A stretch of 64,000 nt of DNA. Origin: Streptomyces spinoverrucosus. Lineage in GTDB: Bacteria; Actinomycetota; Actinomycetes; Streptomycetales; Streptomycetaceae. Both the position numbers and the translations under genes were made by a program. This document shows positions 1 to 64,000 of this stretch, piece by piece. The notes beneath the pieces are model-generated. The model did not search any database, was not told the origin of the DNA, and saw only the letters and a program-made list of their open reading frames with translations. The first letter of the stretch is position 1, and every line of letters starts with the position of its first letter. The DNA lies in contig NZ_JADPZX010000002.1 in the NCBI RefSeq assembly GCF_015712165.1, positions 186,001-250,000 of the forward strand. Reading direction: 5' to 3'.

Positions 1-197
1 CCGGTACCGCCGTACTCCTCGGGCACCGCGAGCCCCTGGAGGCCGAGTTCGCCGGCCATGCGCCGCCAGACGACGCGGTCATGGCCACGGGGGTCGGCGG
101 CCAGGCGGCGTACGGTCGCCTCGTCGGAGTACTTGGACAGGAACGACCGTACGACCTTGCGCAGTTCGTCCTGTTCCTCGCTGAAGGTGAGATCCAT
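1..197 (-). CDS. Acyl-CoA dehydrogenase, N-terminal part only (runs off left edge)
   Basis: Only about 65 codons are visible. The ATG at 197 opens MDLTFSEEQDELRKVV, the usual first helix of FAD-dependent acyl-CoA dehydrogenases, and the visible part ends in VPEEYGGT, the turn closing the N-terminal helical domain. This N-terminus resembles the dehydrogenases at 6617 and 21022 (short type, about 370-380 residues), so it probably belongs to that subfamily. It is divergent from the crotonase gene at 306, and the 108-bp gap holds an AT-rich site shared with other island promoters. It would alpha,beta-desaturate an acyl-CoA and pass electrons to EtfAB. The substrate and the catalytic residues lie outside what can be seen. 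Confidence 0.9.
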   Translation of the reverse strand, partial: MDLTFSEEQDELRKVVRSFLSKYSDEATVRRLAADPRGHDRVVWRRMAGELGLQGLAVPEEYGGT

Positions 198-266
198 GCC
201 CGGCTTCCCGTCGTCGGTGCGGCACCAGTGCCGGCCGCTTGCCGCCCACTCCTCAATACAGTTAGA

Positions 267-278
267 TAATTATAGTAT
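267..278. promoter_or_regulatory. Putative shared operator/-10 site A
   Basis: TAATTATAGTAT sits 27 bp before the GTG at 306 in the divergent gap between an acyl-CoA dehydrogenase and a crotonase. It is a strong AT-rich island in GC-rich DNA and closely matches sites at 5712, 15552 and 36100. TATAGT inside it could itself be a -10 hexamer, so operator and promoter readings are both open. Confidence 0.5.
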
Positions 279-305
279 CCGCACTGATTACACCAGGAGC
301 GCGAC

Positions 306-1127
306 GTGACCGATCTCTACGCCCCGTTCACGAGCCTGACCTTCGAGCGGCCCGCGCCCGGCGTGCTCCGCGTGGTGCTGGACGGACCCAATCTCAACGC
401 GGTGGATCCGCGCACGCACGGGGAACTGGCCGACATCTGGCCGGTGATCGACCGGGACGAACAGACCCGGGTGGTGCTGGTCCAGGGGGCGGGCCGGGCG
501 TTCTCCGCGGGCGGGACCTTCGACTCCATCGAGGCGATGACCGAGGACTACGCGGTGCGCGCCCGGGTGATGCGCGAGGCGCGGGACATGGTGTACGGGG
601 TGATCAACTGCTCGAAGCCGGTGGTCTCCGCGATCCACGGACCCGCCGTCGGCGCGGGGCTGGTCATCGGCATGCTGGCGGACATCTCGATCGCCGCCCG
701 CACCGCGAAGATCGTCGACGGGCACACACGGCTCGGGGTCGCGGCCGGTGACCACGCCGCCATCTGCTGGCCGCTGCTGTGCGGCATGGCCAAGGCCAAG
801 TACTACCTGCTGACCTGCGAGGCGCTCACCGGTGAGGAGGCCGAGCGGATCGGGCTGGTGTCGAAGTGCGTGGCCGACGAGGACGTGCACGCGGAGGCGC
901 TGCGCGTGGCGAAGGTTCTGGCCGCCGGGCCCGCGAGCGCGATCAGCTGGACCAAACGGTCCCTCAACCACTGGTACCGCACCGCGCAGCCGATCTTCGA
1001 GGCCTCGCTCGGGCTTGAGTTCCTCGGGTTCGCGGGACATGAGGTCGTCGAGGGGCTGGCCGCGCACCGGGAGAAGCGGGCCCCGGACTTCGAGGGCGTT
1101 GGCGGCAAGAACCCGCTCGCTCTCTGA
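306..1127 (+). CDS. Crotonase-superfamily protein lacking both hydratase glutamates
   Basis: A 273-residue enoyl-CoA hydratase/isomerase-fold protein with a GTG start. The CoA and oxyanion-hole segments are clear ([11 protein letters not shown] near residue 65 and [12 protein letters not shown] near 118). Aligned by eye to rat crotonase, the two catalytic glutamates (E144, E164) fall on Val and His, and the loop that is normally PGAGG reads AAGDHAA. It shares the His and the AGD loop with the crotonase at 5831, suggesting a related subgroup whose chemistry may not be simple hydration (isomerase, hydrolase or retro-Claisen activities occur in the superfamily). It is followed 27 bp later by a hot-dog dehydratase gene, probably its operon partner. 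Confidence 0.85.
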
Positions 1128-1154
1128 CCGCCGCCCACCCGAAAGGATCCGATC

Positions 1155-1655
1155 ATGGCGCAGGAACCGACGACGACCGAAGTCCGCCCGCTGGTACGGG
1201 GGTTGACCTACGAGGAGATGCCGGTCGGGCAGGTCTTCCGGACCGCCCGCCGGACCGTCACCGAGACCGACCTGGTCAACTTCATCACCTGGGGCGGTTT
1301 CACCGAGCCGCTCTTCTGGGACGCCACACACGCGGCGGAGGGCGGGTACACGGGCCGTCTGGTCCCGGGCGGCCTGACCTACTGCCTCGCCGAAGGACTC
1401 GTCCTGCAGACGAACGTGCTGCACGGCACGGGCCTCGCCTTCCTGCACATGGAGCTGACCGTGCGGGGGCCGGTGTATGTCGGGGACACGCTGTACGCGA
1501 TCGTCGAGACGACGGGCTGCCGTCCCTCCAGCAAGCCCGGCCGGGGCGTGGTGACCAGCAGGATCACCGTATGCAATCAGCGGGACGAGGAAGTCCTGGT
1601 CTACTGCCCGGTGCGGCTGATCCGCGGCCGGGACTACGAGGCGCCCACGCCCTGA
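1155..1655 (+). CDS. MaoC/FAS1-type hot-dog dehydratase-like protein
   Basis: A 166-residue single hot-dog protein. The segment VTETDLVNFITWGGFTEPLF followed by GRLVPGGLTYCLAEGL resembles the start of MaoC-like (R)-hydratases, where helix residues contact the acyl-CoA. However, the typical D-x(4)-N/H hydratase pair is not obvious: at that place it reads FWDATHA. It lies 27 bp downstream of the crotonase gene and likely works with it on the same CoA ester. The 3' end overlaps the convergent glycosidase-like gene by 22 bp. Hydration or dehydration of an enoyl-CoA is inferred from the fold and context; a thioesterase role cannot be excluded. Confidence 0.75.
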   Translation: MAQEPTTTEVRPLVRGLTYEEMPVGQVFRTARRTVTETDLVNFITWGGFTEPLFWDATHAAEGGYTGRLVPGGLTYCLAEGLVLQTNVLHGTGLAFLHMELTVRGPVYVGDTLYAIVETTGCRPSSKPGRGVVTSRITVCNQRDEEVLVYCPVRLIRGRDYEAPTP

Positions 1656-3034
1656 GAGCGGGGTACGAGGCTCAGCCCGGTATCCGGGCGGGCTGAGGGT
1701 GCGGCGGCGAAGGCTCCCCCACCCACCCAGTCGGACGGCATCGCGGGCCGCGGCGCGAGCTCGTGGTCCGGGACCGCCATCGCGTACAGCCGGGTGTAGC
1801 GGAACTTGGCCTCCAGGTTGTCCAGGACCGACCAGTACTCGTAACCGCACACCTCCACCCCGGCCGCCACCAGCCCCGCGAGCCAGGAGAGCCTGGCCCG
1901 CAGCAGCTCACGTCGGCGGGTGTCGTCGCTGTGTCCGGTGTCGTCGACCAGGTCCAGGTCGCCCATGCCGTTGTCGACGACGGACAGCGGCGGCAACAGG
2001 CCCCCGTACAGCTCGTACAGGCCGGCGACGGCGTCGGCGAGCCCTTCGGGGATGATCGGCCAGCCGTACGCGGTCGTCTCCACGTCGTCGAAGGGGACGA
2101 TCGCGAAGCCGAGGCCCATGAGCAGACGGTTGACCTCGTTGAGGGCGCTCTGGCAGTGCGCGGTGGGCAGCACGCGGGGCAGGTTCTCCGGTGCGGTGAC
2201 GCGGAACGGGGTGTGCCAGGACAGGCCCAGCAGGTCCTGGGGGGTGGCGATGATCTCCAGGTCGCCCGCGCGCACGCAGCCGGTGGCCGCCACGGGGGCG
2301 ATGTCGTCCTCGGTGACCATGTGCGTGCCGAGCAGCAGGGGGTCGAGGAAGACGCGGTTGGTCCAGCTCTCCAGGCGCTCCAGGGCGAGGCGGTCGTAGG
2401 GGTCGTCGGTGGCCGCGTAGCCGCCGACCAGGGTGACCGTCGTGCCGATCCGGCTGCTCACGCCGACGGCTCGCAGGGCCCGGGTCGCGAGTCCGTTGGC
2501 GAGCAGGATGTGGTGGACGGCCGCCAGTCCGGCGCGTCCCGCGGCCCGGCCCGGTGAGTACATGCCGGCCACGTGGTCCGCGAGGGTGGGTCCGGCCAGG
2601 TCGGTCGAGGTGATCCAGCGCTCCACCCGGTCGCCGAAGCGGCGGCCGAGTTCTTCGGTGTACGCCGCGAAGTGCTCGGCGGTGTCGCGGGCGAGCCAGC
2701 CGCCGGCCGCGTCCAGCCAGGGCGGGAGCGTGCGGTCGAGGAGGGTCAGCGCGGGGCGCTTGCCGTGGGCGAGCAGTGCGTCCAGCGCGCGGTCGCAGCG
2801 GTCCAGGGCCTGCCGGTCCCAGCTGTCCGGCCCTTCGGGCTGGAGGCGCGGCCATCCGGCGACCATGCGGTGCGTGTCCGGGGCGAGGCCGAGCAGCAGA
2901 CGGATGTCGTCGGTCCACTGCCGGAAGTGTCCGCCGCGCTCCGGCGGGGGTGGCAGCGGCGCCGCGATGGTGTCCGCGGTGGCGACGCCCCAGTCGACAC
3001 CGCGCAGGGATTCGTGAAGGAAACCATCGCTCAT
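1634..3034 (-). CDS. Glycoside hydrolase family 1-like protein with altered catalytic residues
   Basis: A 466-residue protein following the GH1 (beta-glucosidase) layout: HFRQWTDDIRLL near residue 36, RVERWITSTDLAGP near 136-150, LGLSWHTPF near 260, GWPIIPEGL near 330, VVDNGMG near 352 and EYWSVLDNLE near 410. In true GH1 enzymes the acid/base is the Glu of an NEP motif and the nucleophile the Glu of TENG. Here the matching places read TDL (Asp145) and VDNG (Asp354), so both carboxylates are one methylene shorter and the NEP motif is lost. Classical retaining glycosidase activity is therefore doubtful. It has its own upstream palindrome at 3065 and sits 3' of the GMC oxidoreductase gene inside the island, which suggests a role with the same hydrophobic substrate. 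That role is unknown. Confidence 0.75.
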   Translation of the reverse strand: MSDGFLHESLRGVDWGVATADTIAAPLPPPPERGGHFRQWTDDIRLLLGLAPDTHRMVAGWPRLQPEGPDSWDRQALDRCDRALDALLAHGKRPALTLLDRTLPPWLDAAGGWLARDTAEHFAAYTEELGRRFGDRVERWITSTDLAGPTLADHVAGMYSPGRAAGRAGLAAVHHILLANGLATRALRAVGVSSRIGTTVTLVGGYAATDDPYDRLALERLESWTNRVFLDPLLLGTHMVTEDDIAPVAATGCVRAGDLEIIATPQDLLGLSWHTPFRVTAPENLPRVLPTAHCQSALNEVNRLLMGLGFAIVPFDDVETTAYGWPIIPEGLADAVAGLYELYGGLLPPLSVVDNGMGDLDLVDDTGHSDDTRRRELLRARLSWLAGLVAAGVEVCGYEYWSVLDNLEAKFRYTRLYAMAVPDHELAPRPAMPSDWVGGGAFAAAPSARPDTGLSLVPRSQGVGAS

Positions 3035-3064
3035 GGTGACCGTCCAGGCGGTGAATGGTTTAGC

Positions 3065-3080
3065 GCATTCAACTGAATGC
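3065..3080. promoter_or_regulatory. Perfect inverted repeat, likely operator (site H)
   Basis: GCATTCA-AC-TGAATGC, two perfect 7-bp arms around 2 bp, 31 bp upstream of the ATG of the glycosidase-like gene. The left half GCATTCAACT recurs exactly at 5720-5729, and CATTCAAC recurs at 28042-28049, each next to an AT-rich site. This may be a second regulatory motif of the island. Confidence 0.5.
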
Positions 3081-3162
3081 CCGCCGACCGGACGCTAACA
3101 CTTCGAGCAAACTACGACAATGTTTCGGCCAGATCTCCTCGGGCCGGGTCCGGGGCGCCGGA

Positions 3163-4764
3163 TCAGCCGGTCCCGAGGACGAGGTCGGCCGCCCGCCAGG
3201 CCATGGCCATGATCGGGCCGTTCAGATTGCCGGAGACCATGGTCGGCAGGACCGAGCAGTCGACGACGCGCAGGCCCTGGACACCGCGCACGCGCAGTTC
3301 GGGGTCGACGACGTCGGTCTCGGCCGGGCCCATCGCGCAGGTGCCGATGGCGTGGTAGCCGCAGCGGCCGTGTTCCAGGCCGGCGTCGATGATCTCCCGG
3401 TCGTCGCGGGTCTCGGATCCCGGCAGGGTTTCGGCCGTGATGCGGTCGGCGATCGGGACGGTCTCGAAGAGCTCGCGCATACGGCGGAAGAGGGCGGTTC
3501 CCACGGTGCGGTCGTGCTCGGAGCCGTAGTAGTTCGGGGTGATCGTGAGGGGTGCCTCGGGGTCGGCGGACGTGATGTGCAGGTTTCCCTCGGCAGTGGG
3601 ACGCAGGATGTAGCCGAGGCCCATCACGCCGGGCTCGCGCTCGACGCGGGTCTCCTTGCCCGGGACCTCGGGCGACAGGGACACCGGGGCGATGAGCAAC
3701 TGTGCGTCGGGGCGGGCGAGTTCGGGGCGGGTCTTGAAGAAGGCGATGACGTCGAAGGCGGGTGCGGCGAGGGGGCCGCGGCGCGTCGCCAGGTAGCGCG
3801 CCGCCGTCAGGGCCTGCCGCAGCGGGGTGCTCAGTGCCTTGTTGTAGCCGAGGTCGTCCTTCAGCCGGTACTGGACGACGAAGCAGCGGTGCTCTCGCAT
3901 CCGGCCGCCGACGTGGGGGCTGTCGACCAGGACGTCCACGCCCGCCGGCTTGAGCACCGACGCCGGTCCGATGCCGGAGAGTTGGAGGATCTTGGGCGTG
4001 GCGATGCCGCCGGCGGAGAGGATCACCTCGCGTCGGGCCCTGACGTCGGCTTCCCGGCTCCCGCTGCGGGTCCGTACGCCCACGGCCCGGCCCTGCTCGG
4101 TCAGGACCCTCGTCACCACGGTGTCCAGGGCGACGGTGAGGTTCGGGCGGTCCGCGACGGGGCGCAGGAAGGCGCGGGCGGCGCTGAATCGCCGCCCGTT
4201 CTTGATGGTGGCCGTGGTGTAGCCGATGCGTTCGTCGTCGCTCGCGTTGAGGTCGTCGGTGCGGCGCCAGCCGAGTGCGGTGCCGGCGGCGATGGCCTCC
4301 TCGCACAGCGGCTCCGGTCCGGGTGCCGTCGAGATGTGCAACGGCCCGCCCGTGCCGCGGAGTTCGGAGGCACCGAGGGCGTGGTCCTCGATCCGCCGGA
4401 AGATCGGCAGCATGGTGTCCCAGCCCCAGCCGGGGTTGCCGAGCCGCTCCAGCTCGTCGTAGTCGGCGCGGTCGCCGCGGTTGTAGACCATGCCGTTGAC
4501 CGAGCTCGATCCGCCGAGCGTGCGGCCGCGCACCCAGTGCTCGACGCGCCCGGTCGGGCCCACCGGTTCGACCGGGTAGTGCCAGGCGAACCTCGGGTCG
4601 CCCAGCAGCTTGCCGAAGCCCTTGGGCATCCTGATCAGCGGGGTGGTGTCCCTCCCGCCCGCCTCGATCAGCAGCACGGACGTCCGCGGGTCCGCGGAGA
4701 GGCGGTGGGCGAGCACGCATCCGGCCGAACCGGCGCCCACCACGACGTAGTCGAACGTGCTCAT
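3163..4764 (-). CDS. GMC-family FAD oxidoreductase (choline dehydrogenase-like)
   Basis: 533 residues. The N-terminal ADP-binding fold is DYVVVGAGSAGCVLAHRLS; GGSSSVNGMVYNRGD near residue 82 and GGIATPKILQLSGIGP near 255 match the two GMC signatures. Near the C-terminus, GYHAIGTCAMG carries the catalytic His and SGNLNGPIMAMA the usual Asn. It would oxidise a primary or secondary alcohol, with FAD passing electrons to a quinone or other acceptor. The start ATG (4764) overlaps the stop of the upstream crotonase gene by 4 bp (ATGA), so the two are probably translationally coupled. The substrate is probably a hydroxylated intermediate of the island pathway (inference). Confidence 0.92.
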   Translation of the reverse strand: MSTFDYVVVGAGSAGCVLAHRLSADPRTSVLLIEAGGRDTTPLIRMPKGFGKLLGDPRFAWHYPVEPVGPTGRVEHWVRGRTLGGSSSVNGMVYNRGDRADYDELERLGNPGWGWDTMLPIFRRIEDHALGASELRGTGGPLHISTAPGPEPLCEEAIAAGTALGWRRTDDLNASDDERIGYTTATIKNGRRFSAARAFLRPVADRPNLTVALDTVVTRVLTEQGRAVGVRTRSGSREADVRARREVILSAGGIATPKILQLSGIGPASVLKPAGVDVLVDSPHVGGRMREHRCFVVQYRLKDDLGYNKALSTPLRQALTAARYLATRRGPLAAPAFDVIAFFKTRPELARPDAQLLIAPVSLSPEVPGKETRVEREPGVMGLGYILRPTAEGNLHITSADPEAPLTITPNYYGSEHDRTVGTALFRRMRELFETVPIADRITAETLPGSETRDDREIIDAGLEHGRCGYHAIGTCAMGPAETDVVDPELRVRGVQGLRVVDCSVLPTMVSGNLNGPIMAMAWRAADLVLGTG

Positions 4765-5666
4765 CGCTCCCCCTGCTCCGACTGCTCCGACGACTCCGAC
4801 GGCTCTCCGAACGGGCGGAACTCCTCGTCCCGCCACCAGGGGAAGACGGGCGGCATGTCCTTGCTGACCCGGCCGGGGAAGGCCGGCGGGCGCTTGGCGA
4901 GGAACGACTGGACGCCCTCCACGGGGTCCGGGCCGCCGCCGATCTGGCTCATGATGCGCGAGTCCAGCCGGTGCGCGGTCATCGGATGCGGCTCGCCGAG
5001 CATCCGCCACATCATCTGGCGGGACAGCGCGACCGAGATCGCCGAGGTGTTCTCGGCGATCTCCCGGGCGAGTTCGTACGCCGCCGGCAGCAGGTCCTCC
5101 GGCGGGTGGACGGAGCGCACCAGGCCGGCCGCCAGCGCCTCGTCCGGGCCGAAGACACGACCCGTCGCCACCCACTCCATGGCCCGCTGCATGCCGACGG
5201 CCCGGGGCAGGAACCAGCCGGCCGCCGACTCCGGCACGATGCCGCGGCGAGCGAAGACGAAACCGAACTTCGCCGAGGTCGAGGCGAGCCGGATGTCCAT
5301 GGGCAGGGTCATGCTCGCGCCGACACCCGCGGCGGGACCGTTGATCGCCGCGATGACCGGCTTCGTGCTGGAAAAGATCCTGAGCGCGACCCGGCCACCC
5401 GTGTCCCGGTGCCACGCCCCGGCCTTGCGGTGGTCGAAGGAAGAGCCTCCGGAGCTCACGTCCGCGCCGGCGCAGAAGCCGCGCCCCGCGCCGGTCACCA
5501 CGATCACCCGGACCTCGTCGTCGGCGTCGGCCGCGTCCAGCACGTCCAGCAGGTCGCGCATCATCTGTGGGCTGAAGGCGTTCAGCTTCTCCGGCCGGTT
5601 CAGCGTGACGGTGAGGATCCGGTCCGCCACCTCGGCCCGCACGGTCTCGTACTCCTGCTCCGGCAT
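4761..5666 (-). CDS. Crotonase-superfamily protein (enoyl-CoA hydratase/isomerase-like)
   Basis: 301 residues, slightly long for the family. The CoA/oxyanion segments are GAGRGFCAGADVSS near residue 62 and NGPAAGVGASMTLPMD near 110. At the rat E144 and E164 places I read Ser and Phe, while GIVPES nearby supplies a Glu in the position used by enoyl-CoA isomerase-like members. The C-terminal extension is hydrophilic and rich in Ser, Glu and Gln. The gene is first in a two-gene unit with the GMC oxidoreductase and divergent from the crotonase at 5831; site B lies 46 bp upstream. Hydratase versus isomerase cannot be settled by eye. Confidence 0.88.
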   Translation of the reverse strand: MPEQEYETVRAEVADRILTVTLNRPEKLNAFSPQMMRDLLDVLDAADADDEVRVIVVTGAGRGFCAGADVSSGGSSFDHRKAGAWHRDTGGRVALRIFSSTKPVIAAINGPAAGVGASMTLPMDIRLASTSAKFGFVFARRGIVPESAAGWFLPRAVGMQRAMEWVATGRVFGPDEALAAGLVRSVHPPEDLLPAAYELAREIAENTSAISVALSRQMMWRMLGEPHPMTAHRLDSRIMSQIGGGPDPVEGVQSFLAKRPPAFPGRVSKDMPPVFPWWRDEEFRPFGEPSESSEQSEQGER

Positions 5667-5711
5667 GCGCGTCCTCCGTCACTCAACGGGCCGGTTTCCA
5701 GAAAGCTTAAT

Positions 5712-5723
5712 TAGTTATAGCAT
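5712..5723. promoter_or_regulatory. Putative shared operator/-10 site B
   Basis: TAGTTATAGCAT lies in the divergent gap, 46 bp before the minus-strand crotonase start (5666). It matches site D (TAGTTATACGAT) at 10 of 12 bases. GCATTCAACT, identical to the left arm of the palindrome at 3065, begins at 5720 within it, so two motifs overlap here. Confidence 0.5.
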
Positions 5724-5758
5724 TCAACTCGTTCACGAGAGAGATCCGTGAGCGAGGT

Positions 5759-5822
5759 TCGGGATCCGGGTCGGGAGCCGGGTTCGGGAGCCGGGTTGGG
5801 GAGCGGGATTCGGGAGTGAGGG
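5759..5822. repeat. Five imperfect 12-13-bp tandem repeats
   Basis: Units of the form TCGGGAGCCGGGT run head to tail (5759, 5771, 5784, 5797, 5810). Units 2 and 3 are identical and the others diverge. The array sits in the leader of the crotonase gene and ends just before its ATG. It also creates a misleading in-frame GTG at 5816. Confidence 0.7.
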
Positions 5823-5830
5823 CGGCGGAG

Positions 5831-6598
5831 ATGGCGGATCTGGTGGTGACGGCCGTCGGACCGGTTCGGCTGGTCGAGCTGAACCGGCCGGAGCAGCTGA
5901 ACGCGATGAGCGAGGAGCTGCACACCGGCCTCACGTCCGTGTGGGACGAGGTCGCCGCCGACCCGGAGGCACGGGTGATCGTGCTGACCGGGCGCGGGCG
6001 GGCGTTCAGCGCCGGGGGCAACTTCGACATCATGACCCGGGTACAGCGGGACGCGGACTTCCGGGAACGGAACGTCGACGAGGCCCGGCGGATCATCACC
6101 GGCATGGTCCGCTGCCCATTGCCGGTGATCTCCGCGGTCAACGGCCCCGCCGTCGGCCTCGGTTGCAGCCTGGCCCTGCTGAGCGACCTGGTGCTAATCG
6201 CGGACAGCGCCTACCTCGCCGATCCGCACGTCCAGGTCGGGCTGGTCGCGGGCGACGGGGGCGCGCTCGTGCTGCCCCTGCTCGTGGGGCTGACCCGCGC
6301 GAAGGAACTGCTGTTCCTGGGTGAGCGGGTGAGTGCCGAGGACGCGGTCCGGACCGGCGTCGCCAATCGCGTCGTACCGAAGGACAAGCTCATGGACGAG
6401 GCCATGGACCTGGCCGGACGGCTGGCGGCGCTGCCCGCGCGGGCGCTGCGCGAGACCAAGCGGGCGGTGAACCTGCATCTGGAGCAGGCCATGGCCACCG
6501 TGCTGGAGCCCGCCCTGCTGGCGGAGCGGGACACCATGCACGACCCGGACCACATCGCGGCCGTCGAGAAGATCATCGCGTCGCGCGGCCGTCGCTGA
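5831..6598 (+). CDS. Crotonase-superfamily protein, His/AGD subgroup
   Basis: 255 residues from the ATG at 5831, preferred over the in-frame GTG at 5816 because the latter lies inside a tandem repeat while GAGGG at 5818-5822 is spaced 8 bp from the [16 protein letters not shown] and NGPAVGLGCSLALLSD are the oxyanion-hole segments. The two hydratase glutamates are replaced by Ser and His, and the normal PGAGG loop reads VAGDGGA, as in the crotonase at 306, so the two are probably close paralogues. It is the first gene of a unit with an acyl-CoA dehydrogenase (18 bp downstream) and an LLM oxidoreductase. The exact reaction is not assignable. Confidence 0.85.
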   Translation: MADLVVTAVGPVRLVELNRPEQLNAMSEELHTGLTSVWDEVAADPEARVIVLTGRGRAFSAGGNFDIMTRVQRDADFRERNVDEARRIITGMVRCPLPVISAVNGPAVGLGCSLALLSDLVLIADSAYLADPHVQVGLVAGDGGALVLPLLVGLTRAKELLFLGERVSAEDAVRTGVANRVVPKDKLMDEAMDLAGRLAALPARALRETKRAVNLHLEQAMATVLEPALLAERDTMHDPDHIAAVEKIIASRGRR

Positions 6599-6616
6599 GC
6601 GGAGAGGGGCAGTCGG

Positions 6617-7759
6617 ATGGACTTCGCGTTCAGCGAGGAGCAGGAGGAACTGGGGCGCACGGTACGGGCGTTCCTGGCGGACACCTCGCCCGAGGGTGAG
6701 GTACGGCGGCTGATGGAGACCCCGGAGGGTTTCGACCGGGCCTTGTGGCGCCGGATGGGGACGGAGCTGGGTCTGCAGGGGCTGGCCGTCCCCGAGGAGT
6801 ACGGCGGTGCCGGGTGCGGGCCGGTCGAAGTGGGCGTGGTCATGGAGGAGATGGGCCGCGCGCTGCTGTGTGCGCCGTTCCTGTCCTCGGCCGTGCTCGC
6901 GACGACCACGCTGCTGCGCTGCGCCGACGAGGAGGCACGCAAGCGTCTGCTGCCGGGACTGGCCTCCGGCGAACTCGTCGCGACGGTTGCCCTGACGGAG
7001 GACTCCGCCCGCTGGGACGCCCGAGGCGTGCGGCTCACCGCCCGTGAATCGGGCGGGAGTTGGCTGCTGGACGGGCACAAGATGTTCGTCCTCGACGGCG
7101 CCGCCGCCGATGTCGTCCTCACCGTCGCCCGGACCGACGACGGGATCGGCGTCTTCTGCGTGGAGGGCGACGCACCCGGGCTGACGCGAGAGCCGCTGCC
7201 CACCTTGGACCCGACCCGCCGACAGGCGCGCCTCGACTACGCCGGCGTACCGGCAACGCGGCTGCGGACACACGGAGACGGCTGGGACCTGGTCGCGGAG
7301 GTCCTCGACCGGGCGGCGGTGGCGCTGGCCGCCGAGCAGGTCGGGGTGGCGTCCCGGGCGCTCGACATGGCGGTGGAGTACGCCAAGGTACGCCACCAGT
7401 TCGGGCGGCCCATCGGCTCCTTCCAGGCCGTGAAGCACCTGCTGGCCGACGTCCTGCTCGAAGTGGAGTCGGCCCGCGCGGCCGCGCACTACGCGCTCCT
7501 CGCCGCCGAGAGCGAGGCCCCCGACCTGCCCGCCGTGGCGAGTCTGGCCAAGGCGTTCTGCTCGGATGCCTGTCTGCAGGCGACGGCGGAGAACATCCAG
7601 GTCCACGGCGGCATCGGCTTCACCTGGGAGCACCCGGCCCACCTGTATCTCAAGCGGGCCAAGACGTCACAACTGCTGTTCGGCGACCCGGCCTTCCACC
7701 GGGAACGGCTCGCGCAGCGCATCGGACTGGACGCGGTCACGGTCGAGGGAGCGGCATGA
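6617..7759 (+). CDS. Acyl-CoA dehydrogenase, short type
   Basis: 380 residues. MDFAFSEEQEELGRTV and AVPEEYGGAG mark the N-terminal helical domain; HQFGRPIGSFQAVKHLLAD and NIQVHGGIGFTWEHPAHLYLK mark the C-terminal domain. The usual Y-E-G-T motif carrying the catalytic Glu is absent; the tail reads SQLLFGDPAFHRERL, as in the paralogue at 21022. That form is common among subunits of heteromeric actinobacterial dehydrogenases, so it may need a partner. The stop overlaps the next ATG by 4 bp (ATGA), coupling it to the LLM oxidoreductase. Electron acceptor presumably EtfAB at 28066. Confidence 0.9.
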   Translation: MDFAFSEEQEELGRTVRAFLADTSPEGEVRRLMETPEGFDRALWRRMGTELGLQGLAVPEEYGGAGCGPVEVGVVMEEMGRALLCAPFLSSAVLATTTLLRCADEEARKRLLPGLASGELVATVALTEDSARWDARGVRLTARESGGSWLLDGHKMFVLDGAAADVVLTVARTDDGIGVFCVEGDAPGLTREPLPTLDPTRRQARLDYAGVPATRLRTHGDGWDLVAEVLDRAAVALAAEQVGVASRALDMAVEYAKVRHQFGRPIGSFQAVKHLLADVLLEVESARAAAHYALLAAESEAPDLPAVASLAKAFCSDACLQATAENIQVHGGIGFTWEHPAHLYLKRAKTSQLLFGDPAFHRERLAQRIGLDAVTVEGAA

Positions 7760-8781
7760 AGGTCGACGGCAAGCTCAACGTGTGGGGCACGGCGGAGGTC
7801 GTGGAGGAGGCCCGGCACCACGAGAAGTCGGGCTACGACGGCCTGTGGGCGTCGGAGTCCAAGCACGACCCGTTCCTGCCGCTGCTGCTGGCGGCGGAAC
7901 ACACCGACCGTCTGGAGGTCGGCACGGCCATCGCGGTGGCCTTCGCCCGCTCGCCCATGCAACTCGCGTACACCGCCCACGACTTGCAGGCGTACTCCGG
8001 CGGGCGCTTCTCGCTCGGCCTCGGCAGCCAGATCAAGCCGCACATCGAGCGGCGGTTCTCGATGCCCTGGAGCCGGCCCGCCGCACGGATGCGGGAGTAC
8101 GTGAGCGCGCTGCGCGCCATCTGGGCCGCCTGGAACGAGGGCGAGAAGCTCGACTTCCGCGGCGACTTCTACACGCACACCCTCATGGCGCCCTTCTTCG
8201 CTCCGCCGCCCTCCCCCGGCGGCGCCCCGAAGGTGTACGTGGCCGCCGTCGGGGAGGCGATGACGCGGGTCGCGGGCGAGGTCGCGGACGGGCTCCTCGC
8301 GCACGGCTTCACCACCGAGCGGTATCTGCGGGAGGTCACTCTGCCGACGGTCAAGGCCGGGCTGACGGCCACCGGCCGTACCCGCGCCGACTTCTCCGTC
8401 TCCCACCTCCTCCTCACCGCCACCGGCCGCACCGAGGAGGAGATGGCCCGCGCGGTGGCCGGCACCCGCCGGCAGATCGCGTTCTACGGCAGCACCCCCG
8501 CCTATCGCGGCGTCCTGGAGCTGCACGGCTGGGGCGAACTCGGCGACGAGCTCCACGCGCTGTCGAAGTCGTCCCGCGAGGACAAGTGGGAGGCCATGGG
8601 CGGCCTCATCGACGACGAGGTCCTGCACGCCTTCGCCGTCGTCGCCGAGCCGGATCGGGTGGCGGGAGAGATCCGGCGCCGGTACGGGGCGCTGGTCGAC
8701 CGGGTGTCCTTCTACACGGCGTACGAGATCGACGCCGGGGTGTGGGAGCCAGTCGTGCGGGAGTTGCGTGAGATCGACTAG
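7756..8781 (+). CDS. LLM-class (F420-dependent type) oxidoreductase
   Basis: 341 residues with the luciferase-like TIM-barrel pattern: MKVDGKLNVWG, GYDGLWASESKHDPFLPL, GGRFSLGLGSQIKPHIERRF near residue 80 and KVYVAAVGEAMTRVAGEVAD near 160. The overall form resembles the mycobacterial F420-dependent oxidoreductase family. It would transfer hydride between F420H2 and an organic substrate, possibly an acyl-CoA or a ketone. The start is the ATG at 7756, overlapping the dehydrogenase stop. It is the last gene of its unit and ends at a hairpin shared with the convergent GntR gene. F420 use is inferred from family, not from a decisive motif. Confidence 0.85.
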   Translation: MKVDGKLNVWGTAEVVEEARHHEKSGYDGLWASESKHDPFLPLLLAAEHTDRLEVGTAIAVAFARSPMQLAYTAHDLQAYSGGRFSLGLGSQIKPHIERRFSMPWSRPAARMREYVSALRAIWAAWNEGEKLDFRGDFYTHTLMAPFFAPPPSPGGAPKVYVAAVGEAMTRVAGEVADGLLAHGFTTERYLREVTLPTVKAGLTATGRTRADFSVSHLLLTATGRTEEEMARAVAGTRRQIAFYGSTPAYRGVLELHGWGELGDELHALSKSSREDKWEAMGGLIDDEVLHAFAVVAEPDRVAGEIRRRYGALVDRVSFYTAYEIDAGVWEPVVRELREID

Positions 8782-8797
8782 AGCCCGGATGGGCCGT

Positions 8798-8827
8798 GGG
8801 AGCGGCTGTCCCATCGGACAGGCTCCC
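8798..8827. terminator. Hairpin between convergent genes
   Basis: GGGAGC(gg)CTGTCC pairs with GGACAGGCTCCC across a CATC loop, with a 2-base bulge. It lies in the 47-bp gap between the LLM gene and the convergent GntR gene. There is no U-tract, as is usual for Streptomyces terminators. Confidence 0.6.
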
Positions 8828-8828
8828 G

Positions 8829-9587
8829 TCACCCGAGCAGGTCGAGGACCGTCGTCATCGACTTGTTCTGCAGCAGATAGTCCTCCGCCTCCTGGAGGTG
8901 GACCCGCCACAGCTCCTCCGCGGCCTCGGACCGCCGCGCGGCCACCAGGTCGACCAGTACGCGGTGGGCGCGGAAGCCGCGGCGGTTGGCGCGGATGTTC
9001 TCGGGGCTGCCCGCGTCCAGGTCGACGTGGGACCAGTTGGCCTGGTCGATGATGTGCCGGACCATGCCGTTGAGGACGCCGAGCGTCTCGTTGCCCGCCA
9101 GTTCGACGACGAGGGCGTGGAACTCCATGTGGGCGCGGATGAAGGCGGACGGGTCGTCCATGAGCCCCTCGGCCTCGGCGACGGCATCCCGCAGCCGCTC
9201 GAGGTCCTCCTCCGTGCGCCGCTGGGCCAGCAGGCCGGCGCACGGCGCCTCGATGACCGTACGGGCGTCGTACACGTCCTTGAGGGTCGTGCCCCGGTAC
9301 TCCAGCACCACGCCCGCGTAACGCGCCGCCACCGTGCCCTCCGGCTCCTGCACGCGCGCCCCGCCCCGAGCGCCCCGGCGCACGCTGATCAGCGACTCCG
9401 ACTCCAGCACCCGGAACGCCTCGCGCAGCGTCGGACGGGAGACCTCGAACTCCTCCATCAGCGTCGTCTCGGACGGCAGCGCGTCGCCCTCGGTCAGTTC
9501 GCCGCGCACGATCATCCGGCGCAGCCGTGCCGCCACCAGCTCGGCCATCTTGGGGACCCGGACCGGCGTGTTCGCCACCGCGCCCAC
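8829..9587 (-). CDS. GntR-family regulator, FadR/FCD type
   Basis: 252 residues. The N-terminal winged helix runs over residues 10-80 (LRRMIVRGELTEGDALPSE, then SRPTLREAFRVLESESLI and an RRGARGG wing). The all-helical FCD domain follows, with residues of the usual metal/ligand site (E-x-H at MEFH near 150, plus a later FRAHRVLVD). FCD regulators commonly sense acids or acyl-CoAs. It is the last gene of the minus-strand unit aldehyde dehydrogenase, ligase, thiolase-like, DUF35, GntR, so it may be co-controlled through site C. As the only regulator seen inside the island, it is the leading candidate for the repeated sites; site D matches the FadR-type TNGTNNNACNA pattern exactly. Confidence 0.92.
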   Translation of the reverse strand: MGAVANTPVRVPKMAELVAARLRRMIVRGELTEGDALPSETTLMEEFEVSRPTLREAFRVLESESLISVRRGARGGARVQEPEGTVAARYAGVVLEYRGTTLKDVYDARTVIEAPCAGLLAQRRTEEDLERLRDAVAEAEGLMDDPSAFIRAHMEFHALVVELAGNETLGVLNGMVRHIIDQANWSHVDLDAGSPENIRANRRGFRAHRVLVDLVAARRSEAAEELWRVHLQEAEDYLLQNKSMTTVLDLLG

Positions 9588-9595
9588 CTCCGCCC

Positions 9596-9988
9596 TCAGT
9601 GAGTGTTCTCCGGTACGAAGTACGGCAGCGCGATCTCGTCAGTGAGGGCGCGGAAGTCGACCCGCACGCGCATCCCGATGACGACGCCACCGGCGTCCAC
9701 GTGCGTGAGCAGGGTGCCCCCGTCGTCCAGGTCGACGACGGCCAGCGCGAAGGGCGTGTCGAAGCCGGGGCCGGGCGCCCGGTGCACGACGGTCACCGAG
9801 TAGACGGTCCCCCGGCCCGCGCTCGGCACGTACCGCCAGTCCCGCGACATGCAGCCGGGGCAGGCGGGCTCGGGCACGAAGAAGCGCAGGCCACAGCTCG
9901 GGCAGTGCGGGACGACCAGGTCCCCGCGCCGGGCCGCGTCCCAGAACGGCCGGGACAGCTCGGTGGGGACAGGCACGGGACGGCTCAT
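9596..9988 (-). CDS. DUF35 Zn-ribbon/OB-fold protein, partner of thiolase-like protein
   Basis: 130 residues. A rubredoxin-like zinc ribbon (CPSCGLRFF and PACPGC, residues 28-48) is followed by an OB fold. Family knowledge: DUF35 proteins form complexes with thiolase-fold enzymes, for example with the steroid retro-aldolase Ltp2 or with HMG-CoA synthase and thiolase in archaea. The ATG at 9988 overlaps the stop of the thiolase-like gene (ATGA), fitting a stoichiometric complex. The GntR gene follows 8 bp after its stop. Confidence 0.88.
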   Translation of the reverse strand: MSRPVPVPTELSRPFWDAARRGDLVVPHCPSCGLRFFVPEPACPGCMSRDWRYVPSAGRGTVYSVTVVHRAPGPGFDTPFALAVVDLDDGGTLLTHVDAGGVVIGMRVRVDFRALTDEIALPYFVPENTH

Positions 9989-11139
9989 CGCATCCTCCCC
10001 AGCACGCTCATCTCGTAGTGCTGCGCCCCGGACCCGGCGTTGCCGACGACGGCCAGCTCGGCGCCGTCGACCTGATGGACGCCGGTGCCGCGCAACTGCC
10101 GTACGGCCTCGACGACTTTGAGCGTCATCTGCTGGGTACCGTTCCAGGCGTACGACAGACAGCCGCCGTCCGGATTGACGGGATGCTTGCCGCCGACGGC
10201 GATGGCTCCGCTCGCGGCCAGTGGTCCGCCCTCGCCCTCCCCGCACAGCCCGAGAATCTCCAACTGGCGGATGATCTCGAAGGAGTTGGGGTCGTAGAGG
10301 GAGAACACGTCGATGTCGTGCGGGCTCACCCCGGCCATGGCATAGGCGCGGTCGGCCGCGTCCCGGCCGATCTGCCCGACCTCCCGGTACAACGCCGGGT
10401 TGGCGTACGCCGCCTGGTGGTACTCCATGCCGCCGCCGAGGACCGCGACGGGCGGGCGGGGCAGGTCGCGGGCCCGTTCGGCGGTCGTGACCACCAGGGC
10501 GGCGCCCCCCTCGCCGACGATGCAGCAGTCCAGCAGGTGGAAGGGCGTGGCCACCATGCGGGAGGCGAGCACGTCGTCGGTGGTGTACGGGCCGCGCCCG
10601 TACATCATCGCCTCCGGGTTGCTCGTGCCGTTGTTGCGGATCGTGGCGGCGACCTCCGCGAGCTGGTGGGAGGTCGTGCCGTACTCGTGCATGTGCCGTG
10701 CCGCCACCAGCGCGAACTGGGCGACGACGTAGCTGCCCCAGACGTCGGCGAACTCCAGCGGCACGCCCGCCCCGACGGGGCCCGTCCCTCGCGAGACCAG
10801 CTTGCAGCCGCCGACGACCACCGTGTCGGCGAACCCGGCCCGTACAGCCGCCGCCGCTTTCAGCAGGCCCCGCGAACCGGCGTTGTCGAGCATCGAGTCG
10901 CTGGTCCAGCGCAGGTCCCGGCCGAGCATGCGCGCCCAGGAACTGCCTTCCCCGGGTACGCCGCCCGGCCCGGGCCAGTCGACCTGGGCGCCGTCGACGT
11001 CCGAAGGCGCGAGCCCGGCGTCCTCGATGGCGCCCCTGACCGCTTCGAGAGCGAGGTCCATCGCGTCGCGGTGCGGGAGCGACAGCGCCTGCTCGGTCGC
11101 GTACACGCCGACGACGACCGGCTGCCGGGCGTCCGTCAC
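9985..11139 (-). CDS. Thiolase-fold protein without nucleophilic Cys (Ltp2-like)
   Basis: 384 residues with a thiolase/SCP-x fold: VDGAQVDWPG near 50, DNAGSRGLLKAAAAVRAG near 85-102, GEGGAALVV near 210, SLYDPNSFEII near 285 and NPDGGCLSYAWNGT near 333. In thiolases the nucleophile is the Cys of a GGCASG-like motif; here that place reads NAGSRG with no Cys, and the C-terminal GHPxGA motif reads SYAWNGT. Lack of Cys plus a DUF35 partner matches Ltp2, the retro-aldolase that uses tyrosines in steroid side-chain loss; Tyr residues are present near both places. C-C bond cleavage of a beta-hydroxyacyl-CoA is thus a better guess than beta-ketothiolysis. Confidence 0.8.
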   Translation of the reverse strand: MTDARQPVVVGVYATEQALSLPHRDAMDLALEAVRGAIEDAGLAPSDVDGAQVDWPGPGGVPGEGSSWARMLGRDLRWTSDSMLDNAGSRGLLKAAAAVRAGFADTVVVGGCKLVSRGTGPVGAGVPLEFADVWGSYVVAQFALVAARHMHEYGTTSHQLAEVAATIRNNGTSNPEAMMYGRGPYTTDDVLASRMVATPFHLLDCCIVGEGGAALVVTTAERARDLPRPPVAVLGGGMEYHQAAYANPALYREVGQIGRDAADRAYAMAGVSPHDIDVFSLYDPNSFEIIRQLEILGLCGEGEGGPLAASGAIAVGGKHPVNPDGGCLSYAWNGTQQMTLKVVEAVRQLRGTGVHQVDGAELAVVGNAGSGAQHYEMSVLGRMR

Positions 11140-11143
11140 GGTC

Positions 11144-12709
11144 TCACCGCCCCGCGCCCAGCGTGGCCCCGCCCGGATAGCCGCCTCCGCCGAAGCGCTC
11201 GTCGAGCGCCTCGTAGTCCTTGGCGAAGTCCTTGGTGCGGGGCAGCGCGTCGATGAACTCCACGGTCTTGGGCTTCTTGTACGAGGCGATCCGCGCCCGG
11301 CAGTGCTCGACGATGTCCGCCTCCGTGACCGGCTCGGCGTCCGGGTGCAGTACGACGACCGCCTTGACGTCCTGCGCCCAGCGCTCGTTGGGCACGCCGA
11401 TCACCGCGGCCTCCTTGACCGCGGGGTGCGACTCGATGCAGTTCTCGACCTCGGCGGGGAAGATGTTCTCGGCCGCCGACTTGAGCATGCGGGTCGTCGT
11501 GCCGAGGAAGCTGATCGTGCCGTCGGGCTCGCGCCGGCCGAGGTCGGTGGTGTGCCACCAACCGAAGCGGAAGCGCTGCTCGTTGATCTCGGGCCGGTTC
11601 CAGTAGCCGAGGTGCACGAGGTCGCCGCGCACGCAGATCTCGCCGACCTCGCACTCCTCACCCCGCTCGTCGAGTATGCGTACGGCCGTGAAGGGACCGG
11701 GCCGTCCCGCGTTGCCGAGACCGCTGCCCCCGTAGGCGCCGGTCACGGCGAAGCCGGTCACCTCCGTCTGCCCGTAGCCTCGGCCCTCTCCGCCGCCGTT
11801 GCGGGTGAAGCGGCTGGTGTCGGTGGGCACGGTGCCCTGCCACAGCGGCGCGGCGACACTCGCCCGCAGGTGGGACAGGTCGTGCCCGGCCTCGCGGTTC
11901 AGCTCGACGAGCTGCGCGATGGTCGGCGGCATCAGGTAGGCGTGGGTGCAGTGCTCCGCCGCCAGCAGCGGGAGCAGTTCCTCGGCGACCACCCGGCGGA
12001 CGATCACGTTCTTGCCGCCGTGCACGAAGGCCGGGACGCCCCAGAACTGGTAATTGCCGATGTGGAACATGGGCCCGGCGCCGAGGAACGCGGTCTCGGC
12101 GCCGATGTCACCCATCCAGGCGGCGTTCGTGCCCATCGCGAGCAGGTTGCGGTGCGAGAGCATCGAGCCGGACTGCCGGCCGGAGATCGCCGCCGTGTAG
12201 ATGACCAGGAGGGCGGAGTCGGGGTCGACGTCGGCGGCCGGGTTCTCGGGTGAGCCGGAGGCGAGGAACGACTCGTACGAGTCGGGGCCCTCGGTGTCGT
12301 GCCGCAGCCACAACGCCCGGTGGTCGCTGCCCAGTTCGGCGCGGGCCTTGCTGACGGTGTCGCCAATCTCCTCGTCCTGCCAGACCACGACCCGGGGGTC
12401 GAAGTCCTCGACCGCGAACGCCATTTCGGGGGCGGCCCAGCGCCAGTACCCCGGGCAGACCATGGCGCCGATCTTCGCTGCGGCGCCGAGCAGTTCCCAG
12501 ATGCGGAAGGAGTTCTGGCCCAGCCACAGGATCCGGTCGCCGGGGCCGACCCCGGCATCCGTGAGGGCGTGGGCCAGTCGGTTGGTGCGTTCGTCGAGCC
12601 GCGGCCAGGTCAGGCGGACGTCGCCGTCGACCAGGGCGACGCGGTCGGGGAAGGACCTGCGGTGCTCGCGGATGATGTCGCCGAACGTCAGGCGGCGGGC
12701 GGGATTCAC
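11144..12709 (-). CDS. AMP-forming acyl-CoA synthetase
   Basis: 521 residues of the ANL superfamily. The A5 motif is GYGQTE (about residue 310), A7 GEICVRGD, A8 WWHTTDLGRREPDG and the C-terminal lysine region LPRTKDFAKDY. The P-loop, normally YTSGTTGxPKG, reads YTAAISGRQSG, losing the conserved Thr pair and Lys. That variant occurs in a subset of actinobacterial ligases and may still be active. It would activate a carboxylic acid with ATP and CoA. It lies 24 bp after the aldehyde dehydrogenase gene and 4 bp before the thiolase-like gene, consistent with an aldehyde to acid to CoA-ester sequence. Confidence 0.88.
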   Translation of the reverse strand: MNPARRLTFGDIIREHRRSFPDRVALVDGDVRLTWPRLDERTNRLAHALTDAGVGPGDRILWLGQNSFRIWELLGAAAKIGAMVCPGYWRWAAPEMAFAVEDFDPRVVVWQDEEIGDTVSKARAELGSDHRALWLRHDTEGPDSYESFLASGSPENPAADVDPDSALLVIYTAAISGRQSGSMLSHRNLLAMGTNAAWMGDIGAETAFLGAGPMFHIGNYQFWGVPAFVHGGKNVIVRRVVAEELLPLLAAEHCTHAYLMPPTIAQLVELNREAGHDLSHLRASVAAPLWQGTVPTDTSRFTRNGGGEGRGYGQTEVTGFAVTGAYGGSGLGNAGRPGPFTAVRILDERGEECEVGEICVRGDLVHLGYWNRPEINEQRFRFGWWHTTDLGRREPDGTISFLGTTTRMLKSAAENIFPAEVENCIESHPAVKEAAVIGVPNERWAQDVKAVVVLHPDAEPVTEADIVEHCRARIASYKKPKTVEFIDALPRTKDFAKDYEALDERFGGGGYPGGATLGAGR

Positions 12710-12733
12710 GTCGATCGCTCCTGTGAGGTTTCG

Positions 12734-14224
12734 TCAGACGCGGGCTACGCCGACGCCCTTGACGTTGATGAACTCGTCGAGTCCGGCCCGACCGCCCTCG
12801 CGGCCGAAGCCACTGATGCCCACGCCTCCGAAGGGCGTGGCGGGTGAAGTGATCGGGTTCGGGCCGGGGTTGACGTAGACCGTGCCGGCCTTCAGGCGCG
12901 GTACCAGACGGTTGACCCGCGCGATGTCGCGGGACTGGATGTACGCGGACAGCCCGTACTCGGTGTCGTTGGCGAGGGAGACCGCCTCGTCCTCGGTGTC
13001 GAACGGGGTGATGGCGAGGACCGGGCCGAAGATCTCGTGCTGGGCGAGGTCGCTGCGGTTGTCGACGTCGGCGAAGACGGTCGGGGTGACGAAGTAGCCG
13101 TCGGTGTCGATGCGTTCACCGCCGTACACCAGCCTGCCGGCTCGATCTTCGAGCGCCTTGTTGATGACGCTCTGCACTCGGTCACGGGCGGCGGCGTTGA
13201 CGAGGGGGCCTATGTACGTCGTCGGGTCGAGCGGGTCGCCGACGGGGAGGTGGGCTACGACCCCGGTCACGCGCGCCACGACCTCGTCGTAGATCGGCCG
13301 CTCCACCAGCAGCCGGGTCGGCAGCGCGCAGCCCTGGCCGGTGTTGCTCATCGCGAAGGCCGCGCAGTACGGCACGACCGTGTCCAGGTCGGTGTCGGCG
13401 AAGAGCAGGTTGGCGGACTTGCCGCCCAGCTCGAACAGGACGGGCTTGAGGCTCTGGGCGGCGGTCGCCATGATGCGGCGGGCGGTGGCGGGGCCGCCCG
13501 TGAAGGAGATCTTGTCCACGCCCGGGTGCGCCACCAGGGCCTCGCCCGCGTCGCCGAGCCCGGTGACGACGTTGACGACGCCCTCGGGTATGCCCGCCTC
13601 GCGGGCCAGGTCGGCGAAGAGCAGGGCGGAGAACGGGGTGGACTCGGCCGGTTTGATCACGACCGTGTTGCCGGCGGCGAGCGCGGGCGGGACCTTCATC
13701 GCCAGCGACAGGGCGGGCGAGTTCCAGGTGATGATGTGGCCGATGACGCCGTACGGCTCGGCGAGGGTGTACTCGACGTTCTCGTGCGGGCTGTGGGCCG
13801 CGCCGACGATGCCCTCGATCTTGTCCGCCCAGCCGGCGTAGTACTCGGTCCACTCGGCGACGTGCGGTCCGACGTTGTCGGCCCAGCCGCCGATGCAGAC
13901 GCCGTTCTCCAGCGGGCAGATCGCCGCGAAGTCGGGGATGTGGTCGCGGATCAGCTGGGCGAAGCGGGTGAGCAGGCGGCGCCGCTCGGCCGGGCGCATG
14001 GACCCCCAGACCTCGAAGGCCTGACGGGCCGCCGCCACCGCCCGGTCCACCTCGGCGGGCCCCGCGAGCGGGATACGGGCCTGGACCAGCCCGGTGGCGG
14101 GGTTGATGTGCTCGTGGAGGCCGCCGCTCGCCTCGTGGAGATCCTTGCCGCCGATGACGAGCCTGGGGCGCGGCAGATCCTGCTCGGCTCTTTGCTGGTG
14201 CAGCTTCACGTCGACCGTGACCAC
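12734..14224 (-). CDS. NAD(P)-dependent aldehyde dehydrogenase
   Basis: 496 residues from the GTG at 14224, chosen because GGGAGG at 14229-14234 precedes it by 4-5 bp; an upstream in-frame TTG at 14254 has no better signal. Active-site motifs are intact: ELGGKSANL (general-base Glu, near 258) and NTGQGCALPTRL (nucleophilic Cys, near 293), with GVGISGFGREGG near the end. It would oxidise an aldehyde intermediate to the acid that the downstream ligase could activate. It leads a five-gene minus-strand unit ending with the GntR gene; site C lies 41 bp upstream. Confidence 0.93.
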   Translation of the reverse strand: MVTVDVKLHQQRAEQDLPRPRLVIGGKDLHEASGGLHEHINPATGLVQARIPLAGPAEVDRAVAAARQAFEVWGSMRPAERRRLLTRFAQLIRDHIPDFAAICPLENGVCIGGWADNVGPHVAEWTEYYAGWADKIEGIVGAAHSPHENVEYTLAEPYGVIGHIITWNSPALSLAMKVPPALAAGNTVVIKPAESTPFSALLFADLAREAGIPEGVVNVVTGLGDAGEALVAHPGVDKISFTGGPATARRIMATAAQSLKPVLFELGGKSANLLFADTDLDTVVPYCAAFAMSNTGQGCALPTRLLVERPIYDEVVARVTGVVAHLPVGDPLDPTTYIGPLVNAAARDRVQSVINKALEDRAGRLVYGGERIDTDGYFVTPTVFADVDNRSDLAQHEIFGPVLAITPFDTEDEAVSLANDTEYGLSAYIQSRDIARVNRLVPRLKAGTVYVNPGPNPITSPATPFGGVGISGFGREGGRAGLDEFINVKGVGVARV

Positions 14225-14264
14225 GGTGCCTCCCGGAGCCCGCTGCCCTGACAAGCGTACAGCT

Positions 14265-14283
14265 TAAATAGATAACCTATTTA
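14265..14283. promoter_or_regulatory. Putative shared operator site C
   Basis: TAAATAG-ATAAC-CTATTTA, two perfect 7-bp arms around 5 bp, 41 bp upstream of the aldehyde dehydrogenase GTG. On the opposite strand it contains TAGGTTATCTAT, related to the other island sites. It is the most symmetric AT-rich site and controls the unit that includes the GntR gene. Confidence 0.55.
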
Positions 14284-14353
14284 GCCGAACCAATCAATGC
14301 CCGCGCCGTGCCCGCGCTCGGCGCCTCTCACCGCCCCTCACGGCCCGGCCCGC

Positions 14354-15496
14354 TCACAGCCCCAGCGACCGCCCGACGATCTCCTGCATGATCTCCGACG
14401 TGCCGCCGAACACCCGCTGCACCCGGCTGTCCCGCCAGATCCGGGCGATCTCGTACTCGTTGACATAGCCGTAGCCGCCGAAGAGCTGCATGCAGCGGTC
14501 GATGACCTCCCAACCGGTCTCGGAGGTCCAGTACTTGGCGGCCGCGGCCTCCTCGGCGGTGAACTCGCCGTCGACCAGCGCCATGATGCAGCCGTCCAGA
14601 TACACCCGCGCGACGCCCAGCTTGGCCTTGGCGTCGGCGAGGGCGAAGCGGTTGGCCTGGAACTCGCCGATCGGCCGGCCGAAGGCCGTGCGGGTCTTGG
14701 CGTACTCCAGTGCCAGCTCATACGCCCGCTCCGCCGCCGCGAGCGAGGAGACGGCGATGGCCAGCCGCTCCGTCGGAAGGTTGCCCATCATGTGGTAGAA
14801 ACCGCGCCCCTCCTGCCCGATGAGGTTCTCGGCGGGTACGCGGACCTCGTGGAAGAAGAGCTCGGCGGTGTCCTGGGCCTTCATCCCGACCTTGTCGAGC
14901 TTGCGCCCGCGCTCGAACCCCTCGGCGCCGCGCTCCACGACGATCAGGCTGATGCCCTTGTGCCCGGCGTCCGGGTCGGTCTTGCACGCGACGATGACCA
15001 GGTCGGCCAGGATGCCGTTGGTGATGAAGGTCTTGGAGCCGTCGATCACCCACTCGTCGCCTTCCCTGCGGGCGGTGGTCCGGATGCCCTTGAGGTCGGA
15101 TCCGGCGGCCGGCTCGGACAGCGCGAGCGCGCAGATGATCTCGCCGCTGATCACTCCGGGGAGCCAACGGGCCTTCTGCTCTGGGGTGGTGAGGTTCATC
15201 AGGTAGGGCGGGATGACGTCGTTCTGCAGGCCCAGCCCGATGCCGACCGAACCCGTGGCCGCCATCTCCTCCGCCATGATCGCGTTGTAGCGGAAGTCCC
15301 GGATCCCCTGACCGCCGTACTCCTCGGGGAACTGCCAGCCGATGAGTCCGGCCTTGCCCGCGGCCAACCACGCGTCCCGGCCGACCTGACCCGCACGCTC
15401 CCACTCCTCGGCGTACGGGGCGCATTCGCGCAGGTAGTAGGCGCGGGCCGTCTGCCGGAACAGCTCGTGCTCCTCGGTGAAGATCGTACGGCGCAT
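14354..15496 (-). CDS. Acyl-CoA dehydrogenase
   Basis: 380 residues. MRRTIFTEEHELFRQTARAY opens the helical domain; LSEPAAGSDLKGIRTTARRE and GSKTFITNGI form the middle beta domain; RTAFGRPIGEFQANRFALAD and LFGGYGYVNEYEIARIWRDS follow. The end reads VFGGTSEIMQEIVGRSLGL, with Gly where medium-chain enzymes have Glu376, as in long-chain and isovaleryl types whose base lies on another helix. It is transcribed divergently from the SDR at 15598, and site D is 56 bp upstream. Of the island dehydrogenases it is among the most canonical full-length forms. Confidence 0.93.
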   Translation of the reverse strand: MRRTIFTEEHELFRQTARAYYLRECAPYAEEWERAGQVGRDAWLAAGKAGLIGWQFPEEYGGQGIRDFRYNAIMAEEMAATGSVGIGLGLQNDVIPPYLMNLTTPEQKARWLPGVISGEIICALALSEPAAGSDLKGIRTTARREGDEWVIDGSKTFITNGILADLVIVACKTDPDAGHKGISLIVVERGAEGFERGRKLDKVGMKAQDTAELFFHEVRVPAENLIGQEGRGFYHMMGNLPTERLAIAVSSLAAAERAYELALEYAKTRTAFGRPIGEFQANRFALADAKAKLGVARVYLDGCIMALVDGEFTAEEAAAAKYWTSETGWEVIDRCMQLFGGYGYVNEYEIARIWRDSRVQRVFGGTSEIMQEIVGRSLGL

Positions 15497-15551
15497 GCTC
15501 GACTCCGCTCCCGCGTCTCACGCACTCGACATCTCGCTTATTTAGCTGAAG

Positions 15552-15563
15552 TAGTTATACGAT
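15552..15563. promoter_or_regulatory. Putative shared operator/-10 site D
   Basis: TAGTTATACGAT in the 101-bp divergent gap, 34 bp before the SDR GTG (15598) and 56 bp before the dehydrogenase ATG. Bases 15552-15562 fit the FadR-type half-site pattern TNGTNNNACNA. A TTTAGC patch at 15541 adds a second AT-rich block. Confidence 0.55.
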
Positions 15564-15597
15564 AGCGCTGTTTCCAGACCCGGGCGAGGGAGGACGC

Positions 15598-16353
15598 GTG
15601 AGCGTACGGGACAAGGTGGCACTCGTCACCGGGGCGGGGCGTGGCATCGGCGAGGCGATCGCCGACCGGCTCGCCGCCCAGGGAGCCGCGGTCGCCGTCT
15701 GCGACCTGGATCCGGAGGCGGCGGACAAGGTCGCCGCGCGGCTGGCGGAGCGGTACACGGTGCGGGCGCTGGGCGTGGGCGCGGACATCTCCGACAGCGC
15801 GGCCGTACGCACGGCCGTGGAGCGGGTGACGGCCGAACTCGGGCCGGTGGACGTGCTGGTCAACAACGCGGCCGTGGATGTCATCGGCCGGTTCGTCGAC
15901 AGCACCGAGGAGACCTGGGACCGGATCATCGCCGTCAATCTGCGCGGGACGATCACCGTGACCCGGGCCGTCCTCGACTCGATGATCGAACGCGACGGCG
16001 GGCGGATCATCCACATCGCCTCGGACGCCGGCCGCGTCGGCTCCTCCGGCGAGGTCGTGTACTCCGCGACGAAGGGCGGCGTCATCGCCTTCGGCAAGGC
16101 GCTCGCCCGCGAGGTCGCCCGGCACGGCATCACCGTGAACAGCGTCTGCCCCGGGCCGACCGACACCGCGCTGCTCGGGCAGGTCGCCGAGTACAGCCAG
16201 AAGATGTACGACGCGACCGTGCGGGCCATCCCGCTGCGCCGCGTCGCCCGGCCCGACGAGATCGCCGGCGTGGTGGCCTTCCTCGCGTCCGACGACGCCG
16301 CCTACCTGACCGGGCAGACGCTGTCGGTCAGCGGCGGTCTGACGATGGTCTGA
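15598..16353 (+). CDS. SDR-family oxidoreductase
   Basis: 251 residues, classical SDR. The cofactor motif TGAGRGIGEAIAD is at residues 12-24, an acidic CDLDPEAAD after strand 2 favours NAD(H), NNAAVD is near 92, and catalytic Tyr/Lys lie in VYSATKGG near 154; the Ser lies in IHIASDAG. It is the first gene of a plus-strand unit (SDR, crotonase, CoA-transferase, SDR, DoxX, dehydrogenase) and ends 1 bp before the next start. Likely role: oxidation of a hydroxyacyl-CoA or cyclic alcohol (inference). Confidence 0.92.
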   Translation: MSVRDKVALVTGAGRGIGEAIADRLAAQGAAVAVCDLDPEAADKVAARLAERYTVRALGVGADISDSAAVRTAVERVTAELGPVDVLVNNAAVDVIGRFVDSTEETWDRIIAVNLRGTITVTRAVLDSMIERDGGRIIHIASDAGRVGSSGEVVYSATKGGVIAFGKALAREVARHGITVNSVCPGPTDTALLGQVAEYSQKMYDATVRAIPLRRVARPDEIAGVVAFLASDDAAYLTGQTLSVSGGLTMV

Positions 16354-16354
16354 G

Positions 16355-17134
16355 GTGAGCACCGTGCTTCGTGTCGAACTCCGCGACCGGCTCGCCGTGT
16401 TGACCCTGGACCGGCCCGAGCGGCTCAACGCCGTCGGCTCCGAGACCGTGCGGCGACTCACCGAGGCGCTGGAGGGCATACGCGACGATGACGACGTACG
16501 CGCACTGGTCGTGACGGGAGCGGGCCGGGCCTTCTCCGCCGGCGCCGACCTGGGGGAGATCGAGTCGTTCACCGCACCCGGCCAGTTCCGGGACTTCGTG
16601 GGGCGCCTGACCGAGGCGTACGCGCTCCTGGAGGACTTCCCCAAGCCCTCGGTGGCCGCCGTCCACGGGTTCGCGTTCGGCGGCGGTCTGGAGCTGGTGC
16701 TCGCCTGCGACCTGCGGGTGGTGGAGCGGGGCGCCCGGCTGGGCCTGCCGGAGATGAAGCTGGGCGTCCTGCCGGGGGCGGGCGGTACCCAGCGGCTGCC
16801 GCGCCTCCTGCCGCCGGCGATCGCCAAGCAGATGATCCTCAGCGGTGAACCGATCGAGGCCGAGCGCGCCTGGCAGCTCGGGTTGGTCAATGAGCTGGCG
16901 GAGCCCGGCGGAGCGCTCGCCGCGGCCGAGAAGCTGGCCGGTGGTCTGACGGCCGGGGCACCGCTGGCGCTCGCCGCGGGAAAGCGGTTGATCGACTACG
17001 GCGTCGGAATGGACCTGGGGTCGGCGATCGCCTACGAGCGGGAGACCGTCACGGTGCTGTTCTCCACCGAGGACCGGGCCGAGGGGCTCAATGCGTTCCG
17101 TGAGCGCCGCCCGGGCGAGTTCCGCGGCGTGTAG
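16355..17134 (+). CDS. Enoyl-CoA hydratase, canonical active site
   Basis: 259 residues with a GTG start. Unlike the other three crotonases of the island it keeps both catalytic glutamates: GGGLELVLACD (E144 equivalent) and LGLPEMKLG (E164 equivalent), followed by the standard [26 protein letters not shown] is the first oxyanion-hole segment. It should hydrate a 2-enoyl-CoA to a 3-hydroxyacyl-CoA and is the best candidate for the standard beta-oxidation hydration step. It lies between an SDR and a CoA-transferase in one unit. Confidence 0.94.
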   Translation: MSTVLRVELRDRLAVLTLDRPERLNAVGSETVRRLTEALEGIRDDDDVRALVVTGAGRAFSAGADLGEIESFTAPGQFRDFVGRLTEAYALLEDFPKPSVAAVHGFAFGGGLELVLACDLRVVERGARLGLPEMKLGVLPGAGGTQRLPRLLPPAIAKQMILSGEPIEAERAWQLGLVNELAEPGGALAAAEKLAGGLTAGAPLALAAGKRLIDYGVGMDLGSAIAYERETVTVLFSTEDRAEGLNAFRERRPGEFRGV

Positions 17135-17170
17135 GCGTCCCTACGAATCTGTACGCGTCCCTGCGTATCT
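17131..17170. repeat. 20-bp tandem duplication before CoA-transferase gene
   Basis: Two adjacent 20-bp units (17131-17150 and 17151-17170) match at 17 of 20 positions. The first includes the TAG stop of the crotonase gene; the second ends 11 bp before the CoA-transferase GTG. It fills most of the 47-bp gap. Confidence 0.7.
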
Positions 17171-17181
17171 GGAGGTGGGCC

Positions 17182-18348
17182 GTGCGGCCACTGGAAGGCA
17201 TTTCCGTCGTCGAGCTGGGCATGTGGGTGGCCGCCCCGGCCGCGGCCACCATGCTGGCCGACTGGGGTGCGGACGTGATCAAGGTGGAGGCGCCCACCGG
17301 CGACCCCAACCGGTACACGCTCAAGCACGTCGGCCAGGACATCGACAGCGAGCCCCCGTTCGAGACGGACAACCGCGGCAAGCGCGGGATCGTCCTCGAC
17401 CTGCGATCGGAGGACGGCAAGGACGTGCTGGAGCGGCTCCTGAAGCGCGCCGACGTCTTCGTCACCAACCTCCGTCCGGGCGCGCTGGAGCGGCTGGGCC
17501 TGGCACCGGACGAGCTGCGCGCCCGCCATCCCCGCCTGGTCGTCGGCACGTTGACGGGGTACGGCTGGACCGGCGCCGAGCGCGACCGGGCCGGGTACGA
17601 CGTCTCGGCCTTCTGGGCGCGCCCCGGCATCGCCGCCATGCTCAACCCGGCCGGCGAGCCCCCGCCCGGCATCCGGCCCGGCCTCGGCGACCGCACGGCC
17701 GCGTCCAACCTGGTGGCCGGTGTCCTGGCCGCCCTGCTGCGCCGCGAGCGCACCGGCGAGGGCGGCGTGGTGGACGTGTCGCTGCTGCGGTCGGGGACGT
17801 ACGCGAACGGCAACGACCTCGCCCTGCAGAACTTCTTCGGCAAACGCGGCCGTACCCGCCACCGCAGCGAGCACGAGTCCCCGCTCTACAACTGCTACCG
17901 GGCCGCCGACGACCGCTGGTTCTGGCTCGTCGGCCTGGAGGGCAACCGGCACTGGCCCGGGGTCGTCAAGGCGCTGAACCGCGAGGACCTGTCGGCCGAC
18001 GAGCGGTTCGCCACCGGCAAGGCCCGGCGGGCGCACGTGCGTGAGCTGATCGCCGTGTTCGACGAGGAGTTCGCGAAGCGGCCGCTGGAGGAGTGGGCGG
18101 CGCGGTTCGACGCCGAGGGCGTGTGGTGGGCGCCCGTGCAGACCTTGGCGGAGGTGTCCGCCGATCCGCAGGCGGAGGCGGTGGGGGCGTTCGTGGAGCA
18201 GCCCGGCATGGGCGACGCGCCGCCGCTGAGGACGGTGGCGACCCCGGTCGGCTTCTGGGGCGTGGACGACAAGCCGCGCTCCGGCGCGCCGACGCTGGGT
18301 GAGCACACCGCCGAAGTACTCGACGAGCTGGGACGGACTGGGAGGTAG
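17182..18348 (+). CDS. Class III (CaiB/BaiF) CoA-transferase
   Basis: 388 residues. The N-terminus LEGISVVELGMWVAAPAAAT and the following ADWGADVIKVEAP are diagnostic. The catalytic Asp is probably that of GLGDRTAASNL near residue 170, and GEGGVVDVSLL follows. Family III enzymes move CoA between acids through an aspartyl anhydride, avoiding ATP cost. Here it may load the substrate or recycle CoA from a product, complementing the two ligases. GGAGGTG-like sequence upstream of the GTG supports the start. It is flanked by the canonical hydratase and an SDR in one unit. Confidence 0.92.
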   Translation: MRPLEGISVVELGMWVAAPAAATMLADWGADVIKVEAPTGDPNRYTLKHVGQDIDSEPPFETDNRGKRGIVLDLRSEDGKDVLERLLKRADVFVTNLRPGALERLGLAPDELRARHPRLVVGTLTGYGWTGAERDRAGYDVSAFWARPGIAAMLNPAGEPPPGIRPGLGDRTAASNLVAGVLAALLRRERTGEGGVVDVSLLRSGTYANGNDLALQNFFGKRGRTRHRSEHESPLYNCYRAADDRWFWLVGLEGNRHWPGVVKALNREDLSADERFATGKARRAHVRELIAVFDEEFAKRPLEEWAARFDAEGVWWAPVQTLAEVSADPQAEAVGAFVEQPGMGDAPPLRTVATPVGFWGVDDKPRSGAPTLGEHTAEVLDELGRTGR

Positions 18349-18351
18349 GGC

Positions 18352-19263
18352 GTGGGCATCCTCGACGACAAGGTCGCCATCGTGACGGGTGGCGGCAGGG
18401 GCCTGGGCCGGGCGCATTGCCTGGCCCTCGCGGAGGCCGGCGCGACCGTGGTCGTGAACGACCTCGGCTCGGGCGTGCACGGTGAGCGGACCGGCGACTC
18501 CCCCGCCGACGACGTCGTCACCGAGATCACCAAGCTCGGCGGCCGGGCGGTCGCCGACCACGCGTCGGTGACGGACTGGGCGGCGACCGAGGCCATGGTC
18601 GCGGACACCGTCGCACAGTTCGGGCGGCTCGACATCGTCGTGAACAACGCCGGGATCGTGCGCGACCGCATGCTGTTCTCGATGACCGAGGCCGAGTTCG
18701 ACGCGGTGATCGCGGTGCATCTCAAGGGCACGTTCGCGCTCACCCGGCACGCCTGCGCGTACTGGCGGGAGGCGTCGAAGCGGGGTGAGCCGGTCGCGGG
18801 CCGCATCATCAACACGACGTCCGGGACCGGCCTGTTCGGCAACCAGGGGCAGGCCAACTACGGCGCCGCGAAGGCCGGGATAGCCGGGCTCACCGTCCTC
18901 ACCGCCCTGGAGATGCGCCGCTACGGCGTCACCGCGAACGCCGTCTCGCCGATCGCGGCCACGCGGATGACCGAGGGACTGGAGGTCGGCGCCGGCCTGG
19001 CGTCCACGGACGGCTTCGACCCGCGCGACCCGGCCAACGCCTCCGGCGTCGTCGTCTACTTGGCCTCGGACGCCGCGTCCTGGCTGACCGGACAGGTGCT
19101 GCGCATCGAGGGCAACCGGCTGAACAGGCTGCAGGGCTGGACCGTGGCGGGCGTGTACCCCAGCCGTTCGGGGCAGGCCCTGACGCCCGGGGAACTCGTC
19201 GAGGCCGTACCCCGGTTGTACGGCGTCGCACCCGCCGGGCGCGCCACGGGAGTCGGTCAGTGA
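18352..19263 (+). CDS. SDR, hydroxyacyl-CoA dehydrogenase (Hsd4A/MFE-2) type
   Basis: 303 residues, GTG start 3 bp after the CoA-transferase stop. TGGGRGLGRAHCLALAEAG is the cofactor loop, and VVNDLGSG is the strand-2 motif typical of MFE-2/17-beta-HSD4-like 3-hydroxyacyl-CoA dehydrogenases. NNAGIVRDRMLFSMTE and NYGAAKAG (catalytic Tyr/Lys) follow. It is related to the SDR at 24950. It probably oxidises a 3-hydroxyacyl-CoA with NAD. The stop overlaps the DoxX start by 4 bp (GTGA). Confidence 0.92.
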   Translation: MGILDDKVAIVTGGGRGLGRAHCLALAEAGATVVVNDLGSGVHGERTGDSPADDVVTEITKLGGRAVADHASVTDWAATEAMVADTVAQFGRLDIVVNNAGIVRDRMLFSMTEAEFDAVIAVHLKGTFALTRHACAYWREASKRGEPVAGRIINTTSGTGLFGNQGQANYGAAKAGIAGLTVLTALEMRRYGVTANAVSPIAATRMTEGLEVGAGLASTDGFDPRDPANASGVVVYLASDAASWLTGQVLRIEGNRLNRLQGWTVAGVYPSRSGQALTPGELVEAVPRLYGVAPAGRATGVGQ

Positions 19264-19808
19264 AGGCCCACGACCTGGCCGCGCTGACGCTCCGCGCGAC
19301 GCTCGGCCCGATGCTCTTCGCGCACGGCTGGAACAAGGTCAACGGGCCGGGCGGGATCGAGGGCACGACGGGCTGGTTCGAGGCCCTGGGGCTGAAGCCC
19401 GCCGCGGTGCACGCGCGCATGGCGGCCGGGACCGAGATGGCGGCGGGACTGGGCCTGACGCTGGGCGCCGCGGGCCCGCTGCCCGCCGCCGCGACGGTCG
19501 GTCTGATGACCGTGGCCGCGCGCACCGACCACCGCGGCAAGGGCTTCTTCGTCTTCAAGGGCGGCTGGGAGTACGTCGGTGTCGTGGGCGGCGCGGCGGT
19601 GGCGCTGGCGGCGCTCGGCAACGGCCGCTACTCGATCGACGGCCTGCTGGGGCGGCAACGGGCGGGCGCTGGGCCCGCGTTGCTGGCGGCGGCGGTCGGC
19701 ACGGCGAGCGCGGCGGGGCTGCTGGCGGTGTGCTACCGGCCGGACGAGCCGGAACAGAAGCCGGACGACCCGGAACGAACGCCGGACGACCCGGACAAGA
19801 ACCAGTGA
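19260..19808 (+). CDS. DoxX-family membrane protein
   Basis: 182 residues, GTG start overlapping the SDR stop. ALTLRATLGPMLFAHGWNK is the DoxX signature start, with about four hydrophobic helices over residues 8-160. The C-terminal tail is acidic and proline-rich with PDEPE/PDDPE-type repeats, an unusual cytoplasmic or extracytoplasmic tail. DoxX proteins are small four-helix membrane proteins linked to redox or thiol stress in some bacteria; the role here is unknown. Its place between an SDR and a dehydrogenase suggests association with membrane electron transfer (inference). Confidence 0.85.
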   Translation: MKAHDLAALTLRATLGPMLFAHGWNKVNGPGGIEGTTGWFEALGLKPAAVHARMAAGTEMAAGLGLTLGAAGPLPAAATVGLMTVAARTDHRGKGFFVFKGGWEYVGVVGGAAVALAALGNGRYSIDGLLGRQRAGAGPALLAAAVGTASAAGLLAVCYRPDEPEQKPDDPERTPDDPDKNQ

Positions 19809-19817
19809 GGGAGTGAC

Positions 19818-20975
19818 ATGGACGCGGATGACTTCAGCTCGGTGCTGTCCGAGGTCCGGCGTTTCGTGCGGGAGCGCGTCGTGCCGCTGGAGGCGGAGAT
19901 CGACGAGAAGGACGAGATGCCCGCCGAGATCCGCGAGGCGGCGAAGAAGATGGGTCTGTTCGGCTTCGCGCTGCCCGAGGAGTACGGCGGACTGGGCCTG
20001 TCGATGTACGAGGAAGCCCAGTTGATGTTCGAACTGGGGTACACGACCCCGTCCCTGCGCTCCATGTTCGGGACGAACAACGGCATCGCCGGACACGTTC
20101 TGATGGTCGGCGGCACCGAGGAGCAGAAGACCGAGTGGCTGCCGAGAATCGCCTCCGGTGAGGTCCTGGCGTCGTTCGCGCTCACCGAGCCCGAGGCGGG
20201 ATCCGACCCGTCGACGCTCACCACACGTGCTCACCTGGACGGCGACGACTGGGTGATCAACGGCGCCAAGCGGTACATCACCAACGCCCCGCTCGCCGAC
20301 GTCTTCATGGTCTTCGCCCGCACCGATCCCGACGCCCCCCGCACCCGGGGCATCTCGACCTTCCTGGTCCCGGCGGGCACTCCGGGGCTGACCGTGGCGC
20401 CCCGGGACCACAAGATGGGCCAGTTCGGGGCGTGGACAGCGGATGTCCACTTCGACGACGTACGCGTCCCGGCCTCCGCCCTGGTCGGCGGCGAGGACGG
20501 TCTGAACCGGGGCTTCGCCACGGCGATGGGCTGCATAGCGCACGGCCGGCTGCACATCTCGTCGCTGTGCGTGGGCATGGCCGAGCGGCTGGTCGACGAG
20601 TCGGTGGAGTACGCCCGTACGCGCCGCCAGTCCGGCAAGCTCATCGGTTCGTTCCAGCTGGTGCAGGGCCTGATCGCCGACTCGATGACCGACTACTACG
20701 CCGGCCGGGCCACGGTCCTTGAGGCCGCTCGCGCCTTCGACGCCGGTACCGACTCCAAGATCGGCCCGTCCTGTACGAAGTACTTCGCCAGCGAGATGGT
20801 GTGGCGGGTCGCGGACCGCGCGGTGCAGATCCACGGCGGGGCGGGCTATATGCGCGGGGTCGCCGTCGAGCGCTTCTACCGGGACGCCCGGCTGTTCCGT
20901 ATCTACGAGGGCACCAGCCAGATCCAGCAGGTCATCATCGCGAAGGCGCTGCTGGGAGAGGCGGCGCGCGGCTGA
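19818..20975 (+). CDS. Acyl-CoA dehydrogenase with canonical catalytic Glu
   Basis: 385 residues, ATG preceded by GAGGGAG. It has the complete family pattern: LPEEYGGLGLSMYEEAQL, FALTEPEAGSDPSTLTTRA, INGAKRYITNAPLADVF and QIHGGAGYMRGVAVERFYRD. The C-terminal RIYEGTSQIQQ holds the Glu matching medium-chain Glu376, the only island dehydrogenase where I see it. Likely a homotetrameric enzyme acting on a simpler acyl-CoA than the paired ones. Last gene of its plus-strand unit, followed by a strong hairpin. Confidence 0.95.
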   Translation: MDADDFSSVLSEVRRFVRERVVPLEAEIDEKDEMPAEIREAAKKMGLFGFALPEEYGGLGLSMYEEAQLMFELGYTTPSLRSMFGTNNGIAGHVLMVGGTEEQKTEWLPRIASGEVLASFALTEPEAGSDPSTLTTRAHLDGDDWVINGAKRYITNAPLADVFMVFARTDPDAPRTRGISTFLVPAGTPGLTVAPRDHKMGQFGAWTADVHFDDVRVPASALVGGEDGLNRGFATAMGCIAHGRLHISSLCVGMAERLVDESVEYARTRRQSGKLIGSFQLVQGLIADSMTDYYAGRATVLEAARAFDAGTDSKIGPSCTKYFASEMVWRVADRAVQIHGGAGYMRGVAVERFYRDARLFRIYEGTSQIQQVIIAKALLGEAARG

Positions 20976-20978
20976 GAC

Positions 20979-21005
20979 GGGGCGGCGACTCCAGGTCGCC
21001 GCCCC
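20979..21005. terminator. Strong hairpin between convergent dehydrogenase genes
   Basis: GGGGCGGCGAC and GTCGCCGCCCC form a perfect 11-bp stem around TCCAG, in the 46-bp gap between two convergent genes. It probably terminates both directions. Confidence 0.8.
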
Positions 21006-21021
21006 GCCCCCGTTGCTGTCC

Positions 21022-22137
21022 TCAGATGCCGAGCCGGTCCAGCAGCCGCTCGTGGTAGATGGCCGGACCTCCGAAGAGCAACTGCGAGGACTTGGCCCGG
21101 CGGAAGTACAGATGGGCCGGGTGCTCCCAGGTGAAGCCGATGCCGCCGTGGACCTGGATGTTCTCCATGGCGGCGACCATGTACGCCCGTGAGCAGCACG
21201 CGTGTGCCACGGCGGCGGCCACCGGGAAGTCCGGCGCGTCGCCGGCGGCCAGCAGCGCCGCCTCCCGGGCGGATGCCTCGGCCAGTTCCACCTGGACGAG
21301 CATGTCGGCGCACTTGTGCTTGACGGCCTGGAAGGAACCGATCGGCCGGCCGAACTGGTGCCGGGTGCGGGCGTGCTCGACGCTCATCTCCAGGCACCTG
21401 CGCGCCCCGCCCGCCTGTTCGGCGGCCAGCCCCACCGAGGCCACGTCCAGGACCTTGGCCATGATCCGCCCGCCCGCCCCGTCCGGACCGACGGGCGTCG
21501 CGGGCACGGCGTCGAACGTCAGCCGGGCCAGCGTCCGGGTGGCGTCCAGAGTCTCCATCGCCTCGGCCGTCACGCCCGGCGCTGCCCGGTCGACCGCGAA
21601 GAACGAAGGACCGGCGACCGTGCGGGCGACGACGAGGATCAGGTCGGCCGTCGTCCCGTCGATAACGAAGCCCTTGCGGCCGCTGAGCTTCCAGCCACCG
21701 TCTGCGTCCGCAACCGCACGTGTGGAGATCAGCGCCGGATCCCACGAGCCGCCTTCCTCGGCGACCGCGAGGGTGGCCATGGTCCGCCCTGCCGCGATGC
21801 CGGGGAGATGACGCGCGCAGGCCTCCGAGTCCCCCGAGGCCAGCAGCGCCTGGGCGGCGAGCACGACCGTCGAGAAGAACGGCGAGCAGAACAGGGCGCG
21901 GCCCATCTCCTCCAGTACGACACCGAGTTCGACCGGTCCGAAGCCGTCGCCGCCGTACTCCTCCGGGATGGCCAGGGCGGGCAGTCGCAGTTGGTCGGCG
22001 GCCTGGGACCACACGTCCGGGTCGAAGCGCGGCTCGCTCTCCATGAGCTTGCGCACGGCTTCCTCGGGCGACTTCGCCGCCATGAACTCCCCTACGGAGG
22101 CCCGGAGTTCCCTCAGTCCACTTGCGTCGGCGCTCAT
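21022..22137 (-). CDS. Acyl-CoA dehydrogenase, short type, likely subunit of a pair
   Basis: 371 residues. AIPEEYGGDGFGPVELGVVL, HQFGRPIGSFQAVKHKCAD and NIQVHGGIGFTWEHPAHLYF define it as a paralogue of the dehydrogenase at 6617. It lacks the usual GTxxI motif and catalytic Glu; the tail reads SQLLFGGPAIYHERLL. The ATG at 22137 overlaps the stop of the neighbouring dehydrogenase (ATGA). Two unlike dehydrogenases from adjacent overlapping genes is the pattern of alpha2beta2 FadE pairs in mycobacterial steroid side-chain catabolism, so I expect a heteromeric enzyme (inference). Last gene of a seven-gene unit. Confidence 0.9.
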   Translation of the reverse strand: MSADASGLRELRASVGEFMAAKSPEEAVRKLMESEPRFDPDVWSQAADQLRLPALAIPEEYGGDGFGPVELGVVLEEMGRALFCSPFFSTVVLAAQALLASGDSEACARHLPGIAAGRTMATLAVAEEGGSWDPALISTRAVADADGGWKLSGRKGFVIDGTTADLILVVARTVAGPSFFAVDRAAPGVTAEAMETLDATRTLARLTFDAVPATPVGPDGAGGRIMAKVLDVASVGLAAEQAGGARRCLEMSVEHARTRHQFGRPIGSFQAVKHKCADMLVQVELAEASAREAALLAAGDAPDFPVAAAVAHACCSRAYMVAAMENIQVHGGIGFTWEHPAHLYFRRAKSSQLLFGGPAIYHERLLDRLGI

Positions 22138-23354
22138 GCGCGTGCCTCCTTGGGCAGACCGAGGACCCGTTCCGCGAGGATGTTCTTCATGATCTCCTCG
22201 GTGCCCCCGAGGATGCGCAGGGCCGGGGTGGCCAGGAGGAGTTCGGACCAGGCGTACGTGCCCCACTGACCGGTGTCGGCGATGAGACGCGGGCCGAGGC
22301 AGTCGCCGACGAAGTGGGCGGCCCGGGTGAGGTTCTGACCGTACATCAGCTTGGCGACGGACCTTTCGGGGCCGGGGGCGACGCCCGCCCGCAGGCTGCG
22401 CTGGGCGCGGGCGTTGAGATGGCCGGTGGCGAGGACGTCGACGAGGAGTTCGCCGAGGCGGGCGCGCAGGGCTCGGTCGTCCCAGGTCCAGGTGGCGCGC
22501 ATGAGCGCCGAGAGATGGTCCGGGGACAGGGCGGCGGCCACTGGGCCCGCGCCCTCGGAACCGACCGTGTCGCGCTCGTTCATCAGGGTGGTCAGGGCGA
22601 CCGTCCAGCCGCCGTCGATCTCGCCGAGGCGGTGGTCGTCGGGGACGCGGACGTCGGTGAGGAAGACCTCGTTGAAGTCGGCGCCACCGGTCATCTGCCG
22701 CAGCGGGCGGACCTCGACGCCGGGCGCGTCCATGGGGACCAGGAAGGCCGTGATGCCGCGATGCTTGGGCGCCTCGGGGTCGGTGCGGGTCAGGGCGAGG
22801 CCCACATCGCTGTGCTGGGCGACCGACGTCCACACCTTCTGCCCGCTCAGCACCCACTCCTCGCCCTCACGGACGGCCCGGGTCGTCACGCTCGCCAGGT
22901 CGGATCCCGCGTCGGGCTCGCTGAACAGCTGGCAGGCGATGGCGTCTCCGCGGTACATCGCGGGCAGCCAGCGTTCCTTGATGTGGGGCTGGGCGTGGGC
23001 GAGGATCGTGGGCCCGATCATACCGAGGCCGACCACACCGAGGACGCCGGTGTCCGGGACGTCGTACTCCGACTCGATGGCGTCGTAGACGAGATCATGG
23101 ACGGGGGTCAGGCCCCGGCCGCCGTACTCGGGCGGGCCCGTGATCCAGCCGAAGCCGTTCTCGTAGCGGATCCGCTGCCACTCGCGCGCCCGCCGCACCT
23201 GCTCGGCCTCCTGCTCGGGCGGGAGGCTGCTGAAGTACGCCATCGAGTCGTCGCCCTGCCCCCAGGTGCGGGCCGCGCGGTCGGGGGCCTTGGTCGCGTG
23301 CGCGTCGAGGAAGCTGCGCGCTTCGGCGGCGAAGTCCTGCGTGTCCTGTTCCAT
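22134..23354 (-). CDS. Acyl-CoA dehydrogenase, long type, likely partner of the 21022 gene
   Basis: 406 residues from the ATG at 23354. GPPEYGGRGLTPVHDLVYDA, QLFSEPDAGSDLASVTTRAV, LSGQKVWTSVAQHSDVGLAL and PALRILGGTEEIMKNILAER are typical of FadE17/FadE28-like actinobacterial enzymes. The SEPDAGSDL region that contacts FAD and substrate is intact, so this is the better candidate for the flavin-binding subunit. Overlap with the next dehydrogenase gene supports a complex. The thiolase-like gene lies 17 bp upstream. Likely desaturates a bulky acyl-CoA. Confidence 0.92.
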   Translation of the reverse strand: MEQDTQDFAAEARSFLDAHATKAPDRAARTWGQGDDSMAYFSSLPPEQEAEQVRRAREWQRIRYENGFGWITGPPEYGGRGLTPVHDLVYDAIESEYDVPDTGVLGVVGLGMIGPTILAHAQPHIKERWLPAMYRGDAIACQLFSEPDAGSDLASVTTRAVREGEEWVLSGQKVWTSVAQHSDVGLALTRTDPEAPKHRGITAFLVPMDAPGVEVRPLRQMTGGADFNEVFLTDVRVPDDHRLGEIDGGWTVALTTLMNERDTVGSEGAGPVAAALSPDHLSALMRATWTWDDRALRARLGELLVDVLATGHLNARAQRSLRAGVAPGPERSVAKLMYGQNLTRAAHFVGDCLGPRLIADTGQWGTYAWSELLLATPALRILGGTEEIMKNILAERVLGLPKEARA

Positions 23355-23371
23355 AGCGGTTCCCTGTGCGT

Positions 23372-24520
23372 TCAGGTCGAGAGGATCGTCACCGCCGACG
23401 CGCCGGGCGCGCCGTACAGGTGGGTGTATCCGACGCGGGGCGTGCCGGGGACCTGCCGGGCTCCCGCGCTGCCGCGCAGCTGGAGGACGATCTCGTGGAT
23501 CTGGCGCAGGCCGGACGCGCCGATGGGCTCGCCGTTGCCGAGCAGTCCGCCGTCGGTGTTGACCGGGAGCCGGCCGCCGATCCCGGTGGCGCCCTCGGCG
23601 ATCAGACGCTCCTGTTCGCCGTCCTTGCAGAGGCCGTTCTCGGCCATGTGGATGATCTCCGACCCGGCGTCGGTGTCCTGGAGCTGGGCGACGTCGACGT
23701 CCTCCGGGCCGATGCCCGCCCGTTCGTACGCCGCCTTGGAGGCGTCCACGGTCGGGCTGTCGACGGGCTCTCCGACCGGGAACGACGGGCTCTGCACCTC
23801 GAAGGCGCCGAGGCGGCGGCTGCGCAGGGCGGTGGCACGGACCCGTACGGGCTTGCCGGTGTACCTGTGCGCCTGGTCGGACCGGCACAGCACGACCGCC
23901 GCCGCGCCCTCGTCCGGGCCGCAGTACATGTACTGCCGGAGCGGGTAGTTGAGGATCGGTGAGGCCAGGATCTCCTCCACCGAGAGCGGGGTGCGGCGCC
24001 AGGCCTTGTCGTTCGCGGCGGCGTTGCCGAAGTTCTTCGCCGCCACGCGGGCCAGCGTCTCGTGGGAGATGCCGTGCTCGTGCATATAGCGGTTGATCTT
24101 CATGCCGAAGAAGTGGGTGGTGAGGAAGAGCCCGGTCTGCCCGTACCAGGAAGGGATGCCGGCCACGGACGGATCGGCGGCGAACGCGCCGCGCGGGTGT
24201 TTGTCCAGGCCGATGGCGACGGTCAGGTCGTGCTCGCCGGTCTCGATGGCGCGGGAGGCCAGGGCGATGGCCGTACCGGCCGTGGCACAGCCGTTGAACA
24301 CCCCGCGCAGGGGGATTCCGGTCAGGCCGAGCCGTCCGACTATGGCGTCCGGGTTCGCCACCTCGTAGCTGCCGATGTAACCGCCTTGGATCTGGGGCCA
24401 CTTGACGCCCGCGTCAGCGAGCGCGAGCCGCACCGCCTCCGCGCCCATGTCCAGCGCCGGCTTCCCGGGGAACCTCCCGAAGGGGTGGAGTCCCACGCCG
24501 ATGATGACGGCCTCGGTCAC
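23372..24520 (-). CDS. Thiolase-like protein with Cys but atypical C-terminal residues
   Basis: 382 residues from the GTG at 24520, which has GGAGGAGA at 24525-24532 and overlaps the DUF35 stop by 4 bp. FNGCATAGTAIALASRAIETG near 76 keeps the nucleophilic Cys. At the usual GGxxxxGHPxGASG motif it reads GGLLGNGEPIGASG, so the catalytic His is Glu, and the final Cys motif reads HLYGAPGASA, so that Cys is missing too. Standard thiolysis needs those residues, so this may be a variant thiolase, an acyltransferase or an aldolase acting with its DUF35 partner. It belongs to the lipid-transfer-protein/SCP-x thiolase group by overall pattern. Confidence 0.82.
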   Translation of the reverse strand: MTEAVIIGVGLHPFGRFPGKPALDMGAEAVRLALADAGVKWPQIQGGYIGSYEVANPDAIVGRLGLTGIPLRGVFNGCATAGTAIALASRAIETGEHDLTVAIGLDKHPRGAFAADPSVAGIPSWYGQTGLFLTTHFFGMKINRYMHEHGISHETLARVAAKNFGNAAANDKAWRRTPLSVEEILASPILNYPLRQYMYCGPDEGAAAVVLCRSDQAHRYTGKPVRVRATALRSRRLGAFEVQSPSFPVGEPVDSPTVDASKAAYERAGIGPEDVDVAQLQDTDAGSEIIHMAENGLCKDGEQERLIAEGATGIGGRLPVNTDGGLLGNGEPIGASGLRQIHEIVLQLRGSAGARQVPGTPRVGYTHLYGAPGASAVTILST

Positions 24521-24948
24521 GGTGTCTCCTCCTCGGCCGGGGCGAAAGCGAACGTCATGACCTCGGTGCCGTCGTCCTGAACGGCGTAGGGCACGAGGGT
24601 GAGTCGCATGGTCTGGCCGATGCGCAGCTTGTCCGGGTCGGGTTCGGTGAGGCGGGCCTCCACCAGCAGTTCGCCGGGGAGTTCGACGTAGCCGACCGAG
24701 TAGGGCTCGAAGGACTCGGGGCCGTCGTACGGCGGGGACGGTGGACGGAAGTTCTGGGTGGTGTACGTCCAGAGGGTCCCGTGGTCCGCGAGGATCCGTT
24801 CCTTCGACTCCGCGCTCGCGCATCGCACACAGTCGGGGGCCGCCGGGAAGCTCACCAGCCCGCAGGCCGCGCACTCGGATCCGATGAGCCGCAGCGGGGC
24901 GTCCGGCCAGGTGAACAGGGACTCGGCGACAGGCCGTCGGGTCGTCAT
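24517..24948 (-). CDS. DUF35 Zn-ribbon/OB-fold protein
   Basis: 143 residues. CAACGLVSFPAAPDCVRC (residues 27-44) is the zinc ribbon and the remainder an OB fold (VEARLTEPDPDKLRIGQTMR). The stop overlaps the thiolase-like GTG by 4 bp and the start lies 1 bp from the SDR stop. This is the second DUF35/thiolase-like couple in the window. By analogy it should form a complex with the 23372 product and help position the acyl-CoA. Confidence 0.88.
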   Translation of the reverse strand: MTTRRPVAESLFTWPDAPLRLIGSECAACGLVSFPAAPDCVRCASAESKERILADHGTLWTYTTQNFRPPSPPYDGPESFEPYSVGYVELPGELLVEARLTEPDPDKLRIGQTMRLTLVPYAVQDDGTEVMTFAFAPAEEETP

Positions 24949-24949
24949 G

Positions 24950-25861
24950 TCACGCTCCGTTCCGGTTGCCGAGGGCGTCGGCGTTCGGTGCCGCCTTGGC
25001 CACGAGGTTCGGCACGACGGAGGTGAGCTCCTGAGGCGTCCACCGGTTCTCGGCGCTCGCGCCGGGGCCGTTGACCCAGCCCTCCAGGACAGTGATCCGG
25101 TTGCCCATGACGCCGAACACGCGGCCGGTGACCTCGCGTGAGGCGGCCGAGCCGAGCCAGACGACGAGGGGGGAGATGGCCTCGGGAGTCAGGTCCTGCG
25201 TCCGAGCGGCCTGCCGCATCATCTCGATGTCCTCGGTCAGCCGGGTGAGCGCGGTGGGTGCGATGGCGTTCACCGTCACTCCGTAACGGGCGAGTTCGGC
25301 GGCGGCGATGAGGGTGAGGCTGGCGACTGCGGCCTTGGCGGAGCCGTAGTTGGACTGGCCCGGGTTGCCGAAGATGCCGGACGGGGAGGTCGTGTTGATC
25401 ACCCGGGCGTCGTTGACGTGGCCGGTCTTGGCGCGCTCGCGCCAGTACGCGGCCGCGTGGCGCAGGGTGGCGAAGCTGCCCTTGAGGTGGACGGCGAGCA
25501 CGCTGTCCCAGTCCCGCTCGGTCATCGACACGATCATCCGATCGCGCAGGATGCCGGCGTTGTTGACCAGCACGTCCAGGCCGCCATAGGTGTCGACGGC
25601 CTGCTGGACGAGCCGGCCGGCGCCGTCCCAGGTGGAGATGTCGTCCGTGTTGGCCACGGCCTCGCCGCCGGCCGCGGCGATCTCGTCCACCACGGCCTGG
25701 GCGGGTCCGGCCGAGGCACCGCCCCCGTCGCGTGCTCCGCCGAGGTCGTTGACCACGACCTTCGCGCCGTGCGCGGCGAACGCCAGGGCGTGTGCCCGGC
25801 CGATGCCGTTTCCGGCGCCGGTGACGACCACGACTCGGCCGTCGACCACTCCTTCGGACAT
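24950..25861 (-). CDS. SDR, hydroxyacyl-CoA dehydrogenase (Hsd4A/MFE-2) type
   Basis: 303 residues from the ATG at 25861. TGAGNGIGRAHALAFAAHGA and VVVNDLGGARDG are the cofactor motifs of the MFE-2/Hsd4A-like group; NNAGILRDRMIVSMTERDW and NYGSAKAAVASL (catalytic Tyr/Lys) follow. Same length as, and clearly similar to, the SDR at 18352. It lies between the ligase-like companion gene and the DUF35 gene in a seven-gene unit. Likely 3-hydroxyacyl-CoA or hydroxysteroid-like oxidation with NAD. Confidence 0.92.
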   Translation of the reverse strand: MSEGVVDGRVVVVTGAGNGIGRAHALAFAAHGAKVVVNDLGGARDGGGASAGPAQAVVDEIAAAGGEAVANTDDISTWDGAGRLVQQAVDTYGGLDVLVNNAGILRDRMIVSMTERDWDSVLAVHLKGSFATLRHAAAYWRERAKTGHVNDARVINTTSPSGIFGNPGQSNYGSAKAAVASLTLIAAAELARYGVTVNAIAPTALTRLTEDIEMMRQAARTQDLTPEAISPLVVWLGSAASREVTGRVFGVMGNRITVLEGWVNGPGASAENRWTPQELTSVVPNLVAKAAPNADALGNRNGA

Positions 25862-25875
25862 CCTCGACTCCTCGA

Positions 25876-26595
25876 TCACAGTGATGGGCCGGCATCGGTG
25901 AACAGCACCCGCGGGTCCTCGCTGCCGCAGGCGCAGCGGTCGGCGACGACGCGGCCGGGGATGCCGAGCCGGGTCTCGGGCAACGGTGAGGTGCGTCGCT
26001 CCCCCGCGGCCACGCACAGCTCCCCGTCCCGCTCGCCGACCCGCCACTCGGCGGCGTTGACGTGCGCGCCGCTCCGCTCCGGGCACTCGATGGCCAGAGC
26101 CGGACCCACGGCCGAGAACAGACAGGCGGGCACCCCCACTCCGCGCAGCACGGGTAGGGCGGCGGGCCGGGCCAGGACGACCGGTGTCGAGCGGAACATC
26201 TCGCCGACGTCGGCGGCCCCGGAGAGGCCCTCCAGGGTCTCGGCGGACAGGCCGATCACCGCGTGCGGGCGCAGTTCGCGGTGGAAGACCGAGGTGCGGC
26301 GGTGGTCCCAGCCCATCGCCTCGGCGATGCCGTACGTCACCTTCAGCGAACGCAGGGCGCCGATCACGGCGTGCCCCCAGAAGCCTTCGAAGCCGGACGC
26401 TGTCAGCAACGCCCGTCGGCCCGCTGCCAGTCCGTGCTCGCGCAGCCGTGCGGTGACCCACTCGGTGTCCCGGGCGAGTTCGGCCCAGGTCAGTTCCACT
26501 TCCCGGACGCCGGCGGCGGTGGGGACGCGGACGAGGTAGGCGAGTTCCGGGCGGTCGAGTTCCCTGGCCCGGGCCAGGGTGTCGGCGCGAGCCAT
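25876..26595 (-). CDS. Short ligase-like protein of unknown function
   Basis: 239 residues that I do not fully recognise. Residues 30-120 (LTWAELARDTEWVTARLREH, LLTASGFEGFWGHAVIGALR, RTSVFHRELRPHAVIGLSA) resemble the front part of adenylate-forming enzymes, and RCACGSEDPRVLF near the end resembles the CxCG segment of PaaK-type ligases. No ATP P-loop and no C-terminal lysine are visible, so it is probably not an independent ligase. The start touches the stop of the PaaK-like gene (TGATG), so the two are coupled. A regulatory or substrate-binding partner of the ligase is one option; a degenerate paralogue is another. Confidence 0.6.
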   Translation of the reverse strand: MARADTLARARELDRPELAYLVRVPTAAGVREVELTWAELARDTEWVTARLREHGLAAGRRALLTASGFEGFWGHAVIGALRSLKVTYGIAEAMGWDHRRTSVFHRELRPHAVIGLSAETLEGLSGAADVGEMFRSTPVVLARPAALPVLRGVGVPACLFSAVGPALAIECPERSGAHVNAAEWRVGERDGELCVAAGERRTSPLPETRLGIPGRVVADRCACGSEDPRVLFTDAGPSL

Positions 26596-27920
26596 CAGCT
26601 CTTCACCACCCGGGGGAACTTGGCGACGCTGGTCATGGTCTTCAACAGGTCCTCCTCGGGGCGCATGTCGAGCACGGGCTTGACCCCGGTCCGCTCCCGC
26701 ACGGCCTCGCTCAGCCGGCCGGCCAGCGCGTCGACGTCACCGGTGAGATGGGGGTCGTAGCCCACACGGAGGCGCAGTTCCTCGACCTCGCGGCCGGACC
26801 GGACGATCTGGAAGACGCCCGCGACCGTCTCCGGCTGGTCCTCCACCGCCTGCCAGATGTCCCGCAGGACGACGGAGCGTCCCCGGACGACGGTTTCGTC
26901 GCCACGGCGTCCGGCGACCCACATCCGGGCGTGGGTGCGTCCGCAGCCGCAGGTGTCCCGGGACAGCCGGACCAGGTCCTCGCTGCGGTAGCGGATCAGC
27001 GGGGCGGCGCGGTTGTCCAGGTCGGTGGCGACCAGTTCGCCGAGGTCGCTCTCCGGTACGTCGCGCCAGCCGCCCCGCTCGTCGACCTCGACGCACTCGG
27101 CGAGGACGGTGTCCTCCCAGAGGTGGAAGCCGTCGTGCTCGCGGCACTCCCAGGCGGTGCCGGTGTCGGCGGCGCTGGTGTACTCGTAGACGTCGATGCC
27201 CCAGTCGTCGCGGATCCGCTCGCGCATCTTCCGGCTGAGTGGCTGCCCGGCGCAGGAGGCGCCCTTGAGGGAGGAGAAGGCCTCCCTCAGATCCGTCTTG
27301 TCGGCGAGGTGCTCCAGCTCCACCATCTGCGGATACATCATCTGGAGGTAGGCGGGGCGGTAGGTGCGCAGGGCCTCGACGACCTCGTGCATCTTGCCGA
27401 GCCAGGTGTCGACCTCGATGACGACGGCGCCGAGCGCCTGGTAGCCGGGGTCCATGAGGTTGCGGAAGGTGCCGGGCGGGCTCAGCACCCGGTCCCCGGG
27501 CCTCAGGCCGAGTTCCCACAGGTCGCGCACCTGCGCGGTCACCAGGGGCGGCGCGTCCTGCCAGATCTCGGCGAAGAACTCGGGGTCGCCGGTGGTGCCC
27601 GAGCTGGACGAGACCGAGGTGAGTTCCTCGGGCGGTACGCACAGCAGACCTCCGAAGGGGTCGCCCGTGCGGGCCCGGTGGGCGCGCACCATGTCCTTCG
27701 TGATGAACGGCACGCGCGCCCGGAAGTCCCGCAGCGACCGGATGTCCCTCGGGTGCACCCCGTGCTCGTCCCAGAGCTCGCGGTAGAAGGCCGAGTTGGC
27801 GTAGGCGTACTCGACGAGCTCCAGGACCCGTTCCTCCTGCCGCGCCCGCAGTTCCTCGCGGGGCATGGTCTCCACCTGCGGCTCGAAGTACCTGTCAGCG
27901 GTGTCCCTGTCACCGACCAT
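26595..27920 (-). CDS. PaaK-type phenylacetate-CoA ligase family protein
   Basis: 441 residues, the usual PaaK length. The N-terminus REELRARQEERVLELVEYAY is typical, the P-loop SVSSSSGTTGDPEFF is near residue 107, EYTSAADTGTAWEC near 224, and LIRYRSEDLVRLSRDTCGCG near 308 matches the A8/metal-binding segment of the family. It activates an aromatic or cyclic carboxylic acid as CoA thioester with ATP. It is the first gene of a seven-gene minus-strand unit and divergent from etfBA; the 145-bp gap holds site E. The substrate is unproven; PaaK-like enzymes also act on non-aromatic acids. Confidence 0.9.
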   Translation of the reverse strand: MVGDRDTADRYFEPQVETMPREELRARQEERVLELVEYAYANSAFYRELWDEHGVHPRDIRSLRDFRARVPFITKDMVRAHRARTGDPFGGLLCVPPEELTSVSSSSGTTGDPEFFAEIWQDAPPLVTAQVRDLWELGLRPGDRVLSPPGTFRNLMDPGYQALGAVVIEVDTWLGKMHEVVEALRTYRPAYLQMMYPQMVELEHLADKTDLREAFSSLKGASCAGQPLSRKMRERIRDDWGIDVYEYTSAADTGTAWECREHDGFHLWEDTVLAECVEVDERGGWRDVPESDLGELVATDLDNRAAPLIRYRSEDLVRLSRDTCGCGRTHARMWVAGRRGDETVVRGRSVVLRDIWQAVEDQPETVAGVFQIVRSGREVEELRLRVGYDPHLTGDVDALAGRLSEAVRERTGVKPVLDMRPEEDLLKTMTSVAKFPRVVKS

Positions 27921-28022
27921 GGCGCCTCCTCGCGGCTCAGTGCCCAGATCTTCCAGCTATCAGCGCAATCAGTCAACCAATTCGACGGATTCAAGGCTAG
28001 GTATCGCGCGCCGCCGATCCAT

Positions 28023-28034
28023 ATAGTTAACTAT
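28023..28034. promoter_or_regulatory. Putative shared operator site E, perfect palindrome
   Basis: ATAGTTAACTAT is a perfect 12-bp palindrome 31 bp before the etfB GTG, in the gap divergent with the PaaK-like gene. TAGTTAACTAT aligns with site B allowing one gap. CATTCAAC follows at 28042-28049, as in sites B and H. Confidence 0.55.
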
Positions 28035-28065
28035 TAGAACTCATTCAACCAACCGAAGGGGTGTC

Positions 28066-28845
28066 GTGAAGATCGTTGTCTGCGTGAAACACGTGCCCGA
28101 CGCCGCGGCCGACCGCGGCTTCACCGAGGACGGCAGCACCGACCGCGCGTCGGTCGACTCACTGCTGTCCGAGCTCGACGAGTACGCCGTCGAACAGGCC
28201 CTGCGGCTCGCCGAGTCCGGCGTCGACGCCGAGATCAGCTACCTCACCGTCGGCCCCGACGACGCCCGGGACGCGCTGCGCAAGGCGCTGGCCATGGGCG
28301 GCGACTCGGCGATCCATGTGAGCGACGACGAGATCGAGGGCAGCGACGCGCTCGGTACGTCACTCGTCCTGGCCAGGGCGATCGAGCGGCACGGCTTCGA
28401 TCTCGTGCTGTGCGGGATGGCCTCGACAGACGGCACCATGGGCGTCGTGCCGGCGATGCTGGCCGAGCGGCTCGGCGTCCCGGCCGTCACGCATCTGGAG
28501 GAGCTGGCGGTCGAGGACGGCACGGTGACCGGGCGCCGTGAGGGCGACGGGGCGACCGTGCGCGTGCGGGGCACTTTGCCGGCCGTGGTGTCGGTGACCG
28601 ACCGCTCCGGCGACGCACGCTACCCCTCGTTCAAGGGGATCATGGCCGCGAAGAAGAAGCCGCTCGAGACCCTCGACCTCGCCGACCTCGGCATCGAACC
28701 GGAGCAGGTCGGTCGGGGCGGCGCCCGGTCGGCCGTGGACGCCGCGGCCAGACGCCCCCCGCGCTCCAAGGGCGAGATCGTCGCCGACGAAGGGGCGGCC
28801 GGCGCCTCGCTCGCCGCATTCCTGACCGCGAAGAAGTTCATCTGA
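28066..28845 (+). CDS. etfB: Electron transfer flavoprotein beta subunit
   Basis: 259 residues, GTG start after GAAGGGG. KIVVCVKHVPDAAADRGFTE, the SELDEYAVEQALRLAE segment and GMASTDGTMGVVPAMLAERL (AMP and alpha-subunit contacts) are standard EtfB features. The C-terminal part carries the usual recognition-loop region. It takes electrons from the acyl-CoA dehydrogenases together with EtfA and hands them to an ETF-quinone oxidoreductase, not seen here. A dedicated ETF inside the island fits the large number of dehydrogenases. etfA follows after 28 bp. Confidence 0.95.
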   Translation: MKIVVCVKHVPDAAADRGFTEDGSTDRASVDSLLSELDEYAVEQALRLAESGVDAEISYLTVGPDDARDALRKALAMGGDSAIHVSDDEIEGSDALGTSLVLARAIERHGFDLVLCGMASTDGTMGVVPAMLAERLGVPAVTHLEELAVEDGTVTGRREGDGATVRVRGTLPAVVSVTDRSGDARYPSFKGIMAAKKKPLETLDLADLGIEPEQVGRGGARSAVDAAARRPPRSKGEIVADEGAAGASLAAFLTAKKFI

Positions 28846-28873
28846 CCCGACCCCCGGAAAGGAGCGCGCCACC

Positions 28874-29829
28874 ATGGCCGAGATCCTCGTCCTCGTCGAC
28901 CACACCGACGGCGTCATACGCAAGCCGACCCTCGAACTGCTCACCCTGGCCCGCCGGTTGGGCGAACCGTCCGCCGTCCTCCTGGGCTCCGGCGCTGACA
29001 CCGCGACCGAGACCCTCGGACGGTACGGCGCCCGCAAGGTCTATGTCGTGGACGCCCCGGAGGTCGACGAGTACCTCGTCACCCCGGCCGTCGATGCCCT
29101 TACCCAGATCGCCGAGCGCACCGGCCCGGCGGCGATCCTGCTGCCGTCCGGGCCGGACGGCAAGGAGGCCGCCGCACGGGTCGCGATCCGCCTCGGCTCC
29201 GGGCTCGTCACCGATGCCGTCGACGTCACCGCGGGGCCGGACGGGCCGGTCACCGAGCAGTCGGCGTTCGCGGCGACGTACCAGGTCACGGCACACATCA
29301 CGCAGGGCGTCCCGGTCATCACGGTCAAGCCGAACGCCACCGCGCCCGAACCCGCCCCCGTCACCCCGGTCGTCGAGAAGCAGGACATCTCCTTCGGCCC
29401 GGCCGCCACCGCCGTACGGGTCCTGTCCCGCACGCCACGGGAGCGCGGCGACCGTCCCGAGCTGACCGAGGCCGAGGTCGTGGTCTCCGGCGGCCGGGGC
29501 GTGAACGGCGACTTCGCCGTGGTCGAGCGGGTCGCCGACGCGCTGGGCGCCGCCGTCGGGGCCTCCCGTGCCGCCGTGGACGCCGGCTGGTACCCGCACA
29601 GCCACCAGGTCGGCCAGACCGGCACCCAGGTGTCCCCGCAGCTCTACCTCGCCGCCGGCATCTCCGGGGCGATCCAGCACCGGGCGGGCATGCAGACGTC
29701 CAAGACCATCGTCGCCGTCAACAAGGACGCCGACGCCCCGATCTTCGAACTGGCCGACTACGGCGTCGTGGGGACCTGTTCGAGGTGCTGCCGCAGTTGG
29801 TGGCGGAGATCGAGCGCCGCCGCAGCTGA
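28874..29829 (+). CDS. etfA: Electron transfer flavoprotein alpha subunit, frameshifted near 3' end
   Basis: ATG preceded by GGAAAGGAG. Residues 1-300 are a normal Etf[21 protein letters not shown], then the FAD motifs [33 protein letters not shown] and [10 protein letters not shown]. At about 29771 (a GGGG run) the frame breaks. One inserted G-run base would restore [18 protein letters not shown] and a TGA at 29827-29829, the expected family ending. As written, the frame continues with 40 unrelated residues to 29899, into the next promoter. Lost residues include the helix that covers the FAD domain. Either a sequencing deletion or a real mutation; coordinates here use the restored end. Confidence 0.88.
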
Positions 29830-29869
29830 CCTTTCACCGCTCGGGCCTTCCCTTCCACGCACGATACAA

Positions 29870-29885
29870 CTAAAATCGCTAACTG
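29870..29885. promoter_or_regulatory. Putative shared operator site F
   Basis: CTAAAATCGCTAACTG; the reverse strand reads CAGTTAGCGATTTTAG, sharing CAGTTAG with site A (260-266). It lies 28 bp before the amidohydrolase ATG and just after the restored etfA stop. Confidence 0.45.
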
Positions 29886-29913
29886 ATTACAACCATTGAC
29901 CCGAAGGAGCGTC

Positions 29914-30993
29914 ATGTCGAAGATCTGGGTCAACTCGGGGGACTCGCACGTGATGGAACCCGCCGACGTGTGGACCGAGAGGCTGCCCGCGCGGCTCGGC
30001 GCTCGTGCCCCGCGCAGTGAGCGCGGCGAGAAGTACGAGATGCTCTACATCGACGGCGAGCGCATCGACCGCCAGCTCGGCGACTTCATGGACGCGATGC
30101 GCCCGCCGGGCGCCTGGGACCTGAAGGTCCGGCTCAAGGACCTCGACCAGGAGGGCGTGTGGGCCCAACTGGCCTTCCCCTCCATGGGTTTCTGGCTCGT
30201 GTCGATCACCGACCGGGAGCTCGCCCGGGAGACCGTGCGGGCCTGGAACGACTGGGCGCACGAGGAGATCCTCAAGCGGAACAAGCGCGTGATCACCACC
30301 GCCTGTGTCTCCACGGCCGACATCGGCGACGCGGTCGCCGAGCTGGAGCGGGCGGCGGAGATGGGCTTCCAGGCGGTGTTCCTGCCCTGCTCGACACGCG
30401 AGGGCGAGGAGTACGCCCTCGACCGCTGGGAGCCGCTGTGGACGGCGGCCGAGCGGGCGGGCATGGTGCTCGGGTTCCACATCGGCACCGGCGGTCAGAA
30501 CGTCGTCTTCCGCGGGCCCGGCGGCGCCGTCGTCAACTACATAGAGACGACCTACCCGGGGATGCGCGTGGTGTCCCACATGGTCGCGGGCGGCGCGCTG
30601 GACCGTCACCCCGACCTCAAGATCCTGATCGCGGAGGGCGGCGCGGGTTGGGTGCCCGCCATCGGTGACCGCATGGACGAGGCGTACCGCCAGCACGGCA
30701 TGTTCGTCCGGCCGAAGCTGAGCCGGCTGCCCAGCGAGATCATCAGGCAGCAGGTGTACGCGTCCTTCCAGCACGACAAGAGCTCGGTGGAGATCGTCGA
30801 GTCGACCGGCTACCGCAATGTGATGTGGGGCGACGACTACCCCCACCTGGAAGGCACCTACGGCCACACCCAGTCCACGCTCCACGACCTGTTCGACGGC
30901 GTGCCGGACGACGTCCGCGAGCGTGTCACGCGCGGCACCTTCAACGAGCTGTTCAAGCTGCCCGAGCAGACTCCCCAGGAGGCGGCCGTCTGA
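29914..30993 (+). CDS. Amidohydrolase-2 family metal-dependent hydrolase/decarboxylase
   Basis: 359 residues from the ATG at 29914 with GAAGGAG at 29902-29908. NSGDSHVMEPADVW near residue 6 is the N-terminal metal motif; LGFHIGTGG near 188, VVSHMVAGGALDRHPDLKIL near 215 and MWGDDYPHLEG near 305 supply the His and Asp expected of the family. Members hydrolyse or decarboxylate cyclic or aromatic acids and often occur in actinobacterial steroid and terpenoid clusters. It leads a four-gene plus-strand unit. A ring-opening hydrolase role is an inference. Confidence 0.88.
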   Translation: MSKIWVNSGDSHVMEPADVWTERLPARLGARAPRSERGEKYEMLYIDGERIDRQLGDFMDAMRPPGAWDLKVRLKDLDQEGVWAQLAFPSMGFWLVSITDRELARETVRAWNDWAHEEILKRNKRVITTACVSTADIGDAVAELERAAEMGFQAVFLPCSTREGEEYALDRWEPLWTAAERAGMVLGFHIGTGGQNVVFRGPGGAVVNYIETTYPGMRVVSHMVAGGALDRHPDLKILIAEGGAGWVPAIGDRMDEAYRQHGMFVRPKLSRLPSEIIRQQVYASFQHDKSSVEIVESTGYRNVMWGDDYPHLEGTYGHTQSTLHDLFDGVPDDVRERVTRGTFNELFKLPEQTPQEAAV

Positions 30994-31016
30994 GCTCCGC
31001 CGGCGGCGAGACACCT

Positions 31017-33425
31017 GTGACCACGCCTGAATACCCCGAGGACCTCGAGCGGCCCGGGCTCGTCAGGACCGGGCGGTCGACCTTCGTCAGGCCCGTCCGG
31101 CCCGAGGACGCCGACCGCCTGGTGGCCTTCGTCGGCAGCCTGTCCCGGGCCACCCTGGCCTATCGCTCGCTCGGCCCGGTGGTCCGCGCCCGCGACGACG
31201 TCATCCGGCGCGGCGCGCACGTCGACTACCTCAATGAACTGGCCCTCGTCGCCCTGGCCGGCGACGAGATCGCCGGGCTGGTGCGGTACGTCCGTGACCC
31301 GGAGGATCCGGAGCACGCCGAGGTCACCTTCACCATCCGGGACGACCATCAGAGCGAGGGGTTCGGCCGGCTGCTGCTCGAGCACATCGCCGCCGCCGCA
31401 CGCGCCCGCGGCATCCGGGTGCTGGAGGCCGACGTCCTGGCCGACAACACCCGGATGATCAACGTGTTCTTCGGCTCCGGCTACCGGATCGAGACCGGTC
31501 CACCCGGCCAGATCATCCACTTCGAGATCGCCATCGACCCGCAGACTCTCGCCGTCGCCCGGGCCGAGCGCCGGGAGCAGACCGCCGTACGGCGCTCTCT
31601 GCGGCCCCTGCTCGAACCACGGTCGGTGGCGGTGATCGGGGCCAACCGCAGCCCCTTGACGATCGGTCACGAGATCGTGGCCAACCTGCTGCGCGGCGGC
31701 TTCGGCGGCGACGTGTACCCGGTGAACCCGCGGGCCGAGCGGGTCGCCGGGACACGGGCGTACGCGAGTATCGCCGAGTTGCCCGAGCCGCCGGAGCTGG
31801 CGCTGGTGGCCGTACGGGCCGAGGCGGTGCCCGAGGCCGTACGGGAGTGCGCGCAGGCCGGAGTGAAGGCGGTGGTCGTCGTCTCCACGGGCTTCGGTGA
31901 GACCGGACCCGAGGGCAGGGCGACCGAGCTCGAACTGGCCCGTTCCGCCCGCTCCTCCGGTATGCGGCTGGTGGGCCCGAACTGCATGGGCGTGGTCAAC
32001 ACGACGCCCGCCGCGCGGCTGGCCGCGACCTTCTCCCCCGCCCTGCCGGCGCCCGGCCGGGTGGCGATGTCCAGCCAGTCCGGGCCGCTGGGGCTCGCCG
32101 TGCTCGACTTCGCCCGGCGGCTCGGGCTCGGCTTCTCGGGGTTCGTGTCGGTGGGCCACGCCGTCGACGTCTCGACCAACGATCTGCTCCAGTGGTGGGA
32201 GGAGGACCCGGGGACCTCGGTGATCCTGCTGCACGTCGAGACCTTCGGCAATCCGCGCCGGTTCGCCCGGATCGCCCGCCGGATCGCGCCGCGCAAACCG
32301 ATCGTCGCAGTCCACCCCGGCCCCGCCGACTCGGCGGTGAGCTCGCTGTTCGCCCAGTCCGGCGTGATCCGTACCCGCAGTCTCCAGGAGCTGTTCGACG
32401 TCGCCCTGTTGCTCGCCCACCAGCCGCCCCCGCCCGGCGACCGGGTCGCCGTGATCACCAACGCCGGCGGGCCCGCGGCGCTGACGGCGGGCGCGTGCGC
32501 GGCGAGCGGAATGCGCGTCCCCGCACTCGGCGAGCGCACCCGGCAGACACTCCGCGCGGCCCTGGCACCGCACGCGGACGTCTCGAACCCGGTCGACCTG
32601 ACCCCCAGGGCCACCGCCGCGCACTACCGCGAGGCGCTGGACGCGGTCCTGGCCGACGACGATGTCGACGCGGCCATCGTGCTGTTCATGCCGCCGCTGG
32701 CGGACAAGGCCGACGAGGTGGCGTCGGCGATCCTCGACGCGGCCGCCGCCCGCCCCGACAAACCGGTCGTCGCCAGCTTCCTGGCCGGCGCGGGCGTCGC
32801 CGAACTCCTGCACCGGGGCGACCTGGTGGTGCCGACGTACACGTTCCCCGAGGCGGCGGCCGGCTCCCTCGGACACGCGGCGGCCTACCAGGCCTGGCGC
32901 AGCACCCCGGCCGGCGTCGTGCCCGACCTCCCAGGAGTCGACGTCGAGCGGGCACGCGCGCTGCTGGCGGGACGCCCGCCCGGCCCGGTTCCCGAGCGGA
33001 TCGCCACCGAAGTACTCGCCTCGTACGGAATCGCCGTACGCGACACAGAACCCGGTCCCGGCCCGGACGCGTTCCTCTCCGTCTCCTCCGACCCGGTGTT
33101 CGGGCCGGTGGTCGCCTTCGGCCTGACCGGGGACTACGCCGACCTCATGGCGGACGTCGTGTACCGGGTCACGCCGCTCACCGATCGCGACGCCCGCGAG
33201 ATGGTCCGCTCGCTGCGGGCGACTCCCCTGCTGGAAGGCCGGGGTGTGGAGTTCGCGGCGCTGGAGGAGACCGTCCTGCGGATCTCGGCGATGGTCGAGG
33301 ACCTGCCCGAGATCGAAGCGCTGGACCTGCGGCCGGTGCGGCTGCTGTCGCCCGGGGACGGGGTGGCCGTAGCGCACGCGACGATCCGGGTCTCGGCCAA
33401 CGCAACGGGAGGGACTCACTCATGA
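31017..33425 (+). CDS. Pat-like GNAT plus NDP-forming acyl-CoA synthetase fusion lacking most of the ATP-grasp
   Basis: 802 residues, GTG start with a weak upstream GGCGAG. Residues 15-165 are a GNAT acetyltransferase (DDHQSEGFGRLLLEHIAAAA is the acetyl-CoA loop). Residues 195-650 follow the CoA-binding and ligase domains of NDP-forming acyl-CoA synthetases (PRSVAVIGANRSPLTIG, LVGPNCMGVVNT, SQSGPLGLAVLDFARRL). After VLASYGIAVRDTE (about residue 665) the protein jumps directly to SSDPVFGPVVAFGL, skipping roughly 100 residues that normally bind ATP, including a PHKSDVGGV-like motif. Known relatives are protein lysine acetyltransferases that control acyl-CoA synthetases, so control of island ligases is a good guess. 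Confidence 0.85.
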   Translation: MTTPEYPEDLERPGLVRTGRSTFVRPVRPEDADRLVAFVGSLSRATLAYRSLGPVVRARDDVIRRGAHVDYLNELALVALAGDEIAGLVRYVRDPEDPEHAEVTFTIRDDHQSEGFGRLLLEHIAAAARARGIRVLEADVLADNTRMINVFFGSGYRIETGPPGQIIHFEIAIDPQTLAVARAERREQTAVRRSLRPLLEPRSVAVIGANRSPLTIGHEIVANLLRGGFGGDVYPVNPRAERVAGTRAYASIAELPEPPELALVAVRAEAVPEAVRECAQAGVKAVVVVSTGFGETGPEGRATELELARSARSSGMRLVGPNCMGVVNTTPAARLAATFSPALPAPGRVAMSSQSGPLGLAVLDFARRLGLGFSGFVSVGHAVDVSTNDLLQWWEEDPGTSVILLHVETFGNPRRFARIARRIAPRKPIVAVHPGPADSAVSSLFAQSGVIRTRSLQELFDVALLLAHQPPPPGDRVAVITNAGGPAALTAGACAASGMRVPALGERTRQTLRAALAPHADVSNPVDLTPRATAAHYREALDAVLADDDVDAAIVLFMPPLADKADEVASAILDAAAARPDKPVVASFLAGAGVAELLHRGDLVVPTYTFPEAAAGSLGHAAAYQAWRSTPAGVVPDLPGVDVERARALLAGRPPGPVPERIATEVLASYGIAVRDTEPGPGPDAFLSVSSDPVFGPVVAFGLTGDYADLMADVVYRVTPLTDRDAREMVRSLRATPLLEGRGVEFAALEETVLRISAMVEDLPEIEALDLRPVRLLSPGDGVAVAHATIRVSANATGGTHS

Positions 33426-34396
33426 AGGTCGGCATCTACTTCGACCTGCGCAACCCGCCCGAGTGGCAGCGGAGTTGGTCGCGGGTGTACGGCTTCGCGC
33501 TGGAGATGTGCGAGGAGGCGGACCGGCTGGGTCTGGACTCCGTCTGGTTCTCCGAGCACCACGGCTTCGAGGACGGGTATCTCCCCCAGCCGCTCACCAT
33601 GGCGGCCGCGGCCGCTGCCCGCACCCGCCGGGTGCGCCTGGGCACGGCGGTCATCCCCGCTCCGCTGCACGCGGCCCCGGAGATCGCCGAGCAGGCCGCG
33701 GTCGTGGATCTCATCAGCGACGGCCGCCTGGACCTCGGCCTCGGCACCGGCTACCGGGTCCCCGAGTACCGGCTGTACGGCGCCGACCTGGGCAGGCGCT
33801 ACACCACGACCGACCAGCGGGTACGGCAGATCCGCGGTCTGTGGGCCGAATCGCTGGTCACTCCCGGCCCGGTCCAGGACCCCCTGCCGATCTGGCTCGG
33901 CTACCAGGGTCCGCAGGGCGCCCGGCGGGCCGGCCGGCTCGGCACGGGCCTGCTGTCGCTCAACCCGGCGCTGCTGGCGCCGTACCTGGACGGGCTGGCC
34001 GAGAGCGGACACGACGGGTCGGCGGCCAGGATGCAGGGCTCGTTCACCACGTTCGTCACCGAGGATCCCGAGGGCGACTGGCCGGTGGTGCGCAGACATC
34101 TGGCCTACCAGTGGGACAGCTACCGCCGCTACATGGTCGAGGGGACCGACCAGCCGGTCCCGCGCCCCATCGATCCCGAGAAGTGGCGGGAGAAGGGGCT
34201 GAACGCGACCGGGTTCGGGCAGTTCCTGTACGGCACCCCGCAAAAGACGGCCGAGGCCATCAGGGCGTATGTGGCGGGGCTGCCGGTCGAGGGCGTGTTC
34301 CTGTGGGCCTCGCTGGCCGGGATGCCGGAGGAGATGGTGGCCCGGCAGGTGCAGCTCATCGCCGGGAAGCTGCGGCCGCTGCTTGCCGATGTCTGA
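33422..34396 (+). CDS. LLM-class flavin/F420-dependent oxidoreductase
   Basis: 324 residues, ATG overlapping the previous stop by 4 bp. MKVGIYFDLRNPPEWQRSWS, LGLDSVWFSEHHGFEDGYLP and DLISDGRLDLGLGTGYRVPE are luciferase-like barrel motifs. This member resembles alkanal-monooxygenase-like proteins more than the one at 7756. It may be an FMN- or F420-dependent monooxygenase or dehydrogenase. Its place between the Pat-like gene and a hot-dog thioesterase gives no clear substrate. Confidence 0.86.
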   Translation: MKVGIYFDLRNPPEWQRSWSRVYGFALEMCEEADRLGLDSVWFSEHHGFEDGYLPQPLTMAAAAAARTRRVRLGTAVIPAPLHAAPEIAEQAAVVDLISDGRLDLGLGTGYRVPEYRLYGADLGRRYTTTDQRVRQIRGLWAESLVTPGPVQDPLPIWLGYQGPQGARRAGRLGTGLLSLNPALLAPYLDGLAESGHDGSAARMQGSFTTFVTEDPEGDWPVVRRHLAYQWDSYRRYMVEGTDQPVPRPIDPEKWREKGLNATGFGQFLYGTPQKTAEAIRAYVAGLPVEGVFLWASLAGMPEEMVARQVQLIAGKLRPLLADV

Positions 34397-34412
34397 AGCG
34401 AGGAGGCACACG

Positions 34413-34916
34413 ATGTCCACGACGCCTTGGGCGGGGGCGGATTTCCAGGAGCCGCCGCGCACACCCGGCGGGGTGGCGCTGTGCGGGGCGTGCCGCGGCG
34501 CCGGTTCCTGCCGGCTGGGCGTGCGGCGCGAGCGGCTCGGCGAGGACGGCGTGGCGTCGTTCGAACTCGCCTGCCCGCGTGACCAGGAGGGCGGGCCCGA
34601 GGTCGCGCACGGCGGCTGGACGGCGGCCGTGCTGGACGACTGTCTCGGCCATCTGCCTCTGCTGCACCGGGTGTTGAGCGTGACGGCGGAGTTGACCGTG
34701 AGCTTCGTCAAGCCGGTGCCGGTCGAACGTCCGCTTCAGGTGCGGGCCTGGGTGGAGAAGCGGGAGGGCAGGCGCTGGTACATCGCGGGCGAGATGGTGC
34801 TCCTGCCGACCCGCGCCGTGCTGGCCCGGGCCTCCGGGATCTGGGTGACCCGGGACCGGGGCCATTTCGCACGCCATCAGCAGTGGCTGGCCGCGCAGGA
34901 CGGCGGGACTCAGTAG
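34413..34916 (+). CDS. PaaI-type hot-dog thioesterase family protein
   Basis: 167 residues from the ATG at 34413, with a near-perfect AGGAGG at 34401-34406 spaced 6 bp. GGPEVAHGGWTAAVLDDCLG near residue 65 holds the HGG motif of PaaI-like thioesterases, followed by AELTVSFVKPVPVERPL. An N-terminal CGACRGAGSCRLG, with three Cys, is unusual and might bind metal. It could release CoA from stalled intermediates. The 3' end overlaps the convergent dehydrogenase gene by 7 bp. Last gene of the amidohydrolase unit. Confidence 0.85.
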   Translation: MSTTPWAGADFQEPPRTPGGVALCGACRGAGSCRLGVRRERLGEDGVASFELACPRDQEGGPEVAHGGWTAAVLDDCLGHLPLLHRVLSVTAELTVSFVKPVPVERPLQVRAWVEKREGRRWYIAGEMVLLPTRAVLARASGIWVTRDRGHFARHQQWLAAQDGGTQ

Positions 34917-36061
34917 GAGCGCAGTCCCATGCTGCGGGCGATGCCGTTGCGCTGGATCTGACTGGTGCCCCCGGAGATCGTGGCCACGATCGACTCCCGG
35001 TACCGGAAGCTCATCACGCTCTCCGTCGAGAAACCGTGCCCCGCGAGGACCTGCATCCCGAGCCGGGCGGCCGCCACATAGGTCTCGGACCCCTTGAGCT
35101 TCGCCATCGAGCCCTCCCGCGTGCACGGCTTGCCCTGGGCGAGCAGCCAGGCGGCGCGGTAGGCGAGCAGCCGGGCGGAGTCGATCTCGGTCTGCAGGTC
35201 GGCCATGGCGTGGGCGAGTGCCTGGAAGTTGCCGATCGGACGGCCGAAGGCGTGCCGGGTGCGGGCGTACTCCAGCATCTCGTCCAAGGTGGCCTGCGCC
35301 GCTCCCAGGTATCCCCCGCTGATGATCACCTTCTCCAGTTCGATGTTGGAGAGCATGACCTTCCAGCCTTCGTCGCGCGGGCCGACGAGGTTCTCCTTGG
35401 GGACGAGGGCGTCGTGGAAGAAGACCTCGTTGGTGCCCAGGATGTGCCGGGCCAGCGTCGGGGTCCGGCGTATCTCGACGCCCTCCGTCGCGGGGTCGAC
35501 GAGCAGGAGGCTGATGCCGCCGTGCTTGGGCTCCCGGGGGCCGGTGCGCACATAGGTCGCGATGGTCGTGTCGGGCAGGCCGCCGCCGGTGCACCAGGCC
35601 TTCTGGCCGCGCACCAGGAAGTGGTCGCCATGGTCATCGGCGGTGGTGCGCAGCGCCGCGGCATCCGATCCGCTGTCCGGCTCGCTGAGGCCGACGGCGA
35701 GGCGGTGGCGCCCTGTCATCACCAGGTCACGAATAAAGGCACGCTGGGCGTCGCTGCCCCATCGGAACACGGTGATGCCGGGGATGAGCACGCCGATATA
35801 GCACATGGCGACGTCGAAGCTGGCCCGCCCGAGCTCCTCCGCGATCAGGATGAGCTCCAGCGGACCGCCGCCGTCGCCGCCCTCCTCCTCGCTGAACGGG
35901 AGCGAGAACCACCCCAGCTCGGCCATGCCCCGGAACAGTTCGGGCGGCACGACGCCCTCCTCGTCCCACCGCTTGGCCTTCTCGGCCGGGCACACGTCGG
36001 CGACGAACTGCCGTGCCGTCGCGCGCAACAGATCCTGCTCGTCGGTCAACCCGAAGTCCAC
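34910..36061 (-). CDS. Acyl-CoA dehydrogenase
   Basis: 383 residues from the GTG at 36061, preferred over the GTG at 36067 because GAGGAG (upstream, ending at 36066) is spaced 5 bp from it. MDFGLTDEQDLLRATARQF, VGLSEPDSGSDAAALRTTAD, RGQKAWCTGGGLPDTTIATY and VLAGHGFSTESVMSFRYRES define the family. The C-terminus reads SGGTSQIQRNGIARSMGL, with Gly in place of the medium-chain Glu. It is the last gene of the island; site G lies 39 bp upstream and marks the island edge. Confidence 0.93.
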   Translation of the reverse strand: MDFGLTDEQDLLRATARQFVADVCPAEKAKRWDEEGVVPPELFRGMAELGWFSLPFSEEEGGDGGGPLELILIAEELGRASFDVAMCYIGVLIPGITVFRWGSDAQRAFIRDLVMTGRHRLAVGLSEPDSGSDAAALRTTADDHGDHFLVRGQKAWCTGGGLPDTTIATYVRTGPREPKHGGISLLLVDPATEGVEIRRTPTLARHILGTNEVFFHDALVPKENLVGPRDEGWKVMLSNIELEKVIISGGYLGAAQATLDEMLEYARTRHAFGRPIGNFQALAHAMADLQTEIDSARLLAYRAAWLLAQGKPCTREGSMAKLKGSETYVAAARLGMQVLAGHGFSTESVMSFRYRESIVATISGGTSQIQRNGIARSMGLRSY

Positions 36062-36652
36062 GGCCACTCCTCGTCAGCACATGGGGATATTCATCTATCT
36101 AATTATTCTATGTTAGCGGATAAGGCGGCGGCTGGCAGGAGGCCTGCGGGGAGAGGCAACGGACCAAGGGGCCGTCCCTGGCCGCGTCGACAGCCCTGCC
36201 GTTGCGGGGTGCGGGAGACGAGAACGCCTCGTCCGCGACAAATGGAACAGGCTCAGCCGGCAAGCGGGTCGCCGACGGGCGCGCCGCGCTTGCTCCCCCG
36301 GCGAGGCCGCACGCGGATCGCTGACCCCTAGGGCCCGACTGCGCGTGTTCCCAGGCCTCAGTTTCCTGCCAGACCAGGCGACAGTCGCTGTCCGATCGGC
36401 CTGAAGATGACCGAGTTCAACGGAGCGTAGTCAGCGCCAAGTCAGCAGGGGAGCGATGAAGTCGGGTGATGACATGGGCTTTCAGTCAGCACCGACCAAG
36501 CCCACAAGACGGCCCTCCTAGCACTGACATAGGCGCAACACGCACACCCCGCCCCCGAACTATGTAGCCCCACCACATGTGCCCCTGACCTGCAAATTCC
36601 TACCGTGTGCGCACACACACCCGTCCCCACCGCACACGAGGAAGTGGCGCAC
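36062..36652. other. 590-bp non-coding boundary of the catabolic island
   Basis: No reading frame here has convincing Streptomyces codon bias. It contains site G near its left end, then GC-poorer, irregular sequence with short frames, and the presumed promoter of the transporter near the right end. I found no transposase motif or clear att-like repeat. It separates the CoA-ester island from ordinary chromosomal genes and could be an old junction. Confidence 0.6.
36100..36111. promoter_or_regulatory. Putative shared operator site G
   Basis: TAATTATTCTAT differs from site A (TAATTATAGTAT) at only two positions and lies 39 bp before the last dehydrogenase start. Neighbouring CTATCTA and GTTAGCG add to the AT-rich block. 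No similar site appears to the right, so it marks the end of the putative regulon. Confidence 0.5.
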
Positions 36653-38035
36653 ATGGCCTCCCCAGCAACCGCTCCCCCATCCCCGGGCAAACTGAAGCGC
36701 ATCGTCGCCGCGTCCCTCATAGGCACCACCATCGAGTGGTACGACTTCTTCCTGTACGGCTCGGCGGCCGCGCTGGTGTTCAACCAGCTGTTCTTCCCGG
36801 AGTCCGACCCGCTCGTCGGCACGCTGCTGTCGTTCCTGACGTACGCCGTGGGCTTCGCGGCCCGGCCGCTCGGTGCGCTGGTCTTCGGGCACTACGGCGA
36901 CCGGCTCGGGCGGAAGAAGCTGCTGGTCCTGAGTCTGCTGCTGATGGGCGGCGCGACCTTCGCGATCGGGCTGCTGCCCACGCACGCGACGATCGGCAGC
37001 GCGGCGCCCGTGCTGCTGACGGTGCTGCGGCTCGTGCAGGGCTTCGCGCTCGGTGGTGAGTGGGGCGGTGCCGTCCTGCTGGTGTCGGAGCACGGGGACG
37101 CGCGACGCCGTGGCTTCTGGGCGTCGTGGCCGCAGACCGGGGCGCCCGCGGGGCAGCTCCTCGCGACCGGCGTGCTGTCCTTCCTCACCGCCGTCCTGTC
37201 CGAGAGCGCCTTCACCGGCTGGGGCTGGCGCATTCCGTTCCTGCTCTCCGGAGTGCTGGTGATCGTCGGGCTGTGGATCCGCCTGTCCGTCGACGAGTCG
37301 CCCGTCTTCCAGAAGGCGCTCGCGCAGGCCGAGGCACGCAAGGCCGACAACGCGGCGCAGGCCGAGAAGATGCCGCTGGTCGCGGTGTTGCGGCACCACT
37401 GGCGTGACGTCCTGGTGGCGATGGGCGCCCGTATGGCCGAGAACATCAGCTACTACGTCATCACCGCCTTCATCCTCGTCTACGCCACCACCTCCGCCGG
37501 CGTCTCCAAGCAGACCGCCCTCAACGCCGTGCTCATCGCGTCGGCCGTGCACTTCGCGGTCATCCCGCTGTGGGGCGCGCTGTCCGACCGGATCGGCCGC
37601 CGTCCCGTCTACCTGATCGGCGCGGTGGGCGTCGGCCTGTGGATGTTCCCGTTCTTCTCGCTGATCGACACCGGCGGCTTCGGCAACCTGATCCTCGCGG
37701 TGACCGTGGGCCTGGTGCTGCACGGGGCGATGTACGCGCCGCAGGCCGCCTTCTTCTCCGAGATGTTCGCGACCCGGATGCGCTACTCCGGCGCCTCCAT
37801 CGGCGCCCAGTTCGCCTCCGTCGCGGCGGGCGCGCCGGCCCCGCTGATCGCCACCGCGCTGCTGGCCGCCTACGGCAGCTCCACGCCCATCGCCCTGTAC
37901 GTGATCGCCGCCGCGCTCCTCACGGTCGTCGCCGTGGCGGCCGCCAAGGAGACCCGCAACCGGGATCTGGCCGACGTCGGGCCCTCCGACACCACGCCGT
38001 CGGCGTCCCGGGCCGCGGACGCGCACACGGTCTGA
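36653..38035 (+). CDS. MFS transporter, metabolite:H+ symporter (MHS) type
   Basis: 460 residues from the ATG at 36653 (GAGGAAG spaced about 8 bp). About 12 hydrophobic segments are visible. TTIEWYDFFLYGSAAALVF, GHYGDRLGRKKLLVLSLLLM and RLVQGFALGGEWGGAVLLVS are hallmark motifs of the MHS group (shikimate, proline/betaine and ShiA/ProP-like transporters). It imports an organic acid or betaine with protons. It is convergent with the GAF/CdaR regulator gene, which probably controls it, and near a 3-hydroxybutyrate dehydrogenase-like gene, so a short hydroxyacid is a plausible substrate (inference). It could also feed the island. Confidence 0.92.
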   Translation: MASPATAPPSPGKLKRIVAASLIGTTIEWYDFFLYGSAAALVFNQLFFPESDPLVGTLLSFLTYAVGFAARPLGALVFGHYGDRLGRKKLLVLSLLLMGGATFAIGLLPTHATIGSAAPVLLTVLRLVQGFALGGEWGGAVLLVSEHGDARRRGFWASWPQTGAPAGQLLATGVLSFLTAVLSESAFTGWGWRIPFLLSGVLVIVGLWIRLSVDESPVFQKALAQAEARKADNAAQAEKMPLVAVLRHHWRDVLVAMGARMAENISYYVITAFILVYATTSAGVSKQTALNAVLIASAVHFAVIPLWGALSDRIGRRPVYLIGAVGVGLWMFPFFSLIDTGGFGNLILAVTVGLVLHGAMYAPQAAFFSEMFATRMRYSGASIGAQFASVAAGAPAPLIATALLAAYGSSTPIALYVIAAALLTVVAVAAAKETRNRDLADVGPSDTTPSASRAADAHTV

Positions 38036-38044
38036 TGCCCAGCG

Positions 38045-38080
38045 CTGACCCCTGTACGCGCCCTCGCGTACAGGGGTCAG
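38045..38080. terminator. Perfect 16-bp-stem bidirectional terminator
   Basis: CTGACCCCTGTACGCG pairs perfectly with CGCGTACAGGGGTCAG around a CCCT loop. It sits between convergent transporter and regulator genes and overlaps the regulator stop codon. It is the longest perfect terminator-like stem I saw in the window. Confidence 0.85.
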
Positions 38081-40029
38081 TCGCGTATCGGCGTCGCCAA
38101 GCGGTGCAGCCGCAGGGCGAGTTGGATCTCCAGGGCGCGGGACGGGGTCTGCCAGTCGTCGCCCAGGAGACGGGCCACGCGCTCCAGGCGCTGGGCGACC
38201 GTGTTGACGTGGACGTGGAGTTCGTCCTTGGTGCGGGCCGGGCTCATCCCACAGGCGAAGTAGGCCGCGAGCGTGCGCAGCAGATCCGTGCCGCGACGTT
38301 CGTCGTACGCCACCACGGGGCCGATGGTCCGGTCGACGAAACCGGCGATGTCCCGGTCGCCGGCCAGGAGCAGGCCCAGGAAGCCGAAGTCCTCGGCGGC
38401 GGCCCCGTCGCCACTGCGGCCGAGCAGCCGCAGGGCGTCCAGGCAGCGCCGCCCCTCCTCGTAGGCGGCGGCGACGGTGTCGGGGCGGGCGGTGAGGTCC
38501 TCGACCGGCGCGGAGGCGCCGACCGTGACCGCTTCGTGGACGGCCGTGCCCAGCTGCCGTGCGGTGCGGCGGGCCAGGTCTGTCGCCGTGGCACCGGCGT
38601 CGAGGGGCAGCAGCAGGACCGTGCCGCCGTCGCGGGCGGCGGCCAGGCCGTGCCGAGTGGCGGCGAGGTGGGACGCGGCGGACCACAGGCGCCGGCGGGC
38701 GTCGGCCTCCTGGTCGGCGTCGGCCGCGGGCCCGTCGAGGCGGGCTGCCAGGACGACGTGGGTGGCGTCGAGGTCGGCGTGCAGCCGGGTGGCGCGTTCG
38801 CGCAGCAGGCGGGGGTCGCGGTCGCGGGCGTCGAGCAGGTCGTCGAGGAGTTCGCCCCTCACGCGTTGTTCGGCCTCGGCGGCGGAGCGCCGGGCGAGCA
38901 GCAGCAGCGAGGTGACCATCGCGGCGCGCTCCAGGGTGCGCTGGTCGACGGGGTCGAGGCCGGGGTGGCCGCGCAGCACAAGCGCGCCGAACAGTTCACC
39001 GCCCGCGGCGACGGCGGCGATCCAGTCGTCCTCGTGCCGTACCGCGCGGCCTTCGGTGCGGAAGGCCTCCAGGGCCTGCGCCGGTGCGGCCGTGGCGTCG
39101 GTGAACTCGACGGTGCCGTCGAGGACTTCGGAGACGGCGGCGGCCACGTCGTGCACCCCGCCGCCGCGCAGCACCAGCTCGGCGAGCCGGTCGTGCACGT
39201 CGGAGGCGCGTTCGATGACGGCGCTGCGGTCCCGGATGATCTCGTTGGCGTGCTCCAGGTCGGCGAGGGCCGAGCGGGTCTCGGTGAGCAGGTTGGCGGT
39301 GTCGATCGCGGCGGCGGCCAGGGCGGCGAAGGAGCCGAGCAGCGCGATCTGCTCGCGCTCGAAGACCCGCGCGCGCCGGTCGGCCGCGAAGAGCACGCCG
39401 ATCACGTGGTGCCCGAGCATCAGGGGCACGCCCAGGATGGCGACGAGGCCCTCGTCCCGTACGCCCGCGTCGATGGTGGCGGTGTGCTGGAATCGATCGT
39501 CCTGGAAGTAGTCGTCGGTGACGTATGGCCGGGCTGTCTGCGCGACCAGGCCGCCGAGGCCCTCCCCCATGCCGAGTCGCAGCTGCTGGAAGCGGGCCGC
39601 GACCGAGCCCTCCGTCACCCGCATGTAGGTGTCGCCCCGGTCCGGGGCGTTCAGGCTGAGGTAGGCGACATCGGTGCCGAGCAGCGACCGGGCGCGCTGC
39701 ACGATCGCCTGGAGCACGGCGTCCAGGTCGCGCAGTCCGGCCAGGTCGTGGGCGGTCTCGAAGAGCGCCGACAGCTCGGCCTCCCGGCGGCGCCGGCCCT
39801 CCAGCTCCGAGCGGACGCGCAGCGCGAGCAGCTTGGCGTGTTCGAGCGCCGCGATCCGCTCGGCCGGGCGGCCCTGGGCGCGGGCGAGCAGCACGGGCTG
39901 CTCGTAGGCGTCGGCGGGCGCGCCCCGGGCCAGCAGCTCCAGGAACGGCGCCTCGGCGCCGTACGAGGGCGCTTCGGGGTCGCCGGTGGGGCGCTCGGCG
40001 GACTGCACGTGATCGCGGGACATGGTCAC
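38077..40029 (-). CDS. GAF-domain/CdaR (PucR-type) transcriptional regulator
   Basis: About 650 residues. The GTG at 40029 is chosen because AGGA lies 5 bp upstream; ATGs at 40041 and 40023 are alternatives. Residues 80-250 form a GAF domain (LFETAHDLAGLRDLDAVLQA, GLGGLVAQTARPYVTDDYF, ILGVPLMLGHHVIGVLFAAD). A middle region follows, then the C-terminal PucR/CdaR helix-turn-helix (ELHVHVNTVAQRLERVARLL). Such proteins activate uptake and metabolism of small acids, so the convergent MHS transporter and the neighbouring 3-hydroxybutyrate dehydrogenase-like gene are likely targets. The ligand is unknown. Confidence 0.9.
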   Translation of the reverse strand: MTMSRDHVQSAERPTGDPEAPSYGAEAPFLELLARGAPADAYEQPVLLARAQGRPAERIAALEHAKLLALRVRSELEGRRRREAELSALFETAHDLAGLRDLDAVLQAIVQRARSLLGTDVAYLSLNAPDRGDTYMRVTEGSVAARFQQLRLGMGEGLGGLVAQTARPYVTDDYFQDDRFQHTATIDAGVRDEGLVAILGVPLMLGHHVIGVLFAADRRARVFEREQIALLGSFAALAAAAIDTANLLTETRSALADLEHANEIIRDRSAVIERASDVHDRLAELVLRGGGVHDVAAAVSEVLDGTVEFTDATAAPAQALEAFRTEGRAVRHEDDWIAAVAAGGELFGALVLRGHPGLDPVDQRTLERAAMVTSLLLLARRSAAEAEQRVRGELLDDLLDARDRDPRLLRERATRLHADLDATHVVLAARLDGPAADADQEADARRRLWSAASHLAATRHGLAAARDGGTVLLLPLDAGATATDLARRTARQLGTAVHEAVTVGASAPVEDLTARPDTVAAAYEEGRRCLDALRLLGRSGDGAAAEDFGFLGLLLAGDRDIAGFVDRTIGPVVAYDERRGTDLLRTLAAYFACGMSPARTKDELHVHVNTVAQRLERVARLLGDDWQTPSRALEIQLALRLHRLATPIRD

Positions 40030-40099
40030 AGGATTCCTCATCGCCGGGCCGCCCCGTCAGCCCTGTGGAAAACTCCGGGCTCCCCGAGCCCGGGTCGAA

Positions 40100-40900
40100 C
40101 TAGTGCGCGGTCCAGCCGCCGTCGAGCACGAGCGACGTACCCGTCATGAAGGATGCCTGCGGACCGCACAGATAGGCCACGGCCTCGGCGACCTCCTCGG
40201 GTTCGATGAGCCGCTTGACGGCGCTGTCCTGCAGCATCACCTCCGCCAGGACCCGCTCCTGCGGGATGCCGTGCGCCCGGGCCTGGTCGGCGAGCTGCTT
40301 CTCGACCAGAGGCGTGCGCACATAGCCGGGGTTCACGCAGTTCGAGGTGACGCCGTGGGACGCGCCTTCCAGGGCGGCGGTCTTGGACAGGCCCTCCAGG
40401 CCGTGCTTGGCGGCCACGTACGCCGCCTTGTAGGGCGAGGCGCGCAGGCCGTGCACGGAGGAAATGTTCACGATGCGGCCCCAGCCCTGCCCGTACATGT
40501 GCGGCAGCGCGCCGCGGATGAGACGGAACGGCGCCTCCAGCATCACGGTGAGCACGGTGTGGAAGACGTCCGGCGGGAACTCCTCGATCGGGCGCACCAA
40601 CTGCAGCCCGGCATTGTTGACCAGCACGTCCGTGCCGACCGCCGCGGCTTCGGCGGCGTCCAGGTCGGTGAGGTCGAGGACATGCGGTTCGACGCTGCCC
40701 GGCAGGCCCGCCGACCGCTCGGCGAGCGCCTCCAGGCCGGCGTCGTCCCGGTCGACCGCTCTGACCTTGGCGCCGGCGGCCGCGAGCCGCAGGACACAGG
40801 CGCGACCGATACCGCCGGCGGCACCGGTGACGAGGGCCGTGCGGCCGCCGAGATCGAGCGTGGGGGCGTGGGGGCCGGGAAGGGCATGGGACGCGGTCAT
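40100..40900 (-). CDS. 3-hydroxybutyrate dehydrogenase-like SDR
   Basis: 266 residues from the ATG at 40900. TGAAGGIGRACVLRLAAAGA binds NAD; VNISSVHGLRASPYKAAYVA with AAKHGLEGL holds the catalytic Ser, Tyr and Lys, and the SSVHGL sequence is characteristic of D-3-hydroxybutyrate dehydrogenases. NCVNPGYVRTPLVEKQL, also typical, follows. It would convert 3-hydroxybutyrate to acetoacetate. Same strand as the regulator gene, which lies 71 bp downstream. The assignment is by motif; related SDRs with other substrates exist. Confidence 0.88.
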   Translation of the reverse strand: MTASHALPGPHAPTLDLGGRTALVTGAAGGIGRACVLRLAAAGAKVRAVDRDDAGLEALAERSAGLPGSVEPHVLDLTDLDAAEAAAVGTDVLVNNAGLQLVRPIEEFPPDVFHTVLTVMLEAPFRLIRGALPHMYGQGWGRIVNISSVHGLRASPYKAAYVAAKHGLEGLSKTAALEGASHGVTSNCVNPGYVRTPLVEKQLADQARAHGIPQERVLAEVMLQDSAVKRLIEPEEVAEAVAYLCGPQASFMTGTSLVLDGGWTAH

Positions 40901-40955
40901 GGGATTGACCCTAGGCAGCTCTCGGCTCCCACCCCATGTGGTCAGCCGCCATACT

Positions 40956-41435
40956 TCATTCGAAAGTCGTGGCGTCGAACCATGTGGGTGCATCCGACAG
41001 GGACTGTTTGATCCGCAGCAGCCCGAACTCGTTGAGCTCCGGAAGGGCGTCGACGTCGAACCAGTCGACGTCCAGTGACTCGTCGTCGTTCACCCGCGCC
41101 TCGCCGCCGACCGCCCGGCAGCGGAACGTGATGTCCATGTACTGGCAGGTGTCGCCGTTGCCGTACGTGACGGGCTTCAGCGCCTGGACCAGCACCACCC
41201 GCTCGGGCAGGCAGCGCACCGCGGTCTCCTCGTGGACCTCCCGCACCGCGCAGGCGGCCGGCTGCTCCCCGGGGTCCGGGATGCCACCGATCAGCGACCA
41301 CCGCCCGGTGTCGGAGCGGCGGTTCAACAGCACTCGGCCGTCGTCGTCGAAGACGACCGCGGTGACCCCGGGGAGCCAGAGCAGCTGATGTCCGGCGGAG
41401 GCCCGCAGGGTGCGGATGAAGTCAGGAGTAGCCAT
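40956..41435 (-). CDS. NUDIX hydrolase
   Basis: 159 residues. The Nudix box [20 protein letters not shown] followed by ET fits G-x5-E-x7-REVxEE closely, so metal binding and pyrophosphohydrolase chemistry are expected. [20 protein letters not shown] precedes it. Members of this size in actinobacteria are often annotated as MutT-like; the nucleoside diphosphate substrate cannot be told from sequence. It lies 67 bp downstream of the lnt gene on the same strand. Confidence 0.92.
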
Positions 41436-41502
41436 GGGGCGACCCTAACGGGCGGCTTCCGTGGTCCCGGACGCGTTCCGGGGGCGTACGGCGGGCGTAT
41501 CG

Positions 41503-43116
41503 CTACACGTCATCCGTGCGCCGCCCGCGCGCGCCGGCGGCGATCGCCCAGCCGATGCCGCCCGCCGCGACCAGCACCAGGGCGATCTCCGGCAGGACGC
41601 CGAGCCGGGTGGCGGGGGTCAGGGAGGAGCGCAGCGGCACCTCCTGGACCAGCGAGTCGGCGACGAACATGCCGGTCCGCTGGGTGATCGTGCCGTCCGG
41701 CAGGATGATCGCGCTGACGCCGCTGGTCACCGGTACCGCCACCGTCCGGCTGTGCTCGACCGCGCGGATGCGGGACATGGCGAGCTGCTGGTAGGTCATC
41801 TCGCTGCGGTCGAAGGTCGCGTTGTTGCTCGGCACGGAGATCAGCTGCGCGCCGTCGGTGACCTCGGAGCGCACGGTCCAGTCGAAGGCCGCCTCGTAGC
41901 AGGTGACGAGACCGACCGTGGCGCCGTCCATGTCGAACACACCCGGCTCGCTGCCCCGGCTGAAGTCCTGGCGGACCATCGACGTCCAGCTCTCGTTGAT
42001 CATGTCGAGCAGCGGGCGCAGCGGCAGGTACTCGCCGAACGGCTGGATCTGCCGCTTGTCGTAGGTGTCGACGGGCCCCTTCTGGGGGTCCCAGAGGATC
42101 TGCTCGTTGAGGAGCTTGCCGTCGCGTTCGACGACACCGCCGACCGAGATGGGCACACCGATCGCCTTGGCGGCACCGTCGATGACCGCGTAGGCGTCGG
42201 GGTTGGCGAAGGGGTCGATGTCGGAGGAGTTCTCCGGCCAGAGCACGAAGTCCGGCTTGGCCACCTTGCCCGCCTCGACCTCGGCGGCCAGGCGCTGCGT
42301 CTCGCGCGCGTGGTAGTCGAGGACGGCCCGCCGCTGGGAGTTGAAGTCGAGGCCCGCGCGCGGGACGTTGCCCTGGATGACGGCGACGGTGGTGGTGCCG
42401 TCCTCGGCCTTGTCGCTCACCAAGGGGCGGGCGGCCAGGGCGCCCACCACCGGCACGGCCACACTGAGCAGCGCCACGGCCGCCGCGCCCCGCCCTACCA
42501 CGCGTGTGCGTCGCGCCCGGAGGCTCAGGCGTACGACGTCGTACAGGCCGAAGCCGCACAGGACGACCGCGAAGCCGAGCACCGGGGTGCCGCCGACCGC
42601 GGCCAGCGGCAGGAAGACACCGTCCGCCTGCCCGAAGGCGATCTTGCCCCAGGGGAAGCCGTCGAACGGCACACGCGCGCGTGCCGCCTCACCGGCGATC
42701 CACACCGCTGCCGCCCACACGGGCGAGCCCGGCAGCTTGGACACCGCGGCGACACCCACGCCCACCAGGGCGACGAAGACCGCCTCGATCGCCACCAGGG
42801 CGAGCCACGGCCCGGGACCGACCTCCACACCGGTCCACACCAGCAGCGGCAGCAGGAAGCCGAGGCCGAAGAGGTAGCCGAGGCCGAGGGCCGCCTTCCA
42901 ACCGCGGCCGCGCAGCACCCAGCCGAAGACGGCGAAGGCCGGCAGGGCCAGCCACCACAGAGTGCGCGGCGGGAAGCTGATGTAGAGGAGCACTCCGGAG
43001 AGCGCTGCGGCGGCGGCCGGAACGAGACGGCGCAGCCACCGCGCGGCGCGCGACTCGGGCGCGGTTCGCGGGTGCAGGGCGTCCGACTCGTCCACGGAGG
43101 TTGCGGTGACGGTCAC
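41503..43116 (-). CDS. lnt: Apolipoprotein N-acyltransferase
   Basis: About 537 residues with a GTG start at 43116 (uncertain; signal weak). Residues 35-230 hold several membrane helices. The C-terminal half is a CN-hydrolase domain with the Glu-Lys-Cys triad: LWPENSSDIDPF, YDKRQIQPFGEYLP and LVTCYEAAFDW. One further helix is near the end. It N-acylates the diacylglyceryl-Cys of lipoproteins in the membrane. Streptomyces often has more than one lnt gene; which this is cannot be told here. The downstream NUDIX gene may be co-transcribed. Confidence 0.93.
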   Translation of the reverse strand: MTVTATSVDESDALHPRTAPESRAARWLRRLVPAAAAALSGVLLYISFPPRTLWWLALPAFAVFGWVLRGRGWKAALGLGYLFGLGFLLPLLVWTGVEVGPGPWLALVAIEAVFVALVGVGVAAVSKLPGSPVWAAAVWIAGEAARARVPFDGFPWGKIAFGQADGVFLPLAAVGGTPVLGFAVVLCGFGLYDVVRLSLRARRTRVVGRGAAAVALLSVAVPVVGALAARPLVSDKAEDGTTTVAVIQGNVPRAGLDFNSQRRAVLDYHARETQRLAAEVEAGKVAKPDFVLWPENSSDIDPFANPDAYAVIDGAAKAIGVPISVGGVVERDGKLLNEQILWDPQKGPVDTYDKRQIQPFGEYLPLRPLLDMINESWTSMVRQDFSRGSEPGVFDMDGATVGLVTCYEAAFDWTVRSEVTDGAQLISVPSNNATFDRSEMTYQQLAMSRIRAVEHSRTVAVPVTSGVSAIILPDGTITQRTGMFVADSLVQEVPLRSSLTPATRLGVLPEIALVLVAAGGIGWAIAAGARGRRTDDV

Positions 43117-43320
43117 TCCGGGAGTGTACGGCGGCCGGCTCAACAGCCGACAACATGGTCGGAACGCTCCCGGCCCGCCCGTGCCACATCGTTTCTGCAC
43201 AAGTCGGTGCCACGCATCCACAAATCACCCACAAGCCGTTACCGTGTGCCCGAGCCCAGGTCGTGCGGCGGGACGGCCGGGCCCGGCACAGGTCGGGAAG
43301 CGGCCGGTTGCGGGGGACGG

Positions 43321-44397
43321 GTGGGGTCCACAGGAGTGACGTCGGTGGCCGGTGCGCAGGCCGACGGCGGAAGACGGAGCGCCTCCGACGCGGCGGGTGT
43401 GATGGTGCTCGGCGCCTGCGCCCTGTGGGCGCTGATCACGGCGGCCGTGCACGGCGGGCGCCCGGAAGGCGTGCTGCTGGCGGTGCTGGCCGTGGCCGCC
43501 GGTTACGCCGCGGGCCGCATCTGCGGAGCCCTCGCGCCGGTCGCCGCGCCCTTGACCGGGGCGCTGGCCGGAGTCGGACTGGCGATCAGCGTTCCGCACC
43601 TCGCGCCGGGGCCGCAGCCCGGCGTGCCACTGGGCCACGCCGGCGCCACCGCCGCCCTCCTCGCGCTGTCCACCGGCGCGGCGTGCTGCGCCGCCCGGGC
43701 CACGGCCGTACCGGCGCTGCGGCCGGCCCTGTGGGCACTGGCCGCCGGGATCGTCGCGACGGCGGCCGTGCTCGGCACCACCGCCGGGGTCCTCGCGTGC
43801 GCCGCGGTGCTGCTGTGCTCGCTGGCGGCCGGCCGGATGGGCCGTCGAGGTGCGGGCCTCGCGGGGCTGGCCGCGGTGGCGGCGGTGGTGACCGGTCTGA
43901 CCTGGGCGATCGCCGGCGGTGCACTGCCCGAGGGGCTCGCCGCCTCCCTGGAGGGTCCGCTGACCCGGCACCGGGTGGAGCTGTGGCAGGACGCGCTGGC
44001 GCTGGCCCACCAGGACCCCGCCCTGGGCGTCGGTCCGGGGCGCTTCGGGGAGCTCAGCGCGACCTCGGTCGCGTCCCCGCTGTCCGACGGCAAGCCCCAC
44101 TCCGCGCTGCTGCAGCAGGCGGCCGAACAGGGGGCCATCGGGGTGGCACTGCTCGCGGCGGCCTTCTGCTGGGTGCTGTACGCCCTGTGGCGCACCGCGC
44201 GGCCCACACCCGTCGCACTCAGCGCGGGCGCGGCACTGACGGCGCTCGCGGTCATCGCCACGGTGGGCAACGCGCTCAGTTTCACGGCGGTGTCGGTGGG
44301 CGCCGGGCTGCTCGCGGGGCTGGCCACGGCACGCCCGCTGGCGGAGGAGCCGACGCGGCGGGAGAGCGTCGTACCGGGTGACCGGCGGCTGCCGTGA
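43321..44397 (+). CDS. O-antigen ligase-like polytopic membrane protein
   Basis: About 358 residues; GTG starts at 43321, 43336 or 43345 are possible and 43321 is chosen for the GGGGGA upstream. Eight or more Ala/Leu/Val-rich helices are visible. The segment LTRHRVELWQDALALAHQDP, then GVGPGRFGEL and KPHSALLQQAAEQGAIGVAL, matches the periplasmic loop of Wzy_C/O-antigen-ligase proteins, with the Arg and His residues typical of it. Function in a Gram-positive is unclear; such proteins may transfer glycans to a membrane carrier or be polymerases. Divergent from lnt. Confidence 0.8.
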   Translation: MGSTGVTSVAGAQADGGRRSASDAAGVMVLGACALWALITAAVHGGRPEGVLLAVLAVAAGYAAGRICGALAPVAAPLTGALAGVGLAISVPHLAPGPQPGVPLGHAGATAALLALSTGAACCAARATAVPALRPALWALAAGIVATAAVLGTTAGVLACAAVLLCSLAAGRMGRRGAGLAGLAAVAAVVTGLTWAIAGGALPEGLAASLEGPLTRHRVELWQDALALAHQDPALGVGPGRFGELSATSVASPLSDGKPHSALLQQAAEQGAIGVALLAAAFCWVLYALWRTARPTPVALSAGAALTALAVIATVGNALSFTAVSVGAGLLAGLATARPLAEEPTRRESVVPGDRRLP

Positions 44398-44427
44398 CCT
44401 GGGACCTGTCGTTTGGATCATGCCGGC

Positions 44428-44459
44428 GTCGCGGGGCCCCGGGCGGGCCGCCCCGCGAC
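44428..44459. terminator. Hairpin between convergent genes
   Basis: GTCGCGGGGC and GCCCCGCGAC form a perfect 10-bp stem around a GC-rich 12-base loop, between the O-antigen-ligase-like gene and the convergent membrane-protein gene whose stop is at 44461. Confidence 0.75.
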
Positions 44460-44460
44460 C

Positions 44461-45009
44461 TCAGCGCACCGCCCCCGGCGTGGTGGGCCGCAGCCGCTCC
44501 TTGATGATCCGTACGGCCGTCTCCGCGTTGTCCACGGTGACCGTGAACGTGTGGCCGTCCCACAGCCGCAGCGCCACGCCCTCACCCCGCCGTACGACGA
44601 CCGCGGTGCCCTTCTCGGGCCGCCAGCGGTAGCCCCAGCCGCCCCATTGCCGCGGGGTGACGTGCGGGACGAACTCCGCGCCCACCACGTGCGACAGCGG
44701 GATACGGCGGCGCGGCACACCGATGTGGCCGCAGCGCACTTCTAGGCACTCCTTGTCCACCCGCAGGGCGACGTGGACGAAGGCGAGGGTGCCGAACAGG
44801 ACCAGCAGTCCGGCGGCGATGCAGCCGACGACCGACATCACGAGCGGTGCGAGGCCGTCCTCCGTCCACGCGGAGGCGACGGCCAACTCGATGCCGAGCG
44901 CCAGGCAGGCGGCACCGACCAGCGCCAGCAGCCACTGGACCCGGTTGGTGGCCCGGCCGGTCCAGACGTCGGGAGGCGGGGTGTGCTCGCCGCGGGGGTG
45001 GTCCCTCAT
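44461..45009 (-). CDS. Small membrane protein with PH-like domain
   Basis: 182 residues from the ATG at 45009. Two hydrophobic helices lie near residues 25-45 and 58-80 (WLLALVGAACLALGIELAVA; MSVVGCIAAGLLVLFGTLAF). A beta-rich C-terminal domain (RVDKECLEVRCGHIGVPRRR, then IPLSHVVGAEFV) resembles bacterial PH-like domains. Conserved in Streptomyces as an uncharacterised membrane protein, as far as I recall. No enzymatic motif is seen. Confidence 0.8.
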   Translation of the reverse strand: MRDHPRGEHTPPPDVWTGRATNRVQWLLALVGAACLALGIELAVASAWTEDGLAPLVMSVVGCIAAGLLVLFGTLAFVHVALRVDKECLEVRCGHIGVPRRRIPLSHVVGAEFVPHVTPRQWGGWGYRWRPEKGTAVVVRRGEGVALRLWDGHTFTVTVDNAETAVRIIKERLRPTTPGAVR

Positions 45010-45115
45010 ACCATCGAGACTACTCAGGTTTCGCTGAGCGGGTACCGGGTCGCGCACAGTTACTGGCCGGGCGGGGCTCGGCGCGGACTGAGGGCTTCCG
45101 TTCAGTTGCCGACGG

Positions 45116-45901
45116 TCACAGAACCGGGCTGGCGGCCGTGAGCAGGCGGCCTTCCTCGTAGGTCAGGGCAGCCGCGGGCAGCGCGCCCTCGCGGCCGCTC
45201 AGCAGCACCGTCACACTGCCGAGCGGGGTGGCGCCGGGCTCGGGACGCGCGCCGATCCGGCGCAGTGCCTGGGCGGCCACCGCTCCGGCGGAGCCGTGCA
45301 GAACGAGCGGGGGCAGGCCGGGGCGCTGCACGGCGGCGCGGATGCGTTCGGCGACCAGTTCGTAGTGGGTGCAGCCCAGAACGACGGTGGTGACGTCGTC
45401 CGGGGTCAGCTCGGCGGCAGCGGCGACGGTGGCGTCGATGGCCGTCTCGTCGGCGCGTTCGACCGCTTCCGCGAGCCCCCAGCACGGCACCTCGGTGACG
45501 TCCACGCCCGCGGCGAAGTTCTCGATGAGTCCCCGCTGGTAAGGGCTGCCGGTGGTGGCGGGTGTGGCCCAGATCGCGACGGGGCCGCCGCCGGCCGCGG
45601 CCGGCTTGATCGCCGGGACCGTGCCGATGACCGGCAGCGCCGGTTCCAGGCGGGCCCGCAGGGCGGTCAGGGCGTGCACGGTCGCCGTGTTGCAGCCGAC
45701 GATGAGGGCGTCGGGCCGGTGCCCGGCGGCCGCCTCGCCGACGGCCAGGGCGCGCTCGGTGAGATCCTCCGGCGTGCGCGGCCCCCAGGGCATGCCGTCG
45801 GGGTCCAGGGAGAGGACGAGATCGGCGTCGGGGCGGAGGCGCCGTACCGCTGCGGTGGCCGCCAGCAGACCGATTCCGGAGTCCATGAGCGCGATCTTCA
45901 C
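45116..45901 (-). CDS. Glutamate racemase-like (Asp/Glu racemase superfamily) protein
   Basis: 261 residues from the GTG at 45901. The MurI motifs are present: MDSGIGLLAATAAVRRL, the first catalytic Cys in IVGCNTATVHAL (near 70) and the second in VLGCTHYELVAERI (near 180). The fold should be two-domain racemase and the reaction L-Glu to D-Glu. It differs from housekeeping MurI at DSGIGL (usually DSGVGG), so it may be a second, specialised racemase. Divergent from the HpnB-like gene by 57 bp. Confidence 0.85.
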   Translation of the reverse strand: MKIALMDSGIGLLAATAAVRRLRPDADLVLSLDPDGMPWGPRTPEDLTERALAVGEAAAGHRPDALIVGCNTATVHALTALRARLEPALPVIGTVPAIKPAAAGGGPVAIWATPATTGSPYQRGLIENFAAGVDVTEVPCWGLAEAVERADETAIDATVAAAAELTPDDVTTVVLGCTHYELVAERIRAAVQRPGLPPLVLHGSAGAVAAQALRRIGARPEPGATPLGSVTVLLSGREGALPAAALTYEEGRLLTAASPVL

Positions 45902-45958
45902 CCGGCCACGATAGACGATGGGCCACTTGCGGCCGGTCCGGTGGGGCAGACTGCGCGG

Positions 45959-47134
45959 GTGAGCGCCTTCCTGTGGATCGCGGGCGGATCCCTCGCCGCC
46001 TGGCTGTGGCTGCTGCTCTGTCAGGGCTTCTTCTGGCGTACGGACGTTCGGTTGCCGCACCGGACGGAACCTGTTGTCTGGCCGTCCGTGGGTGTCGTCG
46101 TCCCCGCGCGCGACGAGGCCGCGGTGCTGCCGGCCAGCCTGCCGTCGCTGCTCACGCAGGACTATCCGGGGCGGGCCGAGGTCTTCCTGGTGGACGACGG
46201 CAGTACGGACGGCACCGGGGAGCTGGCGCGCGAGCTGTCGCGTCGGTACGGCGGGCTGCCGCTGACGGTCGACTCGCCCGGCGAGCCGCCCGCGGGCTGG
46301 ACCGGCAAGCTCTGGGCGGTGCGGCACGGCATCGGCCTCGCACGCGCGCGTGCCCCCGAATACCTGCTGCTGACGGACGCCGACATCGCGCACGCGCCGG
46401 ACAGTCTGCGCGAACTGGTGGCGGCGGCAGGCACCGGCGGCTTCGACCTCGTCTCCCAGATGGCGCGGCTGCGCGTCGAGAGTCTGTGGGAGCGGCTCGT
46501 CGTGCCGGCCTTCGTCTACTTCTTCGCACAGCTGTACCCGTTCCGCCGGATCGGCCGGAAGGGGGCGCGGACCGCCGCCGCGGCGGGCGGCTGTGTGCTG
46601 CTGCGCACCGAGGCCGCCGAGCGGGCGCGGATCCCCGACGCCATCCGGCACGCCGTCATCGACGACGTGGCACTCGCGCGGGCCGTCCGGGGCATCGGCG
46701 GCCACCTGTGGCTGGGACTCGCCGAGCGGGTGGACAGCGTGCGCCCCTACCCCCGACTGCACGACCTGTGGCGCATGGTCGCGCGCAGCGCCTACGCCCA
46801 GCTGCGGCACAACCCCCTCCTGCTGGCCGGGACGGTCGCGGGGCTCGCGGTCGTATACCTCGTGCCGCCGCTGGCGCTGGTCGTGGGCCTGGCTCTGGGG
46901 AGTACGGCGACCGCCGTACTGGGTGCCCTGGCATGGCTGGTGATGACGGGGACGTACCTGCCCATGCTCCGCTACTACGAGCAGCCGCCGTGGCTCGCTC
47001 CCCTCCTGCCGTTCACCGCGCTTCTCTACCTCCTCATGACGGTCGATTCCGCGGTGCGGCACTACAGGGGGCGCGGTGCGGCCTGGAAGGGCCGCACCTA
47101 CACGCGTCCGGACACCGTCCCCGACGAGGGATGA
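45959..47134 (+). CDS. HpnB-like family 2 glycosyltransferase, membrane-bound
   Basis: 391 residues from the GTG at 45959. An N-terminal helix is followed by a GT-A domain: SVGVVVPARDEAAVLPASLP, VFLVDDGSTDGTGELARELS and LLLTDADIAHAP (the DxD site). TM helices follow at residues 290-370. Length and order match the hopene-associated transferase HpnB. No squalene-hopene cyclase or other hpn gene is near, so it is an orphan here. The acceptor lipid and sugar are unknown; carotenoid- or hopanoid-like lipids are candidates. Confidence 0.85.
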   Translation: MSAFLWIAGGSLAAWLWLLLCQGFFWRTDVRLPHRTEPVVWPSVGVVVPARDEAAVLPASLPSLLTQDYPGRAEVFLVDDGSTDGTGELARELSRRYGGLPLTVDSPGEPPAGWTGKLWAVRHGIGLARARAPEYLLLTDADIAHAPDSLRELVAAAGTGGFDLVSQMARLRVESLWERLVVPAFVYFFAQLYPFRRIGRKGARTAAAAGGCVLLRTEAAERARIPDAIRHAVIDDVALARAVRGIGGHLWLGLAERVDSVRPYPRLHDLWRMVARSAYAQLRHNPLLLAGTVAGLAVVYLVPPLALVVGLALGSTATAVLGALAWLVMTGTYLPMLRYYEQPPWLAPLLPFTALLYLLMTVDSAVRHYRGRGAAWKGRTYTRPDTVPDEG

Positions 47135-47147
47135 GTCCCAGAAGGCC

Positions 47148-48374
47148 TCACTTGCGACCGGGCGTCCAGTTCATGCCCCACCCGTAGGCCTGGTCGACGG
47201 CGCGCTGCATGCTCACTCCGCGGTCCGGCACCAGGTAGCGGGCCTCGCGCTGGACGACCAGGTCTCCGCCGGTGCTGGTGATGAGCGCGAGCGCGCACAC
47301 CGGCGAGGGGACCGTGCACTCGTCCAGGGAGAACTCGATCGGCGCGCCGAACTGCGGATGCAGGGTGACCGTGGCGTGCAGGTCGGCGAAGGAGTTGGCG
47401 CCCTCGTAGATGGTGACGAAGACGAGGATCCGCCGGAATGCCTGCTTGTGGTCGAGGTTGATGGTGAGGTTCTCGCCGCTCTCCAGGGCACCGGTGCGGT
47501 CGTCGCCGTCCAGGTGGATGTACGGCGGCCGGTGCAGCGACCCGAACGTGTTGCCGAGGGCCTGTACGACGCCCTTGCTGCCGTCGTTGAGTTCGTACAG
47601 GGCGCCGAGGTCGAGGTCGAGATCCGAGTGCCGGGCGACCGCACGGCCGCGCTTGCCGCCCCACCCGGAGAACTGTTTGCGCACCTGCCAGTTGAGGTTC
47701 ACGCGCATGGCGCCCGACGTTCCGCCCTGCTTGGTGAGCGAGACCGACGGGGAGGCCTTGGTGAGCGTGACCTTGGTGAGCTGGACGGGAGCAGGCGGTG
47801 TGGGCGGCGGCGCGGTCGTGGTCACCGGCGGCGCGCTGGGCGCCGTGTGCTGCGGCTCGTCCACCGTGATGCCGAAGTCCGTGGCCAGGCCCTCCAGGCC
47901 GCTGCTGTATCCCTGGCCGACGGCGCGGAACTTCCAGGCGCCCTGGCGCCGGTAGAACTCACCGAGCACGAAGGCCGTTTCCACGGTCGCGCCCGCGCTG
48001 TCGAACCGCGCGACCACCGTGCCCTTGGCGTCCTTGACCTCGATGTACAGGTCCTGCACCTGTGCGAACGTCCCACCGTCCGCCGACGCGGCGAGCACGA
48101 CCGTCTCGACCGCGGGCTCCACGCGCGCGAGGTCGACGAGCAGGGTGTCGACGACCCGGCCACCGGCATCCCGCTTGCCCTCGTGCCGGATCGCTCCGGA
48201 GGAGTGCTGCGGCTGGTTGTAGAAGACGAAATCCGCGTCCGAGCGGACCTTTCCGCCCACCAGCAGCAGCGCCGAGGCGTCCGTGTCGGGCACGCCCGGT
48301 CCGGAGCGCCACCCCAGTTCCACCCGCAGCGCCGTCGTCGGCACCGGGACGTTCGATCCCTTCGGCATTGACAT
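47148..48374 (-). CDS. Two-domain TerD-family protein
   Basis: 408 residues. The ATG at 48374 gives [20 protein letters not shown], the TerD N-terminus; upstream ATGs at 48386 and 48389 have poorer spacing. The first TerD domain (residues 1-185) has [20 protein letters not shown] and [21 protein letters not shown] Thr/Pro-rich linker (near 190-215) joins a second TerD-like domain (215-408) with [20 protein letters not shown] and [13 protein letters not shown], matching the acidic calcium-binding motif. TerD proteins are linked to tellurite and stress responses; in Streptomyces several influence development. Function here is inferred from family. Confidence 0.9.
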
Positions 48375-48667
48375 GTCCGCCCCCATCACCTGTCACCACG
48401 CCAGGTCGCGTCCCGGCAGCCCATCGGGTTCTCTCTGCGTTCCAACCTATTGCCCGCGGCGTCGAACGCCCATCAGGTGCGCGGAAAGACGAGTGGCCAA
48501 CCGCCGGTAACCCCCTGGGAACTGAGCTTTTACACGATGACAACGCCGCTTGGTGCCCCTTTTTCCCAAGTTCGCTCGCATTGGGGATCCCACGTCACCG
48601 CGGACACGGAAAACAACCCTCTTATCGGTCTCCCCAACCAGCACATCGTGGGCTTAACTTATGTGCC

Positions 48668-49102
48668 ATGACCTCCCCCCGCTCCACCTATGGCGGCGGC
48701 TACTACTCCGCCTCCTTCCCGGACACCCCGATCTACGACTCGCTCGTGGCCGAGCGGGGCACCCCGCAGATCGCCCCGATCCGGGTCCCCGCCGCGTACG
48801 ACACGCCGGGCAGCCACCTTCCCGCGCTCCCGTCCGCGCTGCCCGCCCTCCCGGCGGCCCCCTCCCAACCCGCCTACGGCTACCCCCAGGCGCCGCAGCC
48901 CGCTCCGCTGCAGCAGGCGCCGACCGCGTACATCCCGCAGCAGGCCGCCGCACCGCGCGGTTACCCCGGCCCGCAGCCGCAGCAGCCGCGCCCCGCGGCG
49001 CCCGGCGGCACGGGGTACGAGGCGATGCGCCCGGCGGCTCCCCGGCCCACCCCGGCGCCGTACCAGGACCCGTACAACAACCAGCAGTACCGCGGCTACT
49101 GA
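48668..49102 (+). CDS. Pro/Gln/Tyr-rich Streptomyces-specific protein
   Basis: 144 residues from the ATG at 48668. The N-terminal 45 residues (TSPRSTYGGGYYSASFPDTP, IYDSLVAERGTPQIAPIRVP) look conserved; I recall them as a DUF6643-like family. The rest is low complexity, rich in Pro, Ala, Gln and Tyr (YPQAPQPAPLQQAP, PYQDPYNNQQYRGY), probably disordered. No Shine-Dalgarno is obvious, so it may have a short or absent leader. Divergent from the TerD gene across 293 bp, which hold the two promoters but no other feature I can support. Confidence 0.75.
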   Translation: MTSPRSTYGGGYYSASFPDTPIYDSLVAERGTPQIAPIRVPAAYDTPGSHLPALPSALPALPAAPSQPAYGYPQAPQPAPLQQAPTAYIPQQAAAPRGYPGPQPQQPRPAAPGGTGYEAMRPAAPRPTPAPYQDPYNNQQYRGY

Positions 49103-49143
49103 TCTCCCCTGTGGCCCTCGCCGCCGCCTGGCACGATGGCCAC

Positions 49144-49968
49144 ATGGGGAATGCTGAGCTGCACTCGATCCACGTCCATCCGGTCAAGGCGTTCCGGGCC
49201 CTGGCGCTCCGGGAGGCCGTCGTGGAGCCCTGGGGGCTGGCCGGGGACAGACGCTGGGTGCTGATCGACGACGGGGGAAAGGTCGTCACGCAACGCCAGC
49301 AACCGCGCCTTGCGCTGGCCGCCGCCGAGCTCCTGCCCGGCGGCGGCCTCCGGCTGTCCGCGCCCGGTCTCGACCCGCTGACCGTGCCCGCCCCGGAGCC
49401 GGCCGGCACGGTCACGGTGGACATCTTCGGGGACAAGGTGGAGGGGGGCCTCGCCGACGACGCCGCGCACGCGTGGTGCAGTGCGTACGTCGGTGCGGGC
49501 ACACGTCTGGTCCACATGGACGACCCGGCCACGCGACGGCCGGTCGACCCGGACTACGCGCTGCCCGGCGAGACGGTCACGTTCGCCGACGGCTTTCCCC
49601 TGCTGCTCACCTCCGTCGCCTCGCTCGACGCCCTGAACTCGCTGATAGCCGAGGACGGTCTGGCCGCGGAGGGCCCACTCCCGATGAACCGCTTCCGGCC
49701 GAACGTCGTCGTCGCGGGAACCGCGCCCTGGGCCGAGGACGACTGGAGACGCATCGCCATCGGCGAAGTCGAGTTCCGCGTCGCCAAGATGTGCGGCCGG
49801 TGCGTCGTGACGACGACCGACCAGGGCACCGCCGAGCGCGGCCGGGAACCCCTGCGCACCCTCGGGCGGCACCGCCGGATCGGCGGAAAACTGATCTTCG
49901 GCCAGAATCTCGTGCCCCGGTCGCGGGGCACGATCCGGGTCGGTGACCCGGTCCGCGTCCTCGAATGA
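49144..49968 (+). CDS. MOSC-domain protein, YcbX/mARC-like
   Basis: 274 residues. The N-terminal beta-barrel domain (LHSIHVHPVKAFRALALREA, GDRRWVLIDDGGKVVTQRQQ) precedes the MOSC domain with RFRPNVVVAG, EVEFRVAKMCGRCVVTTTDQ and REPLRTLGRHRR. The Cys of MCGRC is the expected molybdenum ligand. YcbX-like proteins reduce N-hydroxylated compounds using molybdenum cofactor. The gene follows the Pro-rich protein gene by 41 bp. Confidence 0.92.
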   Translation: MGNAELHSIHVHPVKAFRALALREAVVEPWGLAGDRRWVLIDDGGKVVTQRQQPRLALAAAELLPGGGLRLSAPGLDPLTVPAPEPAGTVTVDIFGDKVEGGLADDAAHAWCSAYVGAGTRLVHMDDPATRRPVDPDYALPGETVTFADGFPLLLTSVASLDALNSLIAEDGLAAEGPLPMNRFRPNVVVAGTAPWAEDDWRRIAIGEVEFRVAKMCGRCVVTTTDQGTAERGREPLRTLGRHRRIGGKLIFGQNLVPRSRGTIRVGDPVRVLE

Positions 49969-50147
49969 GCGAAATCGCCGGGGAGTGCGGTCGGCGGGAA
50001 CCCCGAAGCGGGAGCCGGGCGTTGGGCTTTTCGTGAGTCGTTCATGAAAGGCCCGGGGGCACAGGTGATGTCGCTCTCTCTTTGACCCGGACCGCGTGTG
50101 CACGGCTCCGCCGGGGGTTGTCATGGAGCGGGAAGGGGGTGCGGGAG

Positions 50148-50750
50148 ATGCGCGCTGTTCGCGGCCTGTGGCGCTGGCGGCACAATCCGCTGCGCCGCAC
50201 GACCGATCTCGTGGAGGCCTGGGTGGCCCTGGCCGCCCTGCTGCTGATACTCCTCGTCGCGCCCGTGATCGGCTCCCTGGCCGGCTCCGCCGCCCAGGAC
50301 AGCCTGCGGCGGTCCGTCCGAGAGCAGCGGGAGTCCCGGCACCTGGTGACAGCCACCGTCGTCCGGGAGCTGCAGCGTTCCACGCTTGCCGCCGATCCCG
50401 AGTCGGCCTCGCGGGACAGCCGGACGCGCGTGCTCGCCCACTGGACCGCCCCGGACGGCACCGAGCACAACGGCTCGGTCCTCACCCGCCTCAAAGCCCC
50501 CGAGCCGGGCGACCGGTTCGCGATATGGACCGACGAGCAGGGACGCACGGTCGCCCGCCCGCTGGACCCCGCCACGGCGACGACGCACGCCGTGCTCGCC
50601 GGATTCGGCGCGGCACTGCTGACCGCGTGCCTGGTCGAGGCCGGCAGACGGCTGATCGTCTGGCGCATGGTCCTTCGCCGGTACGCGCGTTGGGACCAGG
50701 CATGGGACCGGGCCGGCCCGGACTGGGGCAGGACCGGCACCGGCAGCTGA
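50148..50750 (+). CDS. Membrane protein, Rv1733c-like
   Basis: 200 residues from the ATG at 50148 (GGAAGGGGG upstream); a GTG at 50139 is possible. RGLWRWRHNPLRRTTDLVEA is followed by a TM helix (ALAALLLILLVAPVIGSLAG) and a second near the C-terminus (LAGFGAALLTACLVEAGRRL). An extracytoplasmic domain of about 100 residues lies between (THWTAPDGT-like beta segments; RFAIWTDEQGRTVARPLDP). The arrangement matches actinobacterial Rv1733c-type proteins of unknown role. Confidence 0.82.
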   Translation: MRAVRGLWRWRHNPLRRTTDLVEAWVALAALLLILLVAPVIGSLAGSAAQDSLRRSVREQRESRHLVTATVVRELQRSTLAADPESASRDSRTRVLAHWTAPDGTEHNGSVLTRLKAPEPGDRFAIWTDEQGRTVARPLDPATATTHAVLAGFGAALLTACLVEAGRRLIVWRMVLRRYARWDQAWDRAGPDWGRTGTGS

Positions 50751-50890
50751 CAGCCTTCCGGCTCCGGTCAACCGGGCGTCCGCGCGCACGCTACGGTGGA
50801 CCGGCCGAAGCCAAGTTCGGCATCACCGGCTGTGTCGCCCCGAGGGCGAACGAGCCATCAGTACGACCGAGGTGGGGGCACAACAACGCC

Positions 50891-53331
50891 ATGGCACAGG
50901 GCACGGTCCAGGTGACGCACGCTGGCACATCGCGGTGGCGGCGCCGCACGGGTGAGTACACATCGCTCGCCGCCGCCCTGGAGGCCGCGGCCGACGGTGA
51001 TGTACTCACCGTCGCCCCGGGGACCTACCGGGAGAACCTCGTCGTCCAGCGGGCGGTGACCCTGCGCGGACCCGAGGGCTCGCCCGGCTCCGTGCGGATC
51101 GCGCCCGTGGACGGGGTGCCGCTCACCGTGCGCGCCTCCGCGGTGGTCCAGGACCTGCATGTGGAGGGCCAGGACGCGGCCGCGCCCGCGCTGCTCGTGG
51201 AGGAGGGCGCGCCGGAGCTGACCGACGTGCGGGTCGTCACGCGGTCCGCCGCCGGCATCGAGGTGCGCGGGAGCGCGCGGCCGACCGTGCGGCGGTGCAC
51301 CGTCGACAACCCGGCGGGCATCGGGATCGCCGTGGTCGACGGCGGGGCGGGGTGTTCGAGGACTGCGAGGTCGTCGCGGCCGGACAGGCAGGGGTGGCGG
51401 TGCGCGGGGGCGCGCATCCGCGTCTGGAGCGCTGCCGGGTGCACCACGCCGCCGGTTCGGGCCTCACCGCGACCGGTGAGAACTCCGCTCTGGAGGCGGT
51501 GGGTTGCGAGGTTTACGAGGTGAAAGGCAGCGGTGTGCAGATCACCGGCCGGGCCACCGCCCATCTCACCGACTGCGACGTGCACCGCACCACGGCCGAC
51601 GGAGTCACCCTCGACACGGACGCCGTGCTCACCCTCGCCGACTGCCGGATCCACGACATCCCCGAGAACGCGGTCGACCTGCGCTCCCGCTCCGTGCTGA
51701 CACTGACCCGCACCAGCGTGCGGCAGTTCGGGCGCAACGGCCTGTCGGTGTGGGACCCGGGCACGCGCGTGGACGCCAACCAGTGCGAGATCTTCGACAG
51801 CACCGGCGACTACCCGGCGGTGTGGGTCAGCGACGGCGCCACGGCCGTGCTGGACTCCTGCCGGGTGCACGACGTGCCCGACGCGCTGTTCGTCCTGGAC
51901 CGCGGCTCGCGCGCGGACGTCGTCGACAGCGACCTGTCCCAGGTGCGCAACACGGCCGTATCGGTGAGCGACGGGGCGACCGCCCAGCTCGACGACTGCC
52001 GGATCCGGGACGCCGCGACCGGCGCCTGGTTCCGCGACCACGGCAGCGGCGGCACCCTCAACAACTGCACGCTGGACGGCACCCAGACCGGCGTGATCGT
52101 CACCAAGGGCGCCGACCCCACCATCGAGCGGTGCACCGTCGACTCCCCCAGCGAGGCCGGTTTCTACGTCTCGGCGGGCGGCCGCGGCAGCTTCCTCAAC
52201 TGCCGGGTGCGGGGCAGCGGCGGGTACGGCTTCCATGTGCTCGACGGCTGCCGTTCGACGCTCAGGAAGTGCCGTACGGAGCGCTGCGCGCGCGGCGGTT
52301 ACGAGTTCGCGGACGGCGGCCCCGACGCCGAGTCGGGCACGGGACCGGTCGTCGAGGACTGCACCAGCGACGAGAGCGCGGGGCTGCGCACGCCCACGGC
52401 ACCGCCCGAGCCCGCCGTGCAGACGGCCGGTCAGACGCCGGGGCTGCTGGGCGCGATCCCCGGGCAGCGCACGACCGAGCAGGAGCCGCTCGTCGCCGCC
52501 GCAGAGCCTCGGACACCGGCCCGGACCTCCAAGGCCGTCCTGGGTGAACTGGACGCTCTGGTGGGCCTGGAGAGCGTCAAGCGCGAGGTGCGGGCCCTCA
52601 CCGACATGATCGAGGTGGGCCGGCGCCGGCAGCAGGCGGGCCTGAAGGCCGCGTCGGTCAAGCGGCACCTGGTCTTCACGGGCTCCCCCGGCACCGGCAA
52701 GACCACGGTCGCGCGGCTGTACGGCGAGATCCTCGCCTCGCTCGGCGTGCTGGACAAGGGCCACCTGGTGGAGGTGTCCCGGGTAGACCTGGTCGGCGAG
52801 CACATCGGCTCGACCGCCATCCGCACCCAGGAGGCGTTCGAACGGGCGCGTGGCGGCGTGCTGTTCATCGACGAGGCGTACGCGCTGTCCCCTCAGGACG
52901 CGGGCCGGGACTTCGGCAAGGAGGCCATCGACACGCTCGTGAAGCTGATGGAGGACCACCGGGACGCGGTCGTGGTGATCGTCGCGGGCTACACGGCCGA
53001 GATGGAGCGCTTCCTGTCCGTCAATCCCGGGGTGGCGTCTCGCTTCTCACGCACCATCACGTTCAGCGACTACGGTCCCGAGGAGCTGCTGCGGATCGTG
53101 GAGCAGCAGGCGGAGGAGCACGAGTACCGGCTGGCGCCGGGCGCCGCCGAGGCCCTGCTGAAGTACTTCACGGCGATCCCGAAGGGCCCCGCGTTCGGCA
53201 ACGGCCGCACCGCGCGGCAGACCTTCGAGGCGATGGTGGAACGGCATGCGAGCCGGGTCGCCCAGCTCGACGAACCGAGCACGGACGACCTGACCCTGCT
53301 GTACGCCGAGGACCTGCCCGACCTCGCCTGA
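50891..53331 (+). CDS. Parallel beta-helix repeat plus AAA+ ATPase fusion, frameshifted
   Basis: ATG at 50891. The frame breaks after residue 154 in the GGGG run at 51349-51352; adding one G restores an 813-residue protein. Residues 1-500 are right-handed beta-helix repeats (short runs such as VFEDCEVVAAGQAGVAVRGG and HLTDCDVHRTTADGVTLDT). Residues 545-813 are a CbbX/EccA-like AAA+ ATPase: LVGLESVKREVRALTDM, Walker A GSPGTGKTT near 598 (52681), Walker B VLFIDEAYAL and an Arg-rich SRFSRTITF sensor segment. The C-terminal helical lid reads GNGRTARQTFEAMVERHASR. Likely a substrate-recognising solenoid that delivers to a remodelling motor; the target is unknown. Confidence 0.85.
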
Positions 53332-53349
53332 GCGTGCGCCGCCAAGCCC

Positions 53350-55737
53350 CTACAGCGCGTCCCCGGGGCGCTGGCCCGGCAGTTCGGGGCGGAGCCGGTC
53401 GAGCAGTTGCCCGCGTTCCCGGTCGAAGGTCGGGTCGGCCTGGTAGTCGGAGTGACCGAGGATCGGGGCGGGCAGCGGGTGGAGGTCGGAGCGGGCGTGG
53501 GCCAGGGGGTCCTTCATCGGCGCGCGGTCGACTTCCGGGCCGTCGCCGTCGGGCAGCTGTACGGGACCGCCGATCGGGTCGGTGACGCGGTACAGGTTGC
53601 GCCAGCAGTCGACCTCCTCGTGCAGGGCGGCGAGGGCGGCAGGGCCGAAGTGGGCGGGGAACCAGCGGCCGTACAGGCGCTCCAGCGGGGAGCCGTACGT
53701 CAGCAGCGCGACCCGCTTGCGCACGGCCGCGGTCAGCTGCCAGGCCGCGGCGGCCGCGAGGACGCTGCCCTGGGAGTGGCCGGAGATCACCAGACGGCCG
53801 CCCGTGGTGCGGGTCCAGGTGGTGATCCGCCAGGTCAGGTCGGGCACCGCGCGCTCGGCATAGCAGGGCGGTGAGAAGGGGTGGGCGGCGCGCGGCCAGA
53901 ACGTGCCGACGTCCCACAGGACGCCGACGGTGCGCCGCGCGGACATGTCCTTGTAGGCGCGTCGGCCCAGGGTGACGAACAGGATGAAGCCGAGCCCGAT
54001 CAGCCAGGAGCCGAGCGCCTGGGCGGTGTCCGCGGCGCCGTGGATGAACGGATGGGTGTGCTGGGCGGCCTGGCTCGGGGTCTTGTCGGTCGTCATCGCG
54101 CCGACCAGCGCGCCGGTGCCCAGGATCAGGGAGACGGCGGAGACGGCGGCGACGAAGAGGGGGCCGCGGTCGGTGAGCGTGGCCATCGCGCGCGTGCGTG
54201 CGATACGGCGGGTGCGGTCGGGGTCCTTGGCCTCCCCCGCGTAGTCGCGTTCCACGACGGCGCGCTCGGCGCGGGCCAGCCGCAGCGTGCGCCAGGCCTG
54301 CCAGCCGGCCAGCACCAGCAGGACCACGAGCAGCGGCGGGATCACGGACGCCTGCCAGGTCAGCAGGGCGGGCGCGCCGGGCATGGACGCCCGGGTGCCG
54401 TCCAGCCAGTCGGCGACCCGCTGGGACACGCCGCCGGACATCACGCCGCCCAGCGCGCAGGCCAGCATCGCGACGGCGGGTCCGGCCAGGCCCCGCATCG
54501 CGGTGCGCGGGTCGGGGTCGCTGCGGTACAGCAGGTGGGCGACGACAGCGAGGACGATCACCAGCAGGCCCTGGACCAGGGCGATGCCGCCGAAGGCCGC
54601 GTCGCCCGGCAGCCGGCCGGCGGATTCCCACGCCGGGCGCTCCCAGCCGGCGTACACCAGGGTGAGGGCGAGCAGGACGAGGGCGCCGAGCGGCAGGTGT
54701 CGTACGAGGGAGGCGTCGATCTCCCGGTCGAGGTGTTTCTCGCTGCGGCCGCGTCGGCAGACCACCACGACGACCACCACCGCGCCGAGCACGAGCGCCG
54801 CCTCCAGCAGCCACCCGAGCGTCTCCAGGGCGGCCGGGCCGCCTGCCTCGCGGTCGTACCGGGCGACGGCGTGGACGACGACGGCGGCGACCATGAGCAG
54901 GCCCGCGGCGGTGTGGGCGCCGCGCAGCCGGGCGACCAGGCGGCGGCCGTACCAGAAGCCGGGGCGGCCCAGCGCGCTGCGGGCGGTGTCCTCGTCGGGT
55001 TCGCGGACGAGTGGCTGCTCGGACTCGTAGGCGCTCCAGGTGCGCCGGGAGAGGTACCAGAGCAGGCCGACCAGGGCGGTGGGCACCAGGGAGGCCAGGG
55101 CCAGGCGGCGGCCGGGCGGGCTCCACCAGCCGTCGCCCGAGGCGGTGGGCGACAGGAAGCCCAGCCAGGTGTGCCGATCGGCGCACGCGCGCGTGCCCGC
55201 GCACTGCCACGCCGTGAGGTCCAGGGCGACCTCGCAGGCGGCCGCGACCAGCAGCACGGTGAGGCTGAGGCCGACGAGCCGGACCAGCAGCCCGTACAGG
55301 CGGATGGTGCGGGCGCGGTCGCGGGCCGTGGGGCGCATCCAGTGGGCGAGGTTGGCCACCATGAACGGCAATAACAGCAGCCACAGGGCTCGCGCGCCGT
55401 TTCCGGAGGTGAGGTTGCACCAGACGTACGCCTCCGGCACCGGGCGGCCGTCGGGGTCGGCGGGACGGTGCTCCGCCTCCACGTCGTCGGCGCGGCGGAA
55501 GACGGCCGCCGTGTCGTCGCCGGAGACCCGTACCGTGCGCGGGTCGTCCAGCATGTGCTCGGGCGTGGCCCCGCCCACGCCGTGGACCAGCAGTTCCAGG
55601 GTGGCCCCGGCTCCCGCGGGCCGGGGTGCGGGGTCGGTCGCCCCGTCGTTCAGGTCGCGTTCCTGCGCGCTTTCCACTCTTCGCACTTCCCCCGTGTTTT
55701 CCGCACTTCCCCCAGGACGCGCCATCAGCATGTCCAT
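53350..55737 (-). CDS. Large membrane protein with an alpha/beta-hydrolase split by a TM domain
   Basis: About 795 residues from the ATG at 55737; the start is uncertain. Near the N-terminus LELLVHGVGGATPEHMLDDP resembles the first strand and oxyanion HG of an alpha/beta-hydrolase. About ten TM helices follow (residues 105-620). The C-terminal part has the nucleophile elbow VISGHSQGSVLAAAA (near 660) and a late LGHSDYQADP that could supply the His. So a serine hydrolase fold appears to be interrupted by a membrane domain. A lipase or esterase at the membrane is likely; I know no characterised homologue. It is convergent with the AAA+ gene. Confidence 0.8.
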   Translation of the reverse strand: MDMLMARPGGSAENTGEVRRVESAQERDLNDGATDPAPRPAGAGATLELLVHGVGGATPEHMLDDPRTVRVSGDDTAAVFRRADDVEAEHRPADPDGRPVPEAYVWCNLTSGNGARALWLLLLPFMVANLAHWMRPTARDRARTIRLYGLLVRLVGLSLTVLLVAAACEVALDLTAWQCAGTRACADRHTWLGFLSPTASGDGWWSPPGRRLALASLVPTALVGLLWYLSRRTWSAYESEQPLVREPDEDTARSALGRPGFWYGRRLVARLRGAHTAAGLLMVAAVVVHAVARYDREAGGPAALETLGWLLEAALVLGAVVVVVVVCRRGRSEKHLDREIDASLVRHLPLGALVLLALTLVYAGWERPAWESAGRLPGDAAFGGIALVQGLLVIVLAVVAHLLYRSDPDPRTAMRGLAGPAVAMLACALGGVMSGGVSQRVADWLDGTRASMPGAPALLTWQASVIPPLLVVLLVLAGWQAWRTLRLARAERAVVERDYAGEAKDPDRTRRIARTRAMATLTDRGPLFVAAVSAVSLILGTGALVGAMTTDKTPSQAAQHTHPFIHGAADTAQALGSWLIGLGFILFVTLGRRAYKDMSARRTVGVLWDVGTFWPRAAHPFSPPCYAERAVPDLTWRITTWTRTTGGRLVISGHSQGSVLAAAAAWQLTAAVRKRVALLTYGSPLERLYGRWFPAHFGPAALAALHEEVDCWRNLYRVTDPIGGPVQLPDGDGPEVDRAPMKDPLAHARSDLHPLPAPILGHSDYQADPTFDRERGQLLDRLRPELPGQRPGDAL

Positions 55738-55979
55738 GCGGGACAAGGATCTCCGCCCGGGGGGCGACGCACACCCCTCGTCACGGAATCTCCCCGATCC
55801 GTGTGAGGACTGAGCAACAGATGAGACACAGGTGACATGTGCGCGTCGTGCAGCCGGTGGCGCGACTCGGGCCAAGCCGTGCGAATATGGGACGCCAACG
55901 CACCGGGGGCGGGAGAATGTCCTAGTCGGAGCAGGTGCGAGGGCGGGTCGGACGGCTTGACGAAAGGACCGGAGCGTAC

Positions 55980-56810
55980 GTGAGTGAGAATCAGAACCTC
56001 CTCGCGGAGCAGCGGCGCGCCCTGATCCTGGACGAGGTGCGACGGCGCGGCGGCGTGCGGGTCAACGAGCTGACCCGCAAGCTCGGCGTGTCGGACATGA
56101 CCGTCCGCCGGGACCTGGACGCGCTGGCCCGCCAGGGCGTCCTGGAGAAGGTGCACGGCGGTGCGGTGCCGGTGCTGGAGGCGAGCACGCACGAGCCGGG
56201 CTTCGAGGCCAAGTCGGGTCTGGAGCTGAGCGCCAAGGAGGACATCGCGAAGGCCGCGGCGGAGCTGGTGGCGCCGGGTTCCGCGATCGCGCTGTCGGGC
56301 GGAACGACCACGTACGCGCTGGCGCATCATCTGCTGGAGGTCCCCGACCTCACCGTCGTCACGAACTCGGTGCGGGTGGCGGACGTCTTCCACTCGGCGC
56401 AGCGGTCGTCGGGCCAGCGGCAGGGCGCGGCCACGGTGGTGCTGACCGGCGGGGTGCGCACGCCCTCCGACTCGCTGGTGGGTCCGGTGGCCGACCAGGC
56501 GATCGCCACGCTCCACTTCGACGTGCTGTTCCTCGGCGTGCACGGGATATCGGCGGAGGCCGGTCTGTCGACGCCGAACCTCGCGGAGGCCGAGACCAAC
56601 CGGCGGCTGGTGCAGTCCGCGCGGCGGGTCGTGGTGGTCGCCGACCACACCAAGTGGGGCACGGTCGGCCTGAGTTCGTTCGCGACGCTGGAGCAGGTCG
56701 ACACGCTGGTGACCGACGCCGGGCTGGCCGCCGAGGCGCGGGAGGAGATCGCGGAGCATCTGCGGCATCTGATCGTGGCGGGCGAGGACGAGGCCGTCGA
56801 CGAGCTGTGA
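55980..56810 (+). CDS. DeoR/GlpR-family transcriptional regulator
   Basis: 276 residues from the GTG at 55980 (CGGAG upstream). The N-terminal helix-turn-helix is typical: AEQRRALILDEVRRRGGVRV, then ELTRKLGVSDMTVRRDLDAL and GVLEKVHGGAVP. The C-terminal sugar-phosphate-sensing domain contains IALSGGTTTYALAHHL, VLTGGVRTPSDSLVGP and ADHTKWGTVGLSSFATLEQV. Such repressors control sugar or polyol metabolism genes; no such genes are adjacent, so its targets are elsewhere or it is a global regulator. Followed by an SRPBCC gene 82 bp downstream. Confidence 0.93.
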   Translation: MSENQNLLAEQRRALILDEVRRRGGVRVNELTRKLGVSDMTVRRDLDALARQGVLEKVHGGAVPVLEASTHEPGFEAKSGLELSAKEDIAKAAAELVAPGSAIALSGGTTTYALAHHLLEVPDLTVVTNSVRVADVFHSAQRSSGQRQGAATVVLTGGVRTPSDSLVGPVADQAIATLHFDVLFLGVHGISAEAGLSTPNLAEAETNRRLVQSARRVVVVADHTKWGTVGLSSFATLEQVDTLVTDAGLAAEAREEIAEHLRHLIVAGEDEAVDEL

Positions 56811-56892
56811 TCCCGTCCCGGGCGCAGACATCCGACGGATCGCCAACTAGGGTGAACGGCCCGGTCCCTGCTCGTCGCACAGGGGGTTTCGT

Positions 56893-57357
56893 ATGGCGCG
56901 CCGTCTGCGTCCGGTGGACATCGACTTCGTCCGGTCCGCTCCGGTACGGCTGGTCTTCGCACGGGAGATCGCCGCTCCCCCGGAGTCGGTCTTCCGGGCG
57001 CTCGCCGAGGACGTGTCCGGCTGGACGGAGTGGTTCTCGGCGGTGACGCTGGCCCGGCCGACCGACGGCGGGCGGGAGGTCCGGCTGCGGGGCGGTACGC
57101 GGTTCGCGGAGACGATCCTCGTGGCGAAGGCGCCCGAGGCGTACGCGTATCGCATCGACGAGACCAACACGCCGGGCGCCCGCGCCCTCGTCGAGGAGTG
57201 GCAGCTGACGCCGGCCGGTGGCGGTACGCGCGTGCAGTGGACGTTCGCGGCCGACGGGACGCCGGTGTTCCGCGCGGTGCTGAAACTGGCGCGGCCGGGC
57301 TTCGGGCGGGCGTTCCGAGACGCGGTGACGACGCTGGACCGGCGGCTGGCGCGGTAG
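56893..57357 (+). CDS. SRPBCC-family protein
   Basis: 154 residues. REIAAPPESVFRALAEDVSG, RGGTRFAETILVAKAPEAYA and RVQWTFAADGTPVFRAVLKL fit the polyketide-cyclase/START-like helix-grip fold that holds hydrophobic ligands. No catalytic motif is evident. Its family is a general lipid- or hydrophobe-binding one, so function is not assignable. Confidence 0.85.
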   Translation: MARRLRPVDIDFVRSAPVRLVFAREIAAPPESVFRALAEDVSGWTEWFSAVTLARPTDGGREVRLRGGTRFAETILVAKAPEAYAYRIDETNTPGARALVEEWQLTPAGGGTRVQWTFAADGTPVFRAVLKLARPGFGRAFRDAVTTLDRRLAR

Positions 57358-57361
57358 GCGC

Positions 57362-57491
57362 CTCGATCGCGGGCTGATCGTCGGGCTACTCGATCGCGGG
57401 CTGATCGTCGGCCTGGCCGGTCGAGCGCCCCGATCAGGGATCGTCCGCCGGCCCGGCAGGGCGCCTCGACCACGGACTGATCGTCCACCGG
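57362..57491. repeat. 27-bp-period direct repeats in an intergenic gap
   Basis: CTCGATCGCGGGCTGATCGTCGG occurs at 57362 and again at 57389, and a diverged copy starts at 57465, with a further degenerate one between. The array fills the gap between convergent SRPBCC and cysteine synthase genes. No known element is recognised. Confidence 0.65.
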
Positions 57492-57513
57492 CACGGCCGG
57501 GCGCCGCAGCGCT

Positions 57514-58638
57514 TCAGTCCGGCCAGACGCCCGTGGCCAGCAGCGACTCGATTGCCGCGGTGTACGGGGCGATGTCCAGGCCCTGCTCCGCCAGCCAGGC
57601 GTCCGAGTAGTACTTGTCGAGGTAGCGGTCGCCGGGGTCGCACAGCAGGGTGACCACGCTGCCGGTACGTCCCTCGGCGACCATCTCGGCGACGATCTTC
57701 AGCGCGCTCCACAGGCCGGTGCCCGTCGAGCCGCCCGCCTTGCGGCCGATCGCCCGCTCCAGGGCGCGTACCGCGGCGACGCTCGCCGCGTCCGGCACCT
57801 TCATCATGCGGTCGATCGCGCCGGGCACGAAGCTCGGTTCCATACGGGGCCGGCCGATGCCCTCGATGCGGGAGCCGCAGTCGCAGGTGACGTCCGGATC
57901 GCCGGTGGTCCAGCCGTCGAAGAAGCAGGAGTTCTCCGGGTCGGCGACGCATACGCGTGTGTCGTACTGCATGTAGTGGACGTAGCGGGCGATGGTCGCG
58001 GAGGTGCCGCCGGTGCCGGCCGTGGCGACGATCCACGCGGGCTCCGGGAACCGCTCCAACTCCAGTTGGCGGAAGATGGATTCGGCGATGTTGTTGTTGC
58101 CGCGCCAGTCCGTGGCCCGTTCCGCGTAGGTGAACTGGTCCATGTAGTGTCCGCCGGTCTCGGCCGCGAGGCGGGCGGACTCCTCGTACATCCTGCGCGA
58201 GTCGTCCACGAAGTGGCACCGGCCGCCGTGGAACTCGATCAGGCGGCACTTCTCGGCGCTGGTCGTGCGCGGCATCACCGCGATGAAGGGGACGCCGATC
58301 AGCTTCGCGAAGTACGCCTCGGAGACCGCCGTCGAGCCGCTGGACGCCTCGATCACCGGGCGGCCCGGGCGGATCCAGCCGTTGCAGAGGCCGTAGAGGA
58401 AGAGCGAACGGGCGAGGCGGTGCTTGAGGCTGCCGGTGGGGTGCGTCGACTCGTCCTTGAGGTAGAGGTCGATGCCCCAGTGTTCCGGCAACGGGAAGCG
58501 GAGGAGGTGCGTGTCGGCCGAGCGGTTGGCGTCCGCCTGCACCTTGCGGACGGCGTCCTTGAGCCAGACGCGGTAGGCGTCGTCGGTGCGGTCGACGTCA
58601 AGGGTGGCGCCGGTCCGGGTCTGCTGGGGAGTGGTCAC
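57514..58638 (-). CDS. cds1: PLP-dependent cysteine synthase family protein (Cds1-like)
   Basis: 374 residues. The PLP lysine lies in [16 protein letters not shown] (near residue 72), and the phosphate/substrate loop is [37 protein letters not shown] and [20 protein letters not shown] follow. It matches the actinobacterial family that includes the mycobacterial L-cysteine desulfhydrase Cds1, longer than standard CysK. It would release H2S from cysteine. A perfect 27-bp dyad lies 93 bp upstream of the start. Confidence 0.87.
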
Positions 58639-59010
58639 GGCGGGGCTCCTTAGGGCTGCACGCCGACGGCGGATCGCGCGGCCGACACACCGATCATAAA
58701 CAGCTTGCGCACGCTTCTCACCTGCATAAACGCATCTTTGGGCGACCCAAAGATGCGCTGGGGGCGGGGGTCGGACGGACGGTTCGACCGACGCGTCCGA
58801 CCTGCCGCGGACCGCCGCACATCACAACGCTCGGGGGCAGTGACGCACCCCGCCCCGGGCCCACCTCGGGGGCGCATTCGCGTGAGTGCACCGGGTGGCC
58901 TATGCCTGGGTGACGTGCGCACTGGTGCGCGACTTCGGTGGCGTGCAGACTGCACCGGGTGGGACGGACACCCCGAACAGGACCCGCGGGCGACGAGGGG
59001 GCGGGAGGGC
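58639..59010. other. Divergent intergenic region between cysteine synthase and 107-residue protein genes
   Basis: 372 bp without a credible gene. It carries two GCATAAAC-like boxes (near 58695 and 58724), the perfect dyad at 58731-58757 and presumably two divergent promoters. The right half is GC-rich leader sequence ending in GGGAGGGC before the ATG at 59011. Confidence 0.6.
58731..58757. promoter_or_regulatory. Perfect 12-bp-arm dyad, likely operator
   Basis: CGCATCTTTGGG-CGA-CCCAAAGATGCG. It is 93 bp upstream of the cysteine synthase start and 254 bp before the 59011 gene. It lies in a divergent promoter region, not after a gene, so an operator is more likely than a terminator. Confidence 0.6.
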
Positions 59011-59334
59011 ATGGCGGAGCCGGAGTTCACGGCCTTGGGCGTGCGGATCGGGAAGGGACTGCGCTCCCTGACCCGGGCCGGGCAGGTCCGGATCAGCGGC
59101 GGCCGGGTGGAGTTGCTGACCAGCTACGGCAGCGAGATCGACAGCGCGCCGGTGCAGGCGGTGCGGGCGTCGAAGCCGTGGTTCGCCTCCGGGGACCGCG
59201 CGCTGGCCGACCTCAACGGCAAGCGGTACGTGTTGACCCTGGGCGAGCACGACCCCGCCCCGGGCGAGCCGGGACCACCCGCGGCACGCCGGTTCATAGA
59301 GGCCGTACGCAGGGCAGCGGGCCGTGGCACCTGA
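59011..59334 (+). CDS. Conserved small protein of unknown function
   Basis: 107 residues from the ATG at 59011 with GGGAGG at 59002-59007. It is a compact mixed protein (LRSLTRAGQVRISGGRVELL, SKPWFASGDRALADLNGKRY), without signal peptide, membrane segment or recognised motif. It looks like a real gene by codon bias and ribosome site. It overlaps a low-complexity frame that runs on into the minisatellite from a GTG at 59324. Confidence 0.7.
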   Translation: MAEPEFTALGVRIGKGLRSLTRAGQVRISGGRVELLTSYGSEIDSAPVQAVRASKPWFASGDRALADLNGKRYVLTLGEHDPAPGEPGPPAARRFIEAVRRAAGRGT

Positions 59335-59758
59335 GGGCCGACGGAGGGTCCGGGCCGACGACCGGCAGCCACAGACCACGGCGGCCGACGACCGGCAGCC
59401 ACAGACCACGGCGACCGGCGACCGGCAGCCACAGACCACGCCGACCGGCGACCGGCAGCCACAGACCACGGCGGCCGACGACCGGCAGCCACAGACCACG
59501 CCGACCGGCGACCGGCAGCCACAGACCACGGCGACCGGCGACCGGCAGCCACAGATCACGCCGGTCGGCGACCCGCGGCCGCACGCCACGATGGTCGACG
59601 ACCGGCGGCGACGGACCACGGCGGCAGGCGACCGGCGGCGACTCACCGCAGTGGCCGAGAACCTCCCATGCCGCACTGCGCCCCGAACGCCGCGAGTTGC
59701 GGCCCCACACCCCTTGCGTCACTCTGGTCTCACGTCACTCTGGGTTTACCGGCGATAA
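59324..59758 (+). CDS. Possible low-complexity 10-residue-repeat protein
   Basis: A doubtful gene: 144 residues from a GTG that overlaps the previous stop by 11 bp. Its core is about ten copies of a 10-residue repeat such as DDRQPQTTAA or GDRQPQTTPT, strictly in frame because the DNA unit is 30 bp. Reverse frames through the same array are also open, so openness is weak evidence. The sequence is polar, likely disordered. I rate translation uncertain. Confidence 0.3.
   Translation: MAPEGRRRVRADDRQPQTTAADDRQPQTTATGDRQPQTTPTGDRQPQTTAADDRQPQTTPTGDRQPQTTATGDRQPQITPVGDPRPHATMVDDRRRRTTAAGDRRRLTAVAENLPCRTAPRTPRVAAPHPLRHSGLTSLWVYRR
59357..59656. repeat. 30-bp minisatellite, ten units
   Basis: Head-to-tail 30-bp units (core CGACCGGCAGCCACAGACCA) begin at 59357 and repeat every 30 bp. 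Units 1-6 are almost identical apart from the end, where GGCGGCC, GGCGACC and CCGACC-type variants alternate; unit 7 has one more change and units 8-10 decay. The period is a multiple of three and no unit is out of phase. The array occupies most of the 531-bp gap between the 107-residue protein and the RsbW-like gene. Confidence 0.92.
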
Positions 59759-59865
59759 CGCTGCGAACCAGCCCGCCGGCCACGACAGCAGGCGGCCGTT
59801 TCACGCAGGCGCTGCTGGATCCGAACTCCGTGTTCTTCCGGACCTCACGTCGGGGAGTCGCAGCC

Positions 59866-60390
59866 GTGATCAGTCACCCAAGCAGGCACTGCACGGTGGA
59901 GCTCCAAGCCCTGCCGTCGCGGATCGGCCAGGTCCGCAGAATCGTATCTGCGCAGTTGCGCTACTGGCATCTTGATCCCCTGATAGACCGAGCGGCGCTC
60001 GGTGTGACGGAGCTGCTCTCGAACGTCCACCGGCATGCCCAGCCCGACAAGACGTGCACCGTGGAGATCGAGCTGCTGCTCGACCGCCTCATGGTCTCGG
60101 TGCGCGACCACGACCCGCGCCTGCCCATCGTGGAGGACGCGGACCCGCTGGACACCTGCGGGCGTGGGCTCGCGATGGTGGCGGCGATGAGCGAGAGCTG
60201 GGGCGTACGGCCGGACGGCGACAACGGCAAGGTCGTCTGGTTCACCCTGCCCACGACGACCCCCGCTGTTAAGGCCCCGCCGCGCCCGGCCCGCCGTGAA
60301 GTCACGGAGCCCGCGCGCCGGTTCGCGGAGGTCCAGCCCGTCGGCCGCGCGCCCGAACACACTCCCGCCCGGTCGGCCGTTGTCGGCTGA
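59866..60390 (+). CDS. RsbW-like ATP-binding protein (anti-sigma factor kinase type)
   Basis: 174 residues from the GTG at 59866 (GGGGAG 8 bp upstream); a longer N-terminus from an earlier start is possible but has poor codon use. ELQALPSRIGQVRRIVSAQL, the N-box ALGVTELLSNVHRHAQPDKT and the G-box GRGLAMVAAMSESWG define a HATPase_c_2 domain. Such proteins are abundant in Streptomyces and bind sigma or anti-anti-sigma factors; partners are not visible here. The Pro/Arg-rich tail after residue 125 is probably disordered. Confidence 0.88.
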   Translation: MISHPSRHCTVELQALPSRIGQVRRIVSAQLRYWHLDPLIDRAALGVTELLSNVHRHAQPDKTCTVEIELLLDRLMVSVRDHDPRLPIVEDADPLDTCGRGLAMVAAMSESWGVRPDGDNGKVVWFTLPTTTPAVKAPPRPARREVTEPARRFAEVQPVGRAPEHTPARSAVVG

Positions 60391-60430
60391 CCGGGCGGTG
60401 AGCGGACCACGGGGGACTCGCTGAACGGCG

Positions 60431-62992
60431 TCACTCCGTGGCGATCGCCCGCAGTACGTCCAGCCGGGCCGCGCGCCGGGCCGGCCGCAGCCCCGCGAGG
60501 GCTCCGGCAGCGAGGCCCACCAGCGCCACCACCGCCAGTTGCAGGGGCGGCACGGCGAAGGCGAAAGCGCTGTCGCTCGCGCCGTCGGAGGCCGCCACCA
60601 GGACCCAGCCGAGGAAGGCACCGAGGCCCAGCCCGCCCGCCGTACCGAAGGCGGCGACCAGGACGGACTCCCAGCGGACCATGGCCCGCAGTTGGGGCCG
60701 GGTCTGGCCGACCGCCCGCAGCAGGCCCAGTTCGCGGGTGCGTTCGTGGATCGCCAGCGTCAGGGTGTTGGCGATGCCGAGCAGCGCGATCAGCACCGCG
60801 AGCGCGAGGAGGGCGTAGACGAGCGTGAGCATCATGTCGATCCCGCCGGCCGAGGACTGCGCGTACTCGTCGCGGGTCTGCACGTCCGGGTTGCCGTACC
60901 GCGCGGCGACCCGTTCCACTGCGGCCTTGCCCGCGTCCGCGCCCACGCCGTCCGCGAAGGTGACGGCGACCAGGGTGTCGGAGTCCTGGATGCGGTGCGG
61001 GGCCCAGGCGGCGCGGGTGATGACGTACTCCCCCGCCAGCTCGGACTGCCCGTACACCGCACGGACGGTGAAGGTCTCGCTCTCGCCGTCGGCGAAGGCC
61101 AGTCGGACCCGGTCGCCCGTCGTGACGCCCTGCCGGTCGGCCTCGCTCTCGGTGATCGCGATGCCGTCGGTGCCGAGCGCGTGCAGGGGGCCCCGGACCT
61201 GGCCGAGGTCGAAGGCGCGCCCCAGGGCGACCGGGTCGGTGACGGTCAGGGCACGCCCCTGGCCCTCCACCTCGGCGACTCCGCTGCCGAGCCCGACGGC
61301 CGTGTCCACCTCGGGCAGGCGCCCGATCGCCTCCGCGAGCGCCGGGCTGAGCCCGCTGCCGCCCCCGCCGAACGACGGGGTGCTGAGGGCGACATCGCCC
61401 GCGAAAGACCGCGACACGGTCTGGTCCAGCGTCGCCTTCAGGGACGCCCCGAACACCGTGAACAGCGACACGACCGCCACGCCGATCATCAGCGCGCTCG
61501 CCGTGGCGGCCGTCCGCTTCGGGCTGCGCAGGGCGTTGCGCCGGGCGAGGCCACCGGTGACGCCGCGCAGCCGGTCGAGGGGACCGCCGAGGAGGCGTAC
61601 GGCGATGGAGGAGGCGACCGGACCGAGGACCACGAAGGAGACCAGGGCCAGCACGGCTCCGCCACCCGCGAGCCACACCGAGGGGGACATCAGGACGCCG
61701 GTGAGGGTCAGGGCCAGTGCGAGGGCGGCGAGCGCGGCGCCGGTGACGGCGCGTACGCGGGAGGCGCCGGAGGAGTCGACGGCCGTCTCGCGCAGGGCGG
61801 CCAGGGGTGCGGTGCGGCCGGCGCGGACGGCGGGCAGCAGTGCGGAGCCCAGGCAGACCAGGATGCCGACGGCCGGCGGGAGCAGCATCGACAGGCCGCT
61901 GATCACCAGGTCGCCCTCCGGGAAGGGGAATCCGATGGCCGGGAACAGCGCCTGCAGCCCGGCGGCGATTCCGATGCCGCCGGCCAGCCCGGCGGCCGAC
62001 GCGGTCACCGCCACCACGCCCGCCTCGACGAGGGTCGACGCGGTGACCTGGCGGCGGGAGGCACCGAGGGCCCGCAACAGGGCGTTCTCGCGGGTGCGTT
62101 GGGCCACGACGATCGCGAAGGTGTTGTGGATGGAGAACGTGGCGACCAGCAGGGCGACGCCGGAGAACACGAGGAGGAAGGTGGTGAAGATGCTCAGGAA
62201 CTGGCTGGAGATCATGTCGGTGTTCTCCTGCGCCGACTCCTGACCGGTGATGGCCTCGACCCCCTTGGGCAGTACGGGAGTCAGCCGCTCGACCAGCTCC
62301 CGCTCCCCCACCCCGGGACCGGCCCGCACCAGAATGCTCGCCGCCTCGCCCGGCCGTGCGGTGAGGTACTTCTCGGCGTCCGCCCGGGTCATGCCAGTGA
62401 ACGTCACCTGGGCCATGCCGTCCGCGCCGCCGAAGGTCGCGAGGCCGACGATCCTCACCTCGACCGGATCGGGTGTGCGCAGAGTCGTCGTGTCGCCGAT
62501 CCTCAGACCGCCGAGCTCGGCGGTGCCCCGGTTGACGACGACCTCGCCGGTCTTCTCCGGGGCGCGGCCTTCGGCGAGTTCGTACGGGTTGAGCTCCGGG
62601 TCACTGATCCAGTTGCCGGCGAGAGTGGGCGGGCCCTGGCCGCCGATGGGGTCGCCGTTCGCGCCGAGGAGCTGGCCGGCGCCCTCGATGCCGGGCTCGG
62701 CGGCCGCTACGCCGGGCACCCGCTCGACGGTCTCGGCCAGATCGGCGTCGACCGGCCGGCGCACCCCCTGGCTCTCGCCGGGTGTGGTGATGGCGTCGGC
62801 GCTGCGGACGACGGCGTCCGTGCCGCCGGCCGCGCTGCCGAACATGGAGGCGAAGCTCGCGCGCAGCGTGTCGCCCATCACCAGCGTCCCGGCGAGGAAG
62901 GCGACGCCGAGGAACACGGCGAGGAACGTACCTGCGAAGCGGCGCCTGTGCGCGCGCAGCGAGGACACGCTCAGGCGCATGGAGGCGTTCAT
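60431..62992 (-). CDS. ABC transporter permease, MacB/FtsX type
   Basis: 853 residues from the ATG at 62992, which overlaps the ATPase stop (ATGA). The N-terminal TM helix lies in RFAGTFLAVFLGVAFLAGTL; a large extracytoplasmic domain spans residues 45-255. FtsX-type helices follow at 260-400, and a second set of extracytoplasmic plus FtsX helices fills the C-terminal half (LTLVYALLALAVLIALLGIA). It has the duplicated FtsX layout of fused actinobacterial export permeases. Together with the ATPase it should act in export of lipids, peptides or drugs, or in envelope signalling. Confidence 0.92.
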   Translation of the reverse strand: MNASMRLSVSSLRAHRRRFAGTFLAVFLGVAFLAGTLVMGDTLRASFASMFGSAAGGTDAVVRSADAITTPGESQGVRRPVDADLAETVERVPGVAAAEPGIEGAGQLLGANGDPIGGQGPPTLAGNWISDPELNPYELAEGRAPEKTGEVVVNRGTAELGGLRIGDTTTLRTPDPVEVRIVGLATFGGADGMAQVTFTGMTRADAEKYLTARPGEAASILVRAGPGVGERELVERLTPVLPKGVEAITGQESAQENTDMISSQFLSIFTTFLLVFSGVALLVATFSIHNTFAIVVAQRTRENALLRALGASRRQVTASTLVEAGVVAVTASAAGLAGGIGIAAGLQALFPAIGFPFPEGDLVISGLSMLLPPAVGILVCLGSALLPAVRAGRTAPLAALRETAVDSSGASRVRAVTGAALAALALALTLTGVLMSPSVWLAGGGAVLALVSFVVLGPVASSIAVRLLGGPLDRLRGVTGGLARRNALRSPKRTAATASALMIGVAVVSLFTVFGASLKATLDQTVSRSFAGDVALSTPSFGGGGSGLSPALAEAIGRLPEVDTAVGLGSGVAEVEGQGRALTVTDPVALGRAFDLGQVRGPLHALGTDGIAITESEADRQGVTTGDRVRLAFADGESETFTVRAVYGQSELAGEYVITRAAWAPHRIQDSDTLVAVTFADGVGADAGKAAVERVAARYGNPDVQTRDEYAQSSAGGIDMMLTLVYALLALAVLIALLGIANTLTLAIHERTRELGLLRAVGQTRPQLRAMVRWESVLVAAFGTAGGLGLGAFLGWVLVAASDGASDSAFAFAVPPLQLAVVALVGLAAGALAGLRPARRAARLDVLRAIATE

Positions 62993-63741
62993 GACGGCAC
63001 CTCGAAGGCCTTGAGACGGTCCAGGACCTTGTCGGCGGTCGGGGATTCCATACGGTCCACCAGCCGCCCGTCGGCCAGGAACACCACCTCGTCGGCGTGG
63101 GCGGCGGCGACCGGGTCGTGGGTGACCATGACGACCGTGCGATCCATCTGGCGCACGGCCCGGCCGAGCAGCCCCAGCACCTCCTCGCCGGAGCGGGAGT
63201 CGAGGTTGCCGGTCGGCTCGTCGGCGAACACCACGTCGGGGCGGCCGGCGAAGGCGCGGGCGACGGCGACACGTTGCTGCTGACCGCCGGAGAGTTCGGC
63301 GGGCCGGTGGTGGAGCCGGTCGCGCAGGCCGACGACGTCGACGAGGCCGTCGATCCACTCCGCGTCGCCCCGGCCGCCGGCGAGGTCGAGGGGCAGCGTG
63401 ATGTTCTCGGCGACGGTCAGCGTCGGCACCAGGTTGAACGCCTGGAACACAAAGCCGATCCGGTCCCGGCGCAGCAGGGTCAGGCGGCGGTCGTCGAGGG
63501 TGCCCAGGTCGGTGTCGCCGACATAGGCGGCCCCGGAGGTGAGCGTGTCCAGGCCGGCCGCGCAGTGCATCAGCGTGGACTTGCCGGAGCCCGAGGGCCC
63601 CATGATCGCGGTGAAGCGACCGGCCGGAAAGCCGACGCTCACCCCGTCCAGGGCCCTCACGGCCGTGTCCCCGGAGCCGTACACCTTGACGGCGTCCTCC
63701 ACGCGCGCGGCGGTACGGCTCGCGGTGGTCACGACGGTCAC
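62989..63741 (-). CDS. ABC transporter ATP-binding protein, MacB/LolD type
   Basis: 250 residues from the GTG at 63741, overlapping the stop of the upstream gene. Walker A is GPSGSGKSTL (near residue 48), Q-loop QAFNLVPTLTVAENI, signature LSGGQQQRVAVARAFA, Walker B VVFADEPTGNLDSRSG and the switch His in VTHDPVAAAHAD. The sequence falls in the MacB/LolD-like group. It forms the transporter with the permease at 60431. Confidence 0.95.
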   Translation of the reverse strand: MTVVTTASRTAARVEDAVKVYGSGDTAVRALDGVSVGFPAGRFTAIMGPSGSGKSTLMHCAAGLDTLTSGAAYVGDTDLGTLDDRRLTLLRRDRIGFVFQAFNLVPTLTVAENITLPLDLAGGRGDAEWIDGLVDVVGLRDRLHHRPAELSGGQQQRVAVARAFAGRPDVVFADEPTGNLDSRSGEEVLGLLGRAVRQMDRTVVMVTHDPVAAAHADEVVFLADGRLVDRMESPTADKVLDRLKAFEVPS

Positions 63742-64000
63742 ACCGCACCGCCCTTGCCCGTGCGGCCGAACTGCTCGTCGAGGACGGACAGTCGGCGCCA
63801 GTACTCGTCCTCGTCGATCTCGCCGGAGGCGAAGCGGCGGCCGATGATGGCGATGGGCGAGTCGCCGGACGGGCGGCTGTCGTCCATGGCGCGCCACGGC
63901 GCCCGGCGGCCGCGCCAGACAGTGCGGCGCAGGACGGTGACGGCGCCGAAGATCACGGCCGCCCAGATCAGCGGGAAGAGCAGGATCCACGGGCCGGGGC
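63738..64000 (-). CDS. SHOCT-domain membrane protein, N-terminus beyond right edge
   Basis: The C-terminal part of a small protein whose start lies beyond the window. A membrane segment (WILLFPLIWAAVIFGAVTVL) is followed by an Arg-rich stretch and a SHOCT motif: SPIAIIGRRFASGEIDEDEY then WRRLSVLDEQF. SHOCT proteins are short partner proteins, often with transporters or nucleases. The stop overlaps the ATPase start by 4 bp, so it is the first visible gene of the ABC unit. Confidence 0.88.
   Translation of the reverse strand, partial: PGPWILLFPLIWAAVIFGAVTVLRRTVWRGRRAPWRAMDDSRPSGDSPIAIIGRRFASGEIDEDEYWRRLSVLDEQFGRTGKGGAV

Follow-up and report, generated by a model that had tools for sequence, protein, structure and literature searches.

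Gene content and operator sites of the island

The window, the whole 64-kb stretch of DNA that was analysed, contains nine putative operator sites belonging to a Streptomyces island that is catabolic, probably for terpenoids. Seven of these sites had been listed in an original prediction, whose positions are added below as "predicted at". All seven predicted strings were found where they had been placed, and they are the only stretches of the window with at least 14 A/T in 20 bases.

Operator H (256..271, ATACAGTTAGATAATT; predicted at 267) lies between the start of a minus-strand gene at 197 and that of a plus-strand gene at 306 and is identical in all five relatives compared. Behind it are enoyl-CoA hydratase-type and MaoC-type genes (306..1655, plus strand). 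A glycoside hydrolase family 1 gene on the minus strand (1634..3034) lies behind operator O (3054..3069, AATGGTTTAGCGCATT), a weak site (score 9.4) located 19 bp upstream of the start at 3034, which had 0-1 mismatches in three of the five relatives and 7 mismatches in two, differing in G011 and G068. Operator I (5709..5724, AATTAGTTATAGCATT; predicted at 5712) occupies a divergent promoter and was identical in four of the five relatives by script and in G128 by alignment. To its left are a minus-strand enoyl-CoA hydratase-type gene (4761..5666) followed by a GMC oxidoreductase on the same strand (within frame 3163-5682), and to its right, on the plus strand, are genes for an enoyl-CoA hydratase-type protein, an acyl-CoA dehydrogenase and a luciferase-like oxidoreductase (5816..8781).

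Operator J (14266..14281, AAATAGATAACCTATT; predicted at 14265; 0-1 mismatches in all five relatives) precedes a minus-strand unit encoding a ChsH2-type OB protein, a thiolase, an acyl-CoA ligase and an aldehyde dehydrogenase (9596..14224, taking GTG 14224 as the start of the aldehyde dehydrogenase), with the gene for GntR1, a GntR helix-turn-helix (HTH) and FCD protein, as its distal member (8829..9587, minus strand). Operator K (15549..15564, AAGTAGTTATACGATA; predicted at 15552), identical in all five relatives, is again divergent, between starts at 15496 (minus) and 15598 (plus). Behind it lie an acyl-CoA dehydrogenase gene (14354..15496, minus strand) and a plus-strand unit for an SDR, an enoyl-CoA hydratase-type protein, a CoA-transferase III, a second SDR, a DoxX protein and an acyl-CoA dehydrogenase (15598..20975).

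Two operators lie close together further on. Operator P (27967..27982, AATCAGTCAACCAATT; 0-1 mismatches in all five relatives) is 46 bp upstream of the minus-strand start at 27920, behind which are two acyl-CoA dehydrogenases, a thiolase, an SDR, an unclassified protein and a PaaK-like ligase (21022..27920, minus strand), and operator L (28021..28036, ATATAGTTAACTATTA; predicted at 28023; identical in all five relatives) precedes the electron-transfer flavoprotein genes etfB and etfA (28066..29899, plus strand). Operator M (29873..29888, AAATCGCTAACTGATT; predicted at 29870) is 25 bp upstream of the ATG at 29914, the start of a plus-strand gene for a PtmU3-like amidohydrolase-fold protein (29914..30993; PDB 6omp, E value of 8e-137). 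The rest of that unit encodes an NDP-forming acyl-CoA ligase with a GNAT domain, a luciferase-like oxidoreductase and a thioesterase-fold protein (30825..34916, plus strand). The last site of the island, operator N (36089..36104, ATTCATCTATCTAATT; predicted at 36100), stands before a minus-strand acyl-CoA dehydrogenase gene (34910..36067). Operators M and N each had 0-2 mismatches in the four relatives whose DNA reaches there. Frames 3095-4720, 7566-8771, 24945-25895, 33416-34711 and 33463-34677 were discarded as wrong; they gave no family, and alternative frames did.

The seven predicted sites are real and far from chance, and two sites, 27967-27982 and 3054-3069, had been missed. The claim that no site lies past 36.1 kb held, as the nine window matches to the 16-bp matrix at a score of at least 7 all start at or before 36089. 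The claimed spacing of 27-56 bp to start codons needed widening to 19-58 bp in 11 of 12 site-start pairs; the twelfth, the plus-strand gene at site 5709, is 91 bp away because a nearer GTG is out of frame with the 5816-6598 ORF. One motif does mark nearly all transcription units of the island, as proposed, but over about 61 kb and not 36: the island begins about 24 kb before the window, the upstream end of the site set is at C2:161577, and there are 16 sites over 61 kb.

Shape of the operator

Fourteen AT-rich patches of the island were aligned with palindromic models of widths 10-17 and with nonpalindromic free models of widths 11-17. The best palindrome was of width 16, with a log-likelihood of 100 compared to 30-34 in three shuffles, and its consensus, AATNAGNTANCTNATT, is an even palindrome. 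The free model of width 17, which has roughly double the number of parameters, reached 114 compared to 55-59 for its shuffles. Individual sites are imperfect palindromes, with 66 of 128 complementary pairs compared to 44 +/- 5 in shuffles (maximum, 61), and a third half-site in 9-bp register often accompanies the palindrome. The four predicted 12-mers that had been aligned without gaps all fit the 16-bp register gap-free, but they start at operator position 4 (5712 and 15552) or 12 (267 and 36100); since two registers were mixed, the gap-free fit was partly accidental, and the 12-mer register was dropped in favor of the width-16 palindrome, which was better than the other palindromic widths.

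The FadR pattern TNGTNNNACNA is not the shared motif, as it fits 1 of the 16 sites. Canonical TKGT/ACMA boxes were found at 0 of the 16 island sites and the looser TNGT/ACNA at two, with a spacing of 3 nt in one case and 2 nt in the other. With the A/T-rich palindrome present and TKGT/ACMA absent, the sites depart from the operator form of the FadR subfamily.

Concentration in the genome and conservation in other actinobacteria

Of the 18 places at which a site-derived pattern occurred genome-wide, 13 fell within the island, in line with the expectation that a genome scan would find the motif concentrated there; the same pattern reversed occurred at 7 places. All six perfect pattern places lie within the 61-kb island of the 8.85-Mb genome. 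At a matrix score of at least 10, there were 15 matches in 62 kb of island compared to a single one in 207 kb from elsewhere in the same genome; the island count is to some extent circular, as 14 of the sites there had been used to train the matrix.

Among the five relatives, the 16-mers were nearly constant and the flanks diverged: 72 of 80 site-by-relative cells matched with at most 4 mismatches and a mean identity of 97%, compared to 52-56% ungapped identity in the flanks. In G122, this comparison turned up no counterpart of site E.

The unselected count covered all 79 GntR loci (46 Streptomyces and 33 other), with masked N excluded. The island-only matrix found sites (score of at least 10) in 18 of the 33 non-Streptomyces GntR-homolog loci, with 51 matches compared to a mean of 4.4 and a maximum of 17 for 100 permuted matrices, although some of the 33 loci are near-copies, such as three from Williamsia. 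The other 15 loci, with a GntR of the same family, had no site at this score; they comprise 12 from Frankia/Frankiales, 2 from Rhodococcus (Prescottella) equi and 1 from Acidimicrobiia, and 4 of the 15 have more than 600 masked bases. The distance from the GntR gene to a site was 1.5 kb or less in only 28 of 46 Streptomyces loci and 14 of 33 others. The same palindrome emerged when expectation maximization (EM) was applied to 60 AT-rich patches from eight further loci, the loci being picked for having matrix matches and the patches by A/T content alone; widths 18 and 20 scored still higher (218 and 225) with the core unchanged. In control loci of 3.5-3.7 kb, a site was present in 1 of 16 with a less related GntR (30-40% identity) and in 8 of 12 with a close one (47-92%). 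Among six loci with a PtmU3-like gene, there were 4-7 sites (score of at least 10) in each of the three that have a clade GntR and none in the three that do not.

The two GntR proteins

The original prediction had described the gene at 8829-9587 as FadR type and as part of a unit behind a motif site (14266), and both points were borne out. GntR1 has the domains of the GntR family and FadR subfamily, matching PF00392 (E value of 2.5e-18) and PF07729 (FCD; E value of 9.8e-23). A paralog, GntR2, 57% identical to GntR1, is encoded just outside the window (C2:174429-175157). Among 18 of 92 first-look candidates that were scored, only two own-genome matches to GntR1 reached an E value of 1e-20 or lower, both in the island, and the two GntR proteins were the only regulators among the families identified in the island genes scanned, some ORFs giving no family. 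In 150 genomes searched, five others had a close GntR1 (88-91% identity), and all five also carry GntR2; in other genera, too, there are loci at which related GntR genes repeatedly occur in pairs. The stretch SRPTLREAFRVLE, which we take to be the recognition helix, is identical in the two proteins. Across 24 aligned proteins, His157, His208 and His230 show little or no variation; such histidines can hold metal in FCD proteins.

E. coli FadR shares the GntR HTH family and controls acyl-CoA genes. It differs in that TNGTNNNACNA is not the shared motif of the island and in its C-terminal domain, a different, acyl-CoA-binding one, where the island proteins have FCD. The regulators with 2-nt-spaced boxes in the FadR subfamily (GntR, HypR, PrpR and UxuR; PMC4494728) share the GntR HTH and FCD domains, an A/T-rich even-centered palindrome and an extra half-site, there 7-12 nt from the center. 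The island half-sites differ in being TAGT/ACTA-like, having A at the position normally filled by K, and in the 9-bp register of the extra half-site. NanR of Escherichia coli was the best PDB sequence match (6on4, E value of 5e-19) and ranked first by fold, the structure model (pLDDT 83, pTM 0.65) serving this nearest-fold ranking only. NanR places three dimers on a repeat operator (PMC8012715); it uses GGTATA repeats and sialic acid, in contrast to a palindrome stepped by 9 bp.

The platensimycin cluster

A platensimycin (ptm) cluster was recognized in G294 by a PtmU3 99% identical to PDB 6omp, and from its cluster content this genome appears to be Streptomyces platensis. The island-trained matrix found five operators in the ptm stretch, compared to a mean of 0.36 and a maximum of 4 for 200 permuted matrices; the +9 copy is barely evident at these five. 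Genome-wide, the pattern occurred at 13 places in G294 and its backward control at 10, so that in this genome only the clustering of four places in ptm carries weight. One clade GntR was found in the ptm-type cluster, compared to two in the island; judged by cluster content, it is very probably PtmR1. This protein, likewise a GntR-FCD protein, is 60% identical to GntR2 and 49% to GntR1. Grouped by this sequence similarity and a shared operator (five sites) rather than by a tree, the island proteins belong with PtmR1, and PtmR1/PtnR1 of the platensimycin/platencin clusters of Streptomyces platensis are among their closest known counterparts.

The ptm cluster and the island also have in common a PtmU3-like protein (55%), an acyl-CoA ligase (69%), a thiolase (78%), an acyl-CoA dehydrogenase (79%), a PaaK-like ligase (64%), SDRs (71% and 68%) and others at 32-65%. 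The cluster differs in being biosynthetic: it has genes of the cyclase type and for a polyprenyl synthase and a DXP synthase, none of which turned up among the families assigned to island genes. Published studies report that ptmR1 deletion raises platensimycin output and call PtmR1 a negative regulator or GntR-type repressor (PMC10847714, PMC7105598, PMC6006322, PMC4538407, PMC6596283). No PtmR1 operator is given in what is available of the open-access papers on PtmR1, and the subscription literature (e.g., Smanski et al. 2009) may have one; AGTTAACT in connection with GntR was absent from the open-access papers searched.

Discussion

Given the motif, its position, its conservation and its company with the GntR clade, we consider it likely from sequence comparison that GntR1 and GntR2 act as repressors of the PtmR1 type and that the island is the terpenoid-CoA catabolic regulon under their control. 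As relatives of PtmR1, they would bind AATNAGNTANCTNATT as dimers and, sitting 19-58 bp upstream of the majority of first genes, block transcription there; that they repress is suggested by the published ptmR1 deletions. To judge from the third half-site, which keeps a 9-bp register, one more subunit or dimer may be able to join. The repressors would be released by an intermediate, either a carboxylate or a CoA form, of some polycyclic terpenoid that is perhaps a diterpenoid. The genes needed for uptake and CoA activation and those for PtmU3-type oxygenation and beta-oxidation would then come on together.

In a genome of 72% GC, the AT-rich cores might instead be only the -10 elements of ordinary promoters, alike as -10 boxes are, and several operators do contain, by eye, TANNNT-like hexamers at plausible distances from start codons. 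A sigma-70 -10 element would show a hexamer without further symmetric shared sequence, whereas the pattern shared here is a 16-bp palindrome to which another half-site is added in 9-bp register. Moreover, other DNA of the genome, with AT-rich patches of its own, gave a single match in 207 kb, and the pattern accompanies one GntR clade across genera and is absent from the three PtmU3-like loci without it. We therefore regard this explanation, which the original prediction had offered as its alternative, as highly improbable; -10 hexamers may overlap the sites. A regulator encoded elsewhere, of the TetR or MarR type for example, might own the sites and leave the GntR genes as bystanders, which would suit the 15 of 33 non-Streptomyces GntR loci without a site and the lack of canonical FadR boxes. 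This is unlikely, since the two GntR genes are the sole regulators among the families identified in the scanned island genes, and the sites track the GntR clade, including in ptm, whose published repressor is a GntR protein. Quite possible, if somewhat short of probable, is that one GntR alone acts on the sites while the other works on different targets, or that the two form a heterodimer: the co-occurrence of GntR2 with close GntR1 in all five other genomes and the recurring pairs in other genera argue for separate roles, and the shared SRPTLREAFRVLE is also compatible with this arrangement.

Returning to repression by the PtmR1-type pair, ptm carries the same site together with a sister of these putative repressors, so one switch seems to have served both breakdown and antibiotic synthesis. 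We give even weight for and against the proposal that PtmR1-type repressor and operator form an old actinobacterial code for terpenoid-CoA catabolism and move along with the genes they control, the operator being a 9-bp stepped half-site array and a variant of the FadR-subfamily code. The ptm cluster would then have captured a piece of the regulon, added terpene and aromatic-acid synthesis, and kept repressor and operators, one of which now lies at the 5' end of the cyclase-type gene.

These results provide a candidate operator for the PtmR1 clade that is open to testing, and they tie an apparently uncharacterized catabolic island of many actinobacteria to platensimycin biosynthesis through its regulator, operators and enzymes. 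They also offer a handle on the substrate and inducer of the island, and scanning with the operator could assign further members of the regulon.

Definition of the predicted operator

The window has a GC content of ~72% and covers C2:186001-250000 of an 8.85-Mb genome. The original prediction had marked seven AT-rich operator-like sites in it, with a FadR-like reading, and these proved to be the only seven window stretches with at least 14 A/T in 20 bases. AT-rich patches of like kind were found to go on upstream of the window as far as position 161568 of the contig (C2:161568). An EM search of 14 patches from the island, the catabolic gene region that starts before the window, favored width 16 among the palindromic models, with a log-likelihood of 100.3 as against 30.1 to 33.8 for three within-patch shuffles at this width and 38 to 74 for the remaining palindromic widths from 10 to 17. 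The consensus of the 16-bp palindrome was AATNAGNTANCTNATT. The predicted 12-mers are real parts of this palindrome but had been drawn from two registers. All seven sites were confirmed, but the list lacked two window sites found with the 14-site matrix, at 3054 and 27967, the latter being the operator that the long minus-strand unit (21022-27920) had seemed to lack.

Specificity within the genome

At a matrix score of at least 10, the 62-kb island had 15 matches, and 207 kb taken from elsewhere in the genome had 1; since the matrix was built from 14 of these sites, the island count carries some circularity. When each training site was left out in turn, the 14 scored 15.5 to 32.6 bits (GC-rich background), and eight 20-kb stretches away from the island (L052, L055, and L064-L069) contained 1 match at a score of at least 10. 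After the island come an MFS transporter gene (36605-38035) and a PucR-type GAF regulator gene (38077-40041), at neither of which did the matrix scan of the window find an operator.

The original prediction had also called for comparing the motif with the genome background, and the whole-genome search for AWWNAKNTANMTNWWT with up to one mismatch bore out its concentration in the island: 13 of 18 places were in the island, as were all six perfect ones, and the pattern read backwards gave 7 places genome-wide. With up to two mismatches, AATNAGNTANCTNATT occurred at 14 places genome-wide, 8 of them in the island (backward control, 5). Both patterns were derived from island sites and serve as a test for a second cluster, and neither revealed one in the genome.

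Conservation in relatives

A close relative of GntR1 (8829-9587, minus strand), a GntR-FCD protein of the island, was found in 5 other genomes (150 genus genomes searched, own included), and all five also carried GntR2, its paralog at C2:174429-175157. The 16-mers were nearly unchanged in these relatives, with four mismatches or fewer in 72 of 80 site-by-relative cells and a mean identity of 97% in those 72, a figure favored by the mismatch cut, whereas the ungapped flanks, from 12 bp out, were 52 to 56% identical in the five islands, a figure lowered by indels. Four of the eight unmatched cells are sites outside the compared stretches (A in genomes G068 and G140; M and N in G140). Site I in G128 was misplaced by the script yet is visible in the alignment, site E was not found in G122 in this comparison, and operator O in G011 and G068 was among the cells exceeding four mismatches.

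The candidate regulator across genera

Among the families identified in the scanned island genes, the only regulators were GntR1 and GntR2, both of GntR-FCD type, which have SRPTLREAFRVLE in common. A species-genome scan found 281 stretches encoding a relative, and the best 80 of these, representing 79 distinct loci, were kept. All 46 Streptomyces loci had a match at a score of at least 10 (221 matches; mean of 9.6 with 100 permuted matrices, but one reached 141). Such a match was present in 18 of the other 33 loci (51 matches; permuted mean, 4.4; maximum, 17). In the 25 loci examined, sites in other genera stood ahead of genes for acyl-CoA dehydrogenases, hydratases, CoA-transferases, and ligases whose order had changed, as seen in Actinomadura, Williamsia, Mycolicibacter, Nocardia, Pseudofrankia, and Streptosporangiaceae. 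The 15 of 33 loci with no site at this score comprised 12 from Frankia or Frankiales, 2 from Rhodococcus (Prescottella) equi, and 1 from Acidimicrobiia, and the nine of them examined had few island genes beside GntR. Among short loci (3.5 to 3.7 kb), a match was present in 8 of 12 with a close GntR versus 1 of 16 with a less related one. EM on 60 AT-rich patches from eight other loci, picked for already having matrix matches, returned AAttAgtTAacTaaTT at width 16 (207 versus 92 in one shuffle). More remote GntR relatives (47-48%) in L062 (G068) and L059 (G014) were accompanied by three and four sites at a score of at least 10 in 20 kb, which hints at possible further regulons with the same operator code.

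A third half-site

A second matrix copy was favored 9 bp away from the first (z of 21.7 versus shuffled flanks; 72 sites with a score of at least 10, 17 loci), with lesser signals at 18 bp (z of 8.5), 13 bp (z of 6.7), and 8 bp (z of 6.2). With half-site scoring, the signal held for the island's own 15 sites alone (z of 8.5) and for the other 57 alone (z of 12.1). Weaker extra boxes 7 to 12 nt from the center have been described for many GntR regulators (Suvorova et al. 2015, PMC4494728); in the sites analyzed here, the register is 9 bp.

PtmU3 and the platensimycin cluster

The PLATENSIMYCIN link to the platensimycin (ptm) cluster concerns the gene behind operator M (29873-29888), at 29914-30993, whose product matched PtmU3 (PDB 6omp, E value of 8e-137), which has been described as a beta-hydroxylase with a non-heme diiron center and an amidohydrolase fold that acts in diterpenoid biosynthesis and takes CoA-bound substrates (PMC7782822, PMC10811679). 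A second amidohydrolase-fold protein, L054:5275-6456, resembles PtmU3 less closely (E value of 9e-19), and its best match is 4dzi (E value of 7e-52).

Relatives of the 29914-30993 protein at an E value of 1e-70 or lower were present in 21 of 392 genus genomes (own included). By alignment, the one in G294 is ~99% identical to PtmU3 itself, and it lies beside DXP synthase, 3-dehydroquinate synthase II, LytB, polyprenyl synthase, P450, and squalene-hopene-cyclase-type genes; because of this identity and these neighbors, the stretch was taken as the ptm cluster of an S. platensis-type strain. A tblastn search with island proteins found one GntR of the GntR1/GntR2 clade in the 60-kb stretch, which would be PtmR1 if the ptm reading holds. 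PtmR1 is named a GntR-type repressor in a review (PMC4538407), and ptmR1 and ptnR1 are described as pathway-specific negative regulators, with tabulated platensimycin yields of 157 to 323 mg/L in deletions versus 15 mg/L in wild-type MA7327 (PMC10847714).

The matrix trained on the window's island alone found five sites in the G294 stretch (permuted mean, 0.36; maximum, 4), which show little of the 9-bp extra half-site. Genome-wide, G294 had 13 pattern places, 4 of them in a 21-kb part of the ptm-type cluster (backward control, 10). Six loci were compared whose PtmU3-like genes are less than 60% identical to the window's. A clade GntR is present in three of them, together with sites at a score of at least 10: five in G294, seven in G182, and four in G372. 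Both the clade GntR and such sites are absent from G122 (contig 42), G183, and G068 (second copy). The G294 cluster (joined L172-L174) also holds two letter-for-letter copies of a 663-bp stretch, with ends at 20825 and 26261; both end exactly with an operator (20810 and 26246), and the second sits at the 5' end of a cyclase-type gene.

Proposed mechanism and substrate

The distance from operator end to predicted start codon was 19 to 58 bp in 11 of 12 cases and 91 bp for 5816, and the 19- to 58-bp placement would suit a repressor that acts by occupying the promoter. Where units diverge, they have one common site at H (256-271), I (5709-5724), and K (15549-15564) and their own site each at P (27967-27982) and L (28021-28036). 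The conserved histidines of FCD domains can hold metal and bind small carboxylates, and GntR1 has three of them. As a first guess, the inducer may be an intermediate of terpenoid breakdown, as the acid or the CoA ester. From PtmU3, the genes common with ptm, and the beta-oxidation gene set, we infer a polycyclic terpenoid as the substrate class, perhaps glycosylated, since a GH1 gene stands behind operator O (3054-3069). The island also encodes two luciferase-like oxidoreductases, 7756-8781 (plus strand), whose nearest solved relatives are F420-dependent methylenetetrahydromethanopterin reductases, and one within frame 32192-34396 (plus strand), as well as a DDE transposase (PF13546; L054:1145-2407, plus strand) upstream of the window.

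Judged from sequence, the island is a genuine and coherent regulon for which a predicted operator has been identified, and its GntR protein or proteins are the likely regulator of the sites. The protein family is already known; within the open-access papers searched, the operator variant, the extent of the regulon, and the link to the control of platensimycin appear novel.
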